Shown in pieces: positions 1-64,000 of a stretch of 64,000 nucleotides of DNA (its first letter is position 1; each line of letters starts with the position of its first letter). Made by a program: the position numbers and the translations under genes. The notes beneath the pieces are model-generated. The model was not told the DNA's origin. It saw nothing but the letters and a program-made list of their open reading frames with translations, and ran no database searches. The DNA is taken from positions 2,418,001 through 2,482,000 of the forward strand of contig NZ_CP034073.1 in NCBI RefSeq assembly GCF_003855155.1, written 5' to 3'. Source of the DNA: Shewanella psychromarinicola (GTDB lineage Bacteria > Pseudomonadota > Gammaproteobacteria > Enterobacterales > Shewanellaceae).

Positions 1-1
1 T

Positions 2-316
2 GCGCGGGTACAATTGTTTTTCCCCGATCCATGGCATAAAAAACGTCATAACAAGCGTCGGATTGTACAAGCTGAGTTTGTACAGCTAGTCCGTCGTAAG
101 CTTAAAATTGGTGGTGTGTTTCACATGGCAACCGATTGGGAAAATTACAGCGAGCATATGTTAGACATAATGAATGCTGCTGAAGGTTATAATAATCAAT
201 CAACAACTGGTACAGTTGTCGAACGTCCAGACCACCGTCCGCTTACAAAGTTTGAAGCAAGAGGCCACAGACTTGGTCACGGCGTATGGGATATCATGTT
301 TGAGCGTATCGCTTAA
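2..316 (+). CDS. trmB: tRNA (guanine-N7-)-methyltransferase, C-terminal part
   Basis: Seen: an open frame entering from the left edge reads [19 protein letters not shown], the conserved TrmB catalytic segment, and continues to a TAA. The 5' half lies outside the window, so the TTG at 14 is an internal Leu codon and not a start. Known: TrmB uses S-adenosylmethionine to make m7G46 in the variable loop of tRNAs in the cytoplasm. The 36-bp gap to yggL and the shared strand match the usual gammaproteobacterial order and suggest one operon. Identity is confident; only the C-terminal 104 residues or so are visible. Confidence 0.95.
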
Positions 317-352
317 TCACTACTACACTTTTTAGCAATCGGAGAATACACC

Positions 353-679
353 ATGGCGCAAAATCGCAGTCGACGTTTACGTAAAAAATTACGAGTTGAT
401 GAATTTCAAGAATTAGGTTTCGAAATGAACTGGACATTTAATGAGTCAGTTTCTGAACAAGATATCGATAGTTTGGTTGATCAGTTTATTGCTCAAGTGA
501 TTGAACCACGTCAATTAGGTTTCCACGGTGGTGGACACAAGCAATGGGAAGGCATTATGGCTACCCAAACTATCGGTAAATGTACTGATGAAGATATTGC
601 AGCAGTCAATGCATTCTGGAAAGACAAGCCAGTTTCTGACCTTGAAGTCAGTGATTTATATGATATTTGGTGGGGTTAA
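353..679 (+). CDS. yggL: YggL family protein (DUF469)
   Basis: A 108-residue basic-start protein (MAQNRSRRLRKKLRVDEF) followed by the family segment FQELGFEMNWTFN and a central HGGGHKQWEGI. The ATG at 353 follows GGAG at 341 with good spacing. The family is small and cytosolic, and has been linked to ribosomal subunits in E. coli; its precise role is not settled. It lies between trmB and glsB, and its stop is 6 bp before the glsB start, so co-transcription is likely. Confidence 0.93.
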   Translation: MAQNRSRRLRKKLRVDEFQELGFEMNWTFNESVSEQDIDSLVDQFIAQVIEPRQLGFHGGGHKQWEGIMATQTIGKCTDEDIAAVNAFWKDKPVSDLEVSDLYDIWWG

Positions 680-685
680 GCTAAA

Positions 686-1600
686 TTGCCAGAGCAATTA
701 TTACTTCAAGACGCTGTCGATAAAGTAAGATCGCTATTGGGTAAAGGTAAGGTGGCAGGATATATTCCTGCTCTTGCCTGCGTTGACCCCAACAAAATAG
801 GTATTGCAGTTACCACCATTGACGGTCAAACAATTGGTGCGGGTGATTATCTTGAACCTTTTTCCATTCAAAGTATTTCTAAAGTCTTTAGCCTGACTCA
901 GGCACTTAATTTATATACAGAAGAAGAAATCTGGAGTCGAGTGGGTAAAGAACCTTCTGGGCATTCATTTAACTCGCTTGTACAGGTTGAATTAGAGCGT
1001 GGCAAACCACGGAATCCATTTATTAATGCTGGCGCGTTAGTCATTGCGGACTTGTTGCAAGCACGCTTGGGTGCACCTAAACATCATATGCTTGAGGTGG
1101 TGCGTCAGTTGAGCCAAAATACCACATTAGCCTTCGACAAAGTGGTAGCAGATTCTGAGTATCAATTTAGTGCACGTAATGCTTCTATTGCCTATTTAAT
1201 GAAGTCATTTGGTAATTTTAATGGCGACGTGAATACCGTACTTAAAAGCTATTTTCATTATTGTGCGTTAAGGATGAATTGTGCAGATTTGTCCCGGGCG
1301 ATGTTTTATTTGGCCAATCGTGGTAAGACACTCGATGGCGATAGCTTAGTCTCACCAGTGCAAACTCGGCAGCTTAATGCATTACTCGCAACGTCTGGAT
1401 TATACGATGGCGCAGGCGAGTTTGCTTACCGAGTGGGTATGCCGGGTAAAAGTGGCGTAGGCGGCGGTATTATTGCGATTATTCCTGGTGACATGTCTAT
1501 CTGTGTGTGGTCGCCTGAACTCGACAATAATGGCAATTCATTGGCAGGTACAGCCTTACTTGAGCATTTAAGCCAGCAGTTAGGTCGTTCAATTTTTTAA
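686..1600 (+). CDS. glsB: Glutaminase
   Basis: A serine-dependent glutaminase of 304 residues that hydrolyses L-glutamine to glutamate and ammonia in the cytoplasm. The catalytic Ser-x-x-Lys is visible as S63-I-S-K66 in [10 protein letters not shown]. Other family signatures are NPFINAGAL near residue 112 and the glycine-rich GKSGVGGGI near 258. The start is a TTG at 686, chosen because the protein then begins MPEQ as in relatives and GGGG lies 6-14 bp upstream. It follows yggL by 6 bp. A hairpin with a T run follows the stop. Confidence 0.95.
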
Positions 1601-1635
1601 TTCCACATCACTTTTTTTAATTTCACATCACTACT

Positions 1636-1686
1636 CGTAAAATAGACTACTTTTTGGTTTATTTTACGAAGAGGGTGGTGTTTTTT
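1636..1686 (+). terminator. Probable intrinsic terminator after glsB
   Basis: CGTAAAATA (1636-1644) pairs with TATTTTACG (1660-1668), probably extended by weaker pairing outside it, and TTTTTT follows at 1681. The stem is AT-rich and the T run is offset, so efficiency is uncertain. The rest of the gap to yggN shows no gene. Confidence 0.5.
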
Positions 1687-1838
1687 GTTCATTTAGTAGA
1701 TGTTAAATTTTAAATTTTATAAAAACCACTTATAAATCAAGCGACTATACTTGTTGGCATGACTAGTGCTTTATTGTGCTATAACTAATTATATTGAATA
1801 GATTTTATCGATATTCGTTTAACAAAAGGATTTTTATC

Positions 1839-2651
1839 ATGACCAAACAGAAGTTAATTTGTGGTTTAGCGTTAACCAGCATGTTATTCACTGCAGGGGC
1901 ATTGACTCCAGCCATGGCAAAAATGTCAATTAATGATGAAAAGTGTAACGTGACATTAAACTATGACGTGACCGTTGAACCGAAAAGTTTACAGGTCAGT
2001 GATAATGGCAGCGAGAAATATCGCGTTCAACTGGGTCAATTGTATGTCGACGGTAAAGAAGTCGCATTAAATGACAAGCAACGGCTGTTATTAACTCAAT
2101 ATTCTGATGAGCTATCTCGCCAAGTTCCTGAAGTGATTGATTTAGTCACCGACGTTGTGTCGATGGCATCTCAGGCTGTCAATATGGCGCTAACACCAAT
2201 ATTTGGCGATGCCACAGGCGTTCAGATTGATAAGATGATGACAGGTATTCAACAACGCATTGATACTATGGCTTATCAACAAGGTGATAAATTTTATTTA
2301 GGCTCAACTGAATCTTCAATGGAACATGCCTTTAATGAAGAGTTTGAGCAAGAAATAGAGCAAATGGTAACGAACTCAATGGGCTCATTAATGATGACAT
2401 TAGGTAGCCAGATCATGTCTTCTGAAGGTGGTTCGTTTGAAGAGAAAATGAATACTTTTTCACAAAAAATGGACAACGTCGGTAAAGACATCGAGCAACA
2501 ACTTGAGTCGCAATCTCAAGGTCTGGAGCAACGCGCGACTGAGGTTTGTGATAATTTTGAAGGATTATTAGTGTTAGAAAGTCGAGTGCGTAAAGCCATC
2601 CCAGAACTTGCACCTTACACCTTAGCTACGCTAGGCGATATAAAAGAGTAA
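1839..2651 (+). CDS. yggN: YggN family periplasmic protein (DUF2884)
   Basis: A 270-residue exported protein. The ATG at 1839 is preferred over the upstream ATG at 1794: it has AAAGGA 8 bp upstream and gives a clean signal peptide (MTKQKLICGLALTSMLF, cleavage near PAMA-K). The mature part has DUF2884 features: two Cys (KCNV near the N-terminus, VCDN near the C-terminus) and acidic, helix-rich sequence with many Gln and Glu. The family's role is unknown. In E. coli yggN sits with yggL and trmB, as here. A strong terminator follows. Confidence 0.85.
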   Translation: MTKQKLICGLALTSMLFTAGALTPAMAKMSINDEKCNVTLNYDVTVEPKSLQVSDNGSEKYRVQLGQLYVDGKEVALNDKQRLLLTQYSDELSRQVPEVIDLVTDVVSMASQAVNMALTPIFGDATGVQIDKMMTGIQQRIDTMAYQQGDKFYLGSTESSMEHAFNEEFEQEIEQMVTNSMGSLMMTLGSQIMSSEGGSFEEKMNTFSQKMDNVGKDIEQQLESQSQGLEQRATEVCDNFEGLLVLESRVRKAIPELAPYTLATLGDIKE

Positions 2652-2686
2652 CCTTGTTCAAGCTGTCTTCCCGGACACCTGACCTT

Positions 2687-2724
2687 CCCCTGTGCTTTTT
2701 TAAAGACACAGGGGCTTTTTTTTT
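2687..2724 (+). terminator. Intrinsic terminator after yggN
   Basis: CCCCTGTG (2687-2694) and CACAGGGG (2707-2714) form an 8-bp GC-rich stem followed directly by a T run, 36 bp after the yggN stop. Confidence 0.9.
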
Positions 2725-3055
2725 CCGCCTATTTTAGCTATTTTGCCGCTATAGCTAGTGTTGCTTTGTTCTGATAAAAAAATTGTCAATTATAAATATA
2801 CAGCCCGACAGGCTTTTTTTGTTATACTAATAAAAACTATAACAAAATTGCACTCTATTTTTGGATGTGGTTATATTTCGGAGTAGTCATTTGTTTGTGT
2901 TGATTTACAGTATTGGTTTGTTTCGGTGCTCATTGAGCATCAACACTATTAATAACTGAATGTTGATATTGTGCTTAGCAAGGTTTAGTTACCAGCAATG
3001 GCAAACAGACATCTGAAATTTTTATTAATGTCGTAACCAGCTTAAGGCGACTTTC
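2725..3055. other. Gene-free spacer before the LysR gene
   Basis: About 330 bp without a supportable gene. It must hold the promoter of the downstream LysR-type gene. TATACT-like hexamers occur near 2822, but I could not settle on a promoter. No hairpin-array modules are present. Confidence 0.5.
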
Positions 3056-3997
3056 ATGTTAGAACTGTTAGAACCTATCGCAATTTTTACTCATGTTGCA
3101 CGTGCAGGAAGTTTTAGTGCTGCAGCCAGACGTCTTGGCATTTCTAAATCTAAAGTGAGCACTCAAGTTGCAGATCTTGAACATAAACTTGGCGTTCAAC
3201 TTATTCAGCGTACAACACGCAGTTTAAGTCTTACCGAAGCCGGCAATCTATTATATCTTCAAGGCGAAGAACTACTTCGAGATGCAGAACAGGCAGTATC
3301 AAGTGTTCACAACTTAAATGATGCCACTCGTGGTGTATTGAAAGTCGGGATTTCGCAATCATTTGGTACTATGCATATTATTCCTGCTTTACCAGAATTT
3401 ATGGCGAGACACCCAGATCTTGAACTACAAATCAGTTTGCTTGACCACAAAGTTGACGTTGTCAGCGAAGGTTTAGATCTGTTGTTAACCATGTCTGAGC
3501 AATTACCGCTGGGTATGGTGGCAAGGCCGTTAATGAAATGTCAGTTTTTGTTAGTCGCATCACCAGGCTATGTTGCCCAGCACGGAAACATTAGCCGGCC
3601 TGAACAATTGGTTGAACACAATTGTTTGGTGTATCAAGGCGAGTGGCATGAGCACAGTATGTGGCAATTTAAAAAGGGCGATGATTATTGTGAAATTGGC
3701 GTATCAGGCAATTTCCGTGTTGATAATGCGCCGGCATTAAAATCGGCCGCAGTGAGTGGTTTAGGTATTGTTTACTTAGCCAGTTATTTGCTGGAAGATG
3801 AAATTGCTGAAGGAACATTGGTTCCTTTGTTACCTGATTGGCAGTTGACCCATAATCTTCCATTACAAGCGGTGTATCCGCGTCGTAAACACCTGGCTCC
3901 AAAGGTGAGTGCGTTTATTGATTTTATTAAAACGCACATTAGTAGCCCACCTTATTGGGACGCTAAGTTTGAAAATTTGTACAAACAGCGTAAATAG
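3056..3997 (+). CDS. LysR-type transcriptional regulator
   Basis: A 313-residue LysR regulator. An N-terminal winged helix-turn-helix (residues about 8-65: FTHVARAGSFSAAARRLGIS, KVSTQVADLEHKLGVQLIQRTTRSLSLTEAG) is followed by a periplasmic-binding-like effector domain from about residue 90. The ATG at 3056 has TAAGGCGA upstream. The sequence resembles the subgroup that regulates neighbouring dehydrogenase or efflux genes, but no divergent target gene is adjacent: the flanking gaps are about 400 and 700 bp. Regulon and ligand cannot be told from this window. Confidence 0.9.
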   Translation: MLELLEPIAIFTHVARAGSFSAAARRLGISKSKVSTQVADLEHKLGVQLIQRTTRSLSLTEAGNLLYLQGEELLRDAEQAVSSVHNLNDATRGVLKVGISQSFGTMHIIPALPEFMARHPDLELQISLLDHKVDVVSEGLDLLLTMSEQLPLGMVARPLMKCQFLLVASPGYVAQHGNISRPEQLVEHNCLVYQGEWHEHSMWQFKKGDDYCEIGVSGNFRVDNAPALKSAAVSGLGIVYLASYLLEDEIAEGTLVPLLPDWQLTHNLPLQAVYPRRKHLAPKVSAFIDFIKTHISSPPYWDAKFENLYKQRK

Positions 3998-4586
3998 CCT
4001 CAACTCTGGATAATAAACGGTTATCAAACAGCCCTGTGTTGTGCTAGCTGCATTGTATCGACTTACATTGGCTGGCACATAGTTATTGAGGCAGCGCTTA
4101 ACGCGGCTCTTAACATAGCGATTAATACGTCAATCCGCCTTGTTAGCAAAACACATGGCAAGTTTGATACTGCAAACTTAAAAGACATCCGTTGTTAACT
4201 ATATATTCCCACGCCTGTTTAGAGTCGATGCTAGGTAAAAGCGGAAACACTGTTTCCTTTTTAAAACAAAGCCAAAAATTATCTTGCAGTTTAATATTAA
4301 AGTTATATTTATCAGTTTATTAAGATTTTAATTTATTAGTTATTCATTAGGTAGCTAATCAAGGGGGCAGCGAAATACCAGAGTTAAGTTGTTGAAGTCT
4401 GTTCTGATATCAATACAATAGTTATTAGTTGATTCGAAATGATTTGAAGCATGCGTTTTCTGAGAAATGACCCCTTTTCAGTTAAGCGTACAAATCGGCA
4501 AGGTAGCAAATTTTGAATCAGTACTGGCAGTAGTTTTGAACTAATATAATGCCAGTCTTGAAACCATCATCCTAGTTTATTTGGTT
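3998..4586. other. Gene-free spacer, possible small RNA locus at its end
   Basis: About 590 bp with no supportable protein gene between the LysR gene and the convergent DUF885 gene. The end of this stretch has a TATAAT near 4545 and leads into the isolated terminator at 4587-4617, which could bound a short transcript. The rest is AT-rich and unassigned. Confidence 0.4.
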
Positions 4587-4617
4587 ACCCCAGACGTTGA
4601 GCTGGGGTTATTTTTTT
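4587..4617 (+). terminator. Intrinsic terminator, isolated
   Basis: ACCCCAG (4587-4593) pairs with CTGGGGT (4602-4608) over an 8-base loop, then TTATTTTTTT. It is nearly 600 bp downstream of the LysR stop, so it may end either that transcript or an unannotated short RNA. Confidence 0.8.
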
Positions 4618-4709
4618 GTGGCATGATGAAAGTAAAACCATAACCATAATCATAATCATAATCCAAGCTTGGTGCTTTACTTTATCCTGTACCAATAACC
4701 AACGCTAAA

Positions 4710-6566
4710 TTACTGCGACTGAACCCGTTTAATCCACTTATTTACCTGCTCTGCAAGAATGTCTAATGGCAATGGCCCATTTTTCAAGATTGAGGTGTGA
4801 AATTCACGAAGATCAAACTTGGTGCCTAATTCTTTTTTGGCATGTTCACGTAGCTGAAGTATGTTAATCATTCCCACTTTATACGCGGTTGCTTGTGATG
4901 GCATAACAATATGGCGCTCGACCATTTTAATGGCATCAGATTGCGCATTTGGTGTGTTATCGACGTAATAGGCAATAGCTTGCTCACGAGTCCACTTTTT
5001 AGCGTGTATTCCAGTGTCAACGACTAAACGACATGCGCGCCACAGTTCCATTGATAGACGGCCAAAGTCTGAATAAGGATCTGCATATAAGCCCATTTCT
5101 TTAGGAAAATATTCAGAGTAAAGTCCCCAGCCTTCAGTATAAGCAGTGTAACTGCCAAATTTACGGAATTTTGGAATGCCTTGCAGTTCTTGTGCAATAG
5201 CAATTTGCATGTGATGACCAGGGATCCCTTCATGGTAGGCCAGAGCCTCCATTTGATATTTTGGCATCGCTTCCATTTTATATAAATTAGCGTAATAGGT
5301 GCCTGGACGAGATCCGTCTGGTGCTGGTTGATCGTAAAATGCTTTACCTGCCGACTTCTCTCTAAAAGCCTCCACCTTTCGTACCACTAAAGCGGCTTTA
5401 GGCTTAATGGTAAATACTTCATCTAAACGAGACTCCATAGTATCGATCAGAGACTTGGCTTGGGTGAGATATGCTGTTTTACCTTCATGAGTGTCAGGGT
5501 AATAAAACTGTTGGTCATCGCGCATGAAAACAAAAAACGCTGCTAAGTTGCCGTCAAAATGCACCTTTTTCATAATGACACGCATTTCATCATGAATACG
5601 CTTAACCTCGTTCAAGCCGAGTTCATGTATGGTGTCTGCTGTCATGTCAGTGGTGGTGGTGCGGGCGAGGGCATTATTGTAAAACGCTTCCCCGTCAGGC
5701 AGTTTCCAAACACCATCTTGAGTATCAGCAAGTGCTTCAAGTGACTTTGTATAGTTGATTAATTGCTCATAAGCAGGCTTTACCTTAGTAAGCAGAGCCT
5801 GTTTTACTTCGGCTAATAAGGCTTGTTTGTTGTCATCACTTATATCGAGTTTATTTATCTTACGGTTCGCGTCAGCCCATAACGCGCTGTCCTTTCCCGT
5901 ATTGGCAAATGGGGCACCAGTAATAATATTTTTGCTATCAGAAATCACATATGAGAATACAAATTTTGGCGCGATAATATACTTTTCGGCACGAATTTCT
6001 AATGAGGTTTGTAATTGTGATAACAGTGTCGGTATGGCGTTTAAACGACTGATATACGCTTTTGCATCACTCTCATCTGTTATTTGATGTTGATTAATCA
6101 GCAACGAGGCCACCATTGAGTGAACACCGTTCATTTGGTTAATCGGATAGGTGTGATAACGCCATTTATCATCGCTAATACTGTGTTCTAAACTGGCTTT
6201 TAATAGTTCAAAACTGAGTGAGGCCTGTTCATCGAGCTTAGTCGCATCAAGGCGGTTTAATCTTGTCAGTTGCTGTTTACTGCGGGCTAAATTTGCATCG
6301 GCAGCGGCTTCTGATAAGTCATTCCACTTGCCATAATCTTGTTTGATCCCAAGGTAAGTTTGGTTAACTGGACTTGCCATAACATTTTCCATAAAAATGG
6401 CTTCAAACAATGCATTGGCTTTTGCTGATTCGGTTTGCTGGTTTGTTGTTGCTGTACTTTCTTGTGAGCTTAATTGCGGCATGTTATGCAGCTGTGCAAT
6501 AGCTGATGTAGCGAATAAACTTGATAACGCAACAGCAATCAGAGTTGTTTTTGTTTTAATAGACAT
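4710..6566 (-). CDS. Exported DUF885 family putative metallopeptidase
   Basis: A DUF885 protein of about 618 residues. The start at 6566 gives a signal peptide (MSIKTKTTLIAVALSSLFATSAIA) and has GGGA upstream; the frame stays open 13 codons further out to 6605. The motif HEGIPGHH near residue 440 is a zinc-binding HExxxGHH-like signature of this family, with a later EGWG segment (YTEGWGLYSEY). Activity is therefore probably a periplasmic peptidase, but substrate is unknown. It stands alone: divergent from nothing close upstream and convergent with the LysR gene region. Confidence 0.85.
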   Translation of the reverse strand: MSIKTKTTLIAVALSSLFATSAIAQLHNMPQLSSQESTATTNQQTESAKANALFEAIFMENVMASPVNQTYLGIKQDYGKWNDLSEAAADANLARSKQQLTRLNRLDATKLDEQASLSFELLKASLEHSISDDKWRYHTYPINQMNGVHSMVASLLINQHQITDESDAKAYISRLNAIPTLLSQLQTSLEIRAEKYIIAPKFVFSYVISDSKNIITGAPFANTGKDSALWADANRKINKLDISDDNKQALLAEVKQALLTKVKPAYEQLINYTKSLEALADTQDGVWKLPDGEAFYNNALARTTTTDMTADTIHELGLNEVKRIHDEMRVIMKKVHFDGNLAAFFVFMRDDQQFYYPDTHEGKTAYLTQAKSLIDTMESRLDEVFTIKPKAALVVRKVEAFREKSAGKAFYDQPAPDGSRPGTYYANLYKMEAMPKYQMEALAYHEGIPGHHMQIAIAQELQGIPKFRKFGSYTAYTEGWGLYSEYFPKEMGLYADPYSDFGRLSMELWRACRLVVDTGIHAKKWTREQAIAYYVDNTPNAQSDAIKMVERHIVMPSQATAYKVGMINILQLREHAKKELGTKFDLREFHTSILKNGPLPLDILAEQVNKWIKRVQSQ

Positions 6567-6742
6567 TGATATCATCCCAAAGTTATAAGGGCACATCCTA
6601 ATCAAGCTTTAGCTAAAGGTGTAAATATAAATGTTAGAAAATGTGTATGTAAGGCAGAGGTAATGGCGCGGTTATGTCGCTATTTGGGTTTGCGACTCGC
6701 AGCATCTGGGTATAACAGTAAGCTGCGAGCCATATTTTTCTA

Positions 6743-6797
6743 TTAAATCCAGTAATTAAATCTAGTGATTAAATCTAGTGATTAAATCTAGTGATTA
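6743..6797. repeat. 13-bp tandem repeat at the hemW 3' end
   Basis: TTAAATCTAGTGA occurs three times perfectly (6756, 6769, 6782), once as a variant (6743), and its first bases run into the hemW stop codon (TTA at 6795 on the plus strand). Each unit carries CTAG, as in the hairpin arrays elsewhere, but no hairpin loop module. Confidence 0.9.
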
Positions 6798-7933
6798 AAT
6801 AAACTGGGATAGCAAATCATTGACAAACATGTGGCCTTTTTGCGTTAAGTGCCAATGTGTTGTGGTCTCGGTCAATAATCCGCGTTCAATTGATTTTTGC
6901 ATCCCTTGCTTGACCACATCTGCCGATTGCCCTGTTCGCTGCTCAAATTCAGTTTTAGGGATTGGCGTCATCAATCTAAGACGATTCATTAAATACTCTA
7001 ATGGGCGATCGTCTTCAATCACCTCTGTGGTTTCAAAGGTATATTTATCTGCTGCGAGGTAGCCTTTGGGGTGCTTTATTTTAACGGTACGGACAATCCG
7101 ATTTGAGTCGGGCAGGGTGATTTTACCGTGGGCCCCGCAACCGATGCCAAGGTAATCGCCAAATTGCCAATAGTTAAGATTATGGCGACATTGGAATCCA
7201 GGTTTTGCATAGGCTGATATTTCGTATTGCTCATAACCTAATGCGGCTAAACGTTGCTGACCTTGCTCGTAAATTTGCCACAGGTTCTCATCGTCTGGTA
7301 ATTGTGGCGGTTTTGAATGAAACAAGGTGTTGGGTTCAATGGTGAGTTGATACCAAGAAAGATGCGGTGGGGCTAAGGCTGTTGCCGTGTCGATATCATG
7401 CATGGCTTCATCAAAGCTTTGGTTCGGTAAACCATGCATTAAATCGAGATTGAAACTTAAATAATCAGCTTGCTTGGCTTTTTCAGCCGCCACTTTCGCT
7501 TCATCTTCGTTGTGGATACGTCCGAGTAAATTAAGTTTTTCTTTGAGAAACTTTGCACTCCAATAGATAAGCGCGTGACACCCGCAGCACGGTAAGCACT
7601 AAAGTCATCGTGCTCTAATGTACCTGGGTTGGCTTCCATAGTGATTTCAATATTATCTTCAAAAGGGATCAATGCTTGCGCCCCTTCTAGTATGCGTTGA
7701 ATTTGGCTCGCATCAAATAACGATGGCGTGCCACCGCCGATAAAGATGGTATGCACCTTTCTACCTTGAACATAAGCCAAGTCTTGTTTTAAATCGTCTA
7801 ATAACGCATCGACATATTGTTGCTGTGGTAACTCACCATTTTGGCCGTGAGAGTTAAAATCGCAATAAGGGCATTTTTGTACACACCATGGGATATGGAT
7901 ATACAAGCTAAGGGGGGGCAATTGCAATGTCAT
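6795..7933 (-). pseudogene. hemW: Radical SAM heme chaperone HemW, frameshifted
   Basis: Two overlapping frames together make one HemW-like protein. The N-terminal part (start 7933) has the radical SAM cluster motif C17-x3-C21-x2-C24 in HIPWCVQKCPYCDFN and the GGGTPSLF motif. The C-terminal part continues from about KAKQADYLSFNLDLMHGLPNQS to 6795. The shift occurs at a T5 run at 7536-7540; restoring one base gives SFSKKKLNLLGRIHNEDEAKVAAEKA, the expected family sequence. HemW delivers heme to respiratory proteins and is usually listed as coproporphyrinogen oxidase-like. The single-base loss in a homopolymer may be a real mutation or a sequencing error. The start codon abuts the rdgB stop, so the two are one operon. 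Confidence 0.85.
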
Positions 7934-8611
7934 TTATTGATTATCATCCGTAGTATTGTTCGATGAAATGATACCTTGCGCTTTCATTGCACTCACTAAA
8001 AGTTCAAGTGCTTTGCCTCGATGACTGTGGGCATTTTTCTGCTCACGAGTTAACTCTGCTGCCGAGCAATCAAAACCTTGCGGGATAAATATCGGGTCAT
8101 AACCATGGCCTTGCTCGCCTTGTGGGGCATGGTTTATGGTTCCTTCCCATGAGGCTTGGCAAATAATGGGCGTTGGATCTTTTGCATGGCGCAAGTACAC
8201 CAGCACACATTGAAAGCGGGCATTACGAAGCGTTTCACCTTGCAGTGCATCAAGTAATTTAAGGTAATTGCTGGTTTCAGTGGCACCGGGGCCAGAATAG
8301 CGTGCTGAATATATGCCTGGTTGGCCTTGTAATGCATCAACTTCAATACCCGAATCATCTGCAATAGCCGCTTTACCGGTAATTTGTGCGGCATGACGAG
8401 CTTTTATTATAGCGTTTTCAACAAACGTGGTGCCTGTCTCTGCAACCTCAGTCACGTTAAATTTATTCTGTGGTAATACTTCAATATTAAATGTTGTCAG
8501 CATTTGATCAAATTCGGCAAGTTTGCCTTTGTTGCCACTGGCAAGAACAATTTGTTGTTTCACTGGGGTATGCATAAGTTTTTTTTGAGATGAGGATAAA
8601 TTTGCGGTCAT
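7934..8611 (-). CDS. rdgB: Non-canonical purine NTP pyrophosphatase (ITP/XTP/dITP)
   Basis: A Ham1/RdgB protein that hydrolyses ITP, XTP and dITP to the monophosphates and so cleans the nucleotide pool. Signatures seen: ASGNKGKLAEF near the N-terminus, IADDSGIEVDAL, GIYSARYSG, and SHRGKALE at the C-terminus. The longest frame is 225 residues, about 20-25 longer than usual; an internal ATG at 8575 would give 213, and a TATAAT on the minus strand overlaps the outer ATG, so 8575 may be the true start. It is followed directly by hemW. A hairpin array lies immediately upstream. Confidence 0.92.
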   Translation of the reverse strand: MTANLSSSQKKLMHTPVKQQIVLASGNKGKLAEFDQMLTTFNIEVLPQNKFNVTEVAETGTTFVENAIIKARHAAQITGKAAIADDSGIEVDALQGQPGIYSARYSGPGATETSNYLKLLDALQGETLRNARFQCVLVYLRHAKDPTPIICQASWEGTINHAPQGEQGHGYDPIFIPQGFDCSAAELTREQKNAHSHRGKALELLVSAMKAQGIISSNNTTDDNQ

Positions 8612-8631
8612 TATACGCTAACAAGGTTGCG

Positions 8632-9075
8632 ATGCGCTACGCTGCTAAGATCCTAGGCCGCTACGCGGATAGTGCGCTTCGCTTCTAGGGCGTGACTTCG
8701 TCACTGCTAGGGACAGCTTTCGCTGCTAAGATCCTAGGCCGCTACGCGGATAGTGCGCTTCGCTTCTAGGGCGTGACTTCGTCACTGCTAGGGACAGCTT
8801 TCGCTGCTAAGATCCTAGGCCGCTACGCGGATAGTGCGCTTCGCTTCTAGGACGTGACTGCGTCACTGCTAAGGACAGCTTCGCTGCTAAGATTCTAGGC
8901 CGCTAGGCGGATAGTGCGCTTCTAGGACGGACTGCGTGACTGCTAAGGACAGCTTCGCTGCTAAGATTGAGTCGCTGGGCGACTAGGCTGTTGATTTTAT
9001 AGCCTCTAGCCGCGTAGCGTCCTAGCAGCGCAGCGCTCTAGGCTCTTTCGCTCGATATCGCTCGTTATCGAGATT
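8632..9075. repeat. CTAG mini-hairpin array, block 1
   Basis: Fills the gap between the DUF4426 gene and rdgB, both minus strand. An 81-bp higher-order unit repeats from 8656, 8737 and 8818, then a diverged copy from 8896. Each unit strings together CCGCTACGCGG, GCTTCGC, GTGACTTCGTCAC and CAGCTTTCGCTG, separated by CTAG, CTAA or ATAG. The last module has a TTTC loop here (GAAA on the other strand). The right end is the conserved core: TTTTATAG, CCGCGTAGCG, CAGCGCAGCG. Array first, core last on the plus strand. Confidence 0.95.
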
Positions 9076-9082
9076 TTAGGCC

Positions 9083-9544
9083 TTAATCTACATAGAACTT
9101 CTGTTTGAATTTCACCGAGGTATTTAATTGATTTTTGTACTTAATGGCAATGGTGAAATTGACATCTTGATCGTCGCGGTAAGGCACTTCTGCGATGTAA
9201 TAGATGGATTCGCCTTCACGGATTTCTTTAAAATCAAGCGTCATGCGTGCATCAATTAAGTTATTGGCGATGCCTGAAATTTCGACCGAGACTGCGGGAT
9301 GTCCTTCTTGGCTGGTATTTAGCACGGTAATATTGACTAATCCATTGTAACTGCTGCGTTCTATGCCGTAGGTTTTAGCTATTTCTGGGGTAATAAAGGT
9401 GCTACTAAGCGCCATGTAATGAATATCAAAATTACCCACTTGTTGCTTTTGTTCTGCGTGAGCATTGCCAATATTGCTGATTGCGATGACTGACAACAAC
9501 AATATTTGTAACAGTGAGCGAGATAAACGCAATGATTGAAACAT
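9083..9544 (-). CDS. DUF4426 family exported protein
   Basis: A 153-residue protein with a signal peptide (SLLQILLLSVIAISNIGNAHA, cleavage before EQK). The mature region (VGNFDIHYMALSSTFITPEIAKTYGI and the C-terminal KFKQKFYVD) matches the DUF4426 family, which commonly sits in this yggT/yggU/rdgB block in marine gammaproteobacteria. It is probably a periplasmic beta-sandwich protein; its role is unknown. It follows yggU by about 50 bp on the same strand. Confidence 0.85.
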   Translation of the reverse strand: MFQSLRLSRSLLQILLLSVIAISNIGNAHAEQKQQVGNFDIHYMALSSTFITPEIAKTYGIERSSYNGLVNITVLNTSQEGHPAVSVEISGIANNLIDARMTLDFKEIREGESIYYIAEVPYRDDQDVNFTIAIKYKNQLNTSVKFKQKFYVD

Positions 9545-9593
9545 AATCTGTCCTTAGTGTGCTTGAGCAATAACGTTATTATAGATGAGTCGG

Positions 9594-9893
9594 CTATAAA
9601 AGCGCGGCTATTTCCGCTGGGATAACTTTGGGTTGGCATATTTTAATTTGCTTATGACGACCTTGTTCACCTTTGAGAATATGTACCTGACTTTTAGGGA
9701 CTTTACAGGCTTTTGCGAGGTACTTAGACAAATAAGCATTTGCTTTACCGTCAATGGGTGGCGCTGTTATGGCTATTTTTAATTCGTTACCGTGTAAGCC
9801 GACAATTTGATCGCGGCTTGCTTTGGGTTGTACATAGACAAAAAGCAGCAAGTCTCCTTGCTGCTCATCGTTAATATAGCTTACTGGGTTCAT
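9594..9893 (-). CDS. yggU: YggU family protein (DUF167)
   Basis: A 99-residue DUF167 protein. The family core [20 protein letters not shown] and [27 protein letters not shown] is clear. The family is small, soluble and of unknown function. It is downstream of yggT (about 100 bp), as in most gammaproteobacteria, consistent with one minus-strand operon with proC and yggS. Confidence 0.93.
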
Positions 9894-9992
9894 TTTTTAA
9901 CCTCAGCTCGAGATATTAAATTGTTGAAATGGGCTAATTTTAGTTTATTTACCCCAACTCTTAACCCGAGTTGAGGTTGTTTAATTCGACAA

Positions 9993-10541
9993 CTAAATAA
10001 TTGACCAAAAAGGAATATATTGTGCACACAGCATGTTAATGAAGTTCATTGCAATAAACACCACCAATACCGATAAATCCAAGCCACCCATTGCAGGTAT
10101 TATTCTACGCACTGGCGCTAAAACCGGTTCTGTTAATTGCGCAATAACCATAACAATAGGGTTATTGTTTTGATTGAACCAGCTTAATACTGCACGAATA
10201 AGTAACATCCAAAAAAACAATACGCCCGCTTGTTTTATCACAGAGATAAATGAGAACAATAACAAGGTAAGAATGTCTACAGCAGCACCTGCAATCAAAG
10301 TAAGTACTAACATTTTAACTAACACGACAATCAGTGCCAGTAAGATTGATGAAGTATCGATACGTCCTATCGAAGGTAATAGTCGACGCATTGGTGCGAT
10401 AATAGGCTGTGTCGCTTTAATCACAAATTGACTAAATGGATTGTAAAAATCCGCTCTTGCAAGCTGCAGCATAAAACGAAGAATGACGATCATTAGGTAT
10501 AAGTCAAACACGGTGTTGACTAAAAAACTCATTGCATTCAT
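9993..10541 (-). CDS. yggT: YggT family integral membrane protein
   Basis: Two YGGT repeats with about four to five membrane segments; the conserved ARADFYNPFSQFVIKATQPI and its second-half counterpart NPIVMVIAQLTEPVLAPVRRIIPAMGGLDLS are visible. The start at 10541 (MNAMSFLVNTVFDLYLM) is chosen over the longer frame from 10673: it matches the family N-terminus, has AAGG 8 bp upstream, and gives 182 residues. The extra upstream sequence is a degenerate 12-bp tandem repeat and not family sequence. The family has been linked to osmotic stress tolerance. Confidence 0.9.
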   Translation of the reverse strand: MNAMSFLVNTVFDLYLMIVILRFMLQLARADFYNPFSQFVIKATQPIIAPMRRLLPSIGRIDTSSILLALIVVLVKMLVLTLIAGAAVDILTLLLFSFISVIKQAGVLFFWMLLIRAVLSWFNQNNNPIVMVIAQLTEPVLAPVRRIIPAMGGLDLSVLVVFIAMNFINMLCAQYIPFWSII

Positions 10542-10561
10542 GGATATTGCCTTACGTTTAT

Positions 10562-10620
10562 GTAAATTAGTGCCTAAGTTAGTACCTAAATTAGTGCTTA
10601 AATAAATGCTTAAATTAACT
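10562..10620. repeat. Imperfect 12-bp tandem repeat upstream of yggT
   Basis: Four to five degenerate copies of TAARTTAGTGCC-like units, read on the minus strand as an LSTNLGTNLGTNL-type stretch. They lie between proC and the preferred yggT start, where a promoter or leader would be. Confidence 0.7.
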
Positions 10621-10767
10621 GATCGCATATTTAACAGTTCAGTTAACTCAGCTGCAATATACCCGATTTTCACTCAGATTTCGTGCGTTTAAGCTGAGTT
10701 TTTACTAAAAACTATTTTAGCACTAAAGAGGTTAACGTTAAGTTAAATAATCATTCATCCCATAGCG

Positions 10768-11586
10768 TTAAAATGTTTTAGCCATCTCTTGGGCTCTGGC
10801 AACGCAGTTTGTCATGGCTTGGTCTACCAATTCAACTAAACCGCCTTGCTGGAGCGTTTCAACCGCTCTGGCTGTGGTGCCACCTTTTGACATAACATTC
10901 TGACGTAATTCTGTCACCGATAATTGTTGGTTTTGGATCACCATTTGCGCGGCACCTAAAGCGGCCTGTTCAGCAAGGAGTCTTGCTTTGTCCTCAGCCA
11001 TGCCCATATTGACGCCAGAAGCGATCATTGACTCGATAAACAAGTAGAAATAAGCAGGAGAACTGCCCGCAAGCGCAATCACTTGATCTAATTCTGCTTC
11101 TTTATCAACCCAAACTACTTTGCCACCACTTTGCATTAATGTTTCGCAAATGGCCTTATGTTCGGCAGAAATACTGTCATCGGCATAAATACCCGTCATA
11201 CCATAGCCAATTTGAGTTGGGGTATTAGGCATAGTGCGGATAAGCTTGATAGGTTGATTAAAATAGACCGGATAACGAGACGCCGGAATACCTGCAGCGA
11301 TAGTGATGATTAACTTATCCGCTAAATCCAGTGAACTTAAGTCTTCACAAACAGATGCCATTAATTGAGGTTTTACGCTTAACACGATCACCTCTGCTGC
11401 TTTGGCTGCTGCGTGGTTATCATGGGAAACCTCAATAGCAAAATCTTGCTGCAACGCATCCAATTTACCTTTGCTTGGATTGGTAGCATGAATAAGATCA
11501 CTAGGATAGCCATGTGTAACTAAGCCACTGATAATGCTACGAGTCATATTGCCCGCACCGATAAAACATACTTTTGCTTGAGTCAT
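10768..11586 (-). CDS. proC: Pyrroline-5-carboxylate reductase
   Basis: Catalyses the last step of proline synthesis, reducing pyrroline-5-carboxylate with NAD(P)H. A Rossmann motif (KVCFIGAGNMTRSIISGL) opens the protein, IRTMPNTPTQIGYGMTGIY is the substrate-side signature, and the C-terminal dimer domain includes GSSPAYFYLFIESMIASGVNMG and MSKGGTTARAVETLQQGGL. The ATG at 11586 is preferred to an upstream TTG at 11601; it gives 272 residues, the usual length. It is separated from yggS by a hairpin array but keeps the conserved order. Confidence 0.95.
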   Translation of the reverse strand: MTQAKVCFIGAGNMTRSIISGLVTHGYPSDLIHATNPSKGKLDALQQDFAIEVSHDNHAAAKAAEVIVLSVKPQLMASVCEDLSSLDLADKLIITIAAGIPASRYPVYFNQPIKLIRTMPNTPTQIGYGMTGIYADDSISAEHKAICETLMQSGGKVVWVDKEAELDQVIALAGSSPAYFYLFIESMIASGVNMGMAEDKARLLAEQAALGAAQMVIQNQQLSVTELRQNVMSKGGTTARAVETLQQGGLVELVDQAMTNCVARAQEMAKTF

Positions 11587-11651
11587 TAAGTCTGTATCCA
11601 ATAAAAGAGTGAATTTATGTCCAATTGCTGTGTATGTTACCTAATTCAGCT

Positions 11652-12122
11652 CTAGGACGCTACGCTTCCAGGTTCTAGGGTCGCTACGCTGCTCGGTTCT
11701 AGTGTCGCTACGCTGCTAGGGCGGACTACGTCCTGCTAGGATCTAGGGCGTGACTTCGTCACTGCTAGGGTCGCTGCGCTGCTAGAACGGACTACGTCCT
11801 GCTAGGCCGCTGCGCGGATAGAGCGCTTCGCTTCTAGGGACAGCTTCGCTGCTAAGATTGAGTCGCTGCGCGACTAGGCTATTGATTGTATAGAATCTAG
11901 CCGCGTAGCGTCCTAGCAGCGCAGCGCTCTAGGCTGTTGCTATAGATTGTATAGAATCTAGCCGCGTAGCGTCCTAGCAGCGCAGCGTTCTAGGCTCTTG
12001 CTATAGATTGTATAGAATCTAGCCGCGTAGCGACCTAGCAGCGCAGCGTTCTAGGCTGTTGCTATAGATTGTATAGAATCTAGCCGCGTAGCGTCCTAGC
12101 AGCGCAGCGCTCTAGGCTGTTG
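11652..12122. repeat. CTAG mini-hairpin array, block 2
   Basis: Fills the gap between yggS and proC, both minus strand. The left part has TNC-loop modules on the plus strand (GCTACGC, GTGACTTCGTCAC, GGACTACGTCC, CCGCTGCGCGG, CAGCTTCGCTG). The right part is four copies of a 61-bp core unit, with its CCGCG at 11901, 11962, 12023 and 12084, each carrying CGCGTAGCG and GCGCAGC plus TTGTATAGAATCTAG. Copies differ at only a few positions. The last copy ends only a few bases before the yggS stop. Confidence 0.95.
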
Positions 12123-12125
12123 ATT

Positions 12126-12821
12126 TTATCTTTGACCAAAGATAGCACTGCCGATGCGCACCATGGTTGATCCGTTGGCGATGGCGATATCCATGTCACC
12201 GCTCATGCCCATAGACAGAGTGTCGACGCTAGGATATTGCTGTTTAAGCTGGTCAAAAAGTTGCTTTAATTGGCTAAATTCTTGTTGCTGAAGTTGTACA
12301 TCATCAGTGGCGGTTGGGATCGCCATTAATCCGCGCAGTTTAAGGTGGGGTAAGGATGCGATAGTAAGTGCTAACGTGGCGACATCTGCAAAACTTGCAG
12401 AATTGATACCCGACTTAGACTCTTCCTGGCTAATATTGACTTGAATACACACGTTTAATGGCGACTTGTCGCTCGGCCGCTGTTCATGCAAACGTTGGGC
12501 TATTTTGCCGCGACTTAAGGTGTGCATCCAATCAAAATGCTCGGCGACAATTTTTGTTTTATTCGATTGCAGCGGGCCTATAAAATGCCATTCTATATCC
12601 GGGTAATCTGCCTGTAAGGCGTTAATCTTAGTTTCGCCTTCTTGGACATAGTTTTCCCCAAATAAACGCTGCCCCGCTTGATAAGCTGCAATAATGTCAC
12701 TTATGGGTTTGGTTTTGCTCACCGCCAGTAGGTTTATCTCATCTGGAGAACGTGAACAATTTTGCGCCGCTTGATTAATTCTGCTCTGGGCGATTGATAT
12801 TCTGTCTGCTATTGTTGTCAT
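12126..12821 (-). CDS. yggS: PLP homeostasis protein YggS
   Basis: A 231-residue single-domain PLP-binding protein of the YggS/PROSC family, which controls free pyridoxal phosphate and amino-acid balance. The Lys that carries PLP is in LLAVSKTKPI (near residue 36). Other signatures are FGENYVQEG, WHFIGPLQSNK, and the C-terminal SMGMSGDMDIAIANGSTMVRIGSAIFG. It diverges from pilT with 12-27 bp between starts, so the promoters must overlap the coding ends. Confidence 0.95.
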   Translation of the reverse strand: MTTIADRISIAQSRINQAAQNCSRSPDEINLLAVSKTKPISDIIAAYQAGQRLFGENYVQEGETKINALQADYPDIEWHFIGPLQSNKTKIVAEHFDWMHTLSRGKIAQRLHEQRPSDKSPLNVCIQVNISQEESKSGINSASFADVATLALTIASLPHLKLRGLMAIPTATDDVQLQQQEFSQLKQLFDQLKQQYPSVDTLSMGMSGDMDIAIANGSTMVRIGSAIFGQR

Positions 12822-12848
12822 AATGTTGGTTTAATGGATGTCTCTACA

Positions 12849-13886
12849 ATGGAAATCACTGAATTACTGGCCTTTAGTGTCAAACACAAAGCATCAGATC
12901 TACATCTTTCAGCAGGCGTATCCCCCATGATCCGTGTTGACGGTGAAGTGAGGAAAATTAATTTACCTGCGTTAGATCATCAAGGCGTTCATAGTCTTGT
13001 TTATGACATCATGAATGATAAACAACGTAAAGACTATGAAGAACACTTAGAAATCGATTTTTCATTCGAAGTCCCCAATCTAGCTCGCTTTCGTGTTAAC
13101 GCATTTAATCAGTCTCGTGGTGCAGGCGCGGTATTTCGTACCATTCCTTCTGAAATTTTATCTCTTGAGCAACTTGGTGCACCAGAAATTTTTAAGAAAA
13201 TTGCCAGTTACCCACGTGGATTGGTATTAGTGACAGGGCCAACGGGGTCGGGTAAATCGACCACATTGGCAGCGATGGTCGACTACGTTAATGAAAATCG
13301 ACATGAACATATTTTAACCATTGAAGACCCGATAGAATTTGTCCATCAAAACAAACAATGCTTAATCAATCAGCGCGAAGTTCACAAACATACACATAGC
13401 TTTAATGCGGCGCTGAGAAGTGCACTGCGTGAAGACCCTGATGTTATTCTTGTGGGTGAAATGCGCGACCTTGAAACCATTCGTTTAGCCATGACGGCCG
13501 CAGAAACGGGTCACTTAGTGTTTGGTACTTTGCATACCACCTCGGCAGCCAAAACCATTGACCGTGTGGTCGATGTATTTCCTGAAGGTGAAAAGAGCAT
13601 GGTACGCACCATGTTGTCAGAGTCACTTCAAGCCGTTATTTCGCAAACATTGATTAAGAAAATTGGTGGTGGCCGAGTGGCCGCACATGAAATTATGATG
13701 GGTACACCCGCGATCCGAAATCTTATTCGTGAAGACAAGGTCGCGCAAATGTATTCAGCCATTCAAACGGGTATGTCTCACGGCATGCAAACCCTTGATC
13801 AATGCCTGCAAAATTTGGTCAATCGTGGCTTAATTACCCGCGAAGATGCGATGCAGAAAAGTTCGAATAAACAAGCTAATTTCTAA
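12849..13886 (+). CDS. pilT: Type IV pilus retraction ATPase PilT
   Basis: Hexameric ATPase that powers pilus retraction and twitching. The N-terminal PAS-like region (SVKHKASDLHLSAGVSPMIRVDGEVR) is followed by Walker A GPTGSGKST (near residue 132), the Asp box, Walker B LVGEMRD and the His box GTLHTTSAAKT. The ATG at 12849 gives MEITELLAFSV, matching family starts and 345 residues; another ATG lies 15 bp upstream at 12834. pilU follows 11 bp later, a typical retraction-motor operon. Confidence 0.95.
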   Translation: MEITELLAFSVKHKASDLHLSAGVSPMIRVDGEVRKINLPALDHQGVHSLVYDIMNDKQRKDYEEHLEIDFSFEVPNLARFRVNAFNQSRGAGAVFRTIPSEILSLEQLGAPEIFKKIASYPRGLVLVTGPTGSGKSTTLAAMVDYVNENRHEHILTIEDPIEFVHQNKQCLINQREVHKHTHSFNAALRSALREDPDVILVGEMRDLETIRLAMTAAETGHLVFGTLHTTSAAKTIDRVVDVFPEGEKSMVRTMLSESLQAVISQTLIKKIGGGRVAAHEIMMGTPAIRNLIREDKVAQMYSAIQTGMSHGMQTLDQCLQNLVNRGLITREDAMQKSSNKQANF

Positions 13887-13897
13887 GGAACTGGATC

Positions 13898-15010
13898 ATG
13901 GATGTTCGTCCGTTTTTAAATATGATGGTTGAGAAAAAGGCGTCTGACTTATTTATCACCGCCGGTTTTCCACCGAGTGCCAAAATTGACGGTGAGTTAC
14001 GTCAGCTATCTGAAGACCGATTAACACCAGAGCAATCGCTGATGTTTGTTGAGTCGTTAATGAGTGATATACAAAAGAAAGAGTTTCACGACAGCAGCGA
14101 ATGCAACTTTGCTTTTGCGGCAAAAGATTTAGGCCGTTTTCGTGTCAGTGCCTTTTGGCAGCGAGAATCAGCCGGTTGTGTTATGCGCCGTATCGAAACC
14201 CAAATTCCAGAAGTGGATGACTTAAAACTTCCCGCCATTTTAAAAGATTTGGTCATGAGTAAACGTGGTCTTATCATCATGGTCGGCGGAACCGGTACCG
14301 GTAAGTCAACCTCGCTAGCTGCGCTGGTGGGCTACCGAAACGCTCATTCTCGGGGGCATATTCTGACCATTGAAGACCCGGTTGAATTTGTGCATAACCA
14401 TCGTAAAAGTATTGTTACTCAACGAGAAGTGGGTATTGATACCGACTCATTTGATGCCGCGCTTAAAAGCTCACTGCGCCAAGCGCCAGATGTGATCTTA
14501 ATTGGTGAAATTCGTACTCAAGAAACCATGGAATTTGCACTGTCGTTTGCCGAAACCGGTCATTTATGTATGGCGACGTTACATGCAAACAATGCCAACC
14601 AAGCACTCGATCGTATTATGCATTTGGTGCCAGAAAGTAAGCACAATCAGCTGCTATTTGATTTGTCATTAAATTTACGCGGTATTGTGGCGCAACAGCT
14701 TATTCCTAAATCAGACGGAACCGGACGACGAGCCGCCATTGAGGTGTTAATTAATACTCCACGTGTGGCCAGTTTGATTGCTAAAAACGAGTTGCATTTA
14801 CTGAAAGAAACCATGGCTAAGTCTCGCGAGCAAGGCATGCAAACGTTTGACCAGGCATTGCTTGATTTATATCTAGAAGGTGAGATCAGTTACGCCGATG
14901 CATTACATCATGCCGACTCACCTAATGATTTGCGTTTAATGATTAAATTGCAAAACAACGAAGCGGCTTCATCGGGCGCCATGGAAGGCATTACACTCGA
15001 TATGGACTAG
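13898..15010 (+). CDS. pilU: PilT-like accessory ATPase PilU
   Basis: A 370-residue PilT paralogue that assists retraction. Walker A is GGTGTGKST (near residue 130), Walker B LIGEIRT, His box ATLHANNANQ. The C-terminus is longer and less conserved (NNEAASSGAMEGITLDMD), as usual for PilU. An AAGGA lies just before the ATG at 13898, 11 bp after pilT. Confidence 0.95.
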   Translation: MDVRPFLNMMVEKKASDLFITAGFPPSAKIDGELRQLSEDRLTPEQSLMFVESLMSDIQKKEFHDSSECNFAFAAKDLGRFRVSAFWQRESAGCVMRRIETQIPEVDDLKLPAILKDLVMSKRGLIIMVGGTGTGKSTSLAALVGYRNAHSRGHILTIEDPVEFVHNHRKSIVTQREVGIDTDSFDAALKSSLRQAPDVILIGEIRTQETMEFALSFAETGHLCMATLHANNANQALDRIMHLVPESKHNQLLFDLSLNLRGIVAQQLIPKSDGTGRRAAIEVLINTPRVASLIAKNELHLLKETMAKSREQGMQTFDQALLDLYLEGEISYADALHHADSPNDLRLMIKLQNNEAASSGAMEGITLDMD

Positions 15011-15237
15011 TCGTGATATGAACAAAATGTTCAGATAGTAAGCCAGTTGGTGGTTTTTTAGAGGTCAAGCGTCACATAATGTGTGTTTTTTTGTTATAAT
15101 CAACGTTGGATTGTCATTACAGATGCTGTAATGATAAAAGAGGGTTAAATTTTCAGCGATTAATCCACTTCGTGTAATTACATTATACGTTACTAATTTT
15201 TATCACGTTTTATAACAATATGTATCAAGGATGTATT

Positions 15238-16341
15238 ATGCAGTTATGGCAAAAAGTCACTGTTTTATCTTCGCTAATCTTGTTTCCATTTTCGGCTTCG
15301 GCTGTAAAAGTTACTGATGAAGTCGATATTGGCGGCGCAGTAAGAATCAACTACGGTTGGAAAGATTACGATAATAACTCCAAACTTAAATTTGAACTGT
15401 TCCGTGCCGATGTCAACTATAAGAGTAAAGATGGCTTGTTCGCCTCAGCTCAGTACCGTTGGTACGAAAGCATGGATGTAGTGCATCATGCCTACATGGG
15501 TTATCAATTTGACGAAGCACAATCAGTACAAGTGGGTGTAACCCAAGTACCATTTGGCTTATTACCTTACGCAGCACATTCATTTTGGTTTGGTGCAACG
15601 TATTATCTTGGTTTTGAAGATGATTACGATGCAGGTATCCATTACAAAAATGAAAAAGATGGTTGGCGCTACGACCTAGCTTACTTTAGTAATGATGAAT
15701 ACGGTAATGGTGCGCGTGTCGATCGCTATTCATTTGACGTTGCTACAACGGATCAATCTCCATATGAAGAGTCAGGCCAAATAAACGCCCGAGTTGAGCG
15801 TGAATTTACTTCTGGTGACGTCACTCATAAGTTAGGTGGCTCATTACAGTTAAGCCAATTAGATTATATGGCTGATATCTCTAGCGTAGATGGTGAAGAT
15901 GTCGATAGCCTTGCAGCTGCAGCTCATTGGCAACTTGACTGGAAAAAATGGCAATTACAGTTACAGTATATTCATTACGACTATGACGTAAAAGACAGTG
16001 AACGTATTACTCTTAGTGCGTTTCAGTTTCCATTCGAAATTGCTGCTGAAGCCGATGTTGCGACAGTTAACTTAGCTAAATCGTTTGATGTCGACTGGGG
16101 TCCAATCACTAATGTAAATTGTTACAACGATTACAGCCAAGTAATGGCATCAGGCGACGGGCTAGATGATTCTGTCCAAAACGTGACGGGTTGTGCCATC
16201 ACTGCTGGTAAGTTTTATTCTTATGTCGACTGGATTGCCGGTAAAAATATGTGGTTTGTTAAAGGCCCAGGTGTGGGTATCGATAATGGCGACACAGCAT
16301 GGCATTCTCGTTTGAACATCAATGTTGGTTTCTATTTCTAA
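15238..16341 (+). CDS. Outer-membrane beta-barrel protein, porin-like
   Basis: A 367-residue exported protein. The start at 15238 has AAGGA upstream and a signal peptide (LWQKVTVLSSLILFPFSASA). The rest is alternating polar/aromatic strands (for example WQLQLQYIHYDYDV) and ends in NVGFYF with the terminal Phe recognised by the BAM machinery. Features such as VGVTQVPFGLLPYAAHSFWFG resemble the phosphate-selective OprO/P-like group. Two Cys near the C-terminus (VNCYND, TGCAIT) may form a disulfide. The transported solute is not clear. It stands as a single gene with its own terminator. Confidence 0.8.
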   Translation: MQLWQKVTVLSSLILFPFSASAVKVTDEVDIGGAVRINYGWKDYDNNSKLKFELFRADVNYKSKDGLFASAQYRWYESMDVVHHAYMGYQFDEAQSVQVGVTQVPFGLLPYAAHSFWFGATYYLGFEDDYDAGIHYKNEKDGWRYDLAYFSNDEYGNGARVDRYSFDVATTDQSPYEESGQINARVEREFTSGDVTHKLGGSLQLSQLDYMADISSVDGEDVDSLAAAAHWQLDWKKWQLQLQYIHYDYDVKDSERITLSAFQFPFEIAAEADVATVNLAKSFDVDWGPITNVNCYNDYSQVMASGDGLDDSVQNVTGCAITAGKFYSYVDWIAGKNMWFVKGPGVGIDNGDTAWHSRLNINVGFYF

Positions 16342-16394
16342 ACATTTTTGATCTCAATAAAAAAGTATTACGTACAATAGTGTGATATTTCATT

Positions 16395-16427
16395 AGGCAC
16401 CGATAAAGTCATTTATCGGTGCCTTTT
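16395..16427 (+). terminator. Intrinsic terminator after the porin-like gene
   Basis: A 13-bp stem (AGGCACCGATAAA at 16395-16407 with TTTATCGGTGCCT at 16412-16424) and a four-base loop, followed by TTTT. It sits 26 bp before the gpx start. Confidence 0.85.
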
Positions 16428-16453
16428 AACTTTGAGTCAAGGACAAACTAAAA

Positions 16454-16987
16454 ATGATTAAATACCTAACAGCCATTGGCTTATTCACATTAAGTTCTGC
16501 TGCTTTTGCCACCAATTGTCCTGACTACCTCAATGTTGAAGCGCGAAAATTACACTCAACAGAAAACGTTAATTTATGTGAACTCACTCAAGGCAAAGCG
16601 GTGTTAATTGTTAACACGGCTTCCCATTGTGGCTTTACACCTCAATTTGAAGCACTTGAAACATTACATAAAGAGTATGCTGATAAAGGATTAGTGGTCA
16701 TTGGCTTTCCTTCAGATGATTTTTTCCAAGAAGAAAAAGATGAAGCCAAAACCGCCGATGTTTGTTTTATTAATTATGGTGTCACCTTCACCATGGTGGC
16801 AACATCAGCCGTTAAAGGCAGCAGTGCTAACTCAGTATTTAAATACCTAGGCGACAACAGTGCTGAACCAAAATGGAATTTCTACAAATATGTTATCTCA
16901 GGTGATGGTCAAACCGTACAGCAATTTAATTCGCGGGTTAAACCTGATAGCGATGAACTGAAAAAAGCGATTGAATCAGTTTTGTAA
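16454..16987 (+). CDS. Exported glutathione peroxidase family protein
   Basis: A 177-residue thiol peroxidase. A signal peptide (KYLTAIGLFTLSSAAFA) precedes the peroxidase fold, placing it in the periplasm. The catalytic Cys59 is in NTASHCGFTPQFEAL, FPSDDFFQEE holds the conserved Gln position, and the Trp is in PKWNFYKYV. The residue at the active site is Cys (TGT), not selenocysteine. Periplasmic versions probably use a thioredoxin-like reductant. It sits alone between two terminators. Confidence 0.9.
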   Translation: MIKYLTAIGLFTLSSAAFATNCPDYLNVEARKLHSTENVNLCELTQGKAVLIVNTASHCGFTPQFEALETLHKEYADKGLVVIGFPSDDFFQEEKDEAKTADVCFINYGVTFTMVATSAVKGSSANSVFKYLGDNSAEPKWNFYKYVISGDGQTVQQFNSRVKPDSDELKKAIESVL

Positions 16988-17081
16988 TCATTAACTCAAG
17001 TGAGTTATTTTACCGCATTCTTTAACTGAGCTCTTTCACTGAGCCCTTTCAATCAGCCGTCTAGCTTAAATAAATATTTAC

Positions 17082-17130
17082 AGAGTGCGGGGTATTTTGA
17101 TATAAAATCGATACCCAGCACTCTTTATGT
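17082..17130 (+). terminator. Long hairpin, probable terminator after gpx
   Basis: AGAGTGC-GGGTAT (from 17082) pairs with ATACCC-GCACTCT (17111-17124) with one internal mismatch and a 15-base loop, then TTATGTTTT. It sits about 95 bp past the gpx stop and 65 bp before hemH, so it could also be a hemH leader structure. Confidence 0.6.
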
Positions 17131-17190
17131 TTTAAATGAATGCGATACAATTTTAATTTAACCTCATGAGTTATTCAGCGTGAGATATAT

Positions 17191-18237
17191 TTGTCGATCC
17201 AAATCAATAACGGAGAAGATACTTTGGCTAGATTTTCAGGGCTAGATAAAGACACCGGCCATAAAGCACGTGGCAAAACTGGCGTATTACTATTAAATCT
17301 AGGTACACCAGATGCGCCAACGGCATCTGCTGTTCGCATTTATTTGGCTGAGTTTTTGGCAGACCCTCGAGTGGTGGAAATTCCAAAACTAATATGGATG
17401 ATTATTCTTCACGGCATTATTTTGCGTATTCGTCCGGCTAAATCAGCAGCGTTATATCAAAAAGTATGGACCGATGCGGGTTCGCCTTTACTCGATATCA
17501 GCCAACGTCAACAAGCAAAACTAGCCAAACAATTACAAGCACAAGGCTACGATGCCAGTGTGCATTTGGCGATGCGTTATGGATCGCCATCAACGTCTAG
17601 CACCTTGCAAGCTATGCACAAACAAGGTGTAGACAACTTAGTGGTTTTGCCTTTGTATCCGCAGTATGCTGCGCCAACAACCGGGTCTGCGTTTGACGCT
17701 TTAGCCAAAGAACTGATGAAATGGCGTTATATTCCGGCACTGCATTTTATTAATACCTATCATGACAACACTGATCTTATCGATGCCCTTGCCGCATCCA
17801 TTCAAAAAGACTTTGATGAACACGGTAAGCCACAAAAATTGGTGATGTCATATCATGGTATGCCAGAGCGAAATCTGCATTTAGGCGATCCCTATTACTG
17901 CTTCTGTTTGAAAACGACTCGTTTAGTGGTCGAAAAATTAGGCTTAAGTGAAGACGATTACGTCGCAACATTCCAGTCTCGCTTTGGCAAGGCTAAATGG
18001 TTACAACCTTATACCGACGCAACAATAGCCAGCCTACCAGCCAAAGGTATCACTGATATCGCCGTCATCTGCCCAGCATTTAGTGCCGATTGCCTAGAAA
18101 CCTTAGAAGAAATCAAAGGCGAAAATCGTCACGTATTTGAAGATGCCGGCGGCAAAAACTTCAGATACATTGAATGTTTAAATGATAACGATGACCACAT
18201 CAACATGATGGCCAATCTGGTAAAACCTTTCTTGTAA
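17191..18237 (+). CDS. hemH: Ferrochelatase
   Basis: Inserts ferrous iron into protoporphyrin IX, the last heme-synthesis step. Family signatures: GVLLLNLGTPDAPTASAVRIYLAEFLADPRV at the N-terminus, the metal-site His in VMSYHGMPERNL (near residue 224), GDPYYC, FQSRFGKAKWL, and the Glu-rich DCLETLEEIKGENR (near residue 305). Two TTG starts are possible: 17191 (348 residues) or 17224, which has a better GGAG at 8-base spacing; I keep the longer. It stands alone, followed by a hairpin array. Confidence 0.93.
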   Translation: MSIQINNGEDTLARFSGLDKDTGHKARGKTGVLLLNLGTPDAPTASAVRIYLAEFLADPRVVEIPKLIWMIILHGIILRIRPAKSAALYQKVWTDAGSPLLDISQRQQAKLAKQLQAQGYDASVHLAMRYGSPSTSSTLQAMHKQGVDNLVVLPLYPQYAAPTTGSAFDALAKELMKWRYIPALHFINTYHDNTDLIDALAASIQKDFDEHGKPQKLVMSYHGMPERNLHLGDPYYCFCLKTTRLVVEKLGLSEDDYVATFQSRFGKAKWLQPYTDATIASLPAKGITDIAVICPAFSADCLETLEEIKGENRHVFEDAGGKNFRYIECLNDNDDHINMMANLVKPFL

Positions 18238-18241
18238 TTAT

Positions 18242-18530
18242 AGGGCGCTGCGCTGCTAGAACGGACTTCGTCCTGCTAGAACGGACTTCGTCCTGCTAGA
18301 ACGGACTTCGTCCTGCTAGAACGGACTTCGTCCTGCTAGAACGGACTTCGTCCTGCTAGAACGGACTTCGTCCTGCTAGAACGGACTTCGTCCTGCTAGA
18401 ACGGACTTCGTCCTGCTAAAGTCGCTTCGCTATGCTGTTTGCTTTTATAGCCTCTAGCCGCGAAGCGTCCTAGCAGCGCAGCGCTCTAGGCTCTTTTGCT
18501 CGCTACCGCCTTTCACTGCTCGCCTCTGCT
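18242..18530. repeat. CTAG mini-hairpin array, block 3
   Basis: Starts almost at the hemH stop. It holds eight perfect copies of a 20-bp unit, GAACGGACTTCGTCCTGCTA, from 18259 to 18418. Each unit has the GGAC-TTC-GTCC hairpin and a CTAG junction. A degenerate core (TTTTATAG, CCGCGAAGCG, CAGCGCAGCG) follows up to about 18500 and ends in short CGCTACCGC pieces. Confidence 0.95.
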
Positions 18531-18578
18531 TTTATGATTTGTTAAACTCAAATAATGTTTCGTCGTTAAAGAAATAAT

Positions 18579-18908
18579 ATGAGAATAGATCCCAATATCG
18601 CATTAGTTTATAGCACTGATAAAGGTCGTATTGATCAACCTAAACCACAAGCTGAAATTCCAACTGGTGACGGCATAGTGCGGATCCACAAAGATACTAA
18701 AGGTCGTAAAGGTAAGGGCGTGAGTGTGATAAAAGGGCTCGCATTAGATGACAAAACCTTAAAAGATCTTGCGCAAAAACTGAAGAAACAATGTGGCTGC
18801 GGTGGTACAGTAAAAGACTTCTGCATTGAAGTACAAACCGACAATCGCGAACAAATAAAATCCATATTAGAAAAGTTGAATTTCACAGTGAAATTAGCGG
18901 GTGGATGA
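18579..18908 (+). CDS. yciH: SUI1/eIF1-like translation factor YciH
   Basis: A 109-residue protein with the SUI1 fold: VRIHKDTKGRKGKGVSVIKGL, the zinc-ribbon-like KKQCGCGGTVKD and the C-terminal LEKLNFTVKLAGG. Bacterial YciH binds the ribosome and influences initiation fidelity, with effects seen under stress. The ATG at 18579 fits the family length. It is 33 bp upstream of yqgE on the same strand. Confidence 0.93.
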   Translation: MRIDPNIALVYSTDKGRIDQPKPQAEIPTGDGIVRIHKDTKGRKGKGVSVIKGLALDDKTLKDLAQKLKKQCGCGGTVKDFCIEVQTDNREQIKSILEKLNFTVKLAGG

Positions 18909-18941
18909 TACATATCGCTGAGACACGATTTGGGAGAGTAT

Positions 18942-19502
18942 ATGGATAGCTTCAAAGACCACTTTTTAATTGCCATGCCATCACTAGATGAGACATTTTT
19001 TGAACGTGCGGTGATCTACATTTGCGAGCATGATCAAAAGGGTGCCATGGGAATCATGGTTAACCGACCCATTGGCGTTGAAGTTGAAGATCTGCTTGAA
19101 CAAATGGAATTATATTTATCGCCAGAGTTTTCATTCTCCTTAGACAATCAAGTACTCATAGGCGGCCCTGTGGCGCCCGAACGTGGTTTTGTGCTGCATA
19201 CGCCTCAAAAACATTGGATCAATAGCACTGAGATCAGTGAAGAGATAATGTTAACTTCTTCACGGGATATATTAGCCGCGATTGGTTCAGATAAATCTCC
19301 CGAGCAATTCATTGTTGCCCTTGGCTACGCTGGTTGGAGTAAAGATCAGCTTGAACAAGAAATTGCAGACAATACCTGGTTAACGATTAAAGCCACACCA
19401 GAGTTACTTTTCAACATTGATCATGAACACCTGTGGCAAATGGCGACTCAACAACTTGGTTTTGATATTTGGCAAATGTCTAGTCAAATAGGCCATGCTT
19501 AA
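18942..19502 (+). CDS. yqgE: YqgE/AlgH family protein (DUF179)
   Basis: A 186-residue DUF179 protein ([72 protein letters not shown]). The ATG at 18942 has GGGAGAG directly upstream; a TTG 12 bp earlier is less likely. Its role is uncertain; relatives were named AlgH for an effect on alginate in Pseudomonas. It is normally followed by ruvX, as here, though a 0.3-kb hairpin array now separates them. Confidence 0.93.
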
Positions 19503-19503
19503 A

Positions 19504-19800
19504 AATAGCTCGCTACGCTTCTAAGATTTTAGGCTGCTTCGCTACAAGGGCGGACTACGTCCTGCTAGGATCTAGGGCGTGACTTCGTCACTGCTAGTGT
19601 CGCTACGCTTCTAGGGCGGACTACGTCCTGCTAGGATCTAGGGCGTGACTTCGTCACTGCTAGGCCGCTGCGCTGCTAGAACGGACTACGTCCTGCTAGG
19701 ATCGCTACGCTTCTAGGGACAGCTTCGCTGCTAAGATTGAGTCGCTACGCGACTCGGCTGTTGATTTTATAGGCTCTAGCAGCGAAGCGTTCTAGGCTGT
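19504..19800. repeat. CTAG mini-hairpin array, block 4
   Basis: Sits between yqgE and ruvX, normally adjacent genes of one operon. Modules on the plus strand: GCTACGC, GGACTACGTCC (three times), GTGACTTCGTCAC (twice), CGCTGCGC, CAGCTTCGCTG, then the core with TTTTATAG and AGCAGCGAAGCG. Array first, core last, in the direction of transcription. Confidence 0.95.
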
Positions 19801-19832
19801 TGCTTTTAAAGCGATTAAACAAAGAGATAAAC

Positions 19833-20252
19833 ATGCAACCACAAACCGTTTTAGGGTTCGACTACGGCACCAAAAGTATTGGTGTCGCTATAGGTCAAGC
19901 CATTACTGCTAGTGCCACGCCTTTACTATCAATTAAAGCGGTTGATGGGATCCCTAATTGGGATGATATCGATAAATTATTAAAAGAATGGCAACCAGAC
20001 CTTGTCGTCGTCGGCCTACCGTTAAATATGGATGGCACCGAACAAGAAATGACTCAACGAGCACGAAAATTTGCTAACCGAATTAACGGTCGTTTTGGGG
20101 TTAAAATTGCCACCCAAGATGAACGCTTAACCACTGCCGATGCTAAAGCTCGCTTATTCGAACTCGGTGGCTTTAAAGCGTTAACCAAAGGTCAAATTGA
20201 TGCGGTTTCAGCGGTATTAATTATCGAAAGTTATTTTGAAAATCAATTTTAA
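19833..20252 (+). CDS. ruvX: Holliday-junction resolvase-like protein RuvX (YqgF)
   Basis: An RNase H-fold protein of 139 residues. The first motif is [15 protein letters not shown] with the metal-binding Asp, then [13 protein letters not shown], and [18 protein letters not shown] with the second acidic site, ending in [13 protein letters not shown]. Linked to 16S rRNA 5'-end processing and recombination. The start at 19833 (MQPQTVLGF) follows AGAG and gives the usual length; the frame is open 33 bp further upstream. Confidence 0.93.
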
Positions 20253-20253
20253 T

Positions 20254-20640
20254 CTAGATCCTAGGCCGCTAGGCGGATAGTGCGCTGCGCTTCTAGAGCG
20301 GACTTCGTCCTGCTAGGGACAGCTTCGCTGCTAAAATCCTAGGCCGCTACGCGGATAGTGCGCTGCGCTTATAGAGCGGACTTCGTCCTGCTAGGGACAG
20401 CTTCGCTGCTAGGATCCTAGGCCGCTACGCGGATAGTGCGCTGCGCTTCTAGAGCGGACTTCGTCCTGCTAGGGACAGCTTCGCTGCTAAGATTGAGCCG
20501 CTACGCGGCTAGGCTGTTGATTTTATAGAATCTAGCCGCGTAGCGTCCTAGCAGCGCAGCGTTCTAGGCTTTTTTCGCTCGCTACCGCTCTAGGCTTTTG
20601 GCTCGCTACCGCTCTAGGCTTTTTTGCTCGCTACCGCTTA
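20254..20640. repeat. CTAG mini-hairpin array, block 5
   Basis: Begins immediately at the ruvX stop. Three copies of a unit of about 80 bp contain CCGCTACGCGG, GCTGCGC, GGACTTCGTCC and CAGCTTCGCTG. A core follows (CCGCTACGCGG, TTTTATAG, CGCGTAGCG, GCGCAGC). It ends with short CTCGCTACCGCT repeats near 20575-20640. Confidence 0.95.
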
Positions 20641-20643
20641 ATT

Positions 20644-20660
20644 CGCACCAACATGGTGCA
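20644..20660. promoter_or_regulatory. NtrC-like binding site 1
   Basis: CGCACCAACATGGTGCA matches the NtrC consensus TGCACC-N5-GGTGCA at 11 of 12 fixed positions. It lies between two array blocks, in the only unique sequence upstream of the glucosylglycerate genes. Confidence 0.7.
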
Positions 20661-20722
20661 ACCGTTTGTCTTTGTTGCACAATTATCAGGCTTATTCTCC
20701 GCACTACTTTTCATATCATCAC

Positions 20723-20750
20723 TTGACGTGTTTTAAATACGTTATATATA
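20723..20750 (+). promoter_or_regulatory. Candidate sigma70 promoter
   Basis: TTGACG at 20723 and TATATA at 20745 with a 16-base spacer. It would fire about 500 bp upstream of the phosphatase gene, through array block 5b. Confidence 0.5.
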
Positions 20751-20769
20751 TCAAAGGCTAAAGTCTATT

Positions 20770-20786
20770 TGTGCCATTAAGGTGCA
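20770..20786. promoter_or_regulatory. NtrC-like binding site 2
   Basis: TGTGCCATTAAGGTGCA matches TGCACC-N5-GGTGCA at 10 of 12 fixed positions, with a perfect right half. Its centre is 126 bp from that of site 1, about twelve helical turns, so both would face the same side of the helix. Confidence 0.6.
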
Positions 20787-20799
20787 AAGTCATTATGCT

Positions 20800-20815
20800 T
20801 GGCACATATCCTGAA
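20800..20815 (+). promoter_or_regulatory. Candidate sigma54 promoter
   Basis: A perfect -24 element TGGCAC (20800-20805) with correct spacing to CTGA (20811-20814) where TTGC is expected; the -12 C is A. The two upstream NtrC-like sites raise the likelihood; the imperfect -12 element lowers it. Confidence 0.45.
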
Positions 20816-20867
20816 TCAATCCATAACTAAATCAATAACTAAATCGAATAAGTGTGAGGTCGCTTAG

Positions 20868-21250
20868 TTACTAGGGCGGACTTCGTCCTGCTAGGTCGCT
20901 ACGCGGATAGAGCGCTGCGCTTCTAGGGACAGCTTCGCTGCTAAGATTAAGTCGCTGCGCGACTAGGCTGTTGATTTTATAGCCTCTAGCCGCGAAGCGT
21001 CCTAGCAGCGTAGCGTTCTCGGCTGTAGCTAAGATTGAGTGACTAGATTCTAGGCCGCTTCGCTACTATGCTTTAGTTTTTATAGAGTCTAGCCGCGAAG
21101 CGTCCTAGCAGCGCTCTAGGCATCGAGATCCTAGGCCGCTACGCGACTAGGCTGTTGATTGTATAGAATCTAGCCGCGAAGCGTCCTAGCAGCGCAGCGC
21201 TCTAGGCTGTTGATTTTATAGCGTCCTAGGCTTTAGCGAAGCGTTCATTG
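20868..21250. repeat. CTAG mini-hairpin array, block 5b
   Basis: Lies between the candidate promoters and the phosphatase gene, so it would form part of a long 5' leader. It contains GGACTTCGTCC, GCTACGC, GCTGCGC, CAGCTTCGCTG and CGCTGCGCG, then three successive core copies (TTTTATAG or TTGTATAG with CCGCGAAGCG and GCGTAGC or GCGCAGC). It ends about 15 bp before the start codon's ribosome site. Confidence 0.93.
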
Positions 21251-21267
21251 GTTAAAAGGGAGATGAT

Positions 21268-22128
21268 ATGACAACACGACCACTTATCTTTACTGACATA
21301 GATGGCACTTTACTTGACCATTATGACTATAGCTTTAGTCATGCAATAGACGTGATTGAAGCATTAAATGAACGGCATATTCCTATTATTGCCAATACCA
21401 GTAAAACCTTTGCCGAAATGGAAAAGCTCCAACAAACCATTGGTTTTAATTCACCGTTTATTTCAGAAAATGGTGCGGTAATTTATATCCCTATTGGTTA
21501 CTTTGACCAACAGCCACAAGATACGTTTACCCAAGGATATTATTGGGTAAAAGAGTTTTGTCAGCCGCGAACATATTGGCTCGAATTGTTAACAGAGCAT
21601 GCACCAGCCTTTGACGATGACTTTATTGGTTTTTCAACGTTGTCGGTTGAAGCGTTATGTGAAGTCACCGATCTGTCACCAGACAATGCCAAGCTGGCAT
21701 TAATCAGGCACTACGGCGAACCACTACTTTGGCAGGGTGATGAAGCCAGTAAACAAGCCTTTATAGCGTTGATGACCGGTGTTGGTGCTCAAATGCTCCA
21801 GGGCGGACGATTTCTACATGTTGGCGGTGATACCGATAAAGGCAAGGCCATGAAATGGTTAGCCGATGTGTATGTCAAGCAATATCACGCACCTGTTATT
21901 ACCATTGCACTGGGTGACAGTGGTAATGACACGGCCATGCTCGAAGCTGCCGATATTGCCATACAAATTAAGTCACCTGTTCATGACTTTCCTGTATTAG
22001 CGACAAAAAAACAAAGTATTAAAAGCAGTCTATACGGTCCTAAAGGGTGGGCTGAATGTATAACCCAAACGCTATTGTCGTCATCGGATGAATCACAGAA
22101 AAACCAACTAACATTTGGAGGGGCGTAA
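21268..22128 (+). CDS. HAD phosphatase, glucosyl/mannosyl-3-phosphoglycerate phosphatase type
   Basis: A 286-residue HAD-IIB phosphatase. Motif I is FTDIDGTLLDHYDYS with the nucleophile and acid Asp, motif II IIANTSKTFAEM, motif IV IALGDSGNDTAMLEAAD. IISENGAVIY-type sequence (FISENGAVIYIP) is typical of the mannosyl-3-phosphoglycerate phosphatase family. Paired with the GT81 synthase 1 bp downstream, it most likely dephosphorylates glucosyl-3-phosphoglycerate to glucosylglycerate. The start at 21268 follows AAGGGAG. Confidence 0.85.
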   Translation: MTTRPLIFTDIDGTLLDHYDYSFSHAIDVIEALNERHIPIIANTSKTFAEMEKLQQTIGFNSPFISENGAVIYIPIGYFDQQPQDTFTQGYYWVKEFCQPRTYWLELLTEHAPAFDDDFIGFSTLSVEALCEVTDLSPDNAKLALIRHYGEPLLWQGDEASKQAFIALMTGVGAQMLQGGRFLHVGGDTDKGKAMKWLADVYVKQYHAPVITIALGDSGNDTAMLEAADIAIQIKSPVHDFPVLATKKQSIKSSLYGPKGWAECITQTLLSSSDESQKNQLTFGGA

Positions 22129-22129
22129 T

Positions 22130-23350
22130 ATGGCCGATTTTTATCAAAATGGCATTGTCACCACAATGCACAATTTAACCCGACGTACCCATGAAGAGCT
22201 TGAAACAGAGTTAATTAAGTTTTCAAAAACACGGCCATTAGGATTAATACTGCCCTCTCTTTATTCTGAGTTAGAAGGTGACGCGCTTAAAGATATTGTT
22301 AGTAAATTGAAAGAGGTACCCTACTTAAACGAAATTGTGATTGGATTAGACCGAGCCGATCTCAAGCAATATAAACATGCACTGCGCTTTTTTGGCGATT
22401 TACCCCAACATCACCGCATTTTGTGGAATGACGGCCCACGTTTACAAGCGCTGGATGCAAAACTGCAAACCTTAGGTTTAGCGCCTAAAGAATTGGGTAA
22501 AGGCCGTAATGTTTGGTATTGCATGGGCTATATTCTGGCCTCTGGAAAAACTGAATCGGTTGCCTTGCACGACTGCGATATTGTCACCTATGAAAAGTCA
22601 TTGCTGGCACGTTTACTTTATCCTGTGGCCAACCCGAAGTTTAATTACGAGTTTAGTAAAGGCTATTATGCGCGTATTTCCAATGGGCAAATTAATGGCC
22701 GAGTGTCACGGCTGTTAGTCACTCCGTTGATTAAAGCGCTTAAAAAAGTGGTCGGTTATAACGAATATTTAGACTATATGGACAGTTTTCGTTATCCATT
22801 AGCGGGCGAGTTTTCATTTAGACGCGATGTACTCAACGACCTACGGATCCCAAGTGACTGGGGATTAGAAATTGGTGTGTTATCAGAAATGCAGCGCAAT
22901 TATGCCCATAATCGTATTTGTCAGGTCGATATCGCCGACAATTACGATCATAAACATCAAGACCTATCATTAGATAACGAAGAAGAGGGTCTGTCTAAAA
23001 TGTCGATTGATATCACCAAAGCCTTCTTTCGTAAACTTGCCACTCAAGGCAATACTTTTAGCACCGAATCGTTCCGAACCCTTAAGGCGACTTATTACCG
23101 TATCGCCCTAGATTATGTCGAAACCTATCATAACGATGCGATAATGAACGGCTTAACCACGGATATTCATTTAGAAGAAAAAGCCGTTGAAATGTTTGCC
23201 CAAAATATTGTAACGGCAGGGCAGCGCTTTTTAGATAACCCAATGGAAACCCCCTTTATGCCAACATGGAGTCGAGTAGTCAGTGCCATGCCAGATGTAC
23301 TTGAGCAACTAAAAGCCGCCGTTGAAGCCGATCACGCCGAGTTTAGTTAA
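22130..23350 (+). CDS. Glucosyl-3-phosphoglycerate synthase, GT81-like
   Basis: A 406-residue GT-A glycosyltransferase. The donor-metal motif is in VALHDCDIVTYEK (near residue 152); NEIVIGLDRADLKQYKHAL, GKGRNVWYCMGYILAS and LAGEFSFRRDVLNDLRIPSDWGLEIGVLSEM are typical of the GT81 synthases that join glucose from NDP-glucose to 3-phosphoglycerate. The ATG at 22130 has GGAGGGG upstream and lies 1 bp after the phosphatase stop, so the two are co-translated. The product is a compatible solute precursor. Confidence 0.85.
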   Translation: MADFYQNGIVTTMHNLTRRTHEELETELIKFSKTRPLGLILPSLYSELEGDALKDIVSKLKEVPYLNEIVIGLDRADLKQYKHALRFFGDLPQHHRILWNDGPRLQALDAKLQTLGLAPKELGKGRNVWYCMGYILASGKTESVALHDCDIVTYEKSLLARLLYPVANPKFNYEFSKGYYARISNGQINGRVSRLLVTPLIKALKKVVGYNEYLDYMDSFRYPLAGEFSFRRDVLNDLRIPSDWGLEIGVLSEMQRNYAHNRICQVDIADNYDHKHQDLSLDNEEEGLSKMSIDITKAFFRKLATQGNTFSTESFRTLKATYYRIALDYVETYHNDAIMNGLTTDIHLEEKAVEMFAQNIVTAGQRFLDNPMETPFMPTWSRVVSAMPDVLEQLKAAVEADHAEFS

Positions 23351-23364
23351 CCGGATCACGACTT

Positions 23365-23515
23365 AATCGTTGGGATAATAATAGCCGGGATAATCGTTGG
23401 GGGTAATCGTCGAGTTAACCGTTGGGTTAACCGTTGGGTTAACCGTTGGGATAATAGCCGGGATAATAATCATCGAGTTAATAGCCGGGTTAATCGTTGG
23501 GTTAATAGCAGTGTA
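23365..23515. repeat. Degenerate 12-bp tandem repeat, separate family
   Basis: Variants of GGGTTAACCGTT, GGATAATAGCCG and GGTTAATCGTTG follow one another between the synthase and phosphorylase genes. Three perfect 12-bp copies run at about 23414-23450. There are no CTAG junctions and no TNC/GNA loops, so this is unrelated to the hairpin arrays. It looks like a slippage-prone minisatellite. Confidence 0.85.
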
Positions 23516-23668
23516 AATAGCTGCATCTAGATCTGGCCTATTGTAAGTCAATGCAATCAAACCTAACGAAGATGGCGGGGAGGATTGCTGAATAAGCAGC
23601 TGTTTAATGACGCTTTATCACCATAAGTCGAGGCTGGAACCTCGAACCTCGAACAACAAGGACACCTT

Positions 23669-25405
23669 ATGTCAGTAATGGAAGTATTACAGCAAAAGCT
23701 GCAGCAACAACTTAGCTGCATTTACAATGATATCGACCTCGACATGAGCACCTCAGAGTTGGCGGTTCAACTCATCGACATCATGCGCATAACTGAGTAT
23801 TGCCAAGTACCAGCACCTTTTGTTAATCATTGGTCTGAAAAAGACATCATTATGATCACTTATGCTGACAGTGTGCTCCAACAAGGTGAGCGTCCACTCA
23901 CAACCCTGGCGCAATTTATCGACAGCTATTTAAGTTGCATCAATGCGGTGCATATATTACCGTTTTTTCCCTACAGCTCAGACGATGGTTTTTCCGTTAT
24001 CGACTACTCAAGCATTAACGAAGGTCTAGGCTCGTGGGCAGACATTAGTGCCATTGCCAGCAAGCGACGATTAATGTCAGATCTAGTCATCAATCATTGT
24101 TCCAGCCGCAGTTTATGGTTTGAACATTTTTGTAAAGGTGAGGGCGTGGGTCATGACTATTTCTTTACCGCCGATCCGGAGGATGATTTAAGCGCGGTGG
24201 TTCGGCCCAGAACCTCAGCCCTACTCAGGCCAACTGAGACACCTAACGGCACTCAACATGTATGGTGTACGTTTAGCCACGACCAAGTCGATTTTGATTT
24301 TCGTAATCCACAAGTGTTAATTGAGTTTGTACGAATAATTCGGCAATATTTAGATGCTGGGATCAGTATTTTTCGCCTAGATGCGGTGGCTTTTTTATGG
24401 AAAATAGTGGGCAGTAAATCAATTAACTTACCGCAAACCCATGAAATAGTCCGTTTGTTGCGTACATTAATCGAGCATGCCCAACAAGACGCCATTATTA
24501 TTACCGAAACCAATATCCCTAACACCCAAAACTTGACCTATTTTGGTAATGCTAACGAAGCACACAGCATTTATAACTTTTCACTGCCACCATTGTTAAT
24601 CAACAGCCTTATTACCGGTAGTTGCTTGTACTTAAAGCGTTGGCTTATGAGCATGCCGCCCGCACAAGATGGCACAACCTACTTTAATTTTATTGCCTCC
24701 CACGATGGCATCGGCCTTCGTCCAGCAGAGGGGTTACTCGACGACGATGAGATAGATACACTCGTCGACACCATGCAACAATTCGGTGGCCAAATATCAT
24801 CACGAACCACAGAAGATGGTCAGCAAAAACCATACGAAATGAACATAGCCCTGTTTGATGCGCTGCAAGGTACCACTAAAGGCAAAGACGCTTGGGGCAT
24901 GCAACGTTTTGTGTGTGCCCATACCATTATGTTAGCGCTAGAAGGTATTCCAGGTATTTATATTCATAGTTTATTGGGAACCCGCAACGACTATGAAAAG
25001 CTGGCAAACACGTCACATAATCGTGCTATTAACCGTCATCGTTGGGATCTCAATCAATTAACTGAGCAGCTAAGTGATACCAATAGCGACCATAGCCAAG
25101 TGTTAACCGCGCTGACTCATTTAATTAATATTCGCACCCAGCAAAGTGCTTTTCATCCCAATGCCACCCAGTTCACCCTGCACTTAGGCTTACAATTATT
25201 TGGTTTCTGGCGTCAAAGTCGTAACCGTAAACAGAGCATCTTCTGCGTCAGTAACGTATCTGATCAAGTCACCACGCTACCCATTAATGAACTTAATCTT
25301 ACTATTGCCGACTACTGGATAGATCTATTAACCGGCCAACAGATTGAAGACATCACCCAACCCATGCAACTGCAACCCTATCAAACAGTGTGGATCAGTA
25401 ACTAG
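23669..25405 (+). CDS. GH13_18 sucrose-phosphorylase-like enzyme, probable glucosylglycerate phosphorylase
   Basis: A 578-residue alpha-amylase-fold phosphorylase. The catalytic nucleophile is in [11 protein letters not shown] (near residue 236), the acid/base Glu in IITETNIPN, and the third acid in [10 protein letters not shown]. It is longer than sucrose phosphorylases and resembles YcjM-type glucosylglycerate phosphorylases, which release glucose-1-phosphate and glycerate. Its place just after the synthase pair supports that substrate. The stop TAG lies within the CTAG that opens array block 6. Confidence 0.8.
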
Positions 25406-26240
25406 TGTCGCTGCGCTACTAGGGCTGACTTCGTCCTGCTAGGATCGCTGCGCTGCTAGGGCGTGACTTCGTCACTGCTAGGATCGCTACGCTGCTAGGG
25501 CGTGACTTCGTCACTGCTAGGATCGCTACGCTGCTAGGGCGTGACTTCGTCACTGCTAGGATCGCTACGCTGCTAGGGCGTGACTTCGTCACTGCTAGGA
25601 TCGCTACGCTGCTAGGGCGTGACTTCGTCACTGCTAGGATCGCTACGCTGCTAGGGCGTGACTTCGTCACTGCTAGGATCGCTACGCTGCTAGGGCGTGA
25701 CTTCGTCACTGCTAGGATCGCTACGCTGCTAGGGCGTGACTTCGTCACTGCTAGGATCGCTACGCTGCTAGGGCGTGACTTCGTCACTGCTAGGATCGCT
25801 ACGCTGCTAGGGCGTGACTTCGTCACTGCTAGGATCGCTACGCTGCTAGGGCGTGACTTCGTCACTGCTAGGATCGCTACGCTGCTAGGGCGTGACTTCG
25901 TCACTGCTAGGATCGCTACGCTGTTAGGGCGGACTACGTCCTGCTAGGACAGCTTCGCTGCTAGGGCGTGACTTCGTCACTGCTAGGGACAGCTTCGCTG
26001 TTAAGATTTTATAGCATCTAGCCGCGAAGCGTCCTAGCAGCGAAGCGCTCTAGGCTGTTGCTATTGATTTTATAGCATCTAGCAGCGAAGCGCTCTAGGC
26101 TGTTGCTATTGATTTTATAGCATCTAGCAGCGAAGCGTCCTCGAAGACCGCAGGTCGTCCTAGCAGCCGCAGGCGCCCTATTCCTAGCATCTAGCCGCGA
26201 AGCGTCCTAGCAGCGCAGCGCTCTAGGCTCTTGGCTATTA
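25402..26240. repeat. CTAG mini-hairpin array, block 6 (39 bp x 12)
   Basis: Twelve copies of a 39-bp unit; the GTGACTTCGTCAC hairpin starts at 25463 and every 39 bp up to 25892, alternating with GCTACGC (GCTGCGC in the first). Other modules follow (GGACTACGTCC, CAGCTTCGCTG), then several cores with TTTTATAG and AGCAGCGAAGCG. Near 26146 a different pair appears, GACCGCAGGTC and GCCGCAGGC, whose GCA loops are on the plus strand. Confidence 0.97.
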
Positions 26241-26315
26241 GCAGGCTTTTGCTTTTTACAATGTCTTAGCTCATTATAAGCTTATAAGCATATACACATT
26301 GTTATTGGAGCCTGT

Positions 26316-26873
26316 ATGAAAAAACTATTTATAGCCGTTGCGGTATTAGCGTTGAGCGCATGTAGTACCTTAAAATCGACTTCAGACTTCGATCCATCGG
26401 TATCATTTGATCAATACAAAACCTACTCATGGGTAGTGAAGAAAAATAACGATGCGGGTTATCATTTAGACGGACTCATGGATCAACGTATCCGCGCCGC
26501 TATTGAAAGCCAATTAAACCAAAAAGGTATCAGTAAAACAGACAAGCAAACCGCAGATTTATTGGTTAACTACATCACTAAAGTCGATAAAAAAATTAAT
26601 ATCGACACCTTTAACAGTCATTATGGCTATAACCCATATTACGGTCCTCGTTGGGGGTTAGGTGGTAGCATACAAACTGAAACCACAGTGCGCGAATATG
26701 AAGTTGGCACCTTAATGGTTGATTTAGTGGATAATAAAACCGGAAAATTGATTTGGCGTGGCACTGTTGCCGATACAGTACGAGAACAGAATACGCCGGA
26801 ACAACGGATTCAAATCATCAACAAAGCTATTGATGCTGTAATGATGAATTATCCACCCAAGCCAACTCAGTAA
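26316..26873 (+). CDS. DUF4136 family lipoprotein
   Basis: A 185-residue lipoprotein. The signal peptide ends in a lipobox (AVLALSAC-S, Cys16). DUF4136 sequence follows: FDPSVSFDQYKTYSWV, IRAAIESQLNQKGI, ADLLVNYITKVD, and the C-terminal GTLMVDLVDNKTGKLIWRGTVADTV. The role is unknown; the family is anchored to a membrane in the periplasm. GGAG lies upstream of the ATG. It is isolated between two array blocks. Confidence 0.88.
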   Translation: MKKLFIAVAVLALSACSTLKSTSDFDPSVSFDQYKTYSWVVKKNNDAGYHLDGLMDQRIRAAIESQLNQKGISKTDKQTADLLVNYITKVDKKINIDTFNSHYGYNPYYGPRWGLGGSIQTETTVREYEVGTLMVDLVDNKTGKLIWRGTVADTVREQNTPEQRIQIINKAIDAVMMNYPPKPTQ

Positions 26874-26876
26874 CCT

Positions 26877-27592
26877 CTAGGTCCTAGATTTTAGGTCCTA
26901 GGCCGCTACGCGGATAGTGTGCTTCGCTTCTAAGATCCTAGGCAGCTTCGCTGCTAAGATCCTAGGCCGCTACGCGGATAGTACGCTTCGCTTCTAGGAC
27001 GGACTTCGTCCTGCTAGGGACAGCTTCGCTGCTAAGATCCTAGGCCGCTACGCGGATAGTGCGCTTCGCTTCTAGGGCGTGACTTCGTCACTGCTAGGGA
27101 CAGCTTCGCTGCTAAGATCCTAGGCCGCTATGCGGATAGGCTCTGTGCTTTCAGCTTTTATAGCATCTAGCAGCGAAGCGTCCTCGAAGACCGCAGGTCG
27201 TCCTAGCAGCCGCAGGCGCTCTATTCCTAGCATCCTAGCAGCTCGGCGCTCTAGGCTTTTGCTAAGATTGTATAGCATCTAGCAGCGAAGCGTCCTCGAA
27301 GACCGCAGGTCGTCCTAGCAGCCGCAGGCGCCCTATTCCTAGCATCCTAGCAGCGCAGCGCTCTAGGCTTTTGCTAAGATTGTATAGCATCTAGCAGCGA
27401 AGCGTCCTCGAAGACCGCAGGTCGTCCTAGCAGCCGCAGGCGCTCTATTCCTAGCATCCTAGCAGCGCAGCGCTCTAGGCTTTTGCTAAGATTGTATAGC
27501 ATCTAGCAGCGAAGCGTCCTCGAAGACCGCAGGTCGTCCTAGCAGCCGCAGGCGCCCTATTCCTAGCATCTAGCCGCGCAGCCCTTTCTAGA
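26877..27592. repeat. CTAG mini-hairpin array, block 7 (112 bp x 4)
   Basis: The left half has three copies of the CCGCTACGCGG, GCTTCGC, CAGCTTCGCTG type, with GGACTTCGTCC or GTGACTTCGTCAC in some. The right half has four copies of a 112-bp unit with CATCTAGCAGCG at 27164, 27276, 27388 and 27500. Each unit carries AGCGAAGCG, GACCGCAGGTC, GCCGCAGGC and usually GCGCAGC, with loops read GNA on the plus strand. Confidence 0.96.
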
Positions 27593-27885
27593 ATAGACTC
27601 AACATGCCAGTGCGATGAAACATAAAATAAAATTAACCAAGCTGCGTGTATTAAAGACGTCAAGTGTACGTCGAATGATAAATCAATTAGTTACTCCAAG
27701 ATTCAGATCACAATTGATAGTGTTTTTGCTTAATATAAAACCAATTAATGACTTAAACGCAGTATTTATAGGCATTAAGGCTTAAAAATCCATTCAAATA
27801 GGTCAAGATTTTTGCTACTATCTTTGGCCGTGAATGGGATGTCACATGTTCAGACTAATGAGCAAATTTAAACAAGCGAGTCATA
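27593..27885. other. Gene-free spacer upstream of rfaH
   Basis: About 290 bp of unique AT-rich sequence with no supportable gene. It must hold the rfaH promoter; TACTAT near 27816 and TATAAA near 27737 are -10-like, but I could not choose between them. Confidence 0.45.
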
Positions 27886-28398
27886 ATGAAATCTTGGTAT
27901 TTACTGTATTGCAAAACGCGTCATGAAATACGTGCACAGCAAAATTTGGCGTTGCAACAAGTCGATAGTTATTTACCTATGATCACCCAGCAAAGAACGG
28001 TACGTAACAAGCAAAAAATGGTTACGGCGCCTCTTTTCCCTAGCTACCTGTTTATCTATTTCGATCCTCAAATCACTAGCGTGAGCAAAATCCACAATAC
28101 CCGTGGCGCTAACCGCATTGTTGGTTGTCGAGAAGTGATGACGCCCATTGACGAAAGAATTATTTCAGCACTTAAACGACGAGTTCAAGATTATGTACCA
28201 GAAGAGGTAAAACCATTAGGCAAAGGCGATAAAGTCAAATTTGTCGACGGACCGTTTAAAGACCTTGAAGCCATATTCGATGAGAACAACCCAGATAAAC
28301 GTTGCCATGTGTTATTTAACATTATGGGACAACAGAAACGAATTTTAGTCGAACTTACCAATTTACAAGCTACATCAAAAAATGACCCAGCAACTTAA
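27886..28398 (+). CDS. rfaH: Transcription antiterminator RfaH
   Basis: A 170-residue NusG paralogue. The N-terminal NGN domain (MKSWYLLYCKTRHEIRAQQNL, APLFPSYLFIYFD) binds RNA polymerase at ops sites. The C-terminal KOW part (GDKVKFVDGPFKDLEAIF) recruits the ribosome after refolding. RfaH lets polymerase read long polysaccharide operons. Here it stands 290 bp upstream of an exact ops sequence and the operon that sequence heads, so its target is next door. Confidence 0.95.
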   Translation: MKSWYLLYCKTRHEIRAQQNLALQQVDSYLPMITQQRTVRNKQKMVTAPLFPSYLFIYFDPQITSVSKIHNTRGANRIVGCREVMTPIDERIISALKRRVQDYVPEEVKPLGKGDKVKFVDGPFKDLEAIFDENNPDKRCHVLFNIMGQQKRILVELTNLQATSKNDPAT

Positions 28399-28591
28399 AT
28401 GGCTAAAGTAGCAGACAATCGCGATGTTTTTTGTAGGATATTGTCCATTCGTAAAATGAGTATGGGCAATTAACTGAACGATTTTAAGCTAGAGAGGTTG
28501 AATTTTAACCGTTCAGGCGATGTGGGTACTATTTTAGAAAAAATTACCACGGTTAGCGACTTTTACTCAAGCATCCAAGTCGATTTTTGAG

Positions 28592-28597
28592 TATAAT
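28592..28597 (+). promoter_or_regulatory. Candidate -10 element for the polysaccharide operon
   Basis: A perfect TATAAT preceded by GAG. No convincing -35 lies 16-18 bp upstream. A start near 28604 would put the ops element at about +85, within a leader, as RfaH requires. Confidence 0.5.
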
Positions 28598-28687
28598 CTT
28601 GCGCTCAATTATTGACTGCTATGGTGTTTAGCCAATAAAAATGAATATTTCGCATAGCGAAGGGCACTTTGGAAGCCGTAATCTATG

Positions 28688-28699
28688 GGCGGTAGCGTG
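28688..28699 (+). promoter_or_regulatory. ops element (RfaH recruitment site)
   Basis: GGCGGTAGCGTG, identical to the core ops/JUMPStart sequence that pauses RNA polymerase and loads RfaH. It lies between rfaH and the large exporter gene, upstream of array block 8, so the operon including its arrays would be read by RfaH-modified polymerase. Confidence 0.9.
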
Positions 28700-28707
28700 C
28701 CTTTAAA

Positions 28708-28919
28708 TCGATGACAGCCTAGAGCGCTTCGCTGCTAGGACGCTACGCGGCTAGAGGCTATAAAATCTTAGCAGCGAAGCTGTTCTTAGCAGGACGTAGT
28801 CCGCTCTCTGGCGAGCCTGCGAGTTCCTAGATACTAGCAGGACGAAGTCCGTCCTAGAACTTAGCAGGACGAAGTCCGCTCTAGAAGCGAAGCGCACTAT
28901 CCGCGTAGCGGCCTAGAAC
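28708..28919. repeat. CTAG mini-hairpin array, block 8, inverted
   Basis: The first block in the opposite orientation: the core comes first (AGCGCTTCGCT, CGCTACGCGG, AGGCTATAAAATC) and GNA-loop modules follow on the plus strand (CAGCGAAGCTG, GGACGTAGTCC, GGACGAAGTCC twice, GCGAAGC, CCGCGTAGCGG). It occupies the leader between ops and the exporter start. Confidence 0.95.
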
Positions 28920-28951
28920 CTTAATTACAATAATAATATTGGAGATACCTG

Positions 28952-31684
28952 GTGTTACATAAAACCAAAAACGCATTGATAGCAGGCATGACAGCCTTTA
29001 TTATTTTAACCACCCAAGCGCAAGCCGTCACCCCAACGCCGCAAATGATTGAGCAGTTTAAACAATTGCCCAAAGCAGAGCAGGAGCGAGTGGCAAAACA
29101 GTATGGTATAGACCCTTCAATACTCTCAGGCAGTGCTAACAATTCAGCTGCTGTGACAAATCCTAATGTTGTTGAACCACGTCAAAATCAAACAAATGGA
29201 CAATCAGCAACAACTAAAACAAGCGAGTTTGATTTTAATGAAGACAGCGATAAAGACGCTTTAAAACGTTTCGGTTATGAAATGTTCGAAGGTGAACCAA
29301 CCACTTTTGCACCCGTAACCGATGTACCTGTTCCAAGTGAATATATGGTCGGTCCTGGCGATGTCATTAAGGTTCAGTTATACGGTAAAGAAAGTAACGA
29401 ATACAGTTTAACCATTAATCGTGATGGCACAGTGCAAATTCCCGATTTAGGCCCAGTATCGGTTGCCGGATTAAGTTTTGCCGATTTACGTCAAGAACTG
29501 TCAAAACGCATACAGCAGCAAATGATCGGCATCGAATCGAATATCACTATGGGTGAATTACGCTCAATTCGCATTTTTATCGCCGGCGATGCCTACAAGC
29601 CAGGTTCGTACACAGTATCGAGTTTATCAACCATTACCCAAGCGCTATTTGTCGCCGGTGGTGTTAATGAAATCGGTAGCCTGCGTAATGTGCAAGTTAA
29701 GCGCAACGGTAAGTTAGTAGGCGCATTTGATTTATACGATTTACTGCTCCGTGGTGATGCCTCTGGCGACATTAACCTTCGTTCAGGTGACGTAGTATTC
29801 ATTCCATCAATTGGTGGCTTAGTCAGCGTGGCGGGTGAAGTACAACGTCCGGCAATTTACGAGCTGAAAAAGCACGAAACCATTAGTGATGTTATCAACA
29901 TGGCAGCGGGCATCAAGCAAGGTGCGTATCCTAAAAATAGCAGTATTGAGCGTTATAATGCCAATGGCTTAAAAACCATTATCAATGTCGATTTAACGTC
30001 TGCACAAGGCAACAACACCTTAGCTAAAGCGGGTGATTATATTCGGGTTAAAAATGCCTCTAATCAATATGAAGATGCTATCACCATTGTGGGTGCCGTC
30101 GTTCGTCCGGGTAAATACCAGTGGAAGCAACAGCGAATAAGCGATCTACTGCCGTCTATTTGGGGCGATTTATTATTATCTGCCGATTTAGATTACGGTT
30201 TGATTGTGCGTGAAATAAACAAACATGGCGACATCGAAACGCTGCAATTTGCCCCTGGCGAAGCCATTACGTCACCCAATTCTGTGCAAAACCTGCGCTT
30301 ACAGCCTCGCGACAAGGTGATGATATTTAATGTTAATGATGATACTCAAAATCGCTTTGAATTAAATGCACTGGTTAAAAAACGGGTTAATAAAGTGGAA
30401 TCCCTTAGAGGTGACTCATTACTGGATGCAGACCTTTTTAAAGCAGGATTTGAAACCTTAGACAGTACGGTAACAAGCAAATATACCAATCAAATAGCGG
30501 GCGTGGTATTAAATGTAGACACATCTGCAGAGCAAACGCTGGTTGGCAGTGAAGTGTCTCAGATGCTGTCAAATTTATTTGAGGACAGAGACTTAATTAA
30601 ACTCAGTCATGTTATGTCACGCAAAGAATTATTGTACCCCATAGTGACCAAACTTACCCAGCAGGGTGATGCACAACAAGGCATGCAAATTGTCGCCATC
30701 AGCGGTAAAATTCGACACCCAGGGGTATACCCGTTAACAAACTCTGCAAAAGTTACCGACTTAATTAAAGCGGCTGGTGGTCTGTTAGAAGGTGCTTATA
30801 CTGAGCGAGCAGAACTGACACGTACCCAAGCCACGGCAGCAATATCCGATATCATTCACAAGCAAATTAACCTTCATGCTGCCATTAATGGTAATCAACA
30901 AGAAAATATAGAACTTGAAGGTCGCGATATGGTGACTATTCTTACCACGCCAGAATGGCAAGAAAGAAAAGTTATCGAAGTCAAAGGTGAAGTTAAGTTC
31001 CCGGGTACCTATAACATCAGGCGCGGTGAGCGATTATCGGATGTTATCGCTAGAGCCGGTGGTTTTACCGAATACGCTTATCCTTATGCCGCGGTATTTG
31101 TCCGTGAATCCGTACGGATGCAAGAACAGCTTGAAATTAAAAAGTTAGCCAATCAACTACGCCGAGATCTGGCCACTCGTGGCATTTCAAACGATGGTTC
31201 AAGCATTAATTATTCCGAAGCACAGTTGATGTTAACTGACTTAGAAAACATCCAAGCAGTCGGTCGATTAGTTATAGACTTAAATGCACTTAAATTAGGT
31301 ATTAAAGAAGCGGATGTTCAACTTGAAGACAGCGACGTATTGTACGTGCCAACCATTAAGCAAACCGTCGCCGTTATGGGCGAAGTTCAACACCCTACAA
31401 CGCATCGATTTAAAGACGGCTTAACCTTAGACGATTACTTATTGATGTCTGGTGGCTCAAGAGAACGTGGCGATGAAGATAGAGTCTACGTCATCAAGGC
31501 CAATGGTTCGGTGATGATGCCGACTCACAATAGTTGGTTTAGCAATGAATCACAAATCTCCGCCGGTGATACTGTGATTATTCCGCTAGACACTGAGTAC
31601 AAAGATAAATTAACCCTTTGGTCGCAAGTCACCCAGATTATTTATAACTCTGCTGTAGCCTTTGCTGCTATCTCAGGGATCTAG
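28952..31684 (+). CDS. Large SLBB-domain polysaccharide export protein (OPX/Wza-like)
   Basis: A 910-residue outer-membrane polysaccharide export protein. A signal peptide (ALIAGMTAFIILTTQAQA) precedes a poly-export domain (SEYMVGPGDVIKVQLYGKESNEYSLTINRDG, about residues 130-200) and several SLBB repeats (for example GAVVRPGKYQW, SGKIRHPGVYPL, KGEVKFPGTYNI, MGEVQHPTTHRF). It is more than twice the size of classical Wza because of the extra SLBB units. The GTG start at 28952 has GGAG at 28941. Its TAG stop is part of the CTAG opening array block 9. Confidence 0.88.
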   Translation: MLHKTKNALIAGMTAFIILTTQAQAVTPTPQMIEQFKQLPKAEQERVAKQYGIDPSILSGSANNSAAVTNPNVVEPRQNQTNGQSATTKTSEFDFNEDSDKDALKRFGYEMFEGEPTTFAPVTDVPVPSEYMVGPGDVIKVQLYGKESNEYSLTINRDGTVQIPDLGPVSVAGLSFADLRQELSKRIQQQMIGIESNITMGELRSIRIFIAGDAYKPGSYTVSSLSTITQALFVAGGVNEIGSLRNVQVKRNGKLVGAFDLYDLLLRGDASGDINLRSGDVVFIPSIGGLVSVAGEVQRPAIYELKKHETISDVINMAAGIKQGAYPKNSSIERYNANGLKTIINVDLTSAQGNNTLAKAGDYIRVKNASNQYEDAITIVGAVVRPGKYQWKQQRISDLLPSIWGDLLLSADLDYGLIVREINKHGDIETLQFAPGEAITSPNSVQNLRLQPRDKVMIFNVNDDTQNRFELNALVKKRVNKVESLRGDSLLDADLFKAGFETLDSTVTSKYTNQIAGVVLNVDTSAEQTLVGSEVSQMLSNLFEDRDLIKLSHVMSRKELLYPIVTKLTQQGDAQQGMQIVAISGKIRHPGVYPLTNSAKVTDLIKAAGGLLEGAYTERAELTRTQATAAISDIIHKQINLHAAINGNQQENIELEGRDMVTILTTPEWQERKVIEVKGEVKFPGTYNIRRGERLSDVIARAGGFTEYAYPYAAVFVRESVRMQEQLEIKKLANQLRRDLATRGISNDGSSINYSEAQLMLTDLENIQAVGRLVIDLNALKLGIKEADVQLEDSDVLYVPTIKQTVAVMGEVQHPTTHRFKDGLTLDDYLLMSGGSRERGDEDRVYVIKANGSVMMPTHNSWFSNESQISAGDTVIIPLDTEYKDKLTLWSQVTQIIYNSAVAFAAISGI

Positions 31685-31985
31685 CCCGAAGGGCTAGATA
31701 GGACGGACTACGTCCTGCTAGGATCGCTTCGCTGCTAGGCCGCTACGCGGATAGTGCGCTTTGCTTCTAGGACAGCTACGCTGCTAAGGCGTGACTTCGT
31801 CACTGCTAGAGTCGCTTCGCTGCTAGGACGTGACTTCGTCACTGCTAGGATCGCTTCGCTTCTAGGGACAGCTTCGCTGCTAAGATTTTATAGCAGGCCG
31901 TAGGCCGCTCTAGCCGTGAAGCGTCCTAGCAGCGCAGCGCTCTAGGCTGTTTATTTTATAGCGTCCTAGACTCTAGAACCTAGAT
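31681..31985. repeat. CTAG mini-hairpin array, block 9
   Basis: Opens with CTAGCCCGAAGGGCTAG (31681-31697), a 7-bp stem with a GAA loop that contains the exporter stop codon. Then GGACTACGTCC, CCGCTACGCGG, GTGACTTCGTCAC (twice), CAGCTTCGCTG, the unique GGCCGTAGGCC (31896-31906) and a core with TTTTATAG. Confidence 0.95.
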
Positions 31986-32008
31986 TTTCAACTTCAGAAG
32001 GAACTGAT

Positions 32009-32386
32009 ATGCGTTTCGAACAACTGGATGTGTGGAAAAGAGCTTCTAGATTGTCTTGTCAAATTTATCAGTTGACGGAATCAGTCAGTAACTGGGGTTT
32101 TAAAGATCAAATTACACGTTCAGGATTATCTGTTCCCTCAAACATCGCGGAGGGAGAGGAACGTGAAACCCTAAAAGAAAAGATAAGGTTTTTGTATTAC
32201 GCAAAAGGGTCTCTAGGTGAGCTTGTAACTCAGTTATATATCGGAGCGGAAATCGAATACCTTGATAAACAAATGGCTATGTCGATGGTAAAAGAAGCTA
32301 AAGAGTTAGCCAAAATTTTAGGTGCTCTTATAAAACAAAAACAAGCACAGATTAAAGAAGATAACGCCGATTACCAAACAAAGTGA
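32009..32386 (+). CDS. Four-helix-bundle protein (23S rRNA intervening-sequence-protein family)
   Basis: A 125-residue protein (FEQLDVWKRASRLSCQIYQLT, RSGLSVPSNIAEGEER, FLYYAKGSLGELVTQLYIG). This family was first seen encoded in 23S rRNA intervening sequences and is often found stray in polysaccharide loci; its role is unknown. It forms small helical bundles. The ATG at 32009 has AAGGA upstream. It is wholly enclosed by two hairpin arrays, splitting the exporter from Wzz. Confidence 0.9.
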   Translation: MRFEQLDVWKRASRLSCQIYQLTESVSNWGFKDQITRSGLSVPSNIAEGEERETLKEKIRFLYYAKGSLGELVTQLYIGAEIEYLDKQMAMSMVKEAKELAKILGALIKQKQAQIKEDNADYQTK

Positions 32387-32397
32387 CTAATACGCAA

Positions 32398-32815
32398 GCT
32401 TGTGCTTTCCGCTTGTATAGCAGCGAAGCGATCTAGCCGCGTAGCGTCCTAGAATCTAGGCTTTTGCTTTGCTTGTATAGCAGCGTAGCGCTCTAGCCGC
32501 GAAGCGTCCTAGAATCTAGGCTTTTGCTTTGCTTGTATAGCAGCGAAGCGATCTAGCCGCGTAGCGCCCTAGAATCTAGGCTTTTGCTTTTATGACATCT
32601 AGAAGCGAAGCGAGCTAACCAGTAAAAACTCAAAACTTAGCAGATATCTGCTGACATCTTTTGACCTTATAGCAGCGTAGCGCTCTAGCCGCGAAGCGTC
32701 CTAGAATCTAGGCTTTTGCTTTGCTTGTATAGCAGCGTAGCGCCCTAGCCGCGAAGCGTCCTAGAATCTAGGCTTTTGCTTTTATGGCACCTAGAAGCGA
32801 AGCGCACTGCTTCCC
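32398..32815. repeat. CTAG mini-hairpin array, block 10 (60-bp units)
   Basis: Only GNA-strand core-type modules. Three 60-bp units (32411, 32471, 32531) and two more near 32670 and 32727 each carry a GCGNAGCG pair and end TAGAATCTAGGCTTTTG. In successive units the first loop reads GAA, GTA, GAA and the second GTA, GAA, GTA. About 60 bp near 32610-32665 is unrelated sequence. Confidence 0.95.
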
Positions 32816-32827
32816 AACAGACAAGAA

Positions 32828-33814
32828 ATGATGAATAACAAAAACAAACAATTAAATCCTGATGCACAATTTCAACCTTATGCCACTCAACCAATGGGAA
32901 GCGCTCAAGACGACGAAATCGATCTTCGTGAGCTTTTTTCTGTAATTTGGCAAGGTAAGTGGTTAATTATTGCCATCACTGCAGTGTTTGCTATTGGCTC
33001 AGTTATTTTTGCCATTAATCAGCCGAATATTTATAAGTCAGAAGCGCTATTAGCGCCTGCTGACTCAGAGCAAGGTGGCGGTGGTTTAGGTGCGCTGGCC
33101 GGACAGTTTGGTGGTCTAGCCAGTATGGCTGGCATCAACTTAGGTGGCGGTGGTGGTGTTGATAAAACCCAAATGGCAATTGAGGTGATGAAATCACGTC
33201 AATTTACCAGTGACTTTATTCAAAATCACAATATTTTGCCTGACTTAATGGCGGCTAAAAAATGGAACATAGCAGATAACAGCATCAGTTATGATGAAGA
33301 TGTATACAACGCTGCCGACAATAAATGGTTACGTGAAGTTCAGCTGCCTTTTAAACCTGAGCCATCAATGCAAGAAGCTTACAAAGAGTTCAGTAAAATT
33401 ATTGCCGTTAATGCGGCAAAAGATACTGGCATGGTTACTGTGTCAGTAGAGCATCTATCCCCTCAAGTTGCACAGCAATGGGTTAATTGGTTAGTTGCGG
33501 ACATCAATAACGAAATGAAGCAACGTGATGTTGCTGAAGCCAATCGAAGTAAAGCTTTTTTACAAACACAGATACAACAAACGAATGTCGCGGATATACG
33601 CACAATTTTGTACAAATTAATAGAAGAACAAACAAAAACAATCATGTTTGCAGAAGTGCGTGATGAGTATGTGTTTAAAACCATCGATCCTGCGTTTGTT
33701 CCAGAAGAAAAAGCCAAACCGAAGCGCGCATTAATCTGTGTTCTAGGCACCATGCTAGGCGGAATGTTGGCTGTAATGTTAGTGTTAATTCGGTATTTTG
33801 TCAGAAAAGATTAA
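32828..33814 (+). CDS. wzz: Chain-length determinant / Wzz family protein
   Basis: A 328-residue inner-membrane polysaccharide co-polymerase. A membrane segment near residues 43-65 (WLIIAITAVFAIGSVIFAI) and one near 302-322 (ALICVLGTMLGGMLAVMLVLI) flank a periplasmic domain with a Gly-rich stretch (GGGGLGALAGQFGG, NLGGGGGV). PEEKAKPKR before the second segment is the usual Pro-rich signature. There is no cytoplasmic kinase domain. It controls the length of the Wzy product. Confidence 0.9.
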   Translation: MMNNKNKQLNPDAQFQPYATQPMGSAQDDEIDLRELFSVIWQGKWLIIAITAVFAIGSVIFAINQPNIYKSEALLAPADSEQGGGGLGALAGQFGGLASMAGINLGGGGGVDKTQMAIEVMKSRQFTSDFIQNHNILPDLMAAKKWNIADNSISYDEDVYNAADNKWLREVQLPFKPEPSMQEAYKEFSKIIAVNAAKDTGMVTVSVEHLSPQVAQQWVNWLVADINNEMKQRDVAEANRSKAFLQTQIQQTNVADIRTILYKLIEEQTKTIMFAEVRDEYVFKTIDPAFVPEEKAKPKRALICVLGTMLGGMLAVMLVLIRYFVRKD

Positions 33815-33824
33815 CACTCTTTGC

Positions 33825-34077
33825 TTTTATAGTTTCTAGCAGCGAAGCGCTCTAGCAATCTAGGCTCAACTCTTTTTGCCGCCTATTGGGACGGTTTTCA
33901 AGAAAACCGTAAAACCTAGGCTTTATGCAGGTTAGCGAAGATTGACCTGTCTCAAAATGGATTAAAAGCGTCTCAGCTTGGTTCGAAAGGCTGAGATCTA
34001 AAATTGTAAATATTCAATTCACTTCGCCTAATAAAATCAATATTTAGGCTATTTAAAGTACATTCGGAAACATAAAA
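33825..34077. other. Spacer before rmlB1 with array remnant and two hairpins
   Basis: A short remnant (AGCAGCGAAGCGCTCTAG, about 33838-33856) is followed by ACGGTTTTC-AA-GAAAACCGT (a 9-bp stem, about 33891-33910) and CTCAGC with GCTGAG around 33972-33995. No T run follows either, so terminator function is doubtful. No gene is seen. Confidence 0.5.
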
Positions 34078-35157
34078 ATGAAAATTCTAGTTACAGGCGG
34101 AGCAGGCTTTATTGGCTCTGCAGTAGTGCGTCATATCATCAATATTACCAAAGACAGCGTCATTAATGTTGATAAATTGACCTATGCCGGTAACCTTGAA
34201 TCTTTGAAAAGTATCGAGTCAAATGACCGTTATGTTTTCGAACAAGTCGATATTTGTGATCGTGCTGAATTAGATCGGGTTTTTAGTACTCATAAACCTG
34301 ATGCCGTTATGCATCTTGCAGCCGAATCTCATGTTGACCGTTCAATTACCGGGCCATCAGACTTTATTCAAACAAATATTGTTGGTACCTACACACTCCT
34401 TGAAGCGACAAGAGAGTATTGGAATACTTTAGCTGATGATGCTAAAAAAGCATTTCGTTTCCATCATATCTCAACAGACGAAGTATATGGCGATTTACCT
34501 CACCCAGATGAACAAGATGGTCAAAGTTGTAATGAAGCGCTGCCATTATTTACCGAAGAAACTTCTTATGCGCCAAGCAGTCCTTATTCAGCATCTAAAG
34601 CTTCAAGCGACCACTTAGTTAGAGCTTGGTTACGTACGTACGGTTTACCCACCATTGTAACGAACTGCTCTAACAACTACGGTCCGTATCACTTTCCTGA
34701 GAAGTTAATTCCTTTAGTAATTCTAAATGCGTTAGAAGGCAAGTCACTTCCAATCTACGGCAAAGGTGATCAAATACGTGATTGGCTCTATGTAGAAGAC
34801 CATGCTCGTGCACTTTATAAAGTAGTGACCTCCGGTAAAGTCGGTGAGACTTACAATATTGGTGGTCACAACGAGAAACAAAATATTGAAGTGGTCAAAA
34901 CTATTTGCAGTATTCTAGACACCCTAGTGCCTAAAGATGCGTTATACGCTGAGCAAATCACATATGTCACAGACCGCCCCGGTCACGACCGTCGTTATGC
35001 GATTGATGCCAGTAAAATGAGCAATGAGCTTAACTGGCAACCAGAAGAAACATTTGAAACGGGTTTACGTAAAACCATTGAATGGTATCTGACTAACCAG
35101 ACATGGTGTCAACATGTGCAAGATGGTAGCTACCAACGCGAACGTTTAGGTATTTAG
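34078..35157 (+). CDS. rmlB: dTDP-glucose 4,6-dehydratase, copy 1
   Basis: An extended SDR of 359 residues converting dTDP-glucose to dTDP-4-keto-6-deoxyglucose. Rossmann motif [15 protein letters not shown], catalytic STDEVYGDL (Asp-Glu pair) and YSASKA (Tyr-x3-Lys). It is very similar to copy 2 at 53522. The product feeds rmlC and the SDR downstream. Confidence 0.96.
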
Positions 35158-35184
35158 CCTGCTCTTACAATTTTTAGAGTCCAA

Positions 35185-35232
35185 GTTTTATTTTCTAGAA
35201 CCTAGAACGCAGGACCTCTTCACCTAGGAACT
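35185..35232. repeat. Residual CTAG sequence between rmlB1 and rmlA1
   Basis: TTTTCTAGAACCTAGAACGC and CACCTAGGAAC, three CTAG sites without intact hairpins. The matching position in the second rml set (54632-54673) has a related remnant, so it predates the duplication or was copied with it. Confidence 0.6.
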
Positions 35233-35240
35233 TTTTATAT

Positions 35241-36104
35241 ATGAAAGGCATCATTTTAGCCGGTGGCTCAGGTACAAGATTACATCCAATAACAAAAGGC
35301 GTATCAAAGCAATTACTGCCTATTTATGACAAACCAATGATTTACTACCCATTATCGGTATTAATGCTGGCCGGCATTAACGAAATTCTCATCATTACTA
35401 CGCCAGAAGAACAAGATGGATTCATCCGTTTATTAGGTGATGGCAGCCAGTTTGGCATTAACCTAACTTATGAAGTTCAACCATCACCAGATGGCCTTGC
35501 TCAAGCATTTATTATAGGTGAATCATTCATTGGTTCAGACGATGTATGCTTGGCATTGGGCGACAATATTTTCTTTGGTCAAGCATTTGGTAAACAATTA
35601 AAGCATGCAGTTCAAAACCTATCTGGAGCAACGGTATTTGGCTACCAAGTCATGGATCCAGAACGTTTTGGCGTAGTAGAGTTTGATGAAAAATTTAAAG
35701 CATTATCAATAGAGGAAAAACCGATAACACCTAAATCAAACTGGGCTGTTACAGGGCTATATTTTTACAATAATTCTGTTGTCAATATTGCTAAAAATGT
35801 TAAACCATCTATACGCGGTGAGCTTGAAATCACCTGTGTTAATCAAGCGTATTTAGAGCAAGGTAACCTAAACGTTGAGCAATTAGGTCGTGGTTTTGCA
35901 TGGCTAGACACCGGTACTCATGACTCATTGTTAGAAGCATCACAATTTGTTCAGACGGTTGAAAAAAGACAAGGTTTCAAAATTGCTTGTTTAGAAGAAA
36001 TAGCCTTATTACAGGGTTGGTTAACAAAACAGCAAGTACGCGATATTGCGCAAACCTTAGCTAAAACTGGTTATGGTCAATATTTATTGAACATCACAAA
36101 ATAA
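35241..36104 (+). CDS. rmlA: Glucose-1-phosphate thymidylyltransferase, copy 1
   Basis: Makes dTDP-glucose from dTTP and glucose-1-phosphate. The nucleotide loop [39 protein letters not shown] is diagnostic; LGDNIFFGQ and [19 protein letters not shown] complete the site. It has 287 residues, the usual length. Confidence 0.96.
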
Positions 36105-36122
36105 ATTCAAAAAGAAACCAAT

Positions 36123-36680
36123 ATGAATATTATTAAAACAAAAATTAAAGATTTGTTAATTATTGAACCCAAAGTATTTGGTGACGATAGAGGTTTCTTC
36201 TATGAAACATTTCAAGCTGAACGTTACAAAGCTGCGGGAATAGATGCTGACTTCGTCCAAGATAACCGCTCGCGCTCAAGCCAAGGTGTCCTGAGAGGTT
36301 TGCATTTTCAAAAAATGAAACCTCAAGGGAAGTTGGTCACGGTAACTGACGGTGAAGTCTTTGATGTTGCAGTAGATTTACGTCCAGGGTCTGAAACATT
36401 TGGACAACATGAAGCGATAATTTTAACGGGACAAAATAAACTCCAATTCTATGTCCCTCCAGGTTTTGCACATGGCTTTTGTGTTCTCAGTGATACCGCA
36501 GATTTCCAATATAAGTGTACAGATTATTATGATCCTACGGACGAGAGCGGGTTGTTATGGAGCGATCCTGTTTTAGCTATTGATTGGCCTACTATTGAGC
36601 CAATACTATCCGAGAAAGATATGCTTCAACCTACACTGTCTTCAATTAGAACTAAATTAATTAATGGCTGGAATTGCTAA
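36123..36680 (+). CDS. rmlC: dTDP-4-dehydrorhamnose 3,5-epimerase, copy 1
   Basis: A cupin epimerase of 185 residues acting on dTDP-4-keto-6-deoxyglucose. FGDDRGFFYETF, the catalytic His in LRGLHFQKMKPQGKLV and PPGFAHGFCVLSD are present. The stop is immediately followed by the next ATG. No rmlD follows here; an SDR takes its place. Confidence 0.94.
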   Translation: MNIIKTKIKDLLIIEPKVFGDDRGFFYETFQAERYKAAGIDADFVQDNRSRSSQGVLRGLHFQKMKPQGKLVTVTDGEVFDVAVDLRPGSETFGQHEAIILTGQNKLQFYVPPGFAHGFCVLSDTADFQYKCTDYYDPTDESGLLWSDPVLAIDWPTIEPILSEKDMLQPTLSSIRTKLINGWNC

Positions 36681-37502
36681 ATGGCATTATTTACAGTTTT
36701 TGGTGGTAGGGGATTTATAGGCTCTGCAATTGTGAGTCAATTAGAACAAGATGGGCATGCAGTACAAGTGCCAGAAAGAGGAGATAAAAGGATATACAAG
36801 GAAACACTGGGTACTGTCATTTACGCCGCAGGATCTGGTGACTGCGAGAATGATCCTGTAAATGTAGTCCAAGCCAACTTGAATCTTCTTAGTGAAATAA
36901 TTAACAATTCTTATTTCGAAAAGCTAGTTTACCTTTCCTCCACTAGATTATATTTAAATCAATATGAAACTAATGAGGCGGTAGACTTAAATATATCAAT
37001 AAATGATAATCGTAGATTATTTAATCTGACAAAAATAGCTGCTGAAGAACTTTGTTTGAAAAGCAAAAGAAATTTTTTAATTATTAGACCAAGTAATGTT
37101 TATGGTTTAGCTGTAGATAGTCCACTTTTCTTACCATCAATTGTTAGAAATGCATTACTTAACAATAATGTCGATATGTATGTAACCCCAGCATACAGTA
37201 AAGATTATGTTTATGTAGGTGATTTGGTTAGTGCCATTTTGAAGTTATTAGATAAAAGTATCACAGGAATTGTGAATATAGCTTCCGGTGAAAATACATC
37301 AGCAAAGGAAATTGCAAATATTCTTGAGTTACAAACTAATTGCAAGATTAATTGGTTGGTTAAAAATGATGTGGATTATTTTCACCCTATAGACATATCT
37401 AAAATTAAAAGTTTTATCAATTATGAACCAGTAAGTGTTGTTGATAATTTAAATAAAATGGTGTGTGACTTTAAGCTATACTTTGATAATAAGAATAGTT
37501 AA
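36681..37502 (+). CDS. NAD-dependent epimerase/dehydratase (SDR) in the rmlD position
   Basis: A 273-residue extended SDR with FGGRGFIGSAIV as cofactor loop and VYLSSTRLY for the catalytic Ser/Thr strand. The usual Tyr-x3-Lys reads F-N-L-T-K (RRLFNLTKIAAEEL), so the Tyr is Phe. Being directly after rmlC, it might reduce or epimerise a dTDP-keto-sugar to something other than rhamnose, or be impaired. Its base composition drops to the AT-rich level of the genes that follow. Confidence 0.8.
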   Translation: MALFTVFGGRGFIGSAIVSQLEQDGHAVQVPERGDKRIYKETLGTVIYAAGSGDCENDPVNVVQANLNLLSEIINNSYFEKLVYLSSTRLYLNQYETNEAVDLNISINDNRRLFNLTKIAAEELCLKSKRNFLIIRPSNVYGLAVDSPLFLPSIVRNALLNNNVDMYVTPAYSKDYVYVGDLVSAILKLLDKSITGIVNIASGENTSAKEIANILELQTNCKINWLVKNDVDYFHPIDISKIKSFINYEPVSVVDNLNKMVCDFKLYFDNKNS

Positions 37503-37510
37503 GGAATGAA

Positions 37511-39019
37511 ATGGCTAGGAGTGAGCGAAAATTCGGTGTTGTTCTCACGTACGTAAATATCTTTCTTAATACATTTGTTATGCTAATTTATACACCTTTT
37601 ATACTAAAATATTTAGGACAGTCTGAATACGGTTTGTATGCGTTAGCTATGAGTATCTTGACTTATCTGGCCTTGTTAGATTTTGGGTTTGGTAATGCAA
37701 TAGTAGTTTTAACTTCAAAGTATATAATAAATAACGAACGAAAAAGTCAAGAAGTTTTATATAGTACAGTTTTCACATCCTATTTATTCATAAGTTTTTT
37801 ATCTGTTATAGGAATGGTAGTTTTTTATTATCTTTCTGACACTATTTTTGCTAAGTCAATGAGTGAAAGTGAGGTTGGTATTTTTAAAATTTTAATATTA
37901 ATACTTGCTTTCAACATAGCGATTTCAATACCTGGAAATATGTTTAGAACAATACTTACTGCTTATGAGAAATTCATATTTATAAATGGGTTAAGTATTA
38001 TAAGAGCTTTAAGTATTCCTCTTCTAACTATAGTTGCTATATTTTTTGAATACCGAACGATAGCTATGATTGCTTCAGTTACAATAGTTAATTTGCTATT
38101 TCTGTTTGTTCAATATGTTTACTTTAGAAAACATGTCAGTATAAGTGTTGGTTTTGGACAGTTTGACGTTAAAGTATTTAAACTAGCATTTAGTTATTCT
38201 ATATTTGTTTTTATCGCTACTATTGTTGACCAAGTTAATTGGAATTTTGGTCAATTGGTTGTTGGCGCTTATAGAGGTACTAGTGAAGTTGCTGTTTATT
38301 CAATAGCACTCTTGTTTAATACAACATTTATTATGTTATCTACAGCGGTTAGTAATGTGTTGTTACCAAAGGTTTCAAAAATGATTTCTGACGGAGCAAC
38401 AGATAATGATTTGTCTCTGGAAATGATTAAAATTGGACGTCTCCAGTCATATATAGTTTTGTTAGTGTTATTCGGCTTTGCACTTTTTGGGAAAGTTTTT
38501 GTGGTTTTCTGGGCTGGAAAAGAATACGAAGATGCTTACTATTTAACTCTAATTATAATGGTCCCATTATCTATACCGCTTATGCAAAATTTGGGGTTAA
38601 GTATATTAAAGGCAAAAAATAAGTTTGTATTTAGAGCCATGTCTTCACTTATTATGTCTTTTTTTACAATTTTAATGTCGTTGTTGTTAACTAATGAATA
38701 TGGTTATTGGGGGGTAGCAATTTCTATCTCTATAACATTCTTTTTATTAAATGGCGTTATAATGAATGTCTACTATAAATATATTGGCCTTAACATACTC
38801 AGTTTCTGGAAACAAATTTCGATAGTTATTTTAGTTATGCTCAGTGTATTTTTCTTGTTTTTTATGTATATCCAATTAATTGAAATAGATTCAATTTTTA
38901 AGTTGGTTTTTAACATTCCAATATTTATTTTTATTGTCTTTGTTACTTTATACCTGTGCGTGATGAATGAGTATGAAAAAGGGATTATTAAAAGTATTAC
39001 CAACAAGACGTTTTTTTGA
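37511..39019 (+). CDS. wzx: O-antigen/polysaccharide flippase Wzx
   Basis: A 502-residue membrane protein with about 12-14 helices, MATE/PST type (IYTPFILKYLGQSEYGLYALAMSILTYLALLDFGFGNAIV is the typical N-terminus). It moves undecaprenyl-linked repeat units across the inner membrane. It is strongly AT-rich, like most Wzx genes. It starts 8 bp after the SDR gene, with an AAGGAATG-like ribosome site. Confidence 0.9.
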   Translation: MARSERKFGVVLTYVNIFLNTFVMLIYTPFILKYLGQSEYGLYALAMSILTYLALLDFGFGNAIVVLTSKYIINNERKSQEVLYSTVFTSYLFISFLSVIGMVVFYYLSDTIFAKSMSESEVGIFKILILILAFNIAISIPGNMFRTILTAYEKFIFINGLSIIRALSIPLLTIVAIFFEYRTIAMIASVTIVNLLFLFVQYVYFRKHVSISVGFGQFDVKVFKLAFSYSIFVFIATIVDQVNWNFGQLVVGAYRGTSEVAVYSIALLFNTTFIMLSTAVSNVLLPKVSKMISDGATDNDLSLEMIKIGRLQSYIVLLVLFGFALFGKVFVVFWAGKEYEDAYYLTLIIMVPLSIPLMQNLGLSILKAKNKFVFRAMSSLIMSFFTILMSLLLTNEYGYWGVAISISITFFLLNGVIMNVYYKYIGLNILSFWKQISIVILVMLSVFFLFFMYIQLIEIDSIFKLVFNIPIFIFIVFVTLYLCVMNEYEKGIIKSITNKTFF

Positions 39020-39133
39020 TTGTTTATATTGAGTATGCTAAATGCTACACTGTATGCCTTTTAATTGTGGTTTATGTATTTTTAATTCAATAATTTAATT
39101 TTTAAGTTGTTACATAGAATGTGAGAGAAAGTA

Positions 39134-40531
39134 ATGAATGTAAGAGAGTTTAATAAAAAACGGATTTACAGCGAAGTTAGCGGAGTTACTGCATTTGTTG
39201 AACCCAAAATAAAAATTAGACTCAACGATTTTGGATTATACGAAGAGTTGATTAATGCTCCTGAAGATTTTATATTAAACCCTTTAGTTGAAAAAGTCTC
39301 ACCTTATTTAAATGCGACAAATAATGAAAGTTTTATAGCTGAAGAATTATATTCTAAAGTAGAGGACATTTGTTATGATAAACGAGTTGGATACTATGAT
39401 TCCCTGTATGTTGGGCATGTAGTTGAAGGCGATTACCGTAAAAATGCTAGTTCAGGTGGGATGGGCACATGGATATTTAAGGCATTACTGGATGAAGGGG
39501 AAATTGATGGCGTCATCCATGTTAAGAATAATAGTGATAAAAACTCTAAAATATTATACAAGTACGAAATTTCTAGAACGGTCGAAGAAGTTTTAGAAGG
39601 AGCAAAAACAAAGTATTATCCAGTTGAGTTATCAGAAGTCCTTAACATAATAAAAGAAAACAAAGGGCGTTATGCAATCGTTGGTATTCCCAGTTTTATC
39701 AAAGCTATTAGACTTGTTTGTTTATATGACCCCATCATTAACGAAAGTATAGCTTTTACTGTAGGGTTAATATGTGGTCATCAGAAAAGCTCAAAGTTTT
39801 CCGAGTATATGGGGTGGCAAGTTGGTATAGAGCCTGGGAACTTGAAGGCAATAGACTTCAGGCATAAGCTCGCTGACAGACCCGCCGACTCTTATGCAAT
39901 AAGTATGACTGGTTATATAAATGGTAAACTATCTACTGTAATTAAAGCCAAATCTGAGTTAGATGGACAAAATTGGGGTTTAGGTTATTTTAAACCATTA
40001 GCTTCAGATTTTACTGATGATGTTTTTAATGAGACCGCAGATATCGTTATCGGTGATGCTTGGCTTCCTGAATACACCTCAGATAGTGGTGGAAATAATA
40101 TCGTTATTGTAAGGGACCAAGCTATAAGTAGGATTTTACTTAATTCAATAGAGACTAATAAATTAAGCATGAAGCCAGTCGGCGTTGATAAGATCTTTTC
40201 CTCTCAATCTGCGCATTATAGACATACTCATGATGAATTAGCTTATCGGTCACTTAGTCAGAAAAAGAAAAATATCTGGTTTCCTCAAAATCGTGTTTCG
40301 CAATCTAATGAAATAACTTATCTACGAGGTAAAGTACAAAACTTAAGGATGGATATAGCAGAACAGTCACATAGTATTTATCAAGAGGCTGTTAAGCGTA
40401 AAGATTTGAATTATTTTTCTAATAAAATGAATGGTTTGAATTTTAAATATAAACTAGTTTATTACGTAATGGCTATAAAAAACAAAGGATTCAAAGGCTT
40501 GTTGGATAAGGTCTTTAAAAGAGAAACCTAA
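39134..40531 (+). CDS. Coenzyme F420 hydrogenase/dehydrogenase beta-subunit-like protein
   Basis: A 465-residue member of the FrhB/FdhB-like family found in polysaccharide loci. SSGGMGTWIFKALLDEG, KTKYYPVELSEVL, GIPSFIKAIRL, GLICGHQKSS and IGDAWLPEYTSDSGGNNIVIV are diagnostic. No clear ferredoxin CxxC cluster is visible at the N-terminus. These are probably flavoproteins; the reaction in polysaccharide loci is not known, but they regularly sit next to pyruvyl transferases, as here. Confidence 0.82.
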   Translation: MNVREFNKKRIYSEVSGVTAFVEPKIKIRLNDFGLYEELINAPEDFILNPLVEKVSPYLNATNNESFIAEELYSKVEDICYDKRVGYYDSLYVGHVVEGDYRKNASSGGMGTWIFKALLDEGEIDGVIHVKNNSDKNSKILYKYEISRTVEEVLEGAKTKYYPVELSEVLNIIKENKGRYAIVGIPSFIKAIRLVCLYDPIINESIAFTVGLICGHQKSSKFSEYMGWQVGIEPGNLKAIDFRHKLADRPADSYAISMTGYINGKLSTVIKAKSELDGQNWGLGYFKPLASDFTDDVFNETADIVIGDAWLPEYTSDSGGNNIVIVRDQAISRILLNSIETNKLSMKPVGVDKIFSSQSAHYRHTHDELAYRSLSQKKKNIWFPQNRVSQSNEITYLRGKVQNLRMDIAEQSHSIYQEAVKRKDLNYFSNKMNGLNFKYKLVYYVMAIKNKGFKGLLDKVFKRET

Positions 40532-40626
40532 AAATGTTTTTATTTAGCTCTTTAATAAAAAAGTTTTCTATTTTGGGTTATGATCGAATTTTTAAAATAT
40601 CAATTTCTAATATTTAAGGTCTTAAA

Positions 40627-41697
40627 ATGAAAGTTGCAGTAATCACTTTTCCTTTAATTAATAATTATGGTGGAATTATTCAAGCGTTTGCTATGATGAG
40701 GTTGTTAGAGGATTTAGGTCATGAACCTGTACTAGTTAATTTTCAATCAGAAAGTAAATTAAAGTCGATAAGTAAATTTATAATTAAGAAATATTTTTTA
40801 TTTTTCATGAGTCGTTTCAAAAATGTTACACTTACTTTGAAAAATAAAGAACTAGCTAAGTTCGTCGATGTGTATATAAGTCCAAAAACTGACCCAATTT
40901 ATAATAGCCAAGATCTTAAAGATTATTTTCGAAATAATAACTTTGATGCATGTGTAGTTGGTAGTGATCAAGTTTTTGCAAAAATGGGCTATACACACTT
41001 TGATAATGATTATTCACTTGGTTTTGTTAAAGATGATGTTATTAAACTATCTTATGCGGCCTCTTTTGGAGCAGATCGATATCAAGGTGATAGTCAACAG
41101 ATAGAGTTCCATAAAAAAAACCTAAATAGATTCTCTGGTGTATCAGTAAGAGAAGAGAGTGGTGTTAACGTTTGTAAAGAAACTTTTTCCGTAGACTCAA
41201 TACATGTTTTAGATCCTACAATGATGATATCGTCATCTTACTACTTAGATATAATCGCTGCAGATAAAACAGAACTTTCAAATAATAACGAATTATTTGC
41301 TTACGTTTTAGATTCTGATGAAGTTAAAACTAATGCCATTCAAAAATTTGCTAAGAATAAGAAATTGTCCATGAGACAAATAAATGATGGTAATGCTTCG
41401 GCTGACGTTATATCTATGGAAAAATGGATTGGCTCAATCTATAACGCAAAGCATGTCATTACAGATTCTTTTCACGGCTGTGTATTTTGTATTATTTTTA
41501 ATAAGCCATTCCATTGTTATATTAACCGAAAGCGCGGTGCTGATAGATTTTTCTCTCTCTTGAAGATGTTTGGTCTTGAAAGTCGTATTATTGGTGATAA
41601 TATCTCTGACGAAATTATAGATTGGAGTACAGTTAATGCTAAGTTAGAAGTAAATAAGTCTAAATCTCTAGCTTTTCTAACGATTCACTTAGTTTAG
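40627..41697 (+). CDS. Polysaccharide pyruvyl transferase family protein
   Basis: A 356-residue CsaB/WcaK-type protein. FPLINNYGGIIQAFAMM, VVGSDQVFAK and the C-terminal ITDSFHGCVFCIIFNKPF are family hallmarks. These enzymes attach a pyruvate ketal from phosphoenolpyruvate to a sugar. It forms a likely functional pair with the preceding FrhB-like gene. The start at 40627 follows AAGG. Confidence 0.88.
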   Translation: MKVAVITFPLINNYGGIIQAFAMMRLLEDLGHEPVLVNFQSESKLKSISKFIIKKYFLFFMSRFKNVTLTLKNKELAKFVDVYISPKTDPIYNSQDLKDYFRNNNFDACVVGSDQVFAKMGYTHFDNDYSLGFVKDDVIKLSYAASFGADRYQGDSQQIEFHKKNLNRFSGVSVREESGVNVCKETFSVDSIHVLDPTMMISSSYYLDIIAADKTELSNNNELFAYVLDSDEVKTNAIQKFAKNKKLSMRQINDGNASADVISMEKWIGSIYNAKHVITDSFHGCVFCIIFNKPFHCYINRKRGADRFFSLLKMFGLESRIIGDNISDEIIDWSTVNAKLEVNKSKSLAFLTIHLV

Positions 41698-42019
41698 GGC
41701 GGGTGATTTTTTCTAAATATAATATTTTCATTTTAGTTGTATAATTTTTTATCTGCTATTAATATCCGTTTGATACGATGATTTAGCCTTGTAGGAGAGT
41801 TCTTTAAAGATGTATTGGTTTTTCTGGGCTTCTGTCTATTGTTGAAAATGAAGTTGTAGTTAATTCAAAGCTAAAATTGTAAAATACTCTTTTTGTTCTT
41901 CAGCCATTTTTAGAGTACTGTTACAGCATGTCACCAATTTTTGGCATATAAATTTCTTATTTTGATATCTATTTTGTGCACTTATTCGAACTGTTTTATT
42001 ATTTTTTTAGGTAGTAATA
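41698..42019. other. Gene-free AT-rich spacer before wzy
   Basis: About 320 bp without an open frame that I can support. Several TATAAT-like hexamers (41719, 41741) and a TAGGAG lie here, but no start codon gives a long protein. It may hold an internal promoter or a gene relic. Confidence 0.4.
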
Positions 42020-43078
42020 ATGATTACATACCATATTATTTTCATTTTGTTAATTCTGTTTTGGATCCTAGAACGCTTCAACCTACTGGTTTCAAGATAT
42101 GTCCCTATTTTTTTCTCATTTATATTTGTTCTGCTTTTTACTAGCTTAAGGGGCGATGTAGGTCAAGATACTTCTAATTATTTAATTATGTTTAACTCTC
42201 CATTAGAATATAAGAGTCATGTAGAGTTAGGTTATTACTTGTTTTCTAGCTCTGTAAGTTATCTAGGGCTTAGTTTTAATTCTTTTTTATTTCTAATTGG
42301 TTTTTTTTCATTGTCATTTTATTATGTTTCTATATCAAAATTTGTGCCAACAGGTTTTGTTGTAATTGCTTTTTCAATTATATTCTGTGATATGTATATG
42401 TACTTTAATATTAGTGGTCTTAGGCAGGGTGTCGCCCTCTCTATTTGCTTATTAGCTGCATACTATGTCATTAATGGATATGTTATTAGGTTTTTTATTT
42501 TACTTTCATTGGCAATTCTTTTTCATAAGAGTGCATTTGTATTTATTCTAGCTTACCCAATATCTAAATTGAATGTTAAATATGATTCCAAGCATCTTTC
42601 GTTTCTGTTTTTAGGTGTTTTATTACTTTCCTATATCGTTAATTTTAAATTAGAAAGTATGGTTTTCCTTAATCAAATTAAGGGGGCTGCAATGTATTTG
42701 TCAGAGTCTTATAATGAGTTCTCATTTACTTCATATCTCATAGGTATCGTTCGTAGAGTTTACCCTATTATTTTGTCCATTATATTTTTCAGCAAGTTGA
42801 AAAGTGACAAAACTGCTTTGTTTGTATTTAATATTTATGTTTTTGGTTTCCTTGCGTATACTGTTGGCTATCCAGTTCTTCAAGATGTAACCGTAAGGCT
42901 TACTAGTTATTTCCTTATTTTTGAATCAGTTTTAGTCGTGCTCATATTGTCGAAGTTAAATCGTCACGCTAATGTATCATTATTGGCAATTGTTATTTTC
43001 TTACTTGTCTACCTGAAGATTATGGTATACGCAAATCTACCAGCTTTTGAGTACAAATATATTGAAGGTATACTTTGA
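42020..43078 (+). CDS. wzy: EpsG-like polysaccharide polymerase Wzy
   Basis: A 352-residue membrane protein with about nine to ten helices. The segment LRGDVGQDTSNYLIMF and the SGLRQGVALSICLLAAYYVI region match the EpsG/Wzy family, which joins lipid-linked repeat units in the periplasm. It is AT-rich and poorly conserved, as usual for Wzy. Assignment rests on topology and those motifs. Confidence 0.82.
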   Translation: MITYHIIFILLILFWILERFNLLVSRYVPIFFSFIFVLLFTSLRGDVGQDTSNYLIMFNSPLEYKSHVELGYYLFSSSVSYLGLSFNSFLFLIGFFSLSFYYVSISKFVPTGFVVIAFSIIFCDMYMYFNISGLRQGVALSICLLAAYYVINGYVIRFFILLSLAILFHKSAFVFILAYPISKLNVKYDSKHLSFLFLGVLLLSYIVNFKLESMVFLNQIKGAAMYLSESYNEFSFTSYLIGIVRRVYPIILSIIFFSKLKSDKTALFVFNIYVFGFLAYTVGYPVLQDVTVRLTSYFLIFESVLVVLILSKLNRHANVSLLAIVIFLLVYLKIMVYANLPAFEYKYIEGIL

Positions 43079-43112
43079 ACCTGTTCATTCCCTCTTATAA
43101 ATAGTAATAAAA

Positions 43113-44192
43113 ATGAAAAAAATAATTTTGTATATTAGTAGTATGAAGCCCGCTGGAGGTATTGAGCGAGTAGTCTCTACTTTAGCTAATGAGTTATGTA
43201 ACGATTATGAAATAACTTTGCTTGTTAAAGACAATGGTGAATCTTTTTATTACTTAGATAAAAGGATTGAAGTATTAAGTTTAAATTGCGCACTAGACTT
43301 GAATATGAGGTCAAGATTTTCGAGAGGTTTAGGCTTATTGAGGAACTTGTTCGTTTCGGCATATAAGTTAAGGGCGCTATTTTATAGGTGCAATTTTGAC
43401 TATATTTATGTCACAACTCCAGTATCTTTTTGGGAGTGTTTTCTTACAGGTAGATGCAACAATAAAATTATCGCATCTGAGCATGGAGCAAGAGTTAACT
43501 ATAATATCATCTACAGGGCCCTTAAGGTTGGGTATAAATTTTCTCATTCTTATATGATACCAACGAAAACTGATTTTGATTATTATATGAACAGCGGGTA
43601 TCCTGCTGTTTATATCCCACATCTTCGGCCTGCATTACCTTACTCTATTAGCAAGAATGACGTAAAAAAAGTAATTAATGTCGGAAGATTTACGGCTGAT
43701 AAACAGCAGTTAGCTTTAATCAGAATGTGGTCCGAGTTAATAAAGGAAAAAGATCACATAGACGAGTGGGAATTGATTCTGGTTGGTACTGGTGAGTTAG
43801 AATATGAAATTATTTCTCTCGTTGAAGAACTGGATTTATCTAACTCTGTTAAGTTAGTGCCTCCTAGGAAAGATATTGAAACAATTTATTCGGATGCTTC
43901 TATTTTTGTACTGACATCAAGCAGTGAAGGTTTTGGAATGGTTGTCTTAGAGGCTTTGTCTTTCGGGTTGCCTGTAGTGAGTTTTGATTGTCCTTCTGGC
44001 CCCCGGGATATAATTGACGATAATCTTGATGGGTTACTCGTTGACTTGAATGATTTTGAAGGCTTTAAAATCAAACTATATTCTTTAATGTGTGATAAAT
44101 CATTGAGAGAAAAAATGTCTCTTCATGGATTTTCTAAAGCAAGTGTTTGGAATCAAAGTAACATTTTATCAAAGTTTAAGGGTTTATTCTAA
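43113..44192 (+). CDS. Glycosyltransferase, GT4 family
   Basis: A 359-residue GT-B enzyme. SSMKPAGGIERVVSTLANEL is the acceptor-side N-terminus; VGRFTADKQQLALIRMW and SSSEGFGMVVLEALSFGLPVVSFDCPSGPRDII form the donor site with the E-x7-E motif. The stop abuts the next ATG. Donor and acceptor sugars are unknown. Confidence 0.92.
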   Translation: MKKIILYISSMKPAGGIERVVSTLANELCNDYEITLLVKDNGESFYYLDKRIEVLSLNCALDLNMRSRFSRGLGLLRNLFVSAYKLRALFYRCNFDYIYVTTPVSFWECFLTGRCNNKIIASEHGARVNYNIIYRALKVGYKFSHSYMIPTKTDFDYYMNSGYPAVYIPHLRPALPYSISKNDVKKVINVGRFTADKQQLALIRMWSELIKEKDHIDEWELILVGTGELEYEIISLVEELDLSNSVKLVPPRKDIETIYSDASIFVLTSSSEGFGMVVLEALSFGLPVVSFDCPSGPRDIIDDNLDGLLVDLNDFEGFKIKLYSLMCDKSLREKMSLHGFSKASVWNQSNILSKFKGLF

Positions 44193-45017
44193 ATGATCAC
44201 TATCATCCTACCTGTGTATAATGCTTCGAAAACAATTTTAGCTACATTGGTATCCGTAAAAAACCAAGATATATCAGATATTAATGTAGAGTTGATAATC
44301 ATAAATGACGGATCGACAGATGATAGTGAAAAGTTAATAACACAGTTTATATATGAAAATAAACATATGGATATAACTTATATATTTAAAGAAAATAGTG
44401 GGGTTTCGAGTTCTCGCAATTTAGGTATAAGTAAAGCTAAATATGATTGGGTTGCTTTCATCGATTCCGATGATGTCTGGGCTGATAATAAATTAGCTGA
44501 GCAGATACTCATTATCAACAATTCAGCATTCAATATAGACTTTATCGGTTGTGCTAGGAATGATGAAATCCTAAGTCTTTACGGTAATAAAATTAATAAA
44601 TTACATAAGGCTTGTTATAAAGAGCTGTTGATTAAGATGTTTCCGCAAACTTCCACAGCAATGGTCAAGAAATCAGTATTAGATAGAGTTGGTGGTTATG
44701 ATGAAACTATGACTCACTCTGAAGATGGTGATTTATGGATCAGGATTTGTTTTGAATATGATTTTTATTATATGTCAGAATCGTTAGTTGTAACCGGTGG
44801 TAATAAACATAATTTTGGTGAGTCTGGCTTATCAGCGAACTTATTGGCGATGGAAAAAGGTGTTCAGTATACTCTCTTGAAGTTGTATAATAGTAAAAAG
44901 ATAAGTATATTTTTTTATGTTTTTTTGAGAGTTTTTTGTTATTTAAAATATGTTAGAAGATTACTTATTTCCTCTTATATTCGGAGGGTGAATAGTAAAC
45001 CTAAAGGGGATTTATAA
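44193..45017 (+). CDS. Glycosyltransferase, GT2 family
   Basis: A 274-residue GT-A enzyme. ILPVYNASKTI and INDGSTDDSEKL bind the nucleotide, FIDSDDVW carries the DxD metal site, and THSEDGDLWIRI is the catalytic-base region. It is translationally coupled: its ATG follows the preceding stop directly and its own TAA overlaps the next ATG by one base. The sugar is unknown. Confidence 0.93.
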   Translation: MITIILPVYNASKTILATLVSVKNQDISDINVELIIINDGSTDDSEKLITQFIYENKHMDITYIFKENSGVSSSRNLGISKAKYDWVAFIDSDDVWADNKLAEQILIINNSAFNIDFIGCARNDEILSLYGNKINKLHKACYKELLIKMFPQTSTAMVKKSVLDRVGGYDETMTHSEDGDLWIRICFEYDFYYMSESLVVTGGNKHNFGESGLSANLLAMEKGVQYTLLKLYNSKKISIFFYVFLRVFCYLKYVRRLLISSYIRRVNSKPKGDL

Positions 45018-45598
45018 TGGTGTACCCTAAATTTTTTTGGGCTTTTAGGTTATTTGTTTTATCTATTTATTATAAAAATATAAAGTTTCCTGGTTATTTA
45101 GGGAAACCTATAATATTACTCGGTATCAAAAATATTCGAATAGGTCGGAAGGTTAGGATATTCCCTAATTCAAGAATAGAAGTACATGGTGAGAATGCTT
45201 ATATCAATATCAATGATAATGTTACTATAGGACAAGGTTTTCATGCTACTTCCGGTGGTGAATTGAATATAGGCTCTGATACTGTAATCACTGGGAACGT
45301 AGTTGTAACTAATATCGATCATGAATATAAGAACATCCATTTGTCTGTTCTTGAACAACCTAATCTAATTAGTTCGACCTCAATTGGCGAAGGTTGCTTT
45401 ATTGGGTTCGGAGCAATAATACAAGCTGGTACAACTCTTGGTAAACATTGTGTTGTAGGTGCTAACTCGGTTGTTCGTGGTAAGTTTCCTGATTATTGTG
45501 TGATAGTTGGCATCCCGGCTAAAATTGTAAAACGATATAATATCGATAGTAATTCATGGGAACGGACGAATTCTAAAGGTGAGTTTATAAAGCATTAA
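45017..45598 (+). CDS. Hexapeptide-repeat acyltransferase
   Basis: A 193-residue left-handed beta-helix protein of the WbbJ/maltose-acetyltransferase group. Repeats such as IGQGFHATSGG, IGSDTVITGNVVV and IGEGCFIGFGAIIQAGTTLGKHCVVGANSVV build the helix; NIDHEYKN holds the catalytic His. It probably O-acetylates the polysaccharide. Its start overlaps the upstream stop (TAATG). Confidence 0.9.
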   Translation: MVYPKFFWAFRLFVLSIYYKNIKFPGYLGKPIILLGIKNIRIGRKVRIFPNSRIEVHGENAYININDNVTIGQGFHATSGGELNIGSDTVITGNVVVTNIDHEYKNIHLSVLEQPNLISSTSIGEGCFIGFGAIIQAGTTLGKHCVVGANSVVRGKFPDYCVIVGIPAKIVKRYNIDSNSWERTNSKGEFIKH

Positions 45599-45697
45599 GC
45601 TTAGTTTATTCATATTTTTAACACTTATTTATAATGGTAACCTTTTTTGTGGAAATTTTTATATTAATTACGAACTGTTATATGCGATGCTTACCTT

Positions 45698-46699
45698 ATG
45701 TTAAAGAATAAAAAAGTTTTACTGATAGTTCCTTCTTTCTTCGGTTACGAGCTTGATATTGTTAAAGAAATGGTAGCGCTAGGTATCGAGGTTGACTATT
45801 TTGACGAAAGGCCTTTTAAGTCTTCCATTGCTAAAATAATAAATAGGCTAGACTTGAAGTTTATTATGCGGCGTTATATTAGTCGTTATTTTGAAAGTAT
45901 ACTGAAGCAAAGTGTTAATAAAAGATATGACTACCTATTGGTCATATCACCTGAAACGATAGGGACCAGTTTTGTAAGTGAACTCAAAGCTATTAACCCG
46001 AACATTATTTCTATTTTATACATGTGGGACTCATTTGGTAACAAAGCTAATGCAAGAAAATTGTTGCCATTTTTTGATCATATTATTTCATTTGATCCTG
46101 GTGATAAATCGATAAACACTGACATTCAGTTTTTACCTCTTTTTTTTAACAATGACTTCAATGCCAGCTATAATGAATTAATTCACGAACAGCTTTACTC
46201 AGTATCTTTTGTTGGCACAGTGCATAGTGATAGAGTTAAGTTAGTTAAACAGATTATGAAGCAGTTCGAAGATCGAGGAGTTAAAACATTTAGTTTTTAT
46301 TATTGTCCTAGCAAACTGTTATTTATCCTAAAAAAACTGTTTACTAAAGAGTATGATTTTATATCTTATTCCGAGGTTTCTTTCAAGCCTATGTCAAAAA
46401 CTGAAATAAAGACTATTTTTTTACAGTCTAACGCAGTCATCGATATTCAACATCCAGCCCAAAAGGGGTTGACGATGCGTTCTTTAGAAATGCTGGGCTT
46501 AGAAAAGAAACTTATAACGACTAACTGCGATGTTAGAAGTTATGATTTTTTTGATGAAAGAAATATTTTGGTGATTGACAGGATTAACCCTCATATTCCA
46601 GATGATTTTATTAACATGAAATATACGCCTCTTAGTCACGAGTCCCGCTTGAAGTATTCGCTACGTAGTTGGATTTATTCTGTTTTGAACATAACCTGA
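45698..46699 (+). CDS. Probable glycosyltransferase, CgeB-like
   Basis: A 333-residue protein with a GT-B-like layout: VLLIVPSFFGYELDIVKEMVALG at the N-terminus and NAVIDIQHPAQKGLTMRSLEMLGLEKKLITTN in the donor half, resembling CgeB-like or LPS-synthesis transferases. YMWDSFGNKANA and SFVGTVHSDR support this. I could not assign a sugar. It sits between the acyltransferase and an epimerase in the AT-rich island. Confidence 0.7.
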   Translation: MLKNKKVLLIVPSFFGYELDIVKEMVALGIEVDYFDERPFKSSIAKIINRLDLKFIMRRYISRYFESILKQSVNKRYDYLLVISPETIGTSFVSELKAINPNIISILYMWDSFGNKANARKLLPFFDHIISFDPGDKSINTDIQFLPLFFNNDFNASYNELIHEQLYSVSFVGTVHSDRVKLVKQIMKQFEDRGVKTFSFYYCPSKLLFILKKLFTKEYDFISYSEVSFKPMSKTEIKTIFLQSNAVIDIQHPAQKGLTMRSLEMLGLEKKLITTNCDVRSYDFFDERNILVIDRINPHIPDDFINMKYTPLSHESRLKYSLRSWIYSVLNIT

Positions 46700-46709
46700 G
46701 GTTTTTGCA

Positions 46710-47657
46710 GTGAATAGTTATCTAACTTCTCATGAACCTGAACATATTTTGTTAACTGGGGCAACTGGCTTTATTGGTTCTCATGTAAATGAGCTACTAG
46801 ACTATCGGTGCACTGTAGCGGTTCGAAAACCCGTTATTGAGTCAAAAAATAGTAAAACTATCATTTTGTCCAAAATTCTTGATACTGATTCAACGGTAAA
46901 TTATTTTAAAGATATCAATGCAATAATCCACTTAGCTAGTATTGCACATAAAAAGCACATCGACTTCGAAGAGTTGCAGAGTGTCAATGTTGAAAATACT
47001 TTAAAATTAGCTAGAAATGCATTAAAACATAATGTGAAAAGGTTTGTCTTTGTCAGCTCTATTGGTGTCAATGGTTTGTCTACATTAGACAAGCCATTTT
47101 CAAATTTGAGTTTGCCGGAACCACACAATCCCTATGCTAAATCTAAGTTGGATGCTGAACTAGCTTTAAAAGAGTTAGCTCGTGAAACTGCTTTAGAGCT
47201 CGTAATTGTACGACCTACATTAGTTTACGGTGCACAAGCTCCTGGCAGCTTTGGTTCGTTAACCAAGCTTGTTCATCTATTACCATTCTTACCTTTTGGT
47301 TTGGCGAGTAATAAGCGAGACTTTATTTACGTTCAAAATTTGGCCAGCTTACTAATAACTTGTGCTAAGCATCCAAATGCAGCAGGTCATACTTTTTTAG
47401 CTTCTGATGGTGAAACTGTTTCTATTAAAGAGTTCACTAATGAGATAGCAGGGGGGTTAAATAAAAATTTAATTCAACTTCCTTTTCCTGTTAGTCTTAT
47501 GAGGTTATCTGCTCGTTTAATGGGTAAATCCGCAATGGTGGAACAATTACTAGGTAATTTACAGGTGGATTCATCTAATGCTCAGGAAGTTTTAGGCTGG
47601 ACTCCCCCTTACACAATGAAGCAAGCAATGGCTTCACTTTCTGAGAAAACAAAATGA
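46710..47657 (+). CDS. NAD-dependent epimerase, UDP-GlcNAc/UDP-Glc 4-epimerase type
   Basis: A 315-residue extended SDR: LLTGATGFIGSHV at the cofactor, FVSSIGVNG and NPYAKSKLDAE with intact Tyr-x3-Lys. It resembles WbpV-like epimerases that supply the first sugar for the adjoining phosphoglycosyl transferase. The GTG start at 46710 has TGAGGT upstream. The stop overlaps the next ATG by four bases. Confidence 0.85.
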   Translation: MNSYLTSHEPEHILLTGATGFIGSHVNELLDYRCTVAVRKPVIESKNSKTIILSKILDTDSTVNYFKDINAIIHLASIAHKKHIDFEELQSVNVENTLKLARNALKHNVKRFVFVSSIGVNGLSTLDKPFSNLSLPEPHNPYAKSKLDAELALKELARETALELVIVRPTLVYGAQAPGSFGSLTKLVHLLPFLPFGLASNKRDFIYVQNLASLLITCAKHPNAAGHTFLASDGETVSIKEFTNEIAGGLNKNLIQLPFPVSLMRLSARLMGKSAMVEQLLGNLQVDSSNAQEVLGWTPPYTMKQAMASLSEKTK

Positions 47658-48202
47658 TTCGTGTATTAGATTTTTTTGCTGCATTCTTCGGTTTACTTCT
47701 TTTATGGCCTGTTTTACTGGTTGTTACCTTTATTGGCATGTTTGATACTGGTTCACCCATTTTTGTTCAAACTCGTGTAGGCAGAAATAAAAAACCGTTT
47801 AAATTGATAAAGTTTCGTACTATGTCGGTTGAAACACAATCAGTAGCTAGTCACTTAGCCAGTAATGCTTCGATTACAAAATTGGGGGATTTTCTGCGTA
47901 AAACTAAAATTGATGAGTTACCACAACTGATTAACGTGGTTAAAGGTGAAATGAGTTTAGTTGGTCCTCGTCCTAATCTTTTTAATCAAGAAGAGTTAAT
48001 TAAAGAGCGTGATACATTAGGTGTTTATGATGTATTGCCTGGCGTGACGGGGTTAGCACAAGTTCAAAATATTGATATGTCAACGCCAAAGCTTTTAGCT
48101 CAAACAGACAAGCAGATGATTGATACGCTGAATATCAAAAACTATTTTAAATACATCTTGATGACGGTCACGGGTAGTGGTTCTGGCGATGCTGTAAAAT
48201 AG
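47654..48202 (+). CDS. Undecaprenyl-phosphate sugar phosphotransferase, PglC/WbaP type
   Basis: A 182-residue monotopic phosphoglycosyl transferase (PF02397). A single re-entrant N-terminal helix ([22 protein letters not shown]) precedes [42 protein letters not shown] and [10 protein letters not shown]. It starts repeat-unit assembly on the lipid carrier. It is preceded by an overlapping epimerase that probably provides its substrate. Confidence 0.92.
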
Positions 48203-48508
48203 GTCTATCTATTGGTGAACAGTTGCTAAGTGATTAACCTGATTAGGGTTGTTTGCCTTCACTGTGTCTCAATGTCACCGAAACAGTGAAAAAGGTGTCT
48301 CAGCGGCTTCTTTCATCATTTATCAAAAGGTTGTTGAGTCGTTATTTGCTATGATAGTTTTAACTGGCTTAACGCTATCATTAGCTTTACGCCTTATTGC
48401 ACAGAGATAAAAGCATCTTGTGCTAAACTCACCCAGCTCATTTTTCCCGTAGTCTAGCCGTGTTGTAAGATGTAATACATTATGAAATTGATTAATTTGG
48501 AGCTAAAA

Positions 48509-50443
48509 ATGGATTTTTTGCAACGTATATTTTCTTTACCCCGCAATCAAAAACGTTTGGTCAGTTTAACGATCGATTCGGTATTTTTAATTTGTGCTTT
48601 TTGGGGCGCCCTTTTAGTTCGACTTGATGATATCAGTGTATTGAGTAACAGTACCTTTTGGTCTGTTATTTTAGTTGTTATGCCGATCAGTTTAGTCGCC
48701 TTTGCTAAATTAGGTTTGTACCGTGCAGTGCTTCGTTACATGGGATTACAAGCCCTGGTAGCTATTTTAGTCGGTATTACTGTTTCAACTATTTCACTAG
48801 TGCTAGTGTCTTTTTATGCTGAAGCGAATATCCCCCGCACTGTTCCACTGATTTATGCTGCATTTTCACTTGTGTTTATTGGCGGTTCAAGAACGATCGT
48901 TCGATCTATTGTCGGTTCTGGAATGAAGCGCAGTGGCGAGGCGGTGATTATTTATGGTGCTGGCGTGAGTGGTAGGCAGTTATTGACCTCATTAGTACAA
49001 AGTCACGAATATTATCCATTTGCCTTTGTTGATGACGATGTGTGCTTGCATGGTACTGTTATTCAAGGTGTTCATGTTCATTCGCCTTCTATAATCCGTA
49101 AATTGATTAAACAAAAATCGGCAACTAAAGTGTTACTTGCTATGCCAAGTGCTAGTCGTGCAAAGCGCCAAGAGATACTCACTCGACTCGAACCGTTAGC
49201 CATCCAAATATTGACCATTCCCGCAATGGCCGATTTAGTTAATGGCACCAAGCTTTATAGTGATATTAAAGAAGTGGAAATTGATGACTTACTTGGCCGT
49301 GACGCAGTAAATCCTCGCGAAGACCTTTTGTCTGCCAATATTAAAGATAAAGTGGTCATGGTGACGGGTGCCGGTGGTTCAATTGGGTCTGAATTATGTC
49401 GACAGATTTTAAAGCAGTCGCCTAGAAAGTTAGTTCTTTTCGAGTTGTCTGAATTTGCCTTATATGCCATTGATCGTGAATTAAATGCCACAGCAAAAGA
49501 GCTCGGACTAGATGTTAGAATTTTACCTATTATGGGTTCTGTTCAGCGGGAAAATCGAGTACAAGCTGTTATGCAGTCGTTTGGGGTACAAACGGTTTAT
49601 CATGCTGCTGCGTATAAACATGTACCTTTAGTTGAACATAATGTGGTTGAAGGCGTGCGTAACAATGTATTTGGTACGCTTTATACCGCTAGAGCGGCGA
49701 TTGCAGCAAAGGTTGAGAAATTTGTGCTGGTTTCAACGGATAAAGCCGTGCGTCCGACCAACGTGATGGGTACGACTAAACGCATGGCAGAATTAGTATT
49801 ACAGGCGTTATCTCGTGAGCAAAATAAAACGCGTTTTTGTATGGTGCGCTTTGGTAATGTGCTCGGTTCATCGGGTTCAGTGGTGCCTTTGTTTAGAACT
49901 CAAATCGCTAATGGGGGGCCGGTTACGGTCACACACCCTGAAATTACTCGTTTCTTTATGACCATACCTGAAGCTTCACAATTAGTTATTCAAGCTGGAG
50001 CCATGGGCAAGGGCGGCGATGTATTTGTGCTGGATATGGGTAAGTCAGTAAAGATTGTTGATTTAGCTGAAAAAATGATCCGCTTAAGTGGTTATGAAGT
50101 TCGCAGTGATAAAAACCCAGAAGGTGATATTTCAATCGAGTTTAGTGGTTTACGCCCTGGTGAGAAACTATACGAAGAACTGCTTATTGGTGATGATGTA
50201 ACGGGTACTGAACATGAACGGATTATGACTGCAAATGAATTGTATTTAACATGGGCTGATTATTCGGTGATTTTAGATCGTTTAGATTTGGCTTGTCATG
50301 AATTTAATCATGAAGCTATTCGTGACATTTTACTCAAAACCCCTACAGGTTTTGCGCCTACTGATGGTATTTGTGATTTAGTTTATCAGCAAAAAGCTAA
50401 AAATCTTGCCGCTGCCAAAAAAGTCATTAGTTTTGCATCTTAA
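48509..50443 (+). CDS. UDP-sugar 4,6-dehydratase, WbpM/PglF-like membrane protein
   Basis: About 644 residues: four N-terminal membrane helices, a CoA-binding-like Rossmann region (IIYGAGVSGRQLLTSLV) and a C-terminal SDR (VVMVTGAGGSIGSELCRQIL, PTNVMGTTKRMAEL, in which Met replaces the usual Tyr, as in this family). It makes UDP-4-keto-6-deoxy-HexNAc. The ATG at 48509 with GGAG 7 bp upstream is preferred to 48482. Composition returns to the genome-like level. Confidence 0.92.
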   Translation: MDFLQRIFSLPRNQKRLVSLTIDSVFLICAFWGALLVRLDDISVLSNSTFWSVILVVMPISLVAFAKLGLYRAVLRYMGLQALVAILVGITVSTISLVLVSFYAEANIPRTVPLIYAAFSLVFIGGSRTIVRSIVGSGMKRSGEAVIIYGAGVSGRQLLTSLVQSHEYYPFAFVDDDVCLHGTVIQGVHVHSPSIIRKLIKQKSATKVLLAMPSASRAKRQEILTRLEPLAIQILTIPAMADLVNGTKLYSDIKEVEIDDLLGRDAVNPREDLLSANIKDKVVMVTGAGGSIGSELCRQILKQSPRKLVLFELSEFALYAIDRELNATAKELGLDVRILPIMGSVQRENRVQAVMQSFGVQTVYHAAAYKHVPLVEHNVVEGVRNNVFGTLYTARAAIAAKVEKFVLVSTDKAVRPTNVMGTTKRMAELVLQALSREQNKTRFCMVRFGNVLGSSGSVVPLFRTQIANGGPVTVTHPEITRFFMTIPEASQLVIQAGAMGKGGDVFVLDMGKSVKIVDLAEKMIRLSGYEVRSDKNPEGDISIEFSGLRPGEKLYEELLIGDDVTGTEHERIMTANELYLTWADYSVILDRLDLACHEFNHEAIRDILLKTPTGFAPTDGICDLVYQQKAKNLAAAKKVISFAS

Positions 50444-50502
50444 ATTCTATTATGACTTTGATGCATTTAATTCATCGCTAATTAATCACTAACTATAGGG
50501 TT

Positions 50503-50531
50503 AGCCTGAATCTAAATATTAGATTTAGGCT
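50503..50531 (+). terminator. Hairpin before galU, weak terminator or attenuator
   Basis: AGCCTGAATCTAA (50503-50515) pairs with TTAGATTTAGGCT (50519-50531) over a three-base loop, with one G-T pair. CATTTTG follows, so the T tract is short. It lies 20 bp before the galU start. Confidence 0.45.
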
Positions 50532-50551
50532 CATTTTGACAAGGATTTTAA

Positions 50552-51439
50552 ATGAAAGTTGTTATTCCTGTTGCTGGTCTTGGTACCCGTATGTTGCCAG
50601 CCACTAAAGCGATCCCAAAAGAAATGTTACCATTGGTTGATAAGCCGCTTATTCAATATATTGTCAATGAGTGTGTTGCTGCCGGTGTGAAAGAGATTGT
50701 GCTGGTGACTCATGCCAGTAAAAATGCCATTGAAAACCACTTTGATAAATCCTATGAGCTTGAGTCCACTTTAGAGAAGCGCGTAAAACGTCAGTTGCTT
50801 GAAGAAGTGCAAGCGATTTGTCCTAAAGACGTGACGATTATGCAAGTGCGTCAAGGTGAAGCCAAAGGCTTAGGTCACGCGGTGTTGTGTGCTTACCCAT
50901 GTATTGGCAATAATGCATTTGCAGTTGTATTACCCGACGTGGTGTTAGATGAATATACCGCTAATCAAAAAACTGAAAACTTAGCTGCGATGATAGCGCG
51001 CTATCAAGCGACATTTGCCAGCCAAATTATGGTGGCCCCAGTACCTGAAGAAGATGTGAATAAATACGGGATTGCTGATTGTGGTGGTGTAGATATCGCC
51101 CCAGGTGATTCTGCTAAAATTAAAGCTATGGTTGAAAAACCTGATGTTGGTGAAGCACCGTCAAATTTAGCCGTAGTGGGCCGCTATGTGTTGTCTGAAA
51201 AGATTTGGCGTTTACTGGCGAAAACGCCTGCCGGAGCCGGAGATGAAATTCAGTTAACTGACGCCATTGATATGCTGATTGAGCAAGACACGGTTGAAGC
51301 TTTTAACATGACCGGTAAGTCGCACGATTGCGGTGACAAACTAGGCTATATGAATGCTTTTGTTGAATATGGTCTACGCGATGCAAAGCTAGGCGCAGAC
51401 TTCAAACAAAGCGTTGAGAAGATGCTGCTTGATCAATAA
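50552..51439 (+). CDS. galU: UTP-glucose-1-phosphate uridylyltransferase
   Basis: Makes UDP-glucose. The 295-residue protein has [43 protein letters not shown] and [23 protein letters not shown], diagnostic of GalU. It supplies the polysaccharide locus and probably the NDP-glucose for glucosylglycerate. AAGGA lies upstream. A terminator follows. Confidence 0.95.
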
Positions 51440-51463
51440 CACTTAATTATCATGTACTTTTAA

Positions 51464-51489
51464 ACCAACTCTTGTGTAGTTGGTTTTTT
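51464..51489 (+). terminator. Intrinsic terminator after galU
   Basis: ACCAACT (51464-51470) pairs with AGTTGGT (51478-51484), followed by TTTTTTG. Confidence 0.85.
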
Positions 51490-51509
51490 GCTTTTTTGAA
51501 TTGGCTAAA

Positions 51510-51724
51510 AGCCTAGAGGCTAGAGCGCTGCGCTGCTAGGACGCTTCGCGGCTAGAGGCTATAAAAGAAAACAGCATAGCGAAGCGACTCTAGCAGGACG
51601 AAGTCCGACTCTAGCAGCCGCAGGCACTCTATTCCTAGACCCTAGCAGGACGCAGTCCGCTCTCTGGCGAGCCTGCGAGTTCCTAGAATCTAGAACCTAG
51701 CAGTGACGAAGTCACGCCCTAGGT
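51510..51724. repeat. CTAG mini-hairpin array, block 13, inverted
   Basis: Core first (CTAGAGCGCTGCG, CGCTTCGCGG, AGGCTATAAAAG), then GNA-loop modules on the plus strand: GCGAAGC, GGACGAAGTCC, GCCGCAGGC, GGACGCAGTCC and GTGACGAAGTCAC. It ends 28 bp before glmM. It shares GGCGAGCCTGCGAG with block 8 and, with one base change, with block 15. Confidence 0.94.
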
Positions 51725-51751
51725 ACTTAAATTTTTTATATTGGAGTTTTT

Positions 51752-53101
51752 ATGTCTCGTAAGTATTTTGGCACCGATGGTGTGCGTGGGAAAGTAGGGA
51801 CGTTTCCGATCACCCCTGATTTTGCAATGAAGTTGGGTTGGGCGGCGGGTAAGGTTTTAGCGTCTACTGGTACCCAAGAAGTGTTGGTTGGTAAAGATAC
51901 CCGCAGTAGCGGTTATATGTTTGAATCGGCTATGCAGGCTGGGCTATCAGCTGCGGGCGTAAACGTGGCACTCGTTGGCCCTATGCCAACGCCAGCGGTG
52001 GCGTATTTAGCCTCGACCTTTAGAGCGGATGCGGGTGTGGTGATTAGTGCATCACATAATCCTTTTTATGATAACGGCATTAAGTTTTTTTCCAATGATG
52101 GCACTAAGCTAAATGATGAACAAGAGCTCGCCATTGAAGCGCTGTTAGAGCAAGCCCTTAATCATAATGCTATGCAGTGTGTGGCGTCTGAAGATTTGGG
52201 TAAAGTAAGGCGTATTAATGACGCGGCAGGTCGTTACATTGAGTTTTGCAAAGGGGTATTTGCTAAAGGCTTAACCTTAGCAGGGCTTAAAATTGTGGTG
52301 GATAGTGCTAATGGTGCGGCTTATCATATTGCGCCCAATGTGTACCGTGAGTTAGGTGCTGAGGTGATTAGCATTAATGATAAACCTAATGGGGTTAACA
52401 TTAATGACCGTTGCGGCGCGACCCATTTAGACAGTTTGCAAACGGCTGTGATGGCACATGAAGCTGATTTAGGTATTGCGATGGACGGTGATGCTGATCG
52501 GGTTATGTTTGTTGATCACAATGGCCACATAGTAGACGGCGACCAAATTTTGTATATTTTAGCCAAATCGGCTAAACAGCAAGGCACAATGGCAGGCGGT
52601 GTGGTTGGCACGTTAATGTCTAACCTCGGCCTTGAGATTGCCTTAAAAGCACTGGATATTCCGTTTAAACGCGCCAAAGTGGGCGACCGTTATGTCGTTG
52701 AACAATTAAAACAGACTGGCTGGCGCATTGGCGGCGAAGGCTCTGGGCATATCTTACATCTTGACCATGCCTCTACGGGTGATGCGGTAGTGGCGTCGTT
52801 ATTAGTGCTGCAAGCGGTATTACATTCCGAGCAATCGTTGGCCGAGATAGTATCGGGTATGAAAAAGTTACCTCAAGTACTGCTCAATGTTCGATTAACC
52901 GCTAACAATGCTGATGAGATATTAGCATCAGAAGCCGTAAAACAAGCAGTGATTGAAGCCGAAGCAATACTTGCCGAAAATGGCAGAGTATTATTACGTA
53001 AATCTGGCACCGAACCGCTTATTCGTGTAATGGTTGAATCAACCGATCCTGAAATGTCACTAGTACAAGCAGAGCATATCGCTAATGCAGTTCGCGCCTA
53101 A
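51752..53101 (+). CDS. glmM: Phosphoglucosamine mutase
   Basis: A 449-residue mutase interconverting glucosamine-6-P and glucosamine-1-P for UDP-GlcNAc. [13 protein letters not shown] at the N-terminus, the phosphoserine loop [18 protein letters not shown] (near residue 100), the metal loop [11 protein letters not shown] and the C-terminal [14 protein letters not shown] are all present. GGAG lies upstream. Whether it is the only glmM of the genome cannot be seen. Its first 26 codons recur at 57131. Confidence 0.93.
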
Positions 53102-53198
53102 CAAGAGCGGACAGCATTGTCTAGGCGCGCAGTTAAGCTATGACGTTAGCGTTTAGTTCGCGTCGGTTAGGTGATTAACCACCGCTATTTGATTATAA

Positions 53199-53227
53199 AA
53201 AAGCAGCAATCTATTTGCTGCTTTTTT
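53199..53227 (+). terminator. Intrinsic terminator after glmM
   Basis: AGCAGCAA (53202-53209) pairs with TTGCTGCT (53215-53222), followed by TTTTT, with A residues upstream. About 100 bp past the glmM stop. Confidence 0.88.
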
Positions 53228-53521
53228 AATGCTTGTAATGCCTCGTTTCAGTGATCACTTTTTAATGGCATTTAAAGTGTTTTTTAAGGCGTAAATTGAG
53301 TATACCGTTCGGTTACATTCGTTATTTTACATCTCAATTTATATGGGGTTTGATTCAGTCAATCAGATAGTTAAGGTTGATTGGGTATCGCAACCCATAA
53401 ATAGACTATCCGTTTTTGACACACTTCATCCGCCTCAACGCCGTGATTTCCGTTATAATTATCCATTAAAGTTATGTCGGACTGATATTTAGGTCATTAA
53501 ACAGATCTTGGAAGCATTTTA
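53228..53521. other. Gene-free spacer upstream of the second rml set
   Basis: About 290 bp with no gene. A TTGACA near 53418 and a TATAAT near 53454 are each good hexamers but are about 30 bp apart, so they do not form one promoter. The spacer must nevertheless drive rmlB2, since a terminator separates it from glmM. Confidence 0.5.
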
Positions 53522-54601
53522 ATGAAAATTCTAGTCACAGGTGGCGCTGGTTTTATCGGCTCTGCAGTAGTGCGCCATATCATCAATAGCACTCAAGATA
53601 ACGTCATTAATGCTGATAAACTGACCTATGCAGGTAATCTTGAATCGTTAGCGAGTATAGCGTCAAGTGATCGATATGTTTTCGAGCAAGTCGATATTTG
53701 CGATCGTGCGGAATTAGACCGAGTGTTTAAACAGCATCAGCCAAATGCCGTAATGCACCTCGCAGCAGAATCTCATGTTGATCGCTCCATCACTGGTTCA
53801 TCAGACTTTATCCAAACCAATATCGTTGGCACTTATATGCTGCTTGAGGCGACGAGAGAGTATTGGAATACCTTGTCATCTGACGCTAAGCAAGCATTTC
53901 GCTTTCATCATATATCTACCGATGAAGTGTTCGGTGATTTGCCTCACCCAGATGAGTTGCAAGGCCATAGTCCAAATGAAGCGTTAGCATTATTTACTGA
54001 AAACACTGCTTATGCGCCAAGTAGCCCTTATTCTGCATCAAAAGCATCAAGTGACCACCTAGTGAGAGCATGGTTACGCACCTACGGCTTACCTACTGTG
54101 GTGACTAATTGCTCTAACAACTACGGCCCTTATCACTTTCCTGAAAAATTGATCCCATTGGTGATCCTTAATGCGCTAGAAGGCAAGCCGCTTCCTATCT
54201 ACGGTAAAGGTGATCAAATTCGTGATTGGCTTTACGTTGAGGATCATGCCCGCGCACTTTATAAAGTGGTCACCAGTGGCAAAGTCGGTGAGACCTATAA
54301 TATTGGTGGGCATAACGAAAAGCAGAATTTAGAAGTGGTACAGACTATTTGCACCATCTTAGATGCTCTAGTGCCTAAAGACACGCCTTACGCTGAGCAA
54401 ATCACTTATGTGACAGACCGCCCCGGCCATGATCGACGATATGCCGTTGATGCGAGTAAAATCAGTAATGAATTGAACTGGCAACCACAAGAAACTTTTG
54501 AAACGGGTTTACGTAAAACCATCGAGTGGTATTTAACGAATCAAGATTGGTGTCAACATGTCCAAGATGGAACTTACAAAGGCGAGCCGTTAGGCATTTA
54601 A
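53522..54601 (+). CDS. rmlB: dTDP-glucose 4,6-dehydratase, copy 2
   Basis: A 359-residue RmlB, the same length as copy 1 and identical over long stretches, with [22 protein letters not shown] and YSASKA. The reaction is as for copy 1. It heads a second rmlB-rmlA-rmlD-rmlC run beyond the glmM terminator. The differences between copies are mostly synonymous or conservative, pointing to a within-lineage duplication or gene conversion. Confidence 0.96.
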
Positions 54602-54631
54602 TCTCATTACTGCAATTATTGATCTGTTGTC

Positions 54632-54673
54632 CTAGATTTATGATCCAAAACCTAGGGCCTTTTCATCTAGGAA
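54632..54673. repeat. Residual CTAG sequence between rmlB2 and rmlA2
   Basis: Three CTAG sites (in TCCTAGATTT, ACCTAGGGCC, ATCTAGGAAC) without intact hairpins, in the same place as the remnant at 35185. Confidence 0.55.
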
Positions 54674-54684
54674 CTTATTTACAC

Positions 54685-55563
54685 ATGAAAGGCATTATTT
54701 TAGCGGGCGGCTCAGGGACTCGTTTATACCCACTCACGAGAGGGGTATCCAAACAGTTATTGTCCGTGTATGACAAGCCAATGATCTACTATCCATTGTC
54801 AACATTAATGCTGGCTGGGATAAGAGACATATTGGTTATTACCACTCCAGAAGACAGCGAAAATTTTAAACGTTTACTCGGTGATGGTTCTGATTTCGGC
54901 ATTCAGTTGAGTTATGCATTACAAGTATCACCAGACGGTTTAGCGCAGGCATTTTTAATTGGCGAAGAATTCATTGGACAAGACAGTGTTTGCTTGGTGT
55001 TAGGTGATAACATCTTTTATGGGCAATCCTTCAGTAAAATATTGCAGAATGCCGCTAGCAAGGACGGTGGCGCCACAATATTTGCCTATCAAGTTAAAGA
55101 CCCTGAAAGATTTGGTGTGGTCGAGCTTGATGTCAATATGAACGCTATATCGATAGAGGAAAAGCCCGCTAAACCTAAATCAAATTATGTTGTGACGGGT
55201 TTATATTTCTACGACAACAGCGTTGTTGAAATGGCAAAACAAGTTAAGCCATCACATCGCGGCGAGTTAGAAATAACCACGTTAAATGAAATGTATTTAA
55301 CCAAGGGTAACTTGAAGGTAGAGTTGCTTGGTCGTGGTTTTGCATGGTTAGACACAGGCACATATGATAGCTTGCACGAAGCGTCTTCTTTTGTGCGTAC
55401 TATAGAGAATGTGCAAGGGCTTAAAGTGGCCTGTTTAGAAGAAATAGCCTGGCGCAACGGTTGGTTAAGTACGGATGTTCTTGCTAAATTGTCTGCACCG
55501 ATGATAAGCAGCAACGATGGTCAATATTTAGCGAATTTAGCTGGTTCGGTTTACGAGGCTTAA
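54685..55563 (+). CDS. rmlA: Glucose-1-phosphate thymidylyltransferase, copy 2
   Basis: A 292-residue RmlA. The start at 54685 ([20 protein letters not shown]) is chosen because it matches copy 1 and family starts; the frame upstream is only open by chance through the rmlB2 end. [15 protein letters not shown] and [20 protein letters not shown] confirm identity. It is more diverged from copy 1 than rmlB2 is. Confidence 0.95.
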
Positions 55564-55565
55564 GT

Positions 55566-56444
55566 ATGAACATATTGGTCACAGGTAAAAATGGCCAAAT
55601 TGCTAGGTGTTTAGTTAAGCAACTTAGTACTCTACCAGATGTCACCTTGTTTGCATTAGATCGTGATCAGCTTGATATAACAGACCCTATTAAGGTCAAT
55701 AAGGTTATTGCTGAGTTTTCACCCAATATCATTATCAATGCAGCTGCTTATACCGCAGTTGATAACGCGGAACAAGAAAGCGCATTGGCCTATGCAGTTA
55801 ATCGTGATGGCCCTAAATACCTAGCTGTTGCAGCGCATCAAATCAATGCCATTATTGTCCATATTTCGACCGATTATGTTTTTGCTGGTGACAGTCTTGC
55901 CGCTTATGTTGAGACTGATAACACCGAACCTCAAAGTGAGTCTGGCCGAAGTAAACTCGCTGGTGAACAAGCGGTTGCACGAGCGTGTTCGCGGCATATT
56001 ATACTCAGAACCAGTTAGACATTTGCTGAGCATGGGCATAATTTTGTCAACACTATGCTGCGTCTTGCTAAAACCAAAGCGTCTATAGGGGTTGTTGCCG
56101 ATCAGTTTGGCGGCCCAACCTATGCGGGTGATATTGCCAATGCCATAGTGACAATTGTGAAACAGCTCGTTGATGGTCATCAAGCCTACGGGATATACCA
56201 TTATTCCGGTTTTCCTCATGTCAGCTGGCATGCTTTTGCGACAAAAATTTTTGACCTTGCGGTAGCGCAAGGCGTATTGAAACAGCCCATTCAAGTTACC
56301 CCTATCACAACGCTAGACTATCCCCTCCCCGCAAAGCGCCCAGCAAACTCACGTTTAAATTGTGATAAAATCAATCAAGAATTTGGTCTTGTGCAAAGTG
56401 ATTGGCAAGCCGCATTAGTCAACATTGGAGAGTATTCACGATGA
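55566..56444 (+). pseudogene. rmlD: dTDP-4-dehydrorhamnose reductase, degenerate
   Basis: One continuous frame of 292 codons interrupted by TAG at 56016-56018, where relatives have Trp (ILRTS-stop-TFAEHGHNF in place of TSWVFAEHGHNF). Two other changes point to decay: the catalytic Tyr of YGRSK is Ser (ESGRSKLAGE), and the cofactor loop reads GKNGQIARCL, with Ala where Gly is expected. RmlD would make dTDP-L-rhamnose. No other rmlD is in the window. The 3' end overlaps the rmlC2 start. Confidence 0.9.
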
Positions 56445-56989
56445 ACGTCATCACTACACAAATTCCAGATGTGAAGATTATAGAGCCCACCGTGTTTGGC
56501 GATGATCGTGGCTTTTTTATGCAGACGTGGAGCCAGCAACAGTTTGAAGCACTCGTGACAGGCAAGCCTACCATTTTTGTACAGGATAACCATTCCAAGT
56601 CGAACAAGGGAACATTACGCGGTTTACATTATCAAACACAACACACTCAAGGAAAGCTGGTACGTGTCGTGGGCGGTGAAGTGTTTGATGTGAGCGTCGA
56701 TATTCGTAAAGGCTCACCTACCTTTGGTCAATGGGTCGGTGTTTACTTATCTGCCGCCAATAAACGCCAGTTGTGGATCCCTGAAGGCTTTGCCCATGGT
56801 TTTTATGTAACAAGCGATCAGGCTGAGTTTATTTACAAATGTACTGATTATTATTGCCCTGGATCTGAAGAGAGTATTGCCTGGAATGACCCCGCTATTG
56901 GCATTCAATGGCCGTTAACTAACCCACCTTTATTATCAAATAGAGATGCTCACCAAAGTGTATTGCTCAAGCACGCACAATGTTTATAA
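56441..56989 (+). CDS. rmlC: dTDP-4-dehydrorhamnose 3,5-epimerase, copy 2
   Basis: A 182-residue RmlC. The ATG at 56441 has GGAG upstream and overlaps the rmlD stop (ATGA). FGDDRGFFMQTWS, LRGLHYQTQHTQGKLVRV and WIPEGFAHGFYVTSD are complete. It is clearly different from copy 1 (for example HYQTQHTQGK versus HFQKMKPQGK), so this copy is not a recent duplicate. Confidence 0.94.
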   Translation: MNVITTQIPDVKIIEPTVFGDDRGFFMQTWSQQQFEALVTGKPTIFVQDNHSKSNKGTLRGLHYQTQHTQGKLVRVVGGEVFDVSVDIRKGSPTFGQWVGVYLSAANKRQLWIPEGFAHGFYVTSDQAEFIYKCTDYYCPGSEESIAWNDPAIGIQWPLTNPPLLSNRDAHQSVLLKHAQCL

Positions 56990-56992
56990 CAT

Positions 56993-57107
56993 TGTGCTGC
57001 GCTTCTAGGGCGCTTCGCTGCTAGGACCTAGGGCCTATAACCTAGAACCTAGCAGGACGTAGTCCGCTCTCCGCTCTCTGACGAGCCTGCGAGTCCGTCT
57101 TCGGCAC
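56993..57107. repeat. CTAG mini-hairpin array, block 15, inverted remnant
   Basis: GCTGCGC, GCTTCGC, several CTAG sites, GGACGTAGTCC and ACGAGCCTGCGAG. It precedes the glmM fragment just as block 13 precedes the intact glmM, so it was duplicated or exchanged together with it. Confidence 0.85.
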
Positions 57108-57130
57108 TTTTTTATTTTTGGAGTTTTTTA

Positions 57131-57208
57131 ATGTCTCGTAAGTATTTTGGCACCGATGGTGTACGCGGTAAGGTGGGAACATTCCCTATTACGCCTGATT
57201 TTGCAACT
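57131..57208 (+). pseudogene. 5' fragment of phosphoglucosamine mutase
   Basis: A copy of the first 26 codons ([20 protein letters not shown] onward, to DFA) with its upstream GGAG and an array remnant. It differs from glmM at 51752 mainly at third positions (for example GTACGCGGT versus GTGCGTGGG), so it is not a fresh duplicate. Unrelated sequence follows abruptly. Confidence 0.88.
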
Positions 57209-57528
<320 letters not shown>

Positions 57529-57538
57529 CTCCACACTG

Positions 57539-59152
57539 CTAATCTAAAGCGGGTTCAGCCGTTAATTCGGCCACCCTTGTCTCGTTGTTGGAAGACAGAG
57601 TTTTTATCGCCCAAATACCAACAATAATAAACAGAAAAATTCCCACTTCAACACCAACAACAGCTCTAAAGCCATCATGCCATAACAGTATAATCTGCTC
57701 ACTAAACATCAACCAATCAGCCAGTAAGGTCAGTATTAATACTGCAACTGTGGCAAAAATCACCTGTCCGAGATAACGCCTTTTACTATCCACTCTATAA
57801 GCCAATAACATGGTTGCCACTAAGCTGATAACAAAGGCATAGACCATCACGTCGGAGCGCATAGATATAGACGCTGGTATTATCCGCTCACACAAAAAGG
57901 CCACAGCGGTCGCCAAGACTAAACCACCACACCCACCCACCGATAAACCTCTTACAAACCTAATGCTGCGAGCCGATATGTTCTGCTGCAAGCTGCGTTT
58001 ATCAAGCCATAGCATATTACCTGCCACTATCATCACGCAAATGGCGATAGACAATATGAAGTAAAGAATACGTACATCAACTCCGGCAAAGTCGCCAAAG
58101 TGCAGAGTGGCGATAATCTCACGCCCTTTACGAAATACGTTGTAGTTATTGATGTCTGTTTTATTCAGTAACTCGCCGGTTTTAACGCGATAGAAGAACT
58201 CATCATTTTGTGAAAAATGAGAGAGGTTTTCTCCTCGAATTTGGATGATGGCTGCCTCATCTCCGTAGTTATAAAAGATGACATTACTGATATTGAAGTC
58301 ATCTCTTTGTCTCGTCTCGGCGATGATTTTGTAGGCCGGTGTCATATCCAGTGGCTGCTCTATGCGTTGTTCATCAAACAGAGTAAAACCCGCATCTTTA
58401 AATAAGCTATCTTGGTCTCCTTGATAGATAAAAATCACAAAAGCTATTTGGTAAACAATGGCTAAGTTAAATACTAAGCCACTTAAGGCATACATCAAGG
58501 TGAACGGCAGAGTCATCACTCCCACCACATTGTGTAAATCCAGCAATTTATCTCGGCGATTCTTATCTGTGCGGTACTGAAAAAAGTGACGGTACAATTT
58601 TTTCGCATGAATAAAAATGCCTGACGCTAGGGCAAAAAAGAAAAACAAACTGATAATCCCTACGATATAAGTGCCCGCCGGCAAGTTCAGGTTGTAGTGC
58701 AATTGATATAAAAAATCACCTAAGAAAAAATCTTCTTTATTCGCTACCGTTTTACCAGATTGGCTATCAACAAGTAGCGAAGCCACTTCACCGTGATCAT
58801 CCTCATTACCCTCTTCGCGAACAAGGTCGAGATAGACTTTATAGTAAGGATCATAGTGGGACGGCATTTGCACCATCAAATGCTCTTGGTAATCAAAGGG
58901 GTACATCGCTAACTTTGCTTCAACTATCTGCTGCAATGGCATTGCTGGCTGTTGCATCGATACCGGAAATTGCGGTGCCACGGCCCATTGCTTGACCTCT
59001 TCATAAAATAGCGTGACAGCGCCAGCCCAAAAAATAAGAAACAATAACGGGGAGATAATTATCCCTATCCAACTATGTGACTCGGTTAAGTTTTTAATCA
59101 CTTTATTCGGTGGTGTATTTGGCATTTTGGCATTTAAAGTTCGAGTATTCAT
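57539..59152 (-). CDS. PepSY-associated membrane protein, iron-uptake cluster
   Basis: A 537-residue PepSY-TM protein. LTESHSWIGIIISPLLFLIFWAGAVTLFYEE and LLDLHNVVGVMTLPFTLMYALSGLVFN are the paired helix signatures; about six to eight membrane segments surround periplasmic PepSY loops. Relatives sit beside TonB siderophore receptors and probably reduce ferric siderophores at the inner membrane. It lies 5 bp downstream of the DUF3649 gene on the minus strand. Confidence 0.88.
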   Translation of the reverse strand: MNTRTLNAKMPNTPPNKVIKNLTESHSWIGIIISPLLFLIFWAGAVTLFYEEVKQWAVAPQFPVSMQQPAMPLQQIVEAKLAMYPFDYQEHLMVQMPSHYDPYYKVYLDLVREEGNEDDHGEVASLLVDSQSGKTVANKEDFFLGDFLYQLHYNLNLPAGTYIVGIISLFFFFALASGIFIHAKKLYRHFFQYRTDKNRRDKLLDLHNVVGVMTLPFTLMYALSGLVFNLAIVYQIAFVIFIYQGDQDSLFKDAGFTLFDEQRIEQPLDMTPAYKIIAETRQRDDFNISNVIFYNYGDEAAIIQIRGENLSHFSQNDEFFYRVKTGELLNKTDINNYNVFRKGREIIATLHFGDFAGVDVRILYFILSIAICVMIVAGNMLWLDKRSLQQNISARSIRFVRGLSVGGCGGLVLATAVAFLCERIIPASISMRSDVMVYAFVISLVATMLLAYRVDSKRRYLGQVIFATVAVLILTLLADWLMFSEQIILLWHDGFRAVVGVEVGIFLFIIVGIWAIKTLSSNNETRVAELTAEPALD

Positions 59153-59157
59153 TTTGG

Positions 59158-59415
59158 TTACTTCGTCAAAAATAGAAAGGTGTTAACCGCCACTGAAAGT
59201 AGTAGTAACTTAATGCAAGCAATACCAGAGCCTTTGGCGCTGTTATAGCTAAAGTAGTAAACCATTGCTCCAACCCAGATAAGGAATCCAGCAATCAAGC
59301 CAAGCAACAATTTTACATCCGTTGCGAATGGGGTTAACAGATATAAACTCAACATAATACTCACTGACAGTGCGAACCCGCCGAAGAATGCCGTTATTGA
59401 TTTAGGCCACATCAC
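59158..59415 (-). CDS. DUF3649 family small membrane protein
   Basis: An 85-residue protein with three hydrophobic segments (ITAFFGGFALSVSIMLSLYL, LLLGLIAGFLIWVGAMVYYF, LLLLSVAVNTFLFL). DUF3649 proteins occur between DUF3325 and PepSY genes in siderophore-uptake clusters, as here. The start is a GTG overlapping the upstream stop or the ATG at 59412. The function is unknown. Confidence 0.75.
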   Translation of the reverse strand: MMWPKSITAFFGGFALSVSIMLSLYLLTPFATDVKLLLGLIAGFLIWVGAMVYYFSYNSAKGSGIACIKLLLLSVAVNTFLFLTK

Positions 59416-59753
59416 TATCTAATTCCTAATAAAATAACACCTGAAAACAAACTAATTCCAAGCGTTCCAACGAGCATTAACTTGTGATTAATATGGGATG
59501 AAACAATCACCAATAGCAACCACATTGTCATAATGAGCAATACACTGTTCAGCGCCGCAACGACAAGCCCGTAGCGGTATGTAAAGCAATATGTTGCCAG
59601 TAATATACACATAGCAAACAATGACCAAGCAGGTAATTTTTTAATATTTTTTTTATTAAGCTTCTGTTTATTCGAAGATAAATAGCTCAGCAAGCAACCT
59701 ATCCATAAAAGAGATATCCCGATAAAGATCATACAACCAACCAGTAAATACAA
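59415..59753 (-). CDS. DUF3325 family small membrane protein
   Basis: A 112-residue protein with three hydrophobic segments, typical of DUF3325. The TTG at 59753 gives the usual family length; an ATG at 59732 is the alternative. A Fur-like box overlaps the TTG region. It is the first gene of the minus-strand iron set and diverges from the TonB receptor. Confidence 0.72.
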   Translation of the reverse strand: MYLLVGCMIFIGISLLWIGCLLSYLSSNKQKLNKKNIKKLPAWSLFAMCILLATYCFTYRYGLVVAALNSVLLIMTMWLLLVIVSSHINHKLMLVGTLGISLFSGVILLGIR

Positions 59754-59768
59754 ATGACAATGATTTGT
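59750..59768. promoter_or_regulatory. Candidate Fur box
   Basis: ACAAATGACAATGATTTGT, an imperfect palindrome with about 11 of 19 matches to the Fur consensus. It lies between the divergent PepSY/DUF and TonB-receptor genes, where iron repression of both is expected. Low match, supported by context. Confidence 0.5.
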
Positions 59769-59864
59769 ATTTATTATCGTAAATACGTTACCGAATTACA
59801 AGTAGGTTGTGATACCATTTTGCACCAATGCAAACAATAACCATTACTATTTGAGTCATATAAT

Positions 59865-62237
59865 ATGTTTTCATCTAAATTAAATTCAATTACCAGTGCA
59901 ATGCGCTTAGCCGTACTCGTTCCCGCTACGTTTGCTTGTTTGTCAGTTTCTGCTGATGAAGCAGGTGAAATCGACACCACTAATATTGAAAGGATCATGG
60001 TCACTGGGCAAAAGATTGCCAGAAGTGTCCAAGAAACAACCACCAGTGTGGCAGTGTTAACCGAGAAGCAGCTTGAGCAAGAGAATATTAATGACTTTCG
60101 TGAAGTGCTGATCAATACAGCCAATACTCATACTTCTGAAAATCGCAGTTTTAGTATTCGTGGTATTGATGGCTTTAATGTCTCTGGCGGCGGCAATAGT
60201 TTCTTAGCCAGTGTTTATGTAGATGGCGCTCCTCTGCCGGAGAGGATGATTTACGGTGGTGGATTTTCAACATGGGATGCTAAACAAATAGAAGTGCTGC
60301 GCGGGCCGCAATCAACATTGCAAGGTCGCAATGCTCTGGCTGGCGCGGTGATCATGACGACCCAAACACCCACTCAAGAGTGGGAAGGTAAATACCAACT
60401 TACTGCGGGTCAAAATGGCCAACAAGAGATTGGAGTCGCCATTGGCGGTGGTTTAATTGAAGATGAGCTCGCTTTTCGTTTTAGCGGTGAGAAAAAAGAA
60501 ATTGATGGTTACAATGAAAACCTAACTCGTAATGAGACCGCTGATTTTCACGATGATGAAACCTATAGGCTCAAGTTTCTCTATCAACCTTTGGCGTTAC
60601 CTGAATTTTCAGCTCAGCTAGGCTACACCTACGCCGATAGTACCTACGGTAATACCGCCATTGAAATAGCCGAAGGCGAAGATCCATTTAGCAATCGTCA
60701 TAGCTTTAACAATGATGAAAGAAACGAAACCATTAACGCTAACATGCTGGTTTTGGAACTCAATTATGACTTGAACGATATCTGGAGCTTAGGCTCATAT
60801 ACCTCTTGGTCAGCTGTGGATACTGATTATAAATGGGATTCTGATTTTCTTGCTCTTGCAGGCAGCGTGTTCCCCGAAGATACTGGTAGTTCCACCTACT
60901 ATAAAAACACCACTGACTCACTCAGCCAAGAACTTAGGCTTACTTTTGAATACGACAATTTAAGCGGTGTGATCGGCGGCTACTTCTTTAAAACAGAAAT
61001 AGACGACAACACCAATGGCTTGAGTAACTTAAAGCTGAACCGCTTAGGTCTTACTAGCGATGTATTACAAGCTCGCTACGGGCTAAGTGAACCTATCGCC
61101 GATCTGGTTGTTGGCCAATATGCCGAATTTAATCCAGCCCACACTAGCCAGCTGTCATCATCGCAACAAACTATTTCAAGTTATGCATTGTTTGCCGATG
61201 GAGTTTGGAATGTCACCGATAAATGGGATATTTTTGCTGGTCTTCGTTTTGACCACGAAAGCCAAGAAACTCAAAACGGTGCAAAATATGTCATCTTAAA
61301 TAAAGACAAAATGCCAGATCCTGCCAATTACATTGGCACTCCTTACGAGGCTATTTCGCCCCTTATCGCGGGCATCAACAAGATGTTTACCGATCTAGCA
61401 AGCAATGCCTCACAAATGACACCGCAGATAGATACCGACTTTAATACCGTGCTGCCTAAGATCGGCGTCAGTTATAACTGGTCAGAAGATTTAATCACTA
61501 GCGTGTCCTTCCAGAAAGGGTACCGCTCAGGTGGAGTCGGCATCAACGGCGCACGTGCTGAAGTATTTGAGTATGATCCCGAGTTTACCTACAACTATGA
61601 GTTTTCATTGCGTTCAACTTGGTTAAATGGCGACCTTGTGGCCAATGCCAACCTGTTCTATGTTGATTGGCGTGATCAGCAAGTCGCAGTGCAACTGTCG
61701 CCAAACCGTTACGACACCAAAACAGTCAACGCGGGCCAATCAAGTGTTAAAGGTTTTGAGGTCGAACTTAACTATCAACTGAATGACGAATTAGCTTTGT
61801 ATGCCTCTTTCGGCCAAGCTAAAAGTGAATTTATTGATTTTGTCATCAGTATTCCTACTGAAACAGGTGCCATTGTTAACGATCTATCTGGTAGACAATT
61901 TACCGCGCCGGAATGGACTGGCAATGTGGGCGCGACCTACACTGCCGATAGCGGTATCTTTGCCAACTTAAATGCCAACTATGCCAGCGGTGCACCCAAC
62001 CGTGTTAATCCATATCGTAATGGGCTCAAAGAGGGCGATGCGGAATTTGACCTACAAAATGACAGCCGTACCTTGGTTAATATGCAACTCGGTTATGAAT
62101 GGCAAGATATCGGCCTTTACCTCCAAGGTAAGAACTTGTTTGATGAGGAATATATCACCACTAACTTTACCCGTACCCCGAGCCTAGGAGCCCCTAGACA
62201 AGTTGCGCTAACACTGCGCGGCCAGTTTAGTTTATAG
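59865..62237 (+). CDS. TonB-dependent outer-membrane receptor, probable siderophore receptor
   Basis: A 790-residue receptor. A signal peptide (AVLVPATFACLSVSA) is followed by a TonB box-like ERIMVTGQ, a plug domain (residues about 40-150, with ETTTSVAVLTEKQLEQENIN and VDGAPLPERM, ending QIEVLRGPQSTLQGRNALAGAVIM) and a 22-strand barrel ending LRGQFSL. The terminal residue is Leu, not Phe. The divergent PepSY cluster and Fur-like box suggest a ferric-siderophore substrate; the siderophore cannot be told. Confidence 0.93.
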   Translation: MFSSKLNSITSAMRLAVLVPATFACLSVSADEAGEIDTTNIERIMVTGQKIARSVQETTTSVAVLTEKQLEQENINDFREVLINTANTHTSENRSFSIRGIDGFNVSGGGNSFLASVYVDGAPLPERMIYGGGFSTWDAKQIEVLRGPQSTLQGRNALAGAVIMTTQTPTQEWEGKYQLTAGQNGQQEIGVAIGGGLIEDELAFRFSGEKKEIDGYNENLTRNETADFHDDETYRLKFLYQPLALPEFSAQLGYTYADSTYGNTAIEIAEGEDPFSNRHSFNNDERNETINANMLVLELNYDLNDIWSLGSYTSWSAVDTDYKWDSDFLALAGSVFPEDTGSSTYYKNTTDSLSQELRLTFEYDNLSGVIGGYFFKTEIDDNTNGLSNLKLNRLGLTSDVLQARYGLSEPIADLVVGQYAEFNPAHTSQLSSSQQTISSYALFADGVWNVTDKWDIFAGLRFDHESQETQNGAKYVILNKDKMPDPANYIGTPYEAISPLIAGINKMFTDLASNASQMTPQIDTDFNTVLPKIGVSYNWSEDLITSVSFQKGYRSGGVGINGARAEVFEYDPEFTYNYEFSLRSTWLNGDLVANANLFYVDWRDQQVAVQLSPNRYDTKTVNAGQSSVKGFEVELNYQLNDELALYASFGQAKSEFIDFVISIPTETGAIVNDLSGRQFTAPEWTGNVGATYTADSGIFANLNANYASGAPNRVNPYRNGLKEGDAEFDLQNDSRTLVNMQLGYEWQDIGLYLQGKNLFDEEYITTNFTRTPSLGAPRQVALTLRGQFSL

Positions 62238-62330
62238 CTTTAGTTTATAAGTAGCAGCTAGATGCAAAAAATAGCCAGCTAACATTACTGCAGACGCTTA
62301 TTGGCAGCTGATATAGCTGCTACCATAAGT

Positions 62331-62361
62331 AAAAAGCGAACCTAAAAGGTTCGCTTTTTTT
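62331..62361 (+). terminator. Intrinsic terminator after the TonB receptor
   Basis: AAAAAGCGAACC (62331-62342) pairs with GGTTCGCTTTTTT (from 62348) over a five-base loop, with a T tract on the plus side and an A tract on the other, so it may act in both directions. Confidence 0.92.
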
Positions 62362-62416
62362 ATGGCTAACGTTATAGATAGAGCGAGTGCTACAGAGAAA
62401 CTAGCGACAAGATTAA

Positions 62417-62531
62417 TCAGTTAGTTACAAATACATTTTGCCGATTGCTCACAAGGCGCTGCAGCGGCAATAGTGCACATACCACTGCTGTTACCAGTGC
62501 CAACGCACCAAGCATTACAATCGAATTTATC
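62417..62531 (-). pseudogene. C-terminal fragment, possibly an ABC-transporter permease
   Basis: On the minus strand, SIVMLGALALVTAVVCALLP then LQRLVSNRQNVFVTN-stop resembles the last helix and tail of FtsX/MacB-like permeases. It is cut at its 5' side where IS110-like sequence begins. Only about 37 codons remain, so the family call is weak. Confidence 0.35.
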
Positions 62532-62545
62532 TGGGTGATGAGATA

Positions 62546-62712
62546 GACGCTCCCTAATGGAGCGTCAATACGCCGAGCTGATGTTAAGCAAGACAGTTAC
62601 TTAAGGAGCGTGCACTATGAAAATTACCACTATTGCGATTGATTTGGCAAAGAATGTATTTCAAGTCATGGAGATGGATAGTCATGCAAAAAAGTCTTCA
62701 ATGACTGTTTAA
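62546..62712 (+). mobile_element. IS110-family remnant (5' end of transposase)
   Basis: A perfect hairpin (GACGCTCC at 62546, GGAGCGTC at 62559) and a start codon at 62617 reading MKITTIAIDLAKNVFQV, the first DEDD-motif region of IS110 transposases, stopping at TAA 62710 after 31 codons. GGAG precedes the ATG. The rest of the element is gone. Confidence 0.82.
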
Positions 62713-63150
62713 ATCGAATTTAACTAACCGAATTTATGTTCCAATAATCCATTTGTGATGCGGTCTTCCAGGCATGTTCTTCATCCCATTATTTGAGGCG
62801 TAAGTTTATCGCTATGAGGCATAACGTTAAGTTCTGTCTGGCCAAGAGCAGTTAACTCGGCTGAGCGACAAGAACCGCAAGATAGTCCCTCAAATAAACA
62901 CCAATGTTATTGTTAACAATGAAGAAATAGATTTTTAGTTAATGAGTATAATAATACTAGAACTATACTAACAAAAATTCGTAAGTTAGACATTAAGAGG
63001 TAATTGGGTTTAATCCATACTGCAACCGTCCCGTTTTTGATCTCTATCAGGATGTGCCCGTGTGGCTTATTTTGATAGAAAATCGATGGTTCCTTTCCAT
63101 GTTTTCTTAAGTTTCGACAACACCTTCTGCATTATCGATTCTATAAGCGG
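62713..63150. other. Unassigned sequence between IS relics
   Basis: About 440 bp without a supportable gene, probably debris of successive insertions. A short stretch near 63030-63110 (CCCGTTTTTGATCTCTATC and so on) looks non-random, but I cannot assign it. Confidence 0.35.
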
Positions 63151-63158
63151 GTGAATTA

Positions 63159-63192
63159 CCCCGCGACTTCGCTTCGCTCTGATCACGGGGCT
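63159..63192. other. Hairpin near the tnpB 3' side, possible IS200/IS605 end
   Basis: CCCCG at about 63160 and CGGGG at about 63186 enclose CGACTTCGCTTCGCTCTGATCA. It sits 25 bp past the tnpB stop, where IS200/IS605 elements carry a terminal hairpin and the TnpB guide (omega) RNA scaffold. Confidence 0.5.
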
Positions 63193-63214
63193 TCTGCAAT
63201 CTAGCTTTTAACGA

Positions 63215-64000
63215 CTAAGCTGCTTCTTTTTTCTCAGTTCCCACACCAAACTTTGATAGCTCAAAGACTTTCGTTTTAATCGATGTTTTCTGCTGAAATT
63301 TGGGGGTTACCCTGGCGACTATCCCAGTCGCCATTAAATCATTTTCGCCTGTGTTTTCGATAGACTTAGCTGCCGCTAAATCTCTGCACTGGACTAAACC
63401 GCAGCTTTCGCAGGCAAATTCTCGCACGATAAGGCCAAACTTGTGCGGGTGTTTGCATTGATAACAAATGCCTGTCGATTTCACAAACCGACCAATTTCA
63501 TGGTAAATACCGCCATTCAATTCAACTTTGTATTTAGTCAGCGAAGTGATCATACCCATCGCGTTATCGTTCACCATATGACCGTTAAATTGCTGCATAC
63601 CTTTCACGTTTAAATCCTCAAACACTATGATATCACTGGTCTTGGCTATCGAACATGATACTTCGTGAGCGAACGCTAGGCGTTGGCGTGAGATTTTTCC
63701 GTGAAGTGTATTTAAGCGGGATTTGGTTTTATGCCAGCGACTAGAGCCCTTTTCCCTTCGGCTCAACTGGACTTGAATTTGCTTTAGCTTTGTTGATGAA
63801 CGTTTAAGAGCTTTTGGGTTTTTAACGTACCAACCGTTCGAACCTACAACCGTATGCTGACTGTTAATGTCGTAGCCTACAATTGAATGCAAGACCCGCT
63901 TCGCGGTCTTGCATTCAACCTCTTGGGTGAGCGATACATTCCATTTACCATGTGATAGTTGGACAGTAACCGTCTTGATTTCACTGACTAATTTACGGTG
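63215..64000 (-). CDS. tnpB: RNA-guided endonuclease TnpB family (IS200/IS605), partial
   Basis: An open frame continues to the right edge (upstream codons read RKLVSEIKTVTVQLSHGKWN), so the N-terminus lies outside and the apparent start at 63892 is internal. RuvC acidic motifs are present: VGYDIN, VFEDLNVKGM and CRDLAAAKSIE. A zinc ribbon is visible as CYQCKHP and CESCGLVQC. Known TnpB proteins cut DNA guided by an RNA from the element's 3' end. No TnpA is in the window. All three catalytic acidic positions are retained. Confidence 0.88.
   Translation of the reverse strand, partial: HRKLVSEIKTVTVQLSHGKWNVSLTQEVECKTAKRVLHSIVGYDINSQHTVVGSNGWYVKNPKALKRSSTKLKQIQVQLSRREKGSSRWHKTKSRLNTLHGKISRQRLAFAHEVSCSIAKTSDIIVFEDLNVKGMQQFNGHMVNDNAMGMITSLTKYKVELNGGIYHEIGRFVKSTGICYQCKHPHKFGLIVREFACESCGLVQCRDLAAAKSIENTGENDLMATGIVARVTPKFQQKTSIKTKVFELSKFGVGTEKKEAA

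Follow-up and report, generated by a model that had tools for sequence, protein, structure and literature searches.

The window, by which we mean the whole 64-kb stretch of Shewanella psychromarinicola DNA that was analysed, carries arrays of short CTAG-separated modules, and the question raised by this locus is what these arrays are and what has put them there. The initial annotation had described them as at least 12 intergenic blocks. This was borne out, as every module named there is present (GTGACTTCGTCAC 21 times, GGACTTCGTCC 13 times, CAGCTTCGCTG 14 times, CCGCTACGCGG 10 times, GACCGCAGGTC 5 times and GCCGCAGGC 6 times), the blocks are intergenic, and 15 CTAG clusters were found when a cluster was defined as at least four CTAGs with gaps of at most 70 bp (Table 1). 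The clusters (4,662 bp in total) contain 226 of the 349 CTAGs of the window, and the proposed count of CTAG inside and outside arrays gave 48.5/kb within clusters compared to 2.1/kb elsewhere. In 100 first-order Markov simulations the mean was 0.88 clusters per 64 kb with at most 7 CTAGs in a cluster, compared to 41 in the largest observed. The view that CTAG punctuates the arrays holds. Outside them CTAG is less rare than had been assumed and just mildly scarce, with 2.07/kb compared to 3.57/kb expected from base composition, and 123 occurrences compared to 131 under a second-order expectation.

A typical module consists of CTAG, approximately 3 nt and a palindrome with a 3-nt loop, and CTAGNNN units of 7 bp are interspersed. 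A stem of at least 4 bp with a 3-nt loop occurs in 59 of the 143 CTAG-to-CTAG intervals of 12–26 bp (shuffled controls: mean 3.6, maximum 10). The earlier description is supported in that the modules keep one architecture but share no single consensus hairpin. Beyond that description, we observed a fixed module order, the CTAGNNN units, rapid change at one site and a tie to an S23 gene. Both module kinds are present in 24 of the 35 blocks examined, and blocks with both orientations almost always have their forward modules first and their reverse modules second. In 22 of these 24, at least 90% of the pairs have the CTNCG module ahead of the CGNAG module, and the reverse order was found in none, the two other blocks being of mixed order (0.88 and 0.75). 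The rule was first noticed in the window, which supplied 10 of the 24 two-kind blocks, and outside the window it is fully kept in 13 of 14, in stretches picked for matching modules. Among the CTAG spacings of the window, 7 bp ranks second in frequency (23 cases), though most window modules are longer. The rapidly changing site is the yqgE-ruvX spacer, which ranges from 29 to 679 bp across 29 Shewanella genomes and differs even between genomes with identical RuvX; relatives carry heptamer arrays at this site.

Table 1. CTAG blocks and the S23 gene, in positions of the 64-kb window.
Feature	Position	Strand	Remarks
CTAG block	8632..9060	+	forward, then reverse modules; TTTTATAG junction at 8995
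CTAG block	11652..12115	+	four junctions
CTAG block	18240..18515	+	eight 20-bp CTAGAACGGACTTCGTCCTG units; directly 3' of ORF 17191-18237
CTAG block	19565..19795	+	within yqgE-ruvX spacer
CTAG block	20254..20617	+	directly 3' of ruvX
CTAG block	20871..21229	+	four junctions; mixed module order (0.88)
CTAG block, largest (41 CTAGs)	25402..26226	+	starts at stop codon of ORF 23669-25405
CTAG block	26877..27591	+	with GACCGCAGGTC/GCCGCAGGC modules
CTAG block	28719..28916	-	directly after JUMPstart RNA match
CTAG array upstream of S23	31681..31986	.	forward modules, two junctions (31886, 31954) and a reverse module, followed by CTAGACT/CTAGAAC/CTAGATT
S23 / four-helix-bundle gene, PF05635, 125 aa	32009..32386	+	Pfam E 3.3e-31; NCBIfam TIGR02436
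CTAG arrays downstream of S23	32413..32808	.	two clusters, solely reverse modules
Small CTAG block	33836..33919	+	
CTAG block, opposite orientation	51513..51722	-	heptamers CTAGAGG, CTAGACC, CTAGAAT, CTAGAAC
Small CTAG block with heptamers	57005..57052	-	

The family PF05635 (S23, '23S rRNA intervening sequence protein') has one match in the 5.13-Mb genome, and this gene lies in the window, preceded by an SLBB/Poly_export gene. It sits between two CTAG arrays, parts of which are inverted copies of one another (31726-31769/32418-32461, 77% over 44 nt; 31722-31737/32418-32433, 100% over 16 nt). The Rfam scan of the window gave JUMPstart (28662-28699) as the sole match reaching the gathering score; the S23 unit is therefore not within a 23S or 16S rRNA gene, and a known RNA family was rejected for the arrays. 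Elsewhere in the genome, S23 is missing from a group of arrays at 2.62-2.70 Mb, and array copies also occur at 0.05 and 1.38 Mb.

Arrays with a period of 7 bp also flank S23 in other genomes. Self-identity of the flanks at a given lag was compared between the near flank and far windows. At lag 7 it was 0.363 compared to 0.255 for 34 Shewanella loci (z 6.6), 0.341 compared to 0.250 for 24 loci from other families of the order (z 4.7), 0.314 compared to 0.254 for 26 of 29 loci from the phylum, three having flanks too short for the test (z 7.4), and 0.311 compared to 0.264 for a named set (z 6.8). The latter was obtained by a contig scan with one conserved peptide, of which the best 80 of at least 588 confirmed stretches were kept, 74 with flanks long enough for analysis. 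Self-identity is also raised at lags 14, 21 and 28; lags that are not multiples of 7 show differences of up to about +0.02 (e.g., lag 20 in the Shewanella set), and in the order set lag 22 (z 2.55) compares with z 2.1 and 2.3 at lags 21 and 28. The far windows are mainly coding DNA, and the intergenic comparison therefore matters: in the 74 loci (best 80 of 588) the value was 0.439 in intergenic DNA adjoining S23 and 0.318 in other intergenic DNA. Among these same loci of the best 80 of 588, 51 of 74 have an array no more than 250 bp from S23, compared to 7 of 133 control windows, and no array was detected in 23. An arm score of at least 14 was reached in inverted orientation in 31 and in direct orientation in nine of the 74 (controls: 1/74 and 0/74), and the better-scoring orientation is inverted in 47 and direct in 21. 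Of the 34 Shewanella loci, seven have inverted arms only, four direct only, 11 both and 12 neither; in the arm-orientation comparison two phylum loci were too short and a heptamer pair was lacking in one of the 24 order loci. Of the 34 Shewanella loci, 23 contain four or more CTAGs within 300 bp of S23, compared to two of 34 at locus ends. The four locus sets span many phyla, and the heptamers beside S23 mostly differ from CTAGNNN; two Rhodanobacter loci (L203, L235), for example, are flanked by GGGATTC/GGGAATC-type heptamers. In 54 of the 71 loci, S23 and the genes on either side of it point the same way. At one locus (L045), CTAGGTT arrays in direct orientation flank S23 on either side, and the arm repeats of S23 loci are rich in stop codons.

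We lean, if only slightly, towards the view that a small and widespread insertion element, the S23 element, has repeat arms of which the CTAG blocks are the version found in Shewanella. Such an element would consist of a PF05635 gene between two arrays of 7-bp period, usually mutually inverted outside Shewanella, with gene and arms spreading as a single unit. Like 23S rRNA intervening sequences, its arms may form a long RNA stem with S23 in the loop, and the element would thereby be tolerated within operons. The arms would lengthen or shorten by whole repeat units, blocks lacking S23 could derive from S23 loss or from copying of the arms alone, and in the genome of the window palindromes inserted into CTAGNNN heptamers would have given the mini-hairpin modules. 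We infer that S23 is the driver of the arrays. S23 is not a known transposase, which counted against this reading.

Occupied and empty sites were compared on plasmids. At seven usable sites, absence of S23 was accompanied by absence of the arms in six, once as a clean unit: on Trichormus plasmid C, arm, S23 and arm form a 423-bp insert between flanks of approximately 98% identity, with a 5-bp target duplication (GTAAT) outside the arms, the one clean duplication found, which concerns this Trichormus element and not that of the window. At another pair (L317/L354) the S23-less site (L354) retains part of the array, and in L319/L347 approximately 35 extra bp lie past the right arm. The pair L321/L343 was rejected as a clean empty site, as other DNA occupies it.

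Dispersed heptamer arrays are associated with S23 as well. Among 295 genomes, 32 have both (CTAGNNN)3CTAG and S23, 15 S23 alone, 22 the repeat alone and 226 neither (p 2e-17). The odds ratio is 14 within eight families (156 of the 295 genomes; no genome of the remaining families has both), stratification by family reducing the effect of shared ancestry rather than eliminating it. For (GGCAGTA)3, S23 was found in 10 of 11 genomes bearing the array compared to 52 of 299 overall (p 1.1e-7); loci and genomes are related by descent, so these p-values overstate independence, and the S23 counts include matches below the curated cut-off in three genomes (CTAGNNN set) and four genomes (GGCAGTA set). 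GGCAGTA was observed beside S23 in five of those 10 genomes (G449, G453, G468, G561 and G650). The expectation that the dispersed heptamer is the one flanking S23 mostly failed outside Shewanella, where CTAG heptamers lie within 300 bp of just three of 17 S23 loci of CTAG-heptamer genomes; this mismatch lowers the odds both of the S23 element and of a transposase-free mobile element. An S23 match is absent in 22 of the 54 heptamer genomes of the order, and one genome (G051) lacks S23 but has 37 module matches. Ten 20-kb samples each from the S23 genomes G468 and G604 contained no exact 7-bp array of at least 2.5 copies.

The order of events could also be reversed: the heptamer arrays would then be ordinary microsatellites formed by replication slippage, and S23 elements would simply favour them as landing sites. 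Bacteria carry an excess of heptanucleotide repeats, and slippage has been put forward as their origin (PMC4692102, PMC4679880). The direct arrays around S23 in L045, the partial array at the S23-less site of L317/L354 and dispersed units often unlike those beside S23 agree with arrays that came first. An insertion splitting a direct array, however, should leave direct flanks, whereas inverted flanks predominate outside Shewanella, and the loss of arms together with S23 at six of seven plasmid sites, with the duplication once outside the arms, also speaks against it. We regard this order as a serious but rather unlikely alternative to the S23 element.

The S23 element resembles the 23S rRNA intervening sequences with an S23p ORF, which are sporadic, occur in for example Coxiella and Leptospira, and encode a protein of unknown function (PMC4990558). 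Both have a PF05635 ORF between inverted repeats (in the window 77-100% over 16-44 nt), lie inside transcribed regions and are sporadically distributed; the S23 element differs in its position between protein genes, in its 7-bp periodic arms and in the occurrence of similar arrays without S23. The arms appear to share with described heptanucleotide repeats, namely GGGAATC and GGGGA(T/C)T in Xanthomonas/Nostoc (PMC4692102) and TAACTGA, rich in stop codons, in Beggiatoaceae, Cyanobacteria and Bacteroidetes (PMC4679880), the 7-bp tandem units, the mainly intergenic location and lineage specificity, but the heptamers of the window have palindromes inserted. The terms S23 and 'four helix' are absent from the main texts of both papers, and a search of open-access articles found none linking S23 or 'four helix bundle protein' to heptamer repeats.

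Alternatively, the blocks might serve the host as RNA structures, perhaps terminating transcription or stabilising mRNA in long operons, with S23 regulating them. Two of the three stretches tested fold more strongly than their dinucleotide-shuffled versions (z -4.6 and -7.3), which would fit such a role, as would several blocks starting directly 3' of a gene, JUMPstart and a NusG-family gene nearby and the stop codons in the arm repeats. The third stretch folds no better than its shuffles (z +0.55), and the yqgE-ruvX spacer varies in length even where RuvX is identical, making a host function improbable.

Mobilisation of REP/BIME-like palindromes by a RAYT-type transposase appears still less probable. 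REP/BIMEs are defined by a conserved palindrome with a GTAG or CGTC tag (PMC3733652), and the short intergenic palindromes with a terminal tetranucleotide recall the GTAG-tagged REPs; dispersed palindromes and one gene bracketed by palindromes are shared features. However, the modules have CTAG instead of these tags and no common hairpin, and the partner gene is S23. The search for a RAYT-like transposase gave 11 Y1 transposase (PF01797) matches in the genome; none of the eight loci fetched (three were not) was adjoined by modules, and the RAYT/REP explanation was judged unlikely, in line with the initial view that this is not a described REP family. That the blocks bind a chromosome-organising protein such as MatP is scarcely credible from sequence and position: GTGACTTCGTCAC resembles matS (GTGACRNYGTCAC), the arms of the two palindromes agree and many of its copies are found close to the middle of the chromosome, but of the 56 GTGACNNNGTCAC sites in the genome just two among the 50 listed fit RNY (362354 and 1157155), array copies lie at 0.05 and 1.38 Mb too, and the other modules have no matS-like arms.

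Avd of diversity-generating retroelements, which assists a reverse transcriptase, is reported to be homologous to PF05635 (PMC10053308); this homology is what such retroelements share with the S23 element. With considerable doubt, S23 elements might be unrecognised, very widespread mobile elements without a conventional transposase, whose footprints are the heptanucleotide repeats and CTAG arrays, S23 itself spreading and maintaining the heptamer arms, perhaps via RNA with the help of a reverse transcriptase borrowed from elsewhere, as in the case of Avd. Two old puzzles, the heptanucleotide repeats and the function of the common S23 proteins, may share one answer, and the gene-plus-arms unit in four locus sets makes both testable. 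If S23 drives the spread, it would represent a mobility system unlike known transposases; if S23 merely rides, the unit would still account for the location of many heptamer repeats.

Fifteen CTAG clusters (at least four CTAGs, with gaps of at most 70 bp) were identified in the window, extending from about 8.6 to 57.1 kb and adding up to 4,662 bp. They contain 226 of the 349 CTAGs in the window (48.5 per kb inside versus 2.07 per kb outside); chance expectation from 100 first-order Markov simulations was a mean of 0.88 clusters, with a maximum of 7 CTAGs per cluster. The initial annotation had named a set of modules in these arrays, and every one of them was found in the window. The most common CTAG spacing is 16 bp (42 cases), followed by 7 (23), 22 (22), 17 (22) and 20 bp (18), and in one orientation a module is made up of CTAG, roughly three bases, a palindrome whose loop has three bases, and TG. 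Stems of 4 bp or longer occur in 59 of the 143 CTAG intervals of 12-26 bp (shuffled mean 3.6).

Modules were divided into those with CTNCG (F) and those with CGNAG (R). F modules come before R modules, in many blocks with an AT-rich junction (TTTTATAG or TTGTATAG) between them. In the genome, 35 module blocks were inspected, and 24 of them contain both classes; F precedes R in at least 90% of the pairs in 22 of these, the order is mixed in two (0.88 and 0.75) and the opposite order does not occur in any of the 24. As this order survives reverse-complementing, each block is an inverted repeat whose inside and outside are fixed. There are 32 copies of the core CTAGCCGCGNAGCGTCCTAGCAGCG in the 5,134,849-bp genome (none for the reversed-pattern control), 13 of which lie within 50 kb of the gene encoding a PF05635 protein (S23); a further group maps to 2.62-2.70 Mb. 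CTAG blocks are densely grouped a second time in this latter region (L334-L336), which has no S23 match, and the group could be the mark of a lost S23 element.

The S23 gene, the sole PF05635 match in the genome (23S rRNA-intervening sequence protein, E 3.3e-31), also matches TIGR02436 (four helix bundle protein); solved structures in the family include 2gsc (XCC0516) and 2rld. The gene is bracketed by two arrays that have inverted copies in common (44 nt at 77% and 16 nt at 100%), and in the predicted RNA structure of the region these arrays are paired around the S23 frame. Coordinates, folding results and further repeats observed are listed in the table.

Features in the window and elsewhere in the S. 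psychromarinicola genome
Location	Feature	Remarks
Window 31681-31986	Array before S23
Window 32009-32386	S23 ORF
Window 32413-32808	Array after S23
Window 31690-32630	Predicted RNA fold	Beats 20/20 shuffles, z -7.3
Window 18240-18515	CTAG block	Good predicted fold, z -4.6
Window 8632-9075	CTAG block	Folding no better than shuffles, z +0.55
Window 23400-23650	Degenerate non-CTAG repeats, GTTAACCGTTGG type; 7-bp unit AACCTCG, 2.5 copies	Ahead of gene at 23669
Window 10563-10610 and 6762-6800	Degenerate 12-bp repeat TAAATTAGTGCC and three 13-bp CTAGTGATTAAAT units
Window 28662-28699; 27886-28398	JUMPstart RNA; NusG-family gene	Adjoin arrays, before polysaccharide export gene
L326 (first 8 kb of contig), 1817-2574	41-CTAG array, 37-bp repeat containing CTAGTATCGCTTCGC	1.8-2.6 kb from contig start; possibly near dnaA
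L333, genome 2061132-2061464	Array of mostly 17-bp CTAGTATCGCTTCGC units	Forward modules only
Genome 870926, 879162, 1118418, 1203575, 1314708, 1368502, 2056814	Single GTGACTTAGTCAC or complement, among listed sites	Perhaps a regulator site

Self-identity in the flanks of S23 exceeds that of distant windows by 0.02 to 0.11 at lags of 7, 14, 21 and 28, and differences at other lags are within about +0.02. The increase is common to all four sets analyzed: 34 Shewanella loci, 24 loci from other families of the order, 26 loci from the phylum, and 74 named loci with sufficient flank among the best 80 of 588 confirmed stretches, including Bacteroidota, Planctomycetes, Chloroflexi, Clostridia, Acidobacteria, proteobacteria, archaea and others. 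In the named loci, self-identity beside S23 versus other intergenic DNA is 0.439 versus 0.318 at lag 7 and 0.332 versus 0.306 at lag 8, and lag 7 is higher beside S23 in 30 of the 38 loci with enough of both classes. In 51 of the 74 loci, degenerate 7-bp arrays lie no more than 250 bp from S23, compared to 7 of 133 control windows. The arms are inverted in most cases, as in L150, L153 and L157, where GGCAGTA repeats precede S23 and TACTGCC repeats follow it. With an arm score of at least 14, 31 of the 74 named loci have inverted and nine have direct arms (controls: 1 and 0). Inverted only, direct only, both and neither were found in 12, 4, 4 and 3 loci of the order set (n = 23), 18, 1, 4 and 4 of the phylum set (n = 27), and 7, 4, 11 and 12 of the Shewanella set (n = 34). 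The sense strand of the upstream arm is G-rich and rich in stop codons (8.7 per 100 nt versus 5.6 shuffled), and in 54 of 71 loci S23 is co-directional with the neighbour on either side.

Plasmid-borne S23 genes were found in 31 records, mostly cyanobacterial among the names listed, and ten loci were fetched and inspected. By eye, each of the ten has heptamer-like repeats close to its two ends; they are direct in L318 and inverted in the other nine, and the right arm is short in L323 and L325. Flank searches from eight loci identified related plasmids lacking S23. Comparison of Trichormus variabilis plasmid C with empty plasmids of Nostoc linckia and Nostoc carneum delimited an insert of 423 bp, consisting of an arm, the S23 frame and an inverted arm overlapping the end of that frame; GTAAT is duplicated around the insert and single at the empty site. 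Tolypothrix gave the same picture, and a Scytonema plasmid carries the same insertion, except that its left arm is shorter by 14 nt, which equals two repeat units. For L319, L320, L325, L316 and L322 the S23-less relatives also lack the arms, with less clean borders. The relative of L317 retains part of the array, L342 (Nostoc sp. C052 plasmid) retains one arm together with a truncated S23-like stretch, and L321 was unusable for this comparison. The S23 genes of L321 and L322 lie inside CRISPR-Cas gene clusters (cas6-cas4; cas10-cmr3) on cyanobacterial plasmids.

Among 129 genomes of the genus, inferred to be Shewanella from the names of the nearest S23 proteins, PF05635 is present in 68 and the module pattern GACTNCGTCN{1,2}TGCTA in 44, together in 35 and neither in 52 (Fisher p 1.4e-5). 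Within 300 bp of S23, at least four CTAGs were found in 23 and CTAGNNNCTAG in 20 of 34 fetched loci, compared to two of 34 locus ends each. In six loci read closely, CTAGNNN heptamers adjoin S23, partly mingled with hairpin modules, and three have long CTAGGTT or CTAGAAC runs. A comparison of the yqgE-ruvX spacer covered 29 of the 30 genomes fetched (the other had no yqgE match). The spacer is between 29 and 679 bp long, and some genomes have it bare or with a few CTAGNNN heptamers, others with many modules; a genome with a RuvX 100% identical to that of the window has a different spacer of 421 bp with one CTAG. In L307 (G096) this spacer contains CGGATGA heptamers alongside CTAG modules.

Of 295 genomes from the order, 54 have (CTAGNNN)3CTAG, 47 have S23 and 32 have the two together (Fisher p 2e-17; Mantel-Haenszel odds ratio 14 within eight families), numbers which, as in all these S23-heptamer tests, are to be read with the common ancestry of the genomes in mind. 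The NNN spacer varies between genomes, and the reversed-pattern control (GATC) was found in five. Among 299 phylum genomes, (GGCAGTA)3 occurs in 11 and S23 in 52; ten of those 11 have S23 (p 1.1e-7), and all ten have at least one listed (GGCAGTA)3 site away from S23 matches. CTAG heptamers are beside S23 in only three of 17 S23 loci of CTAG-heptamer genomes outside Shewanella, and GGCAGTA was seen next to S23 in five of those ten genomes, which argues against a simple rule of one element, one repeat.

Heptanucleotide repeats have been described (PMC4692102, PMC4679880). In rRNA intervening sequences the S23 frame occupies the loop of a stem that RNase III cleaves, the same plan as S23 with its arms (PMC4990558), and PF05635 is reported to be homologous to Avd, which is needed for retrohoming (PMC10053308). 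Repeats and intervening sequences are each known, separately; our literature search found neither a link between them nor a hairpin-bearing CTAG version of the repeats. We infer the manner in which the S23 element moves. Best supported is a structural statement: S23 and its two 7-bp-periodic arms make up a unit whose parts can be gained or lost together, and the CTAG blocks belong to the same kind of sequence as the arms flanking S23 in this genome.
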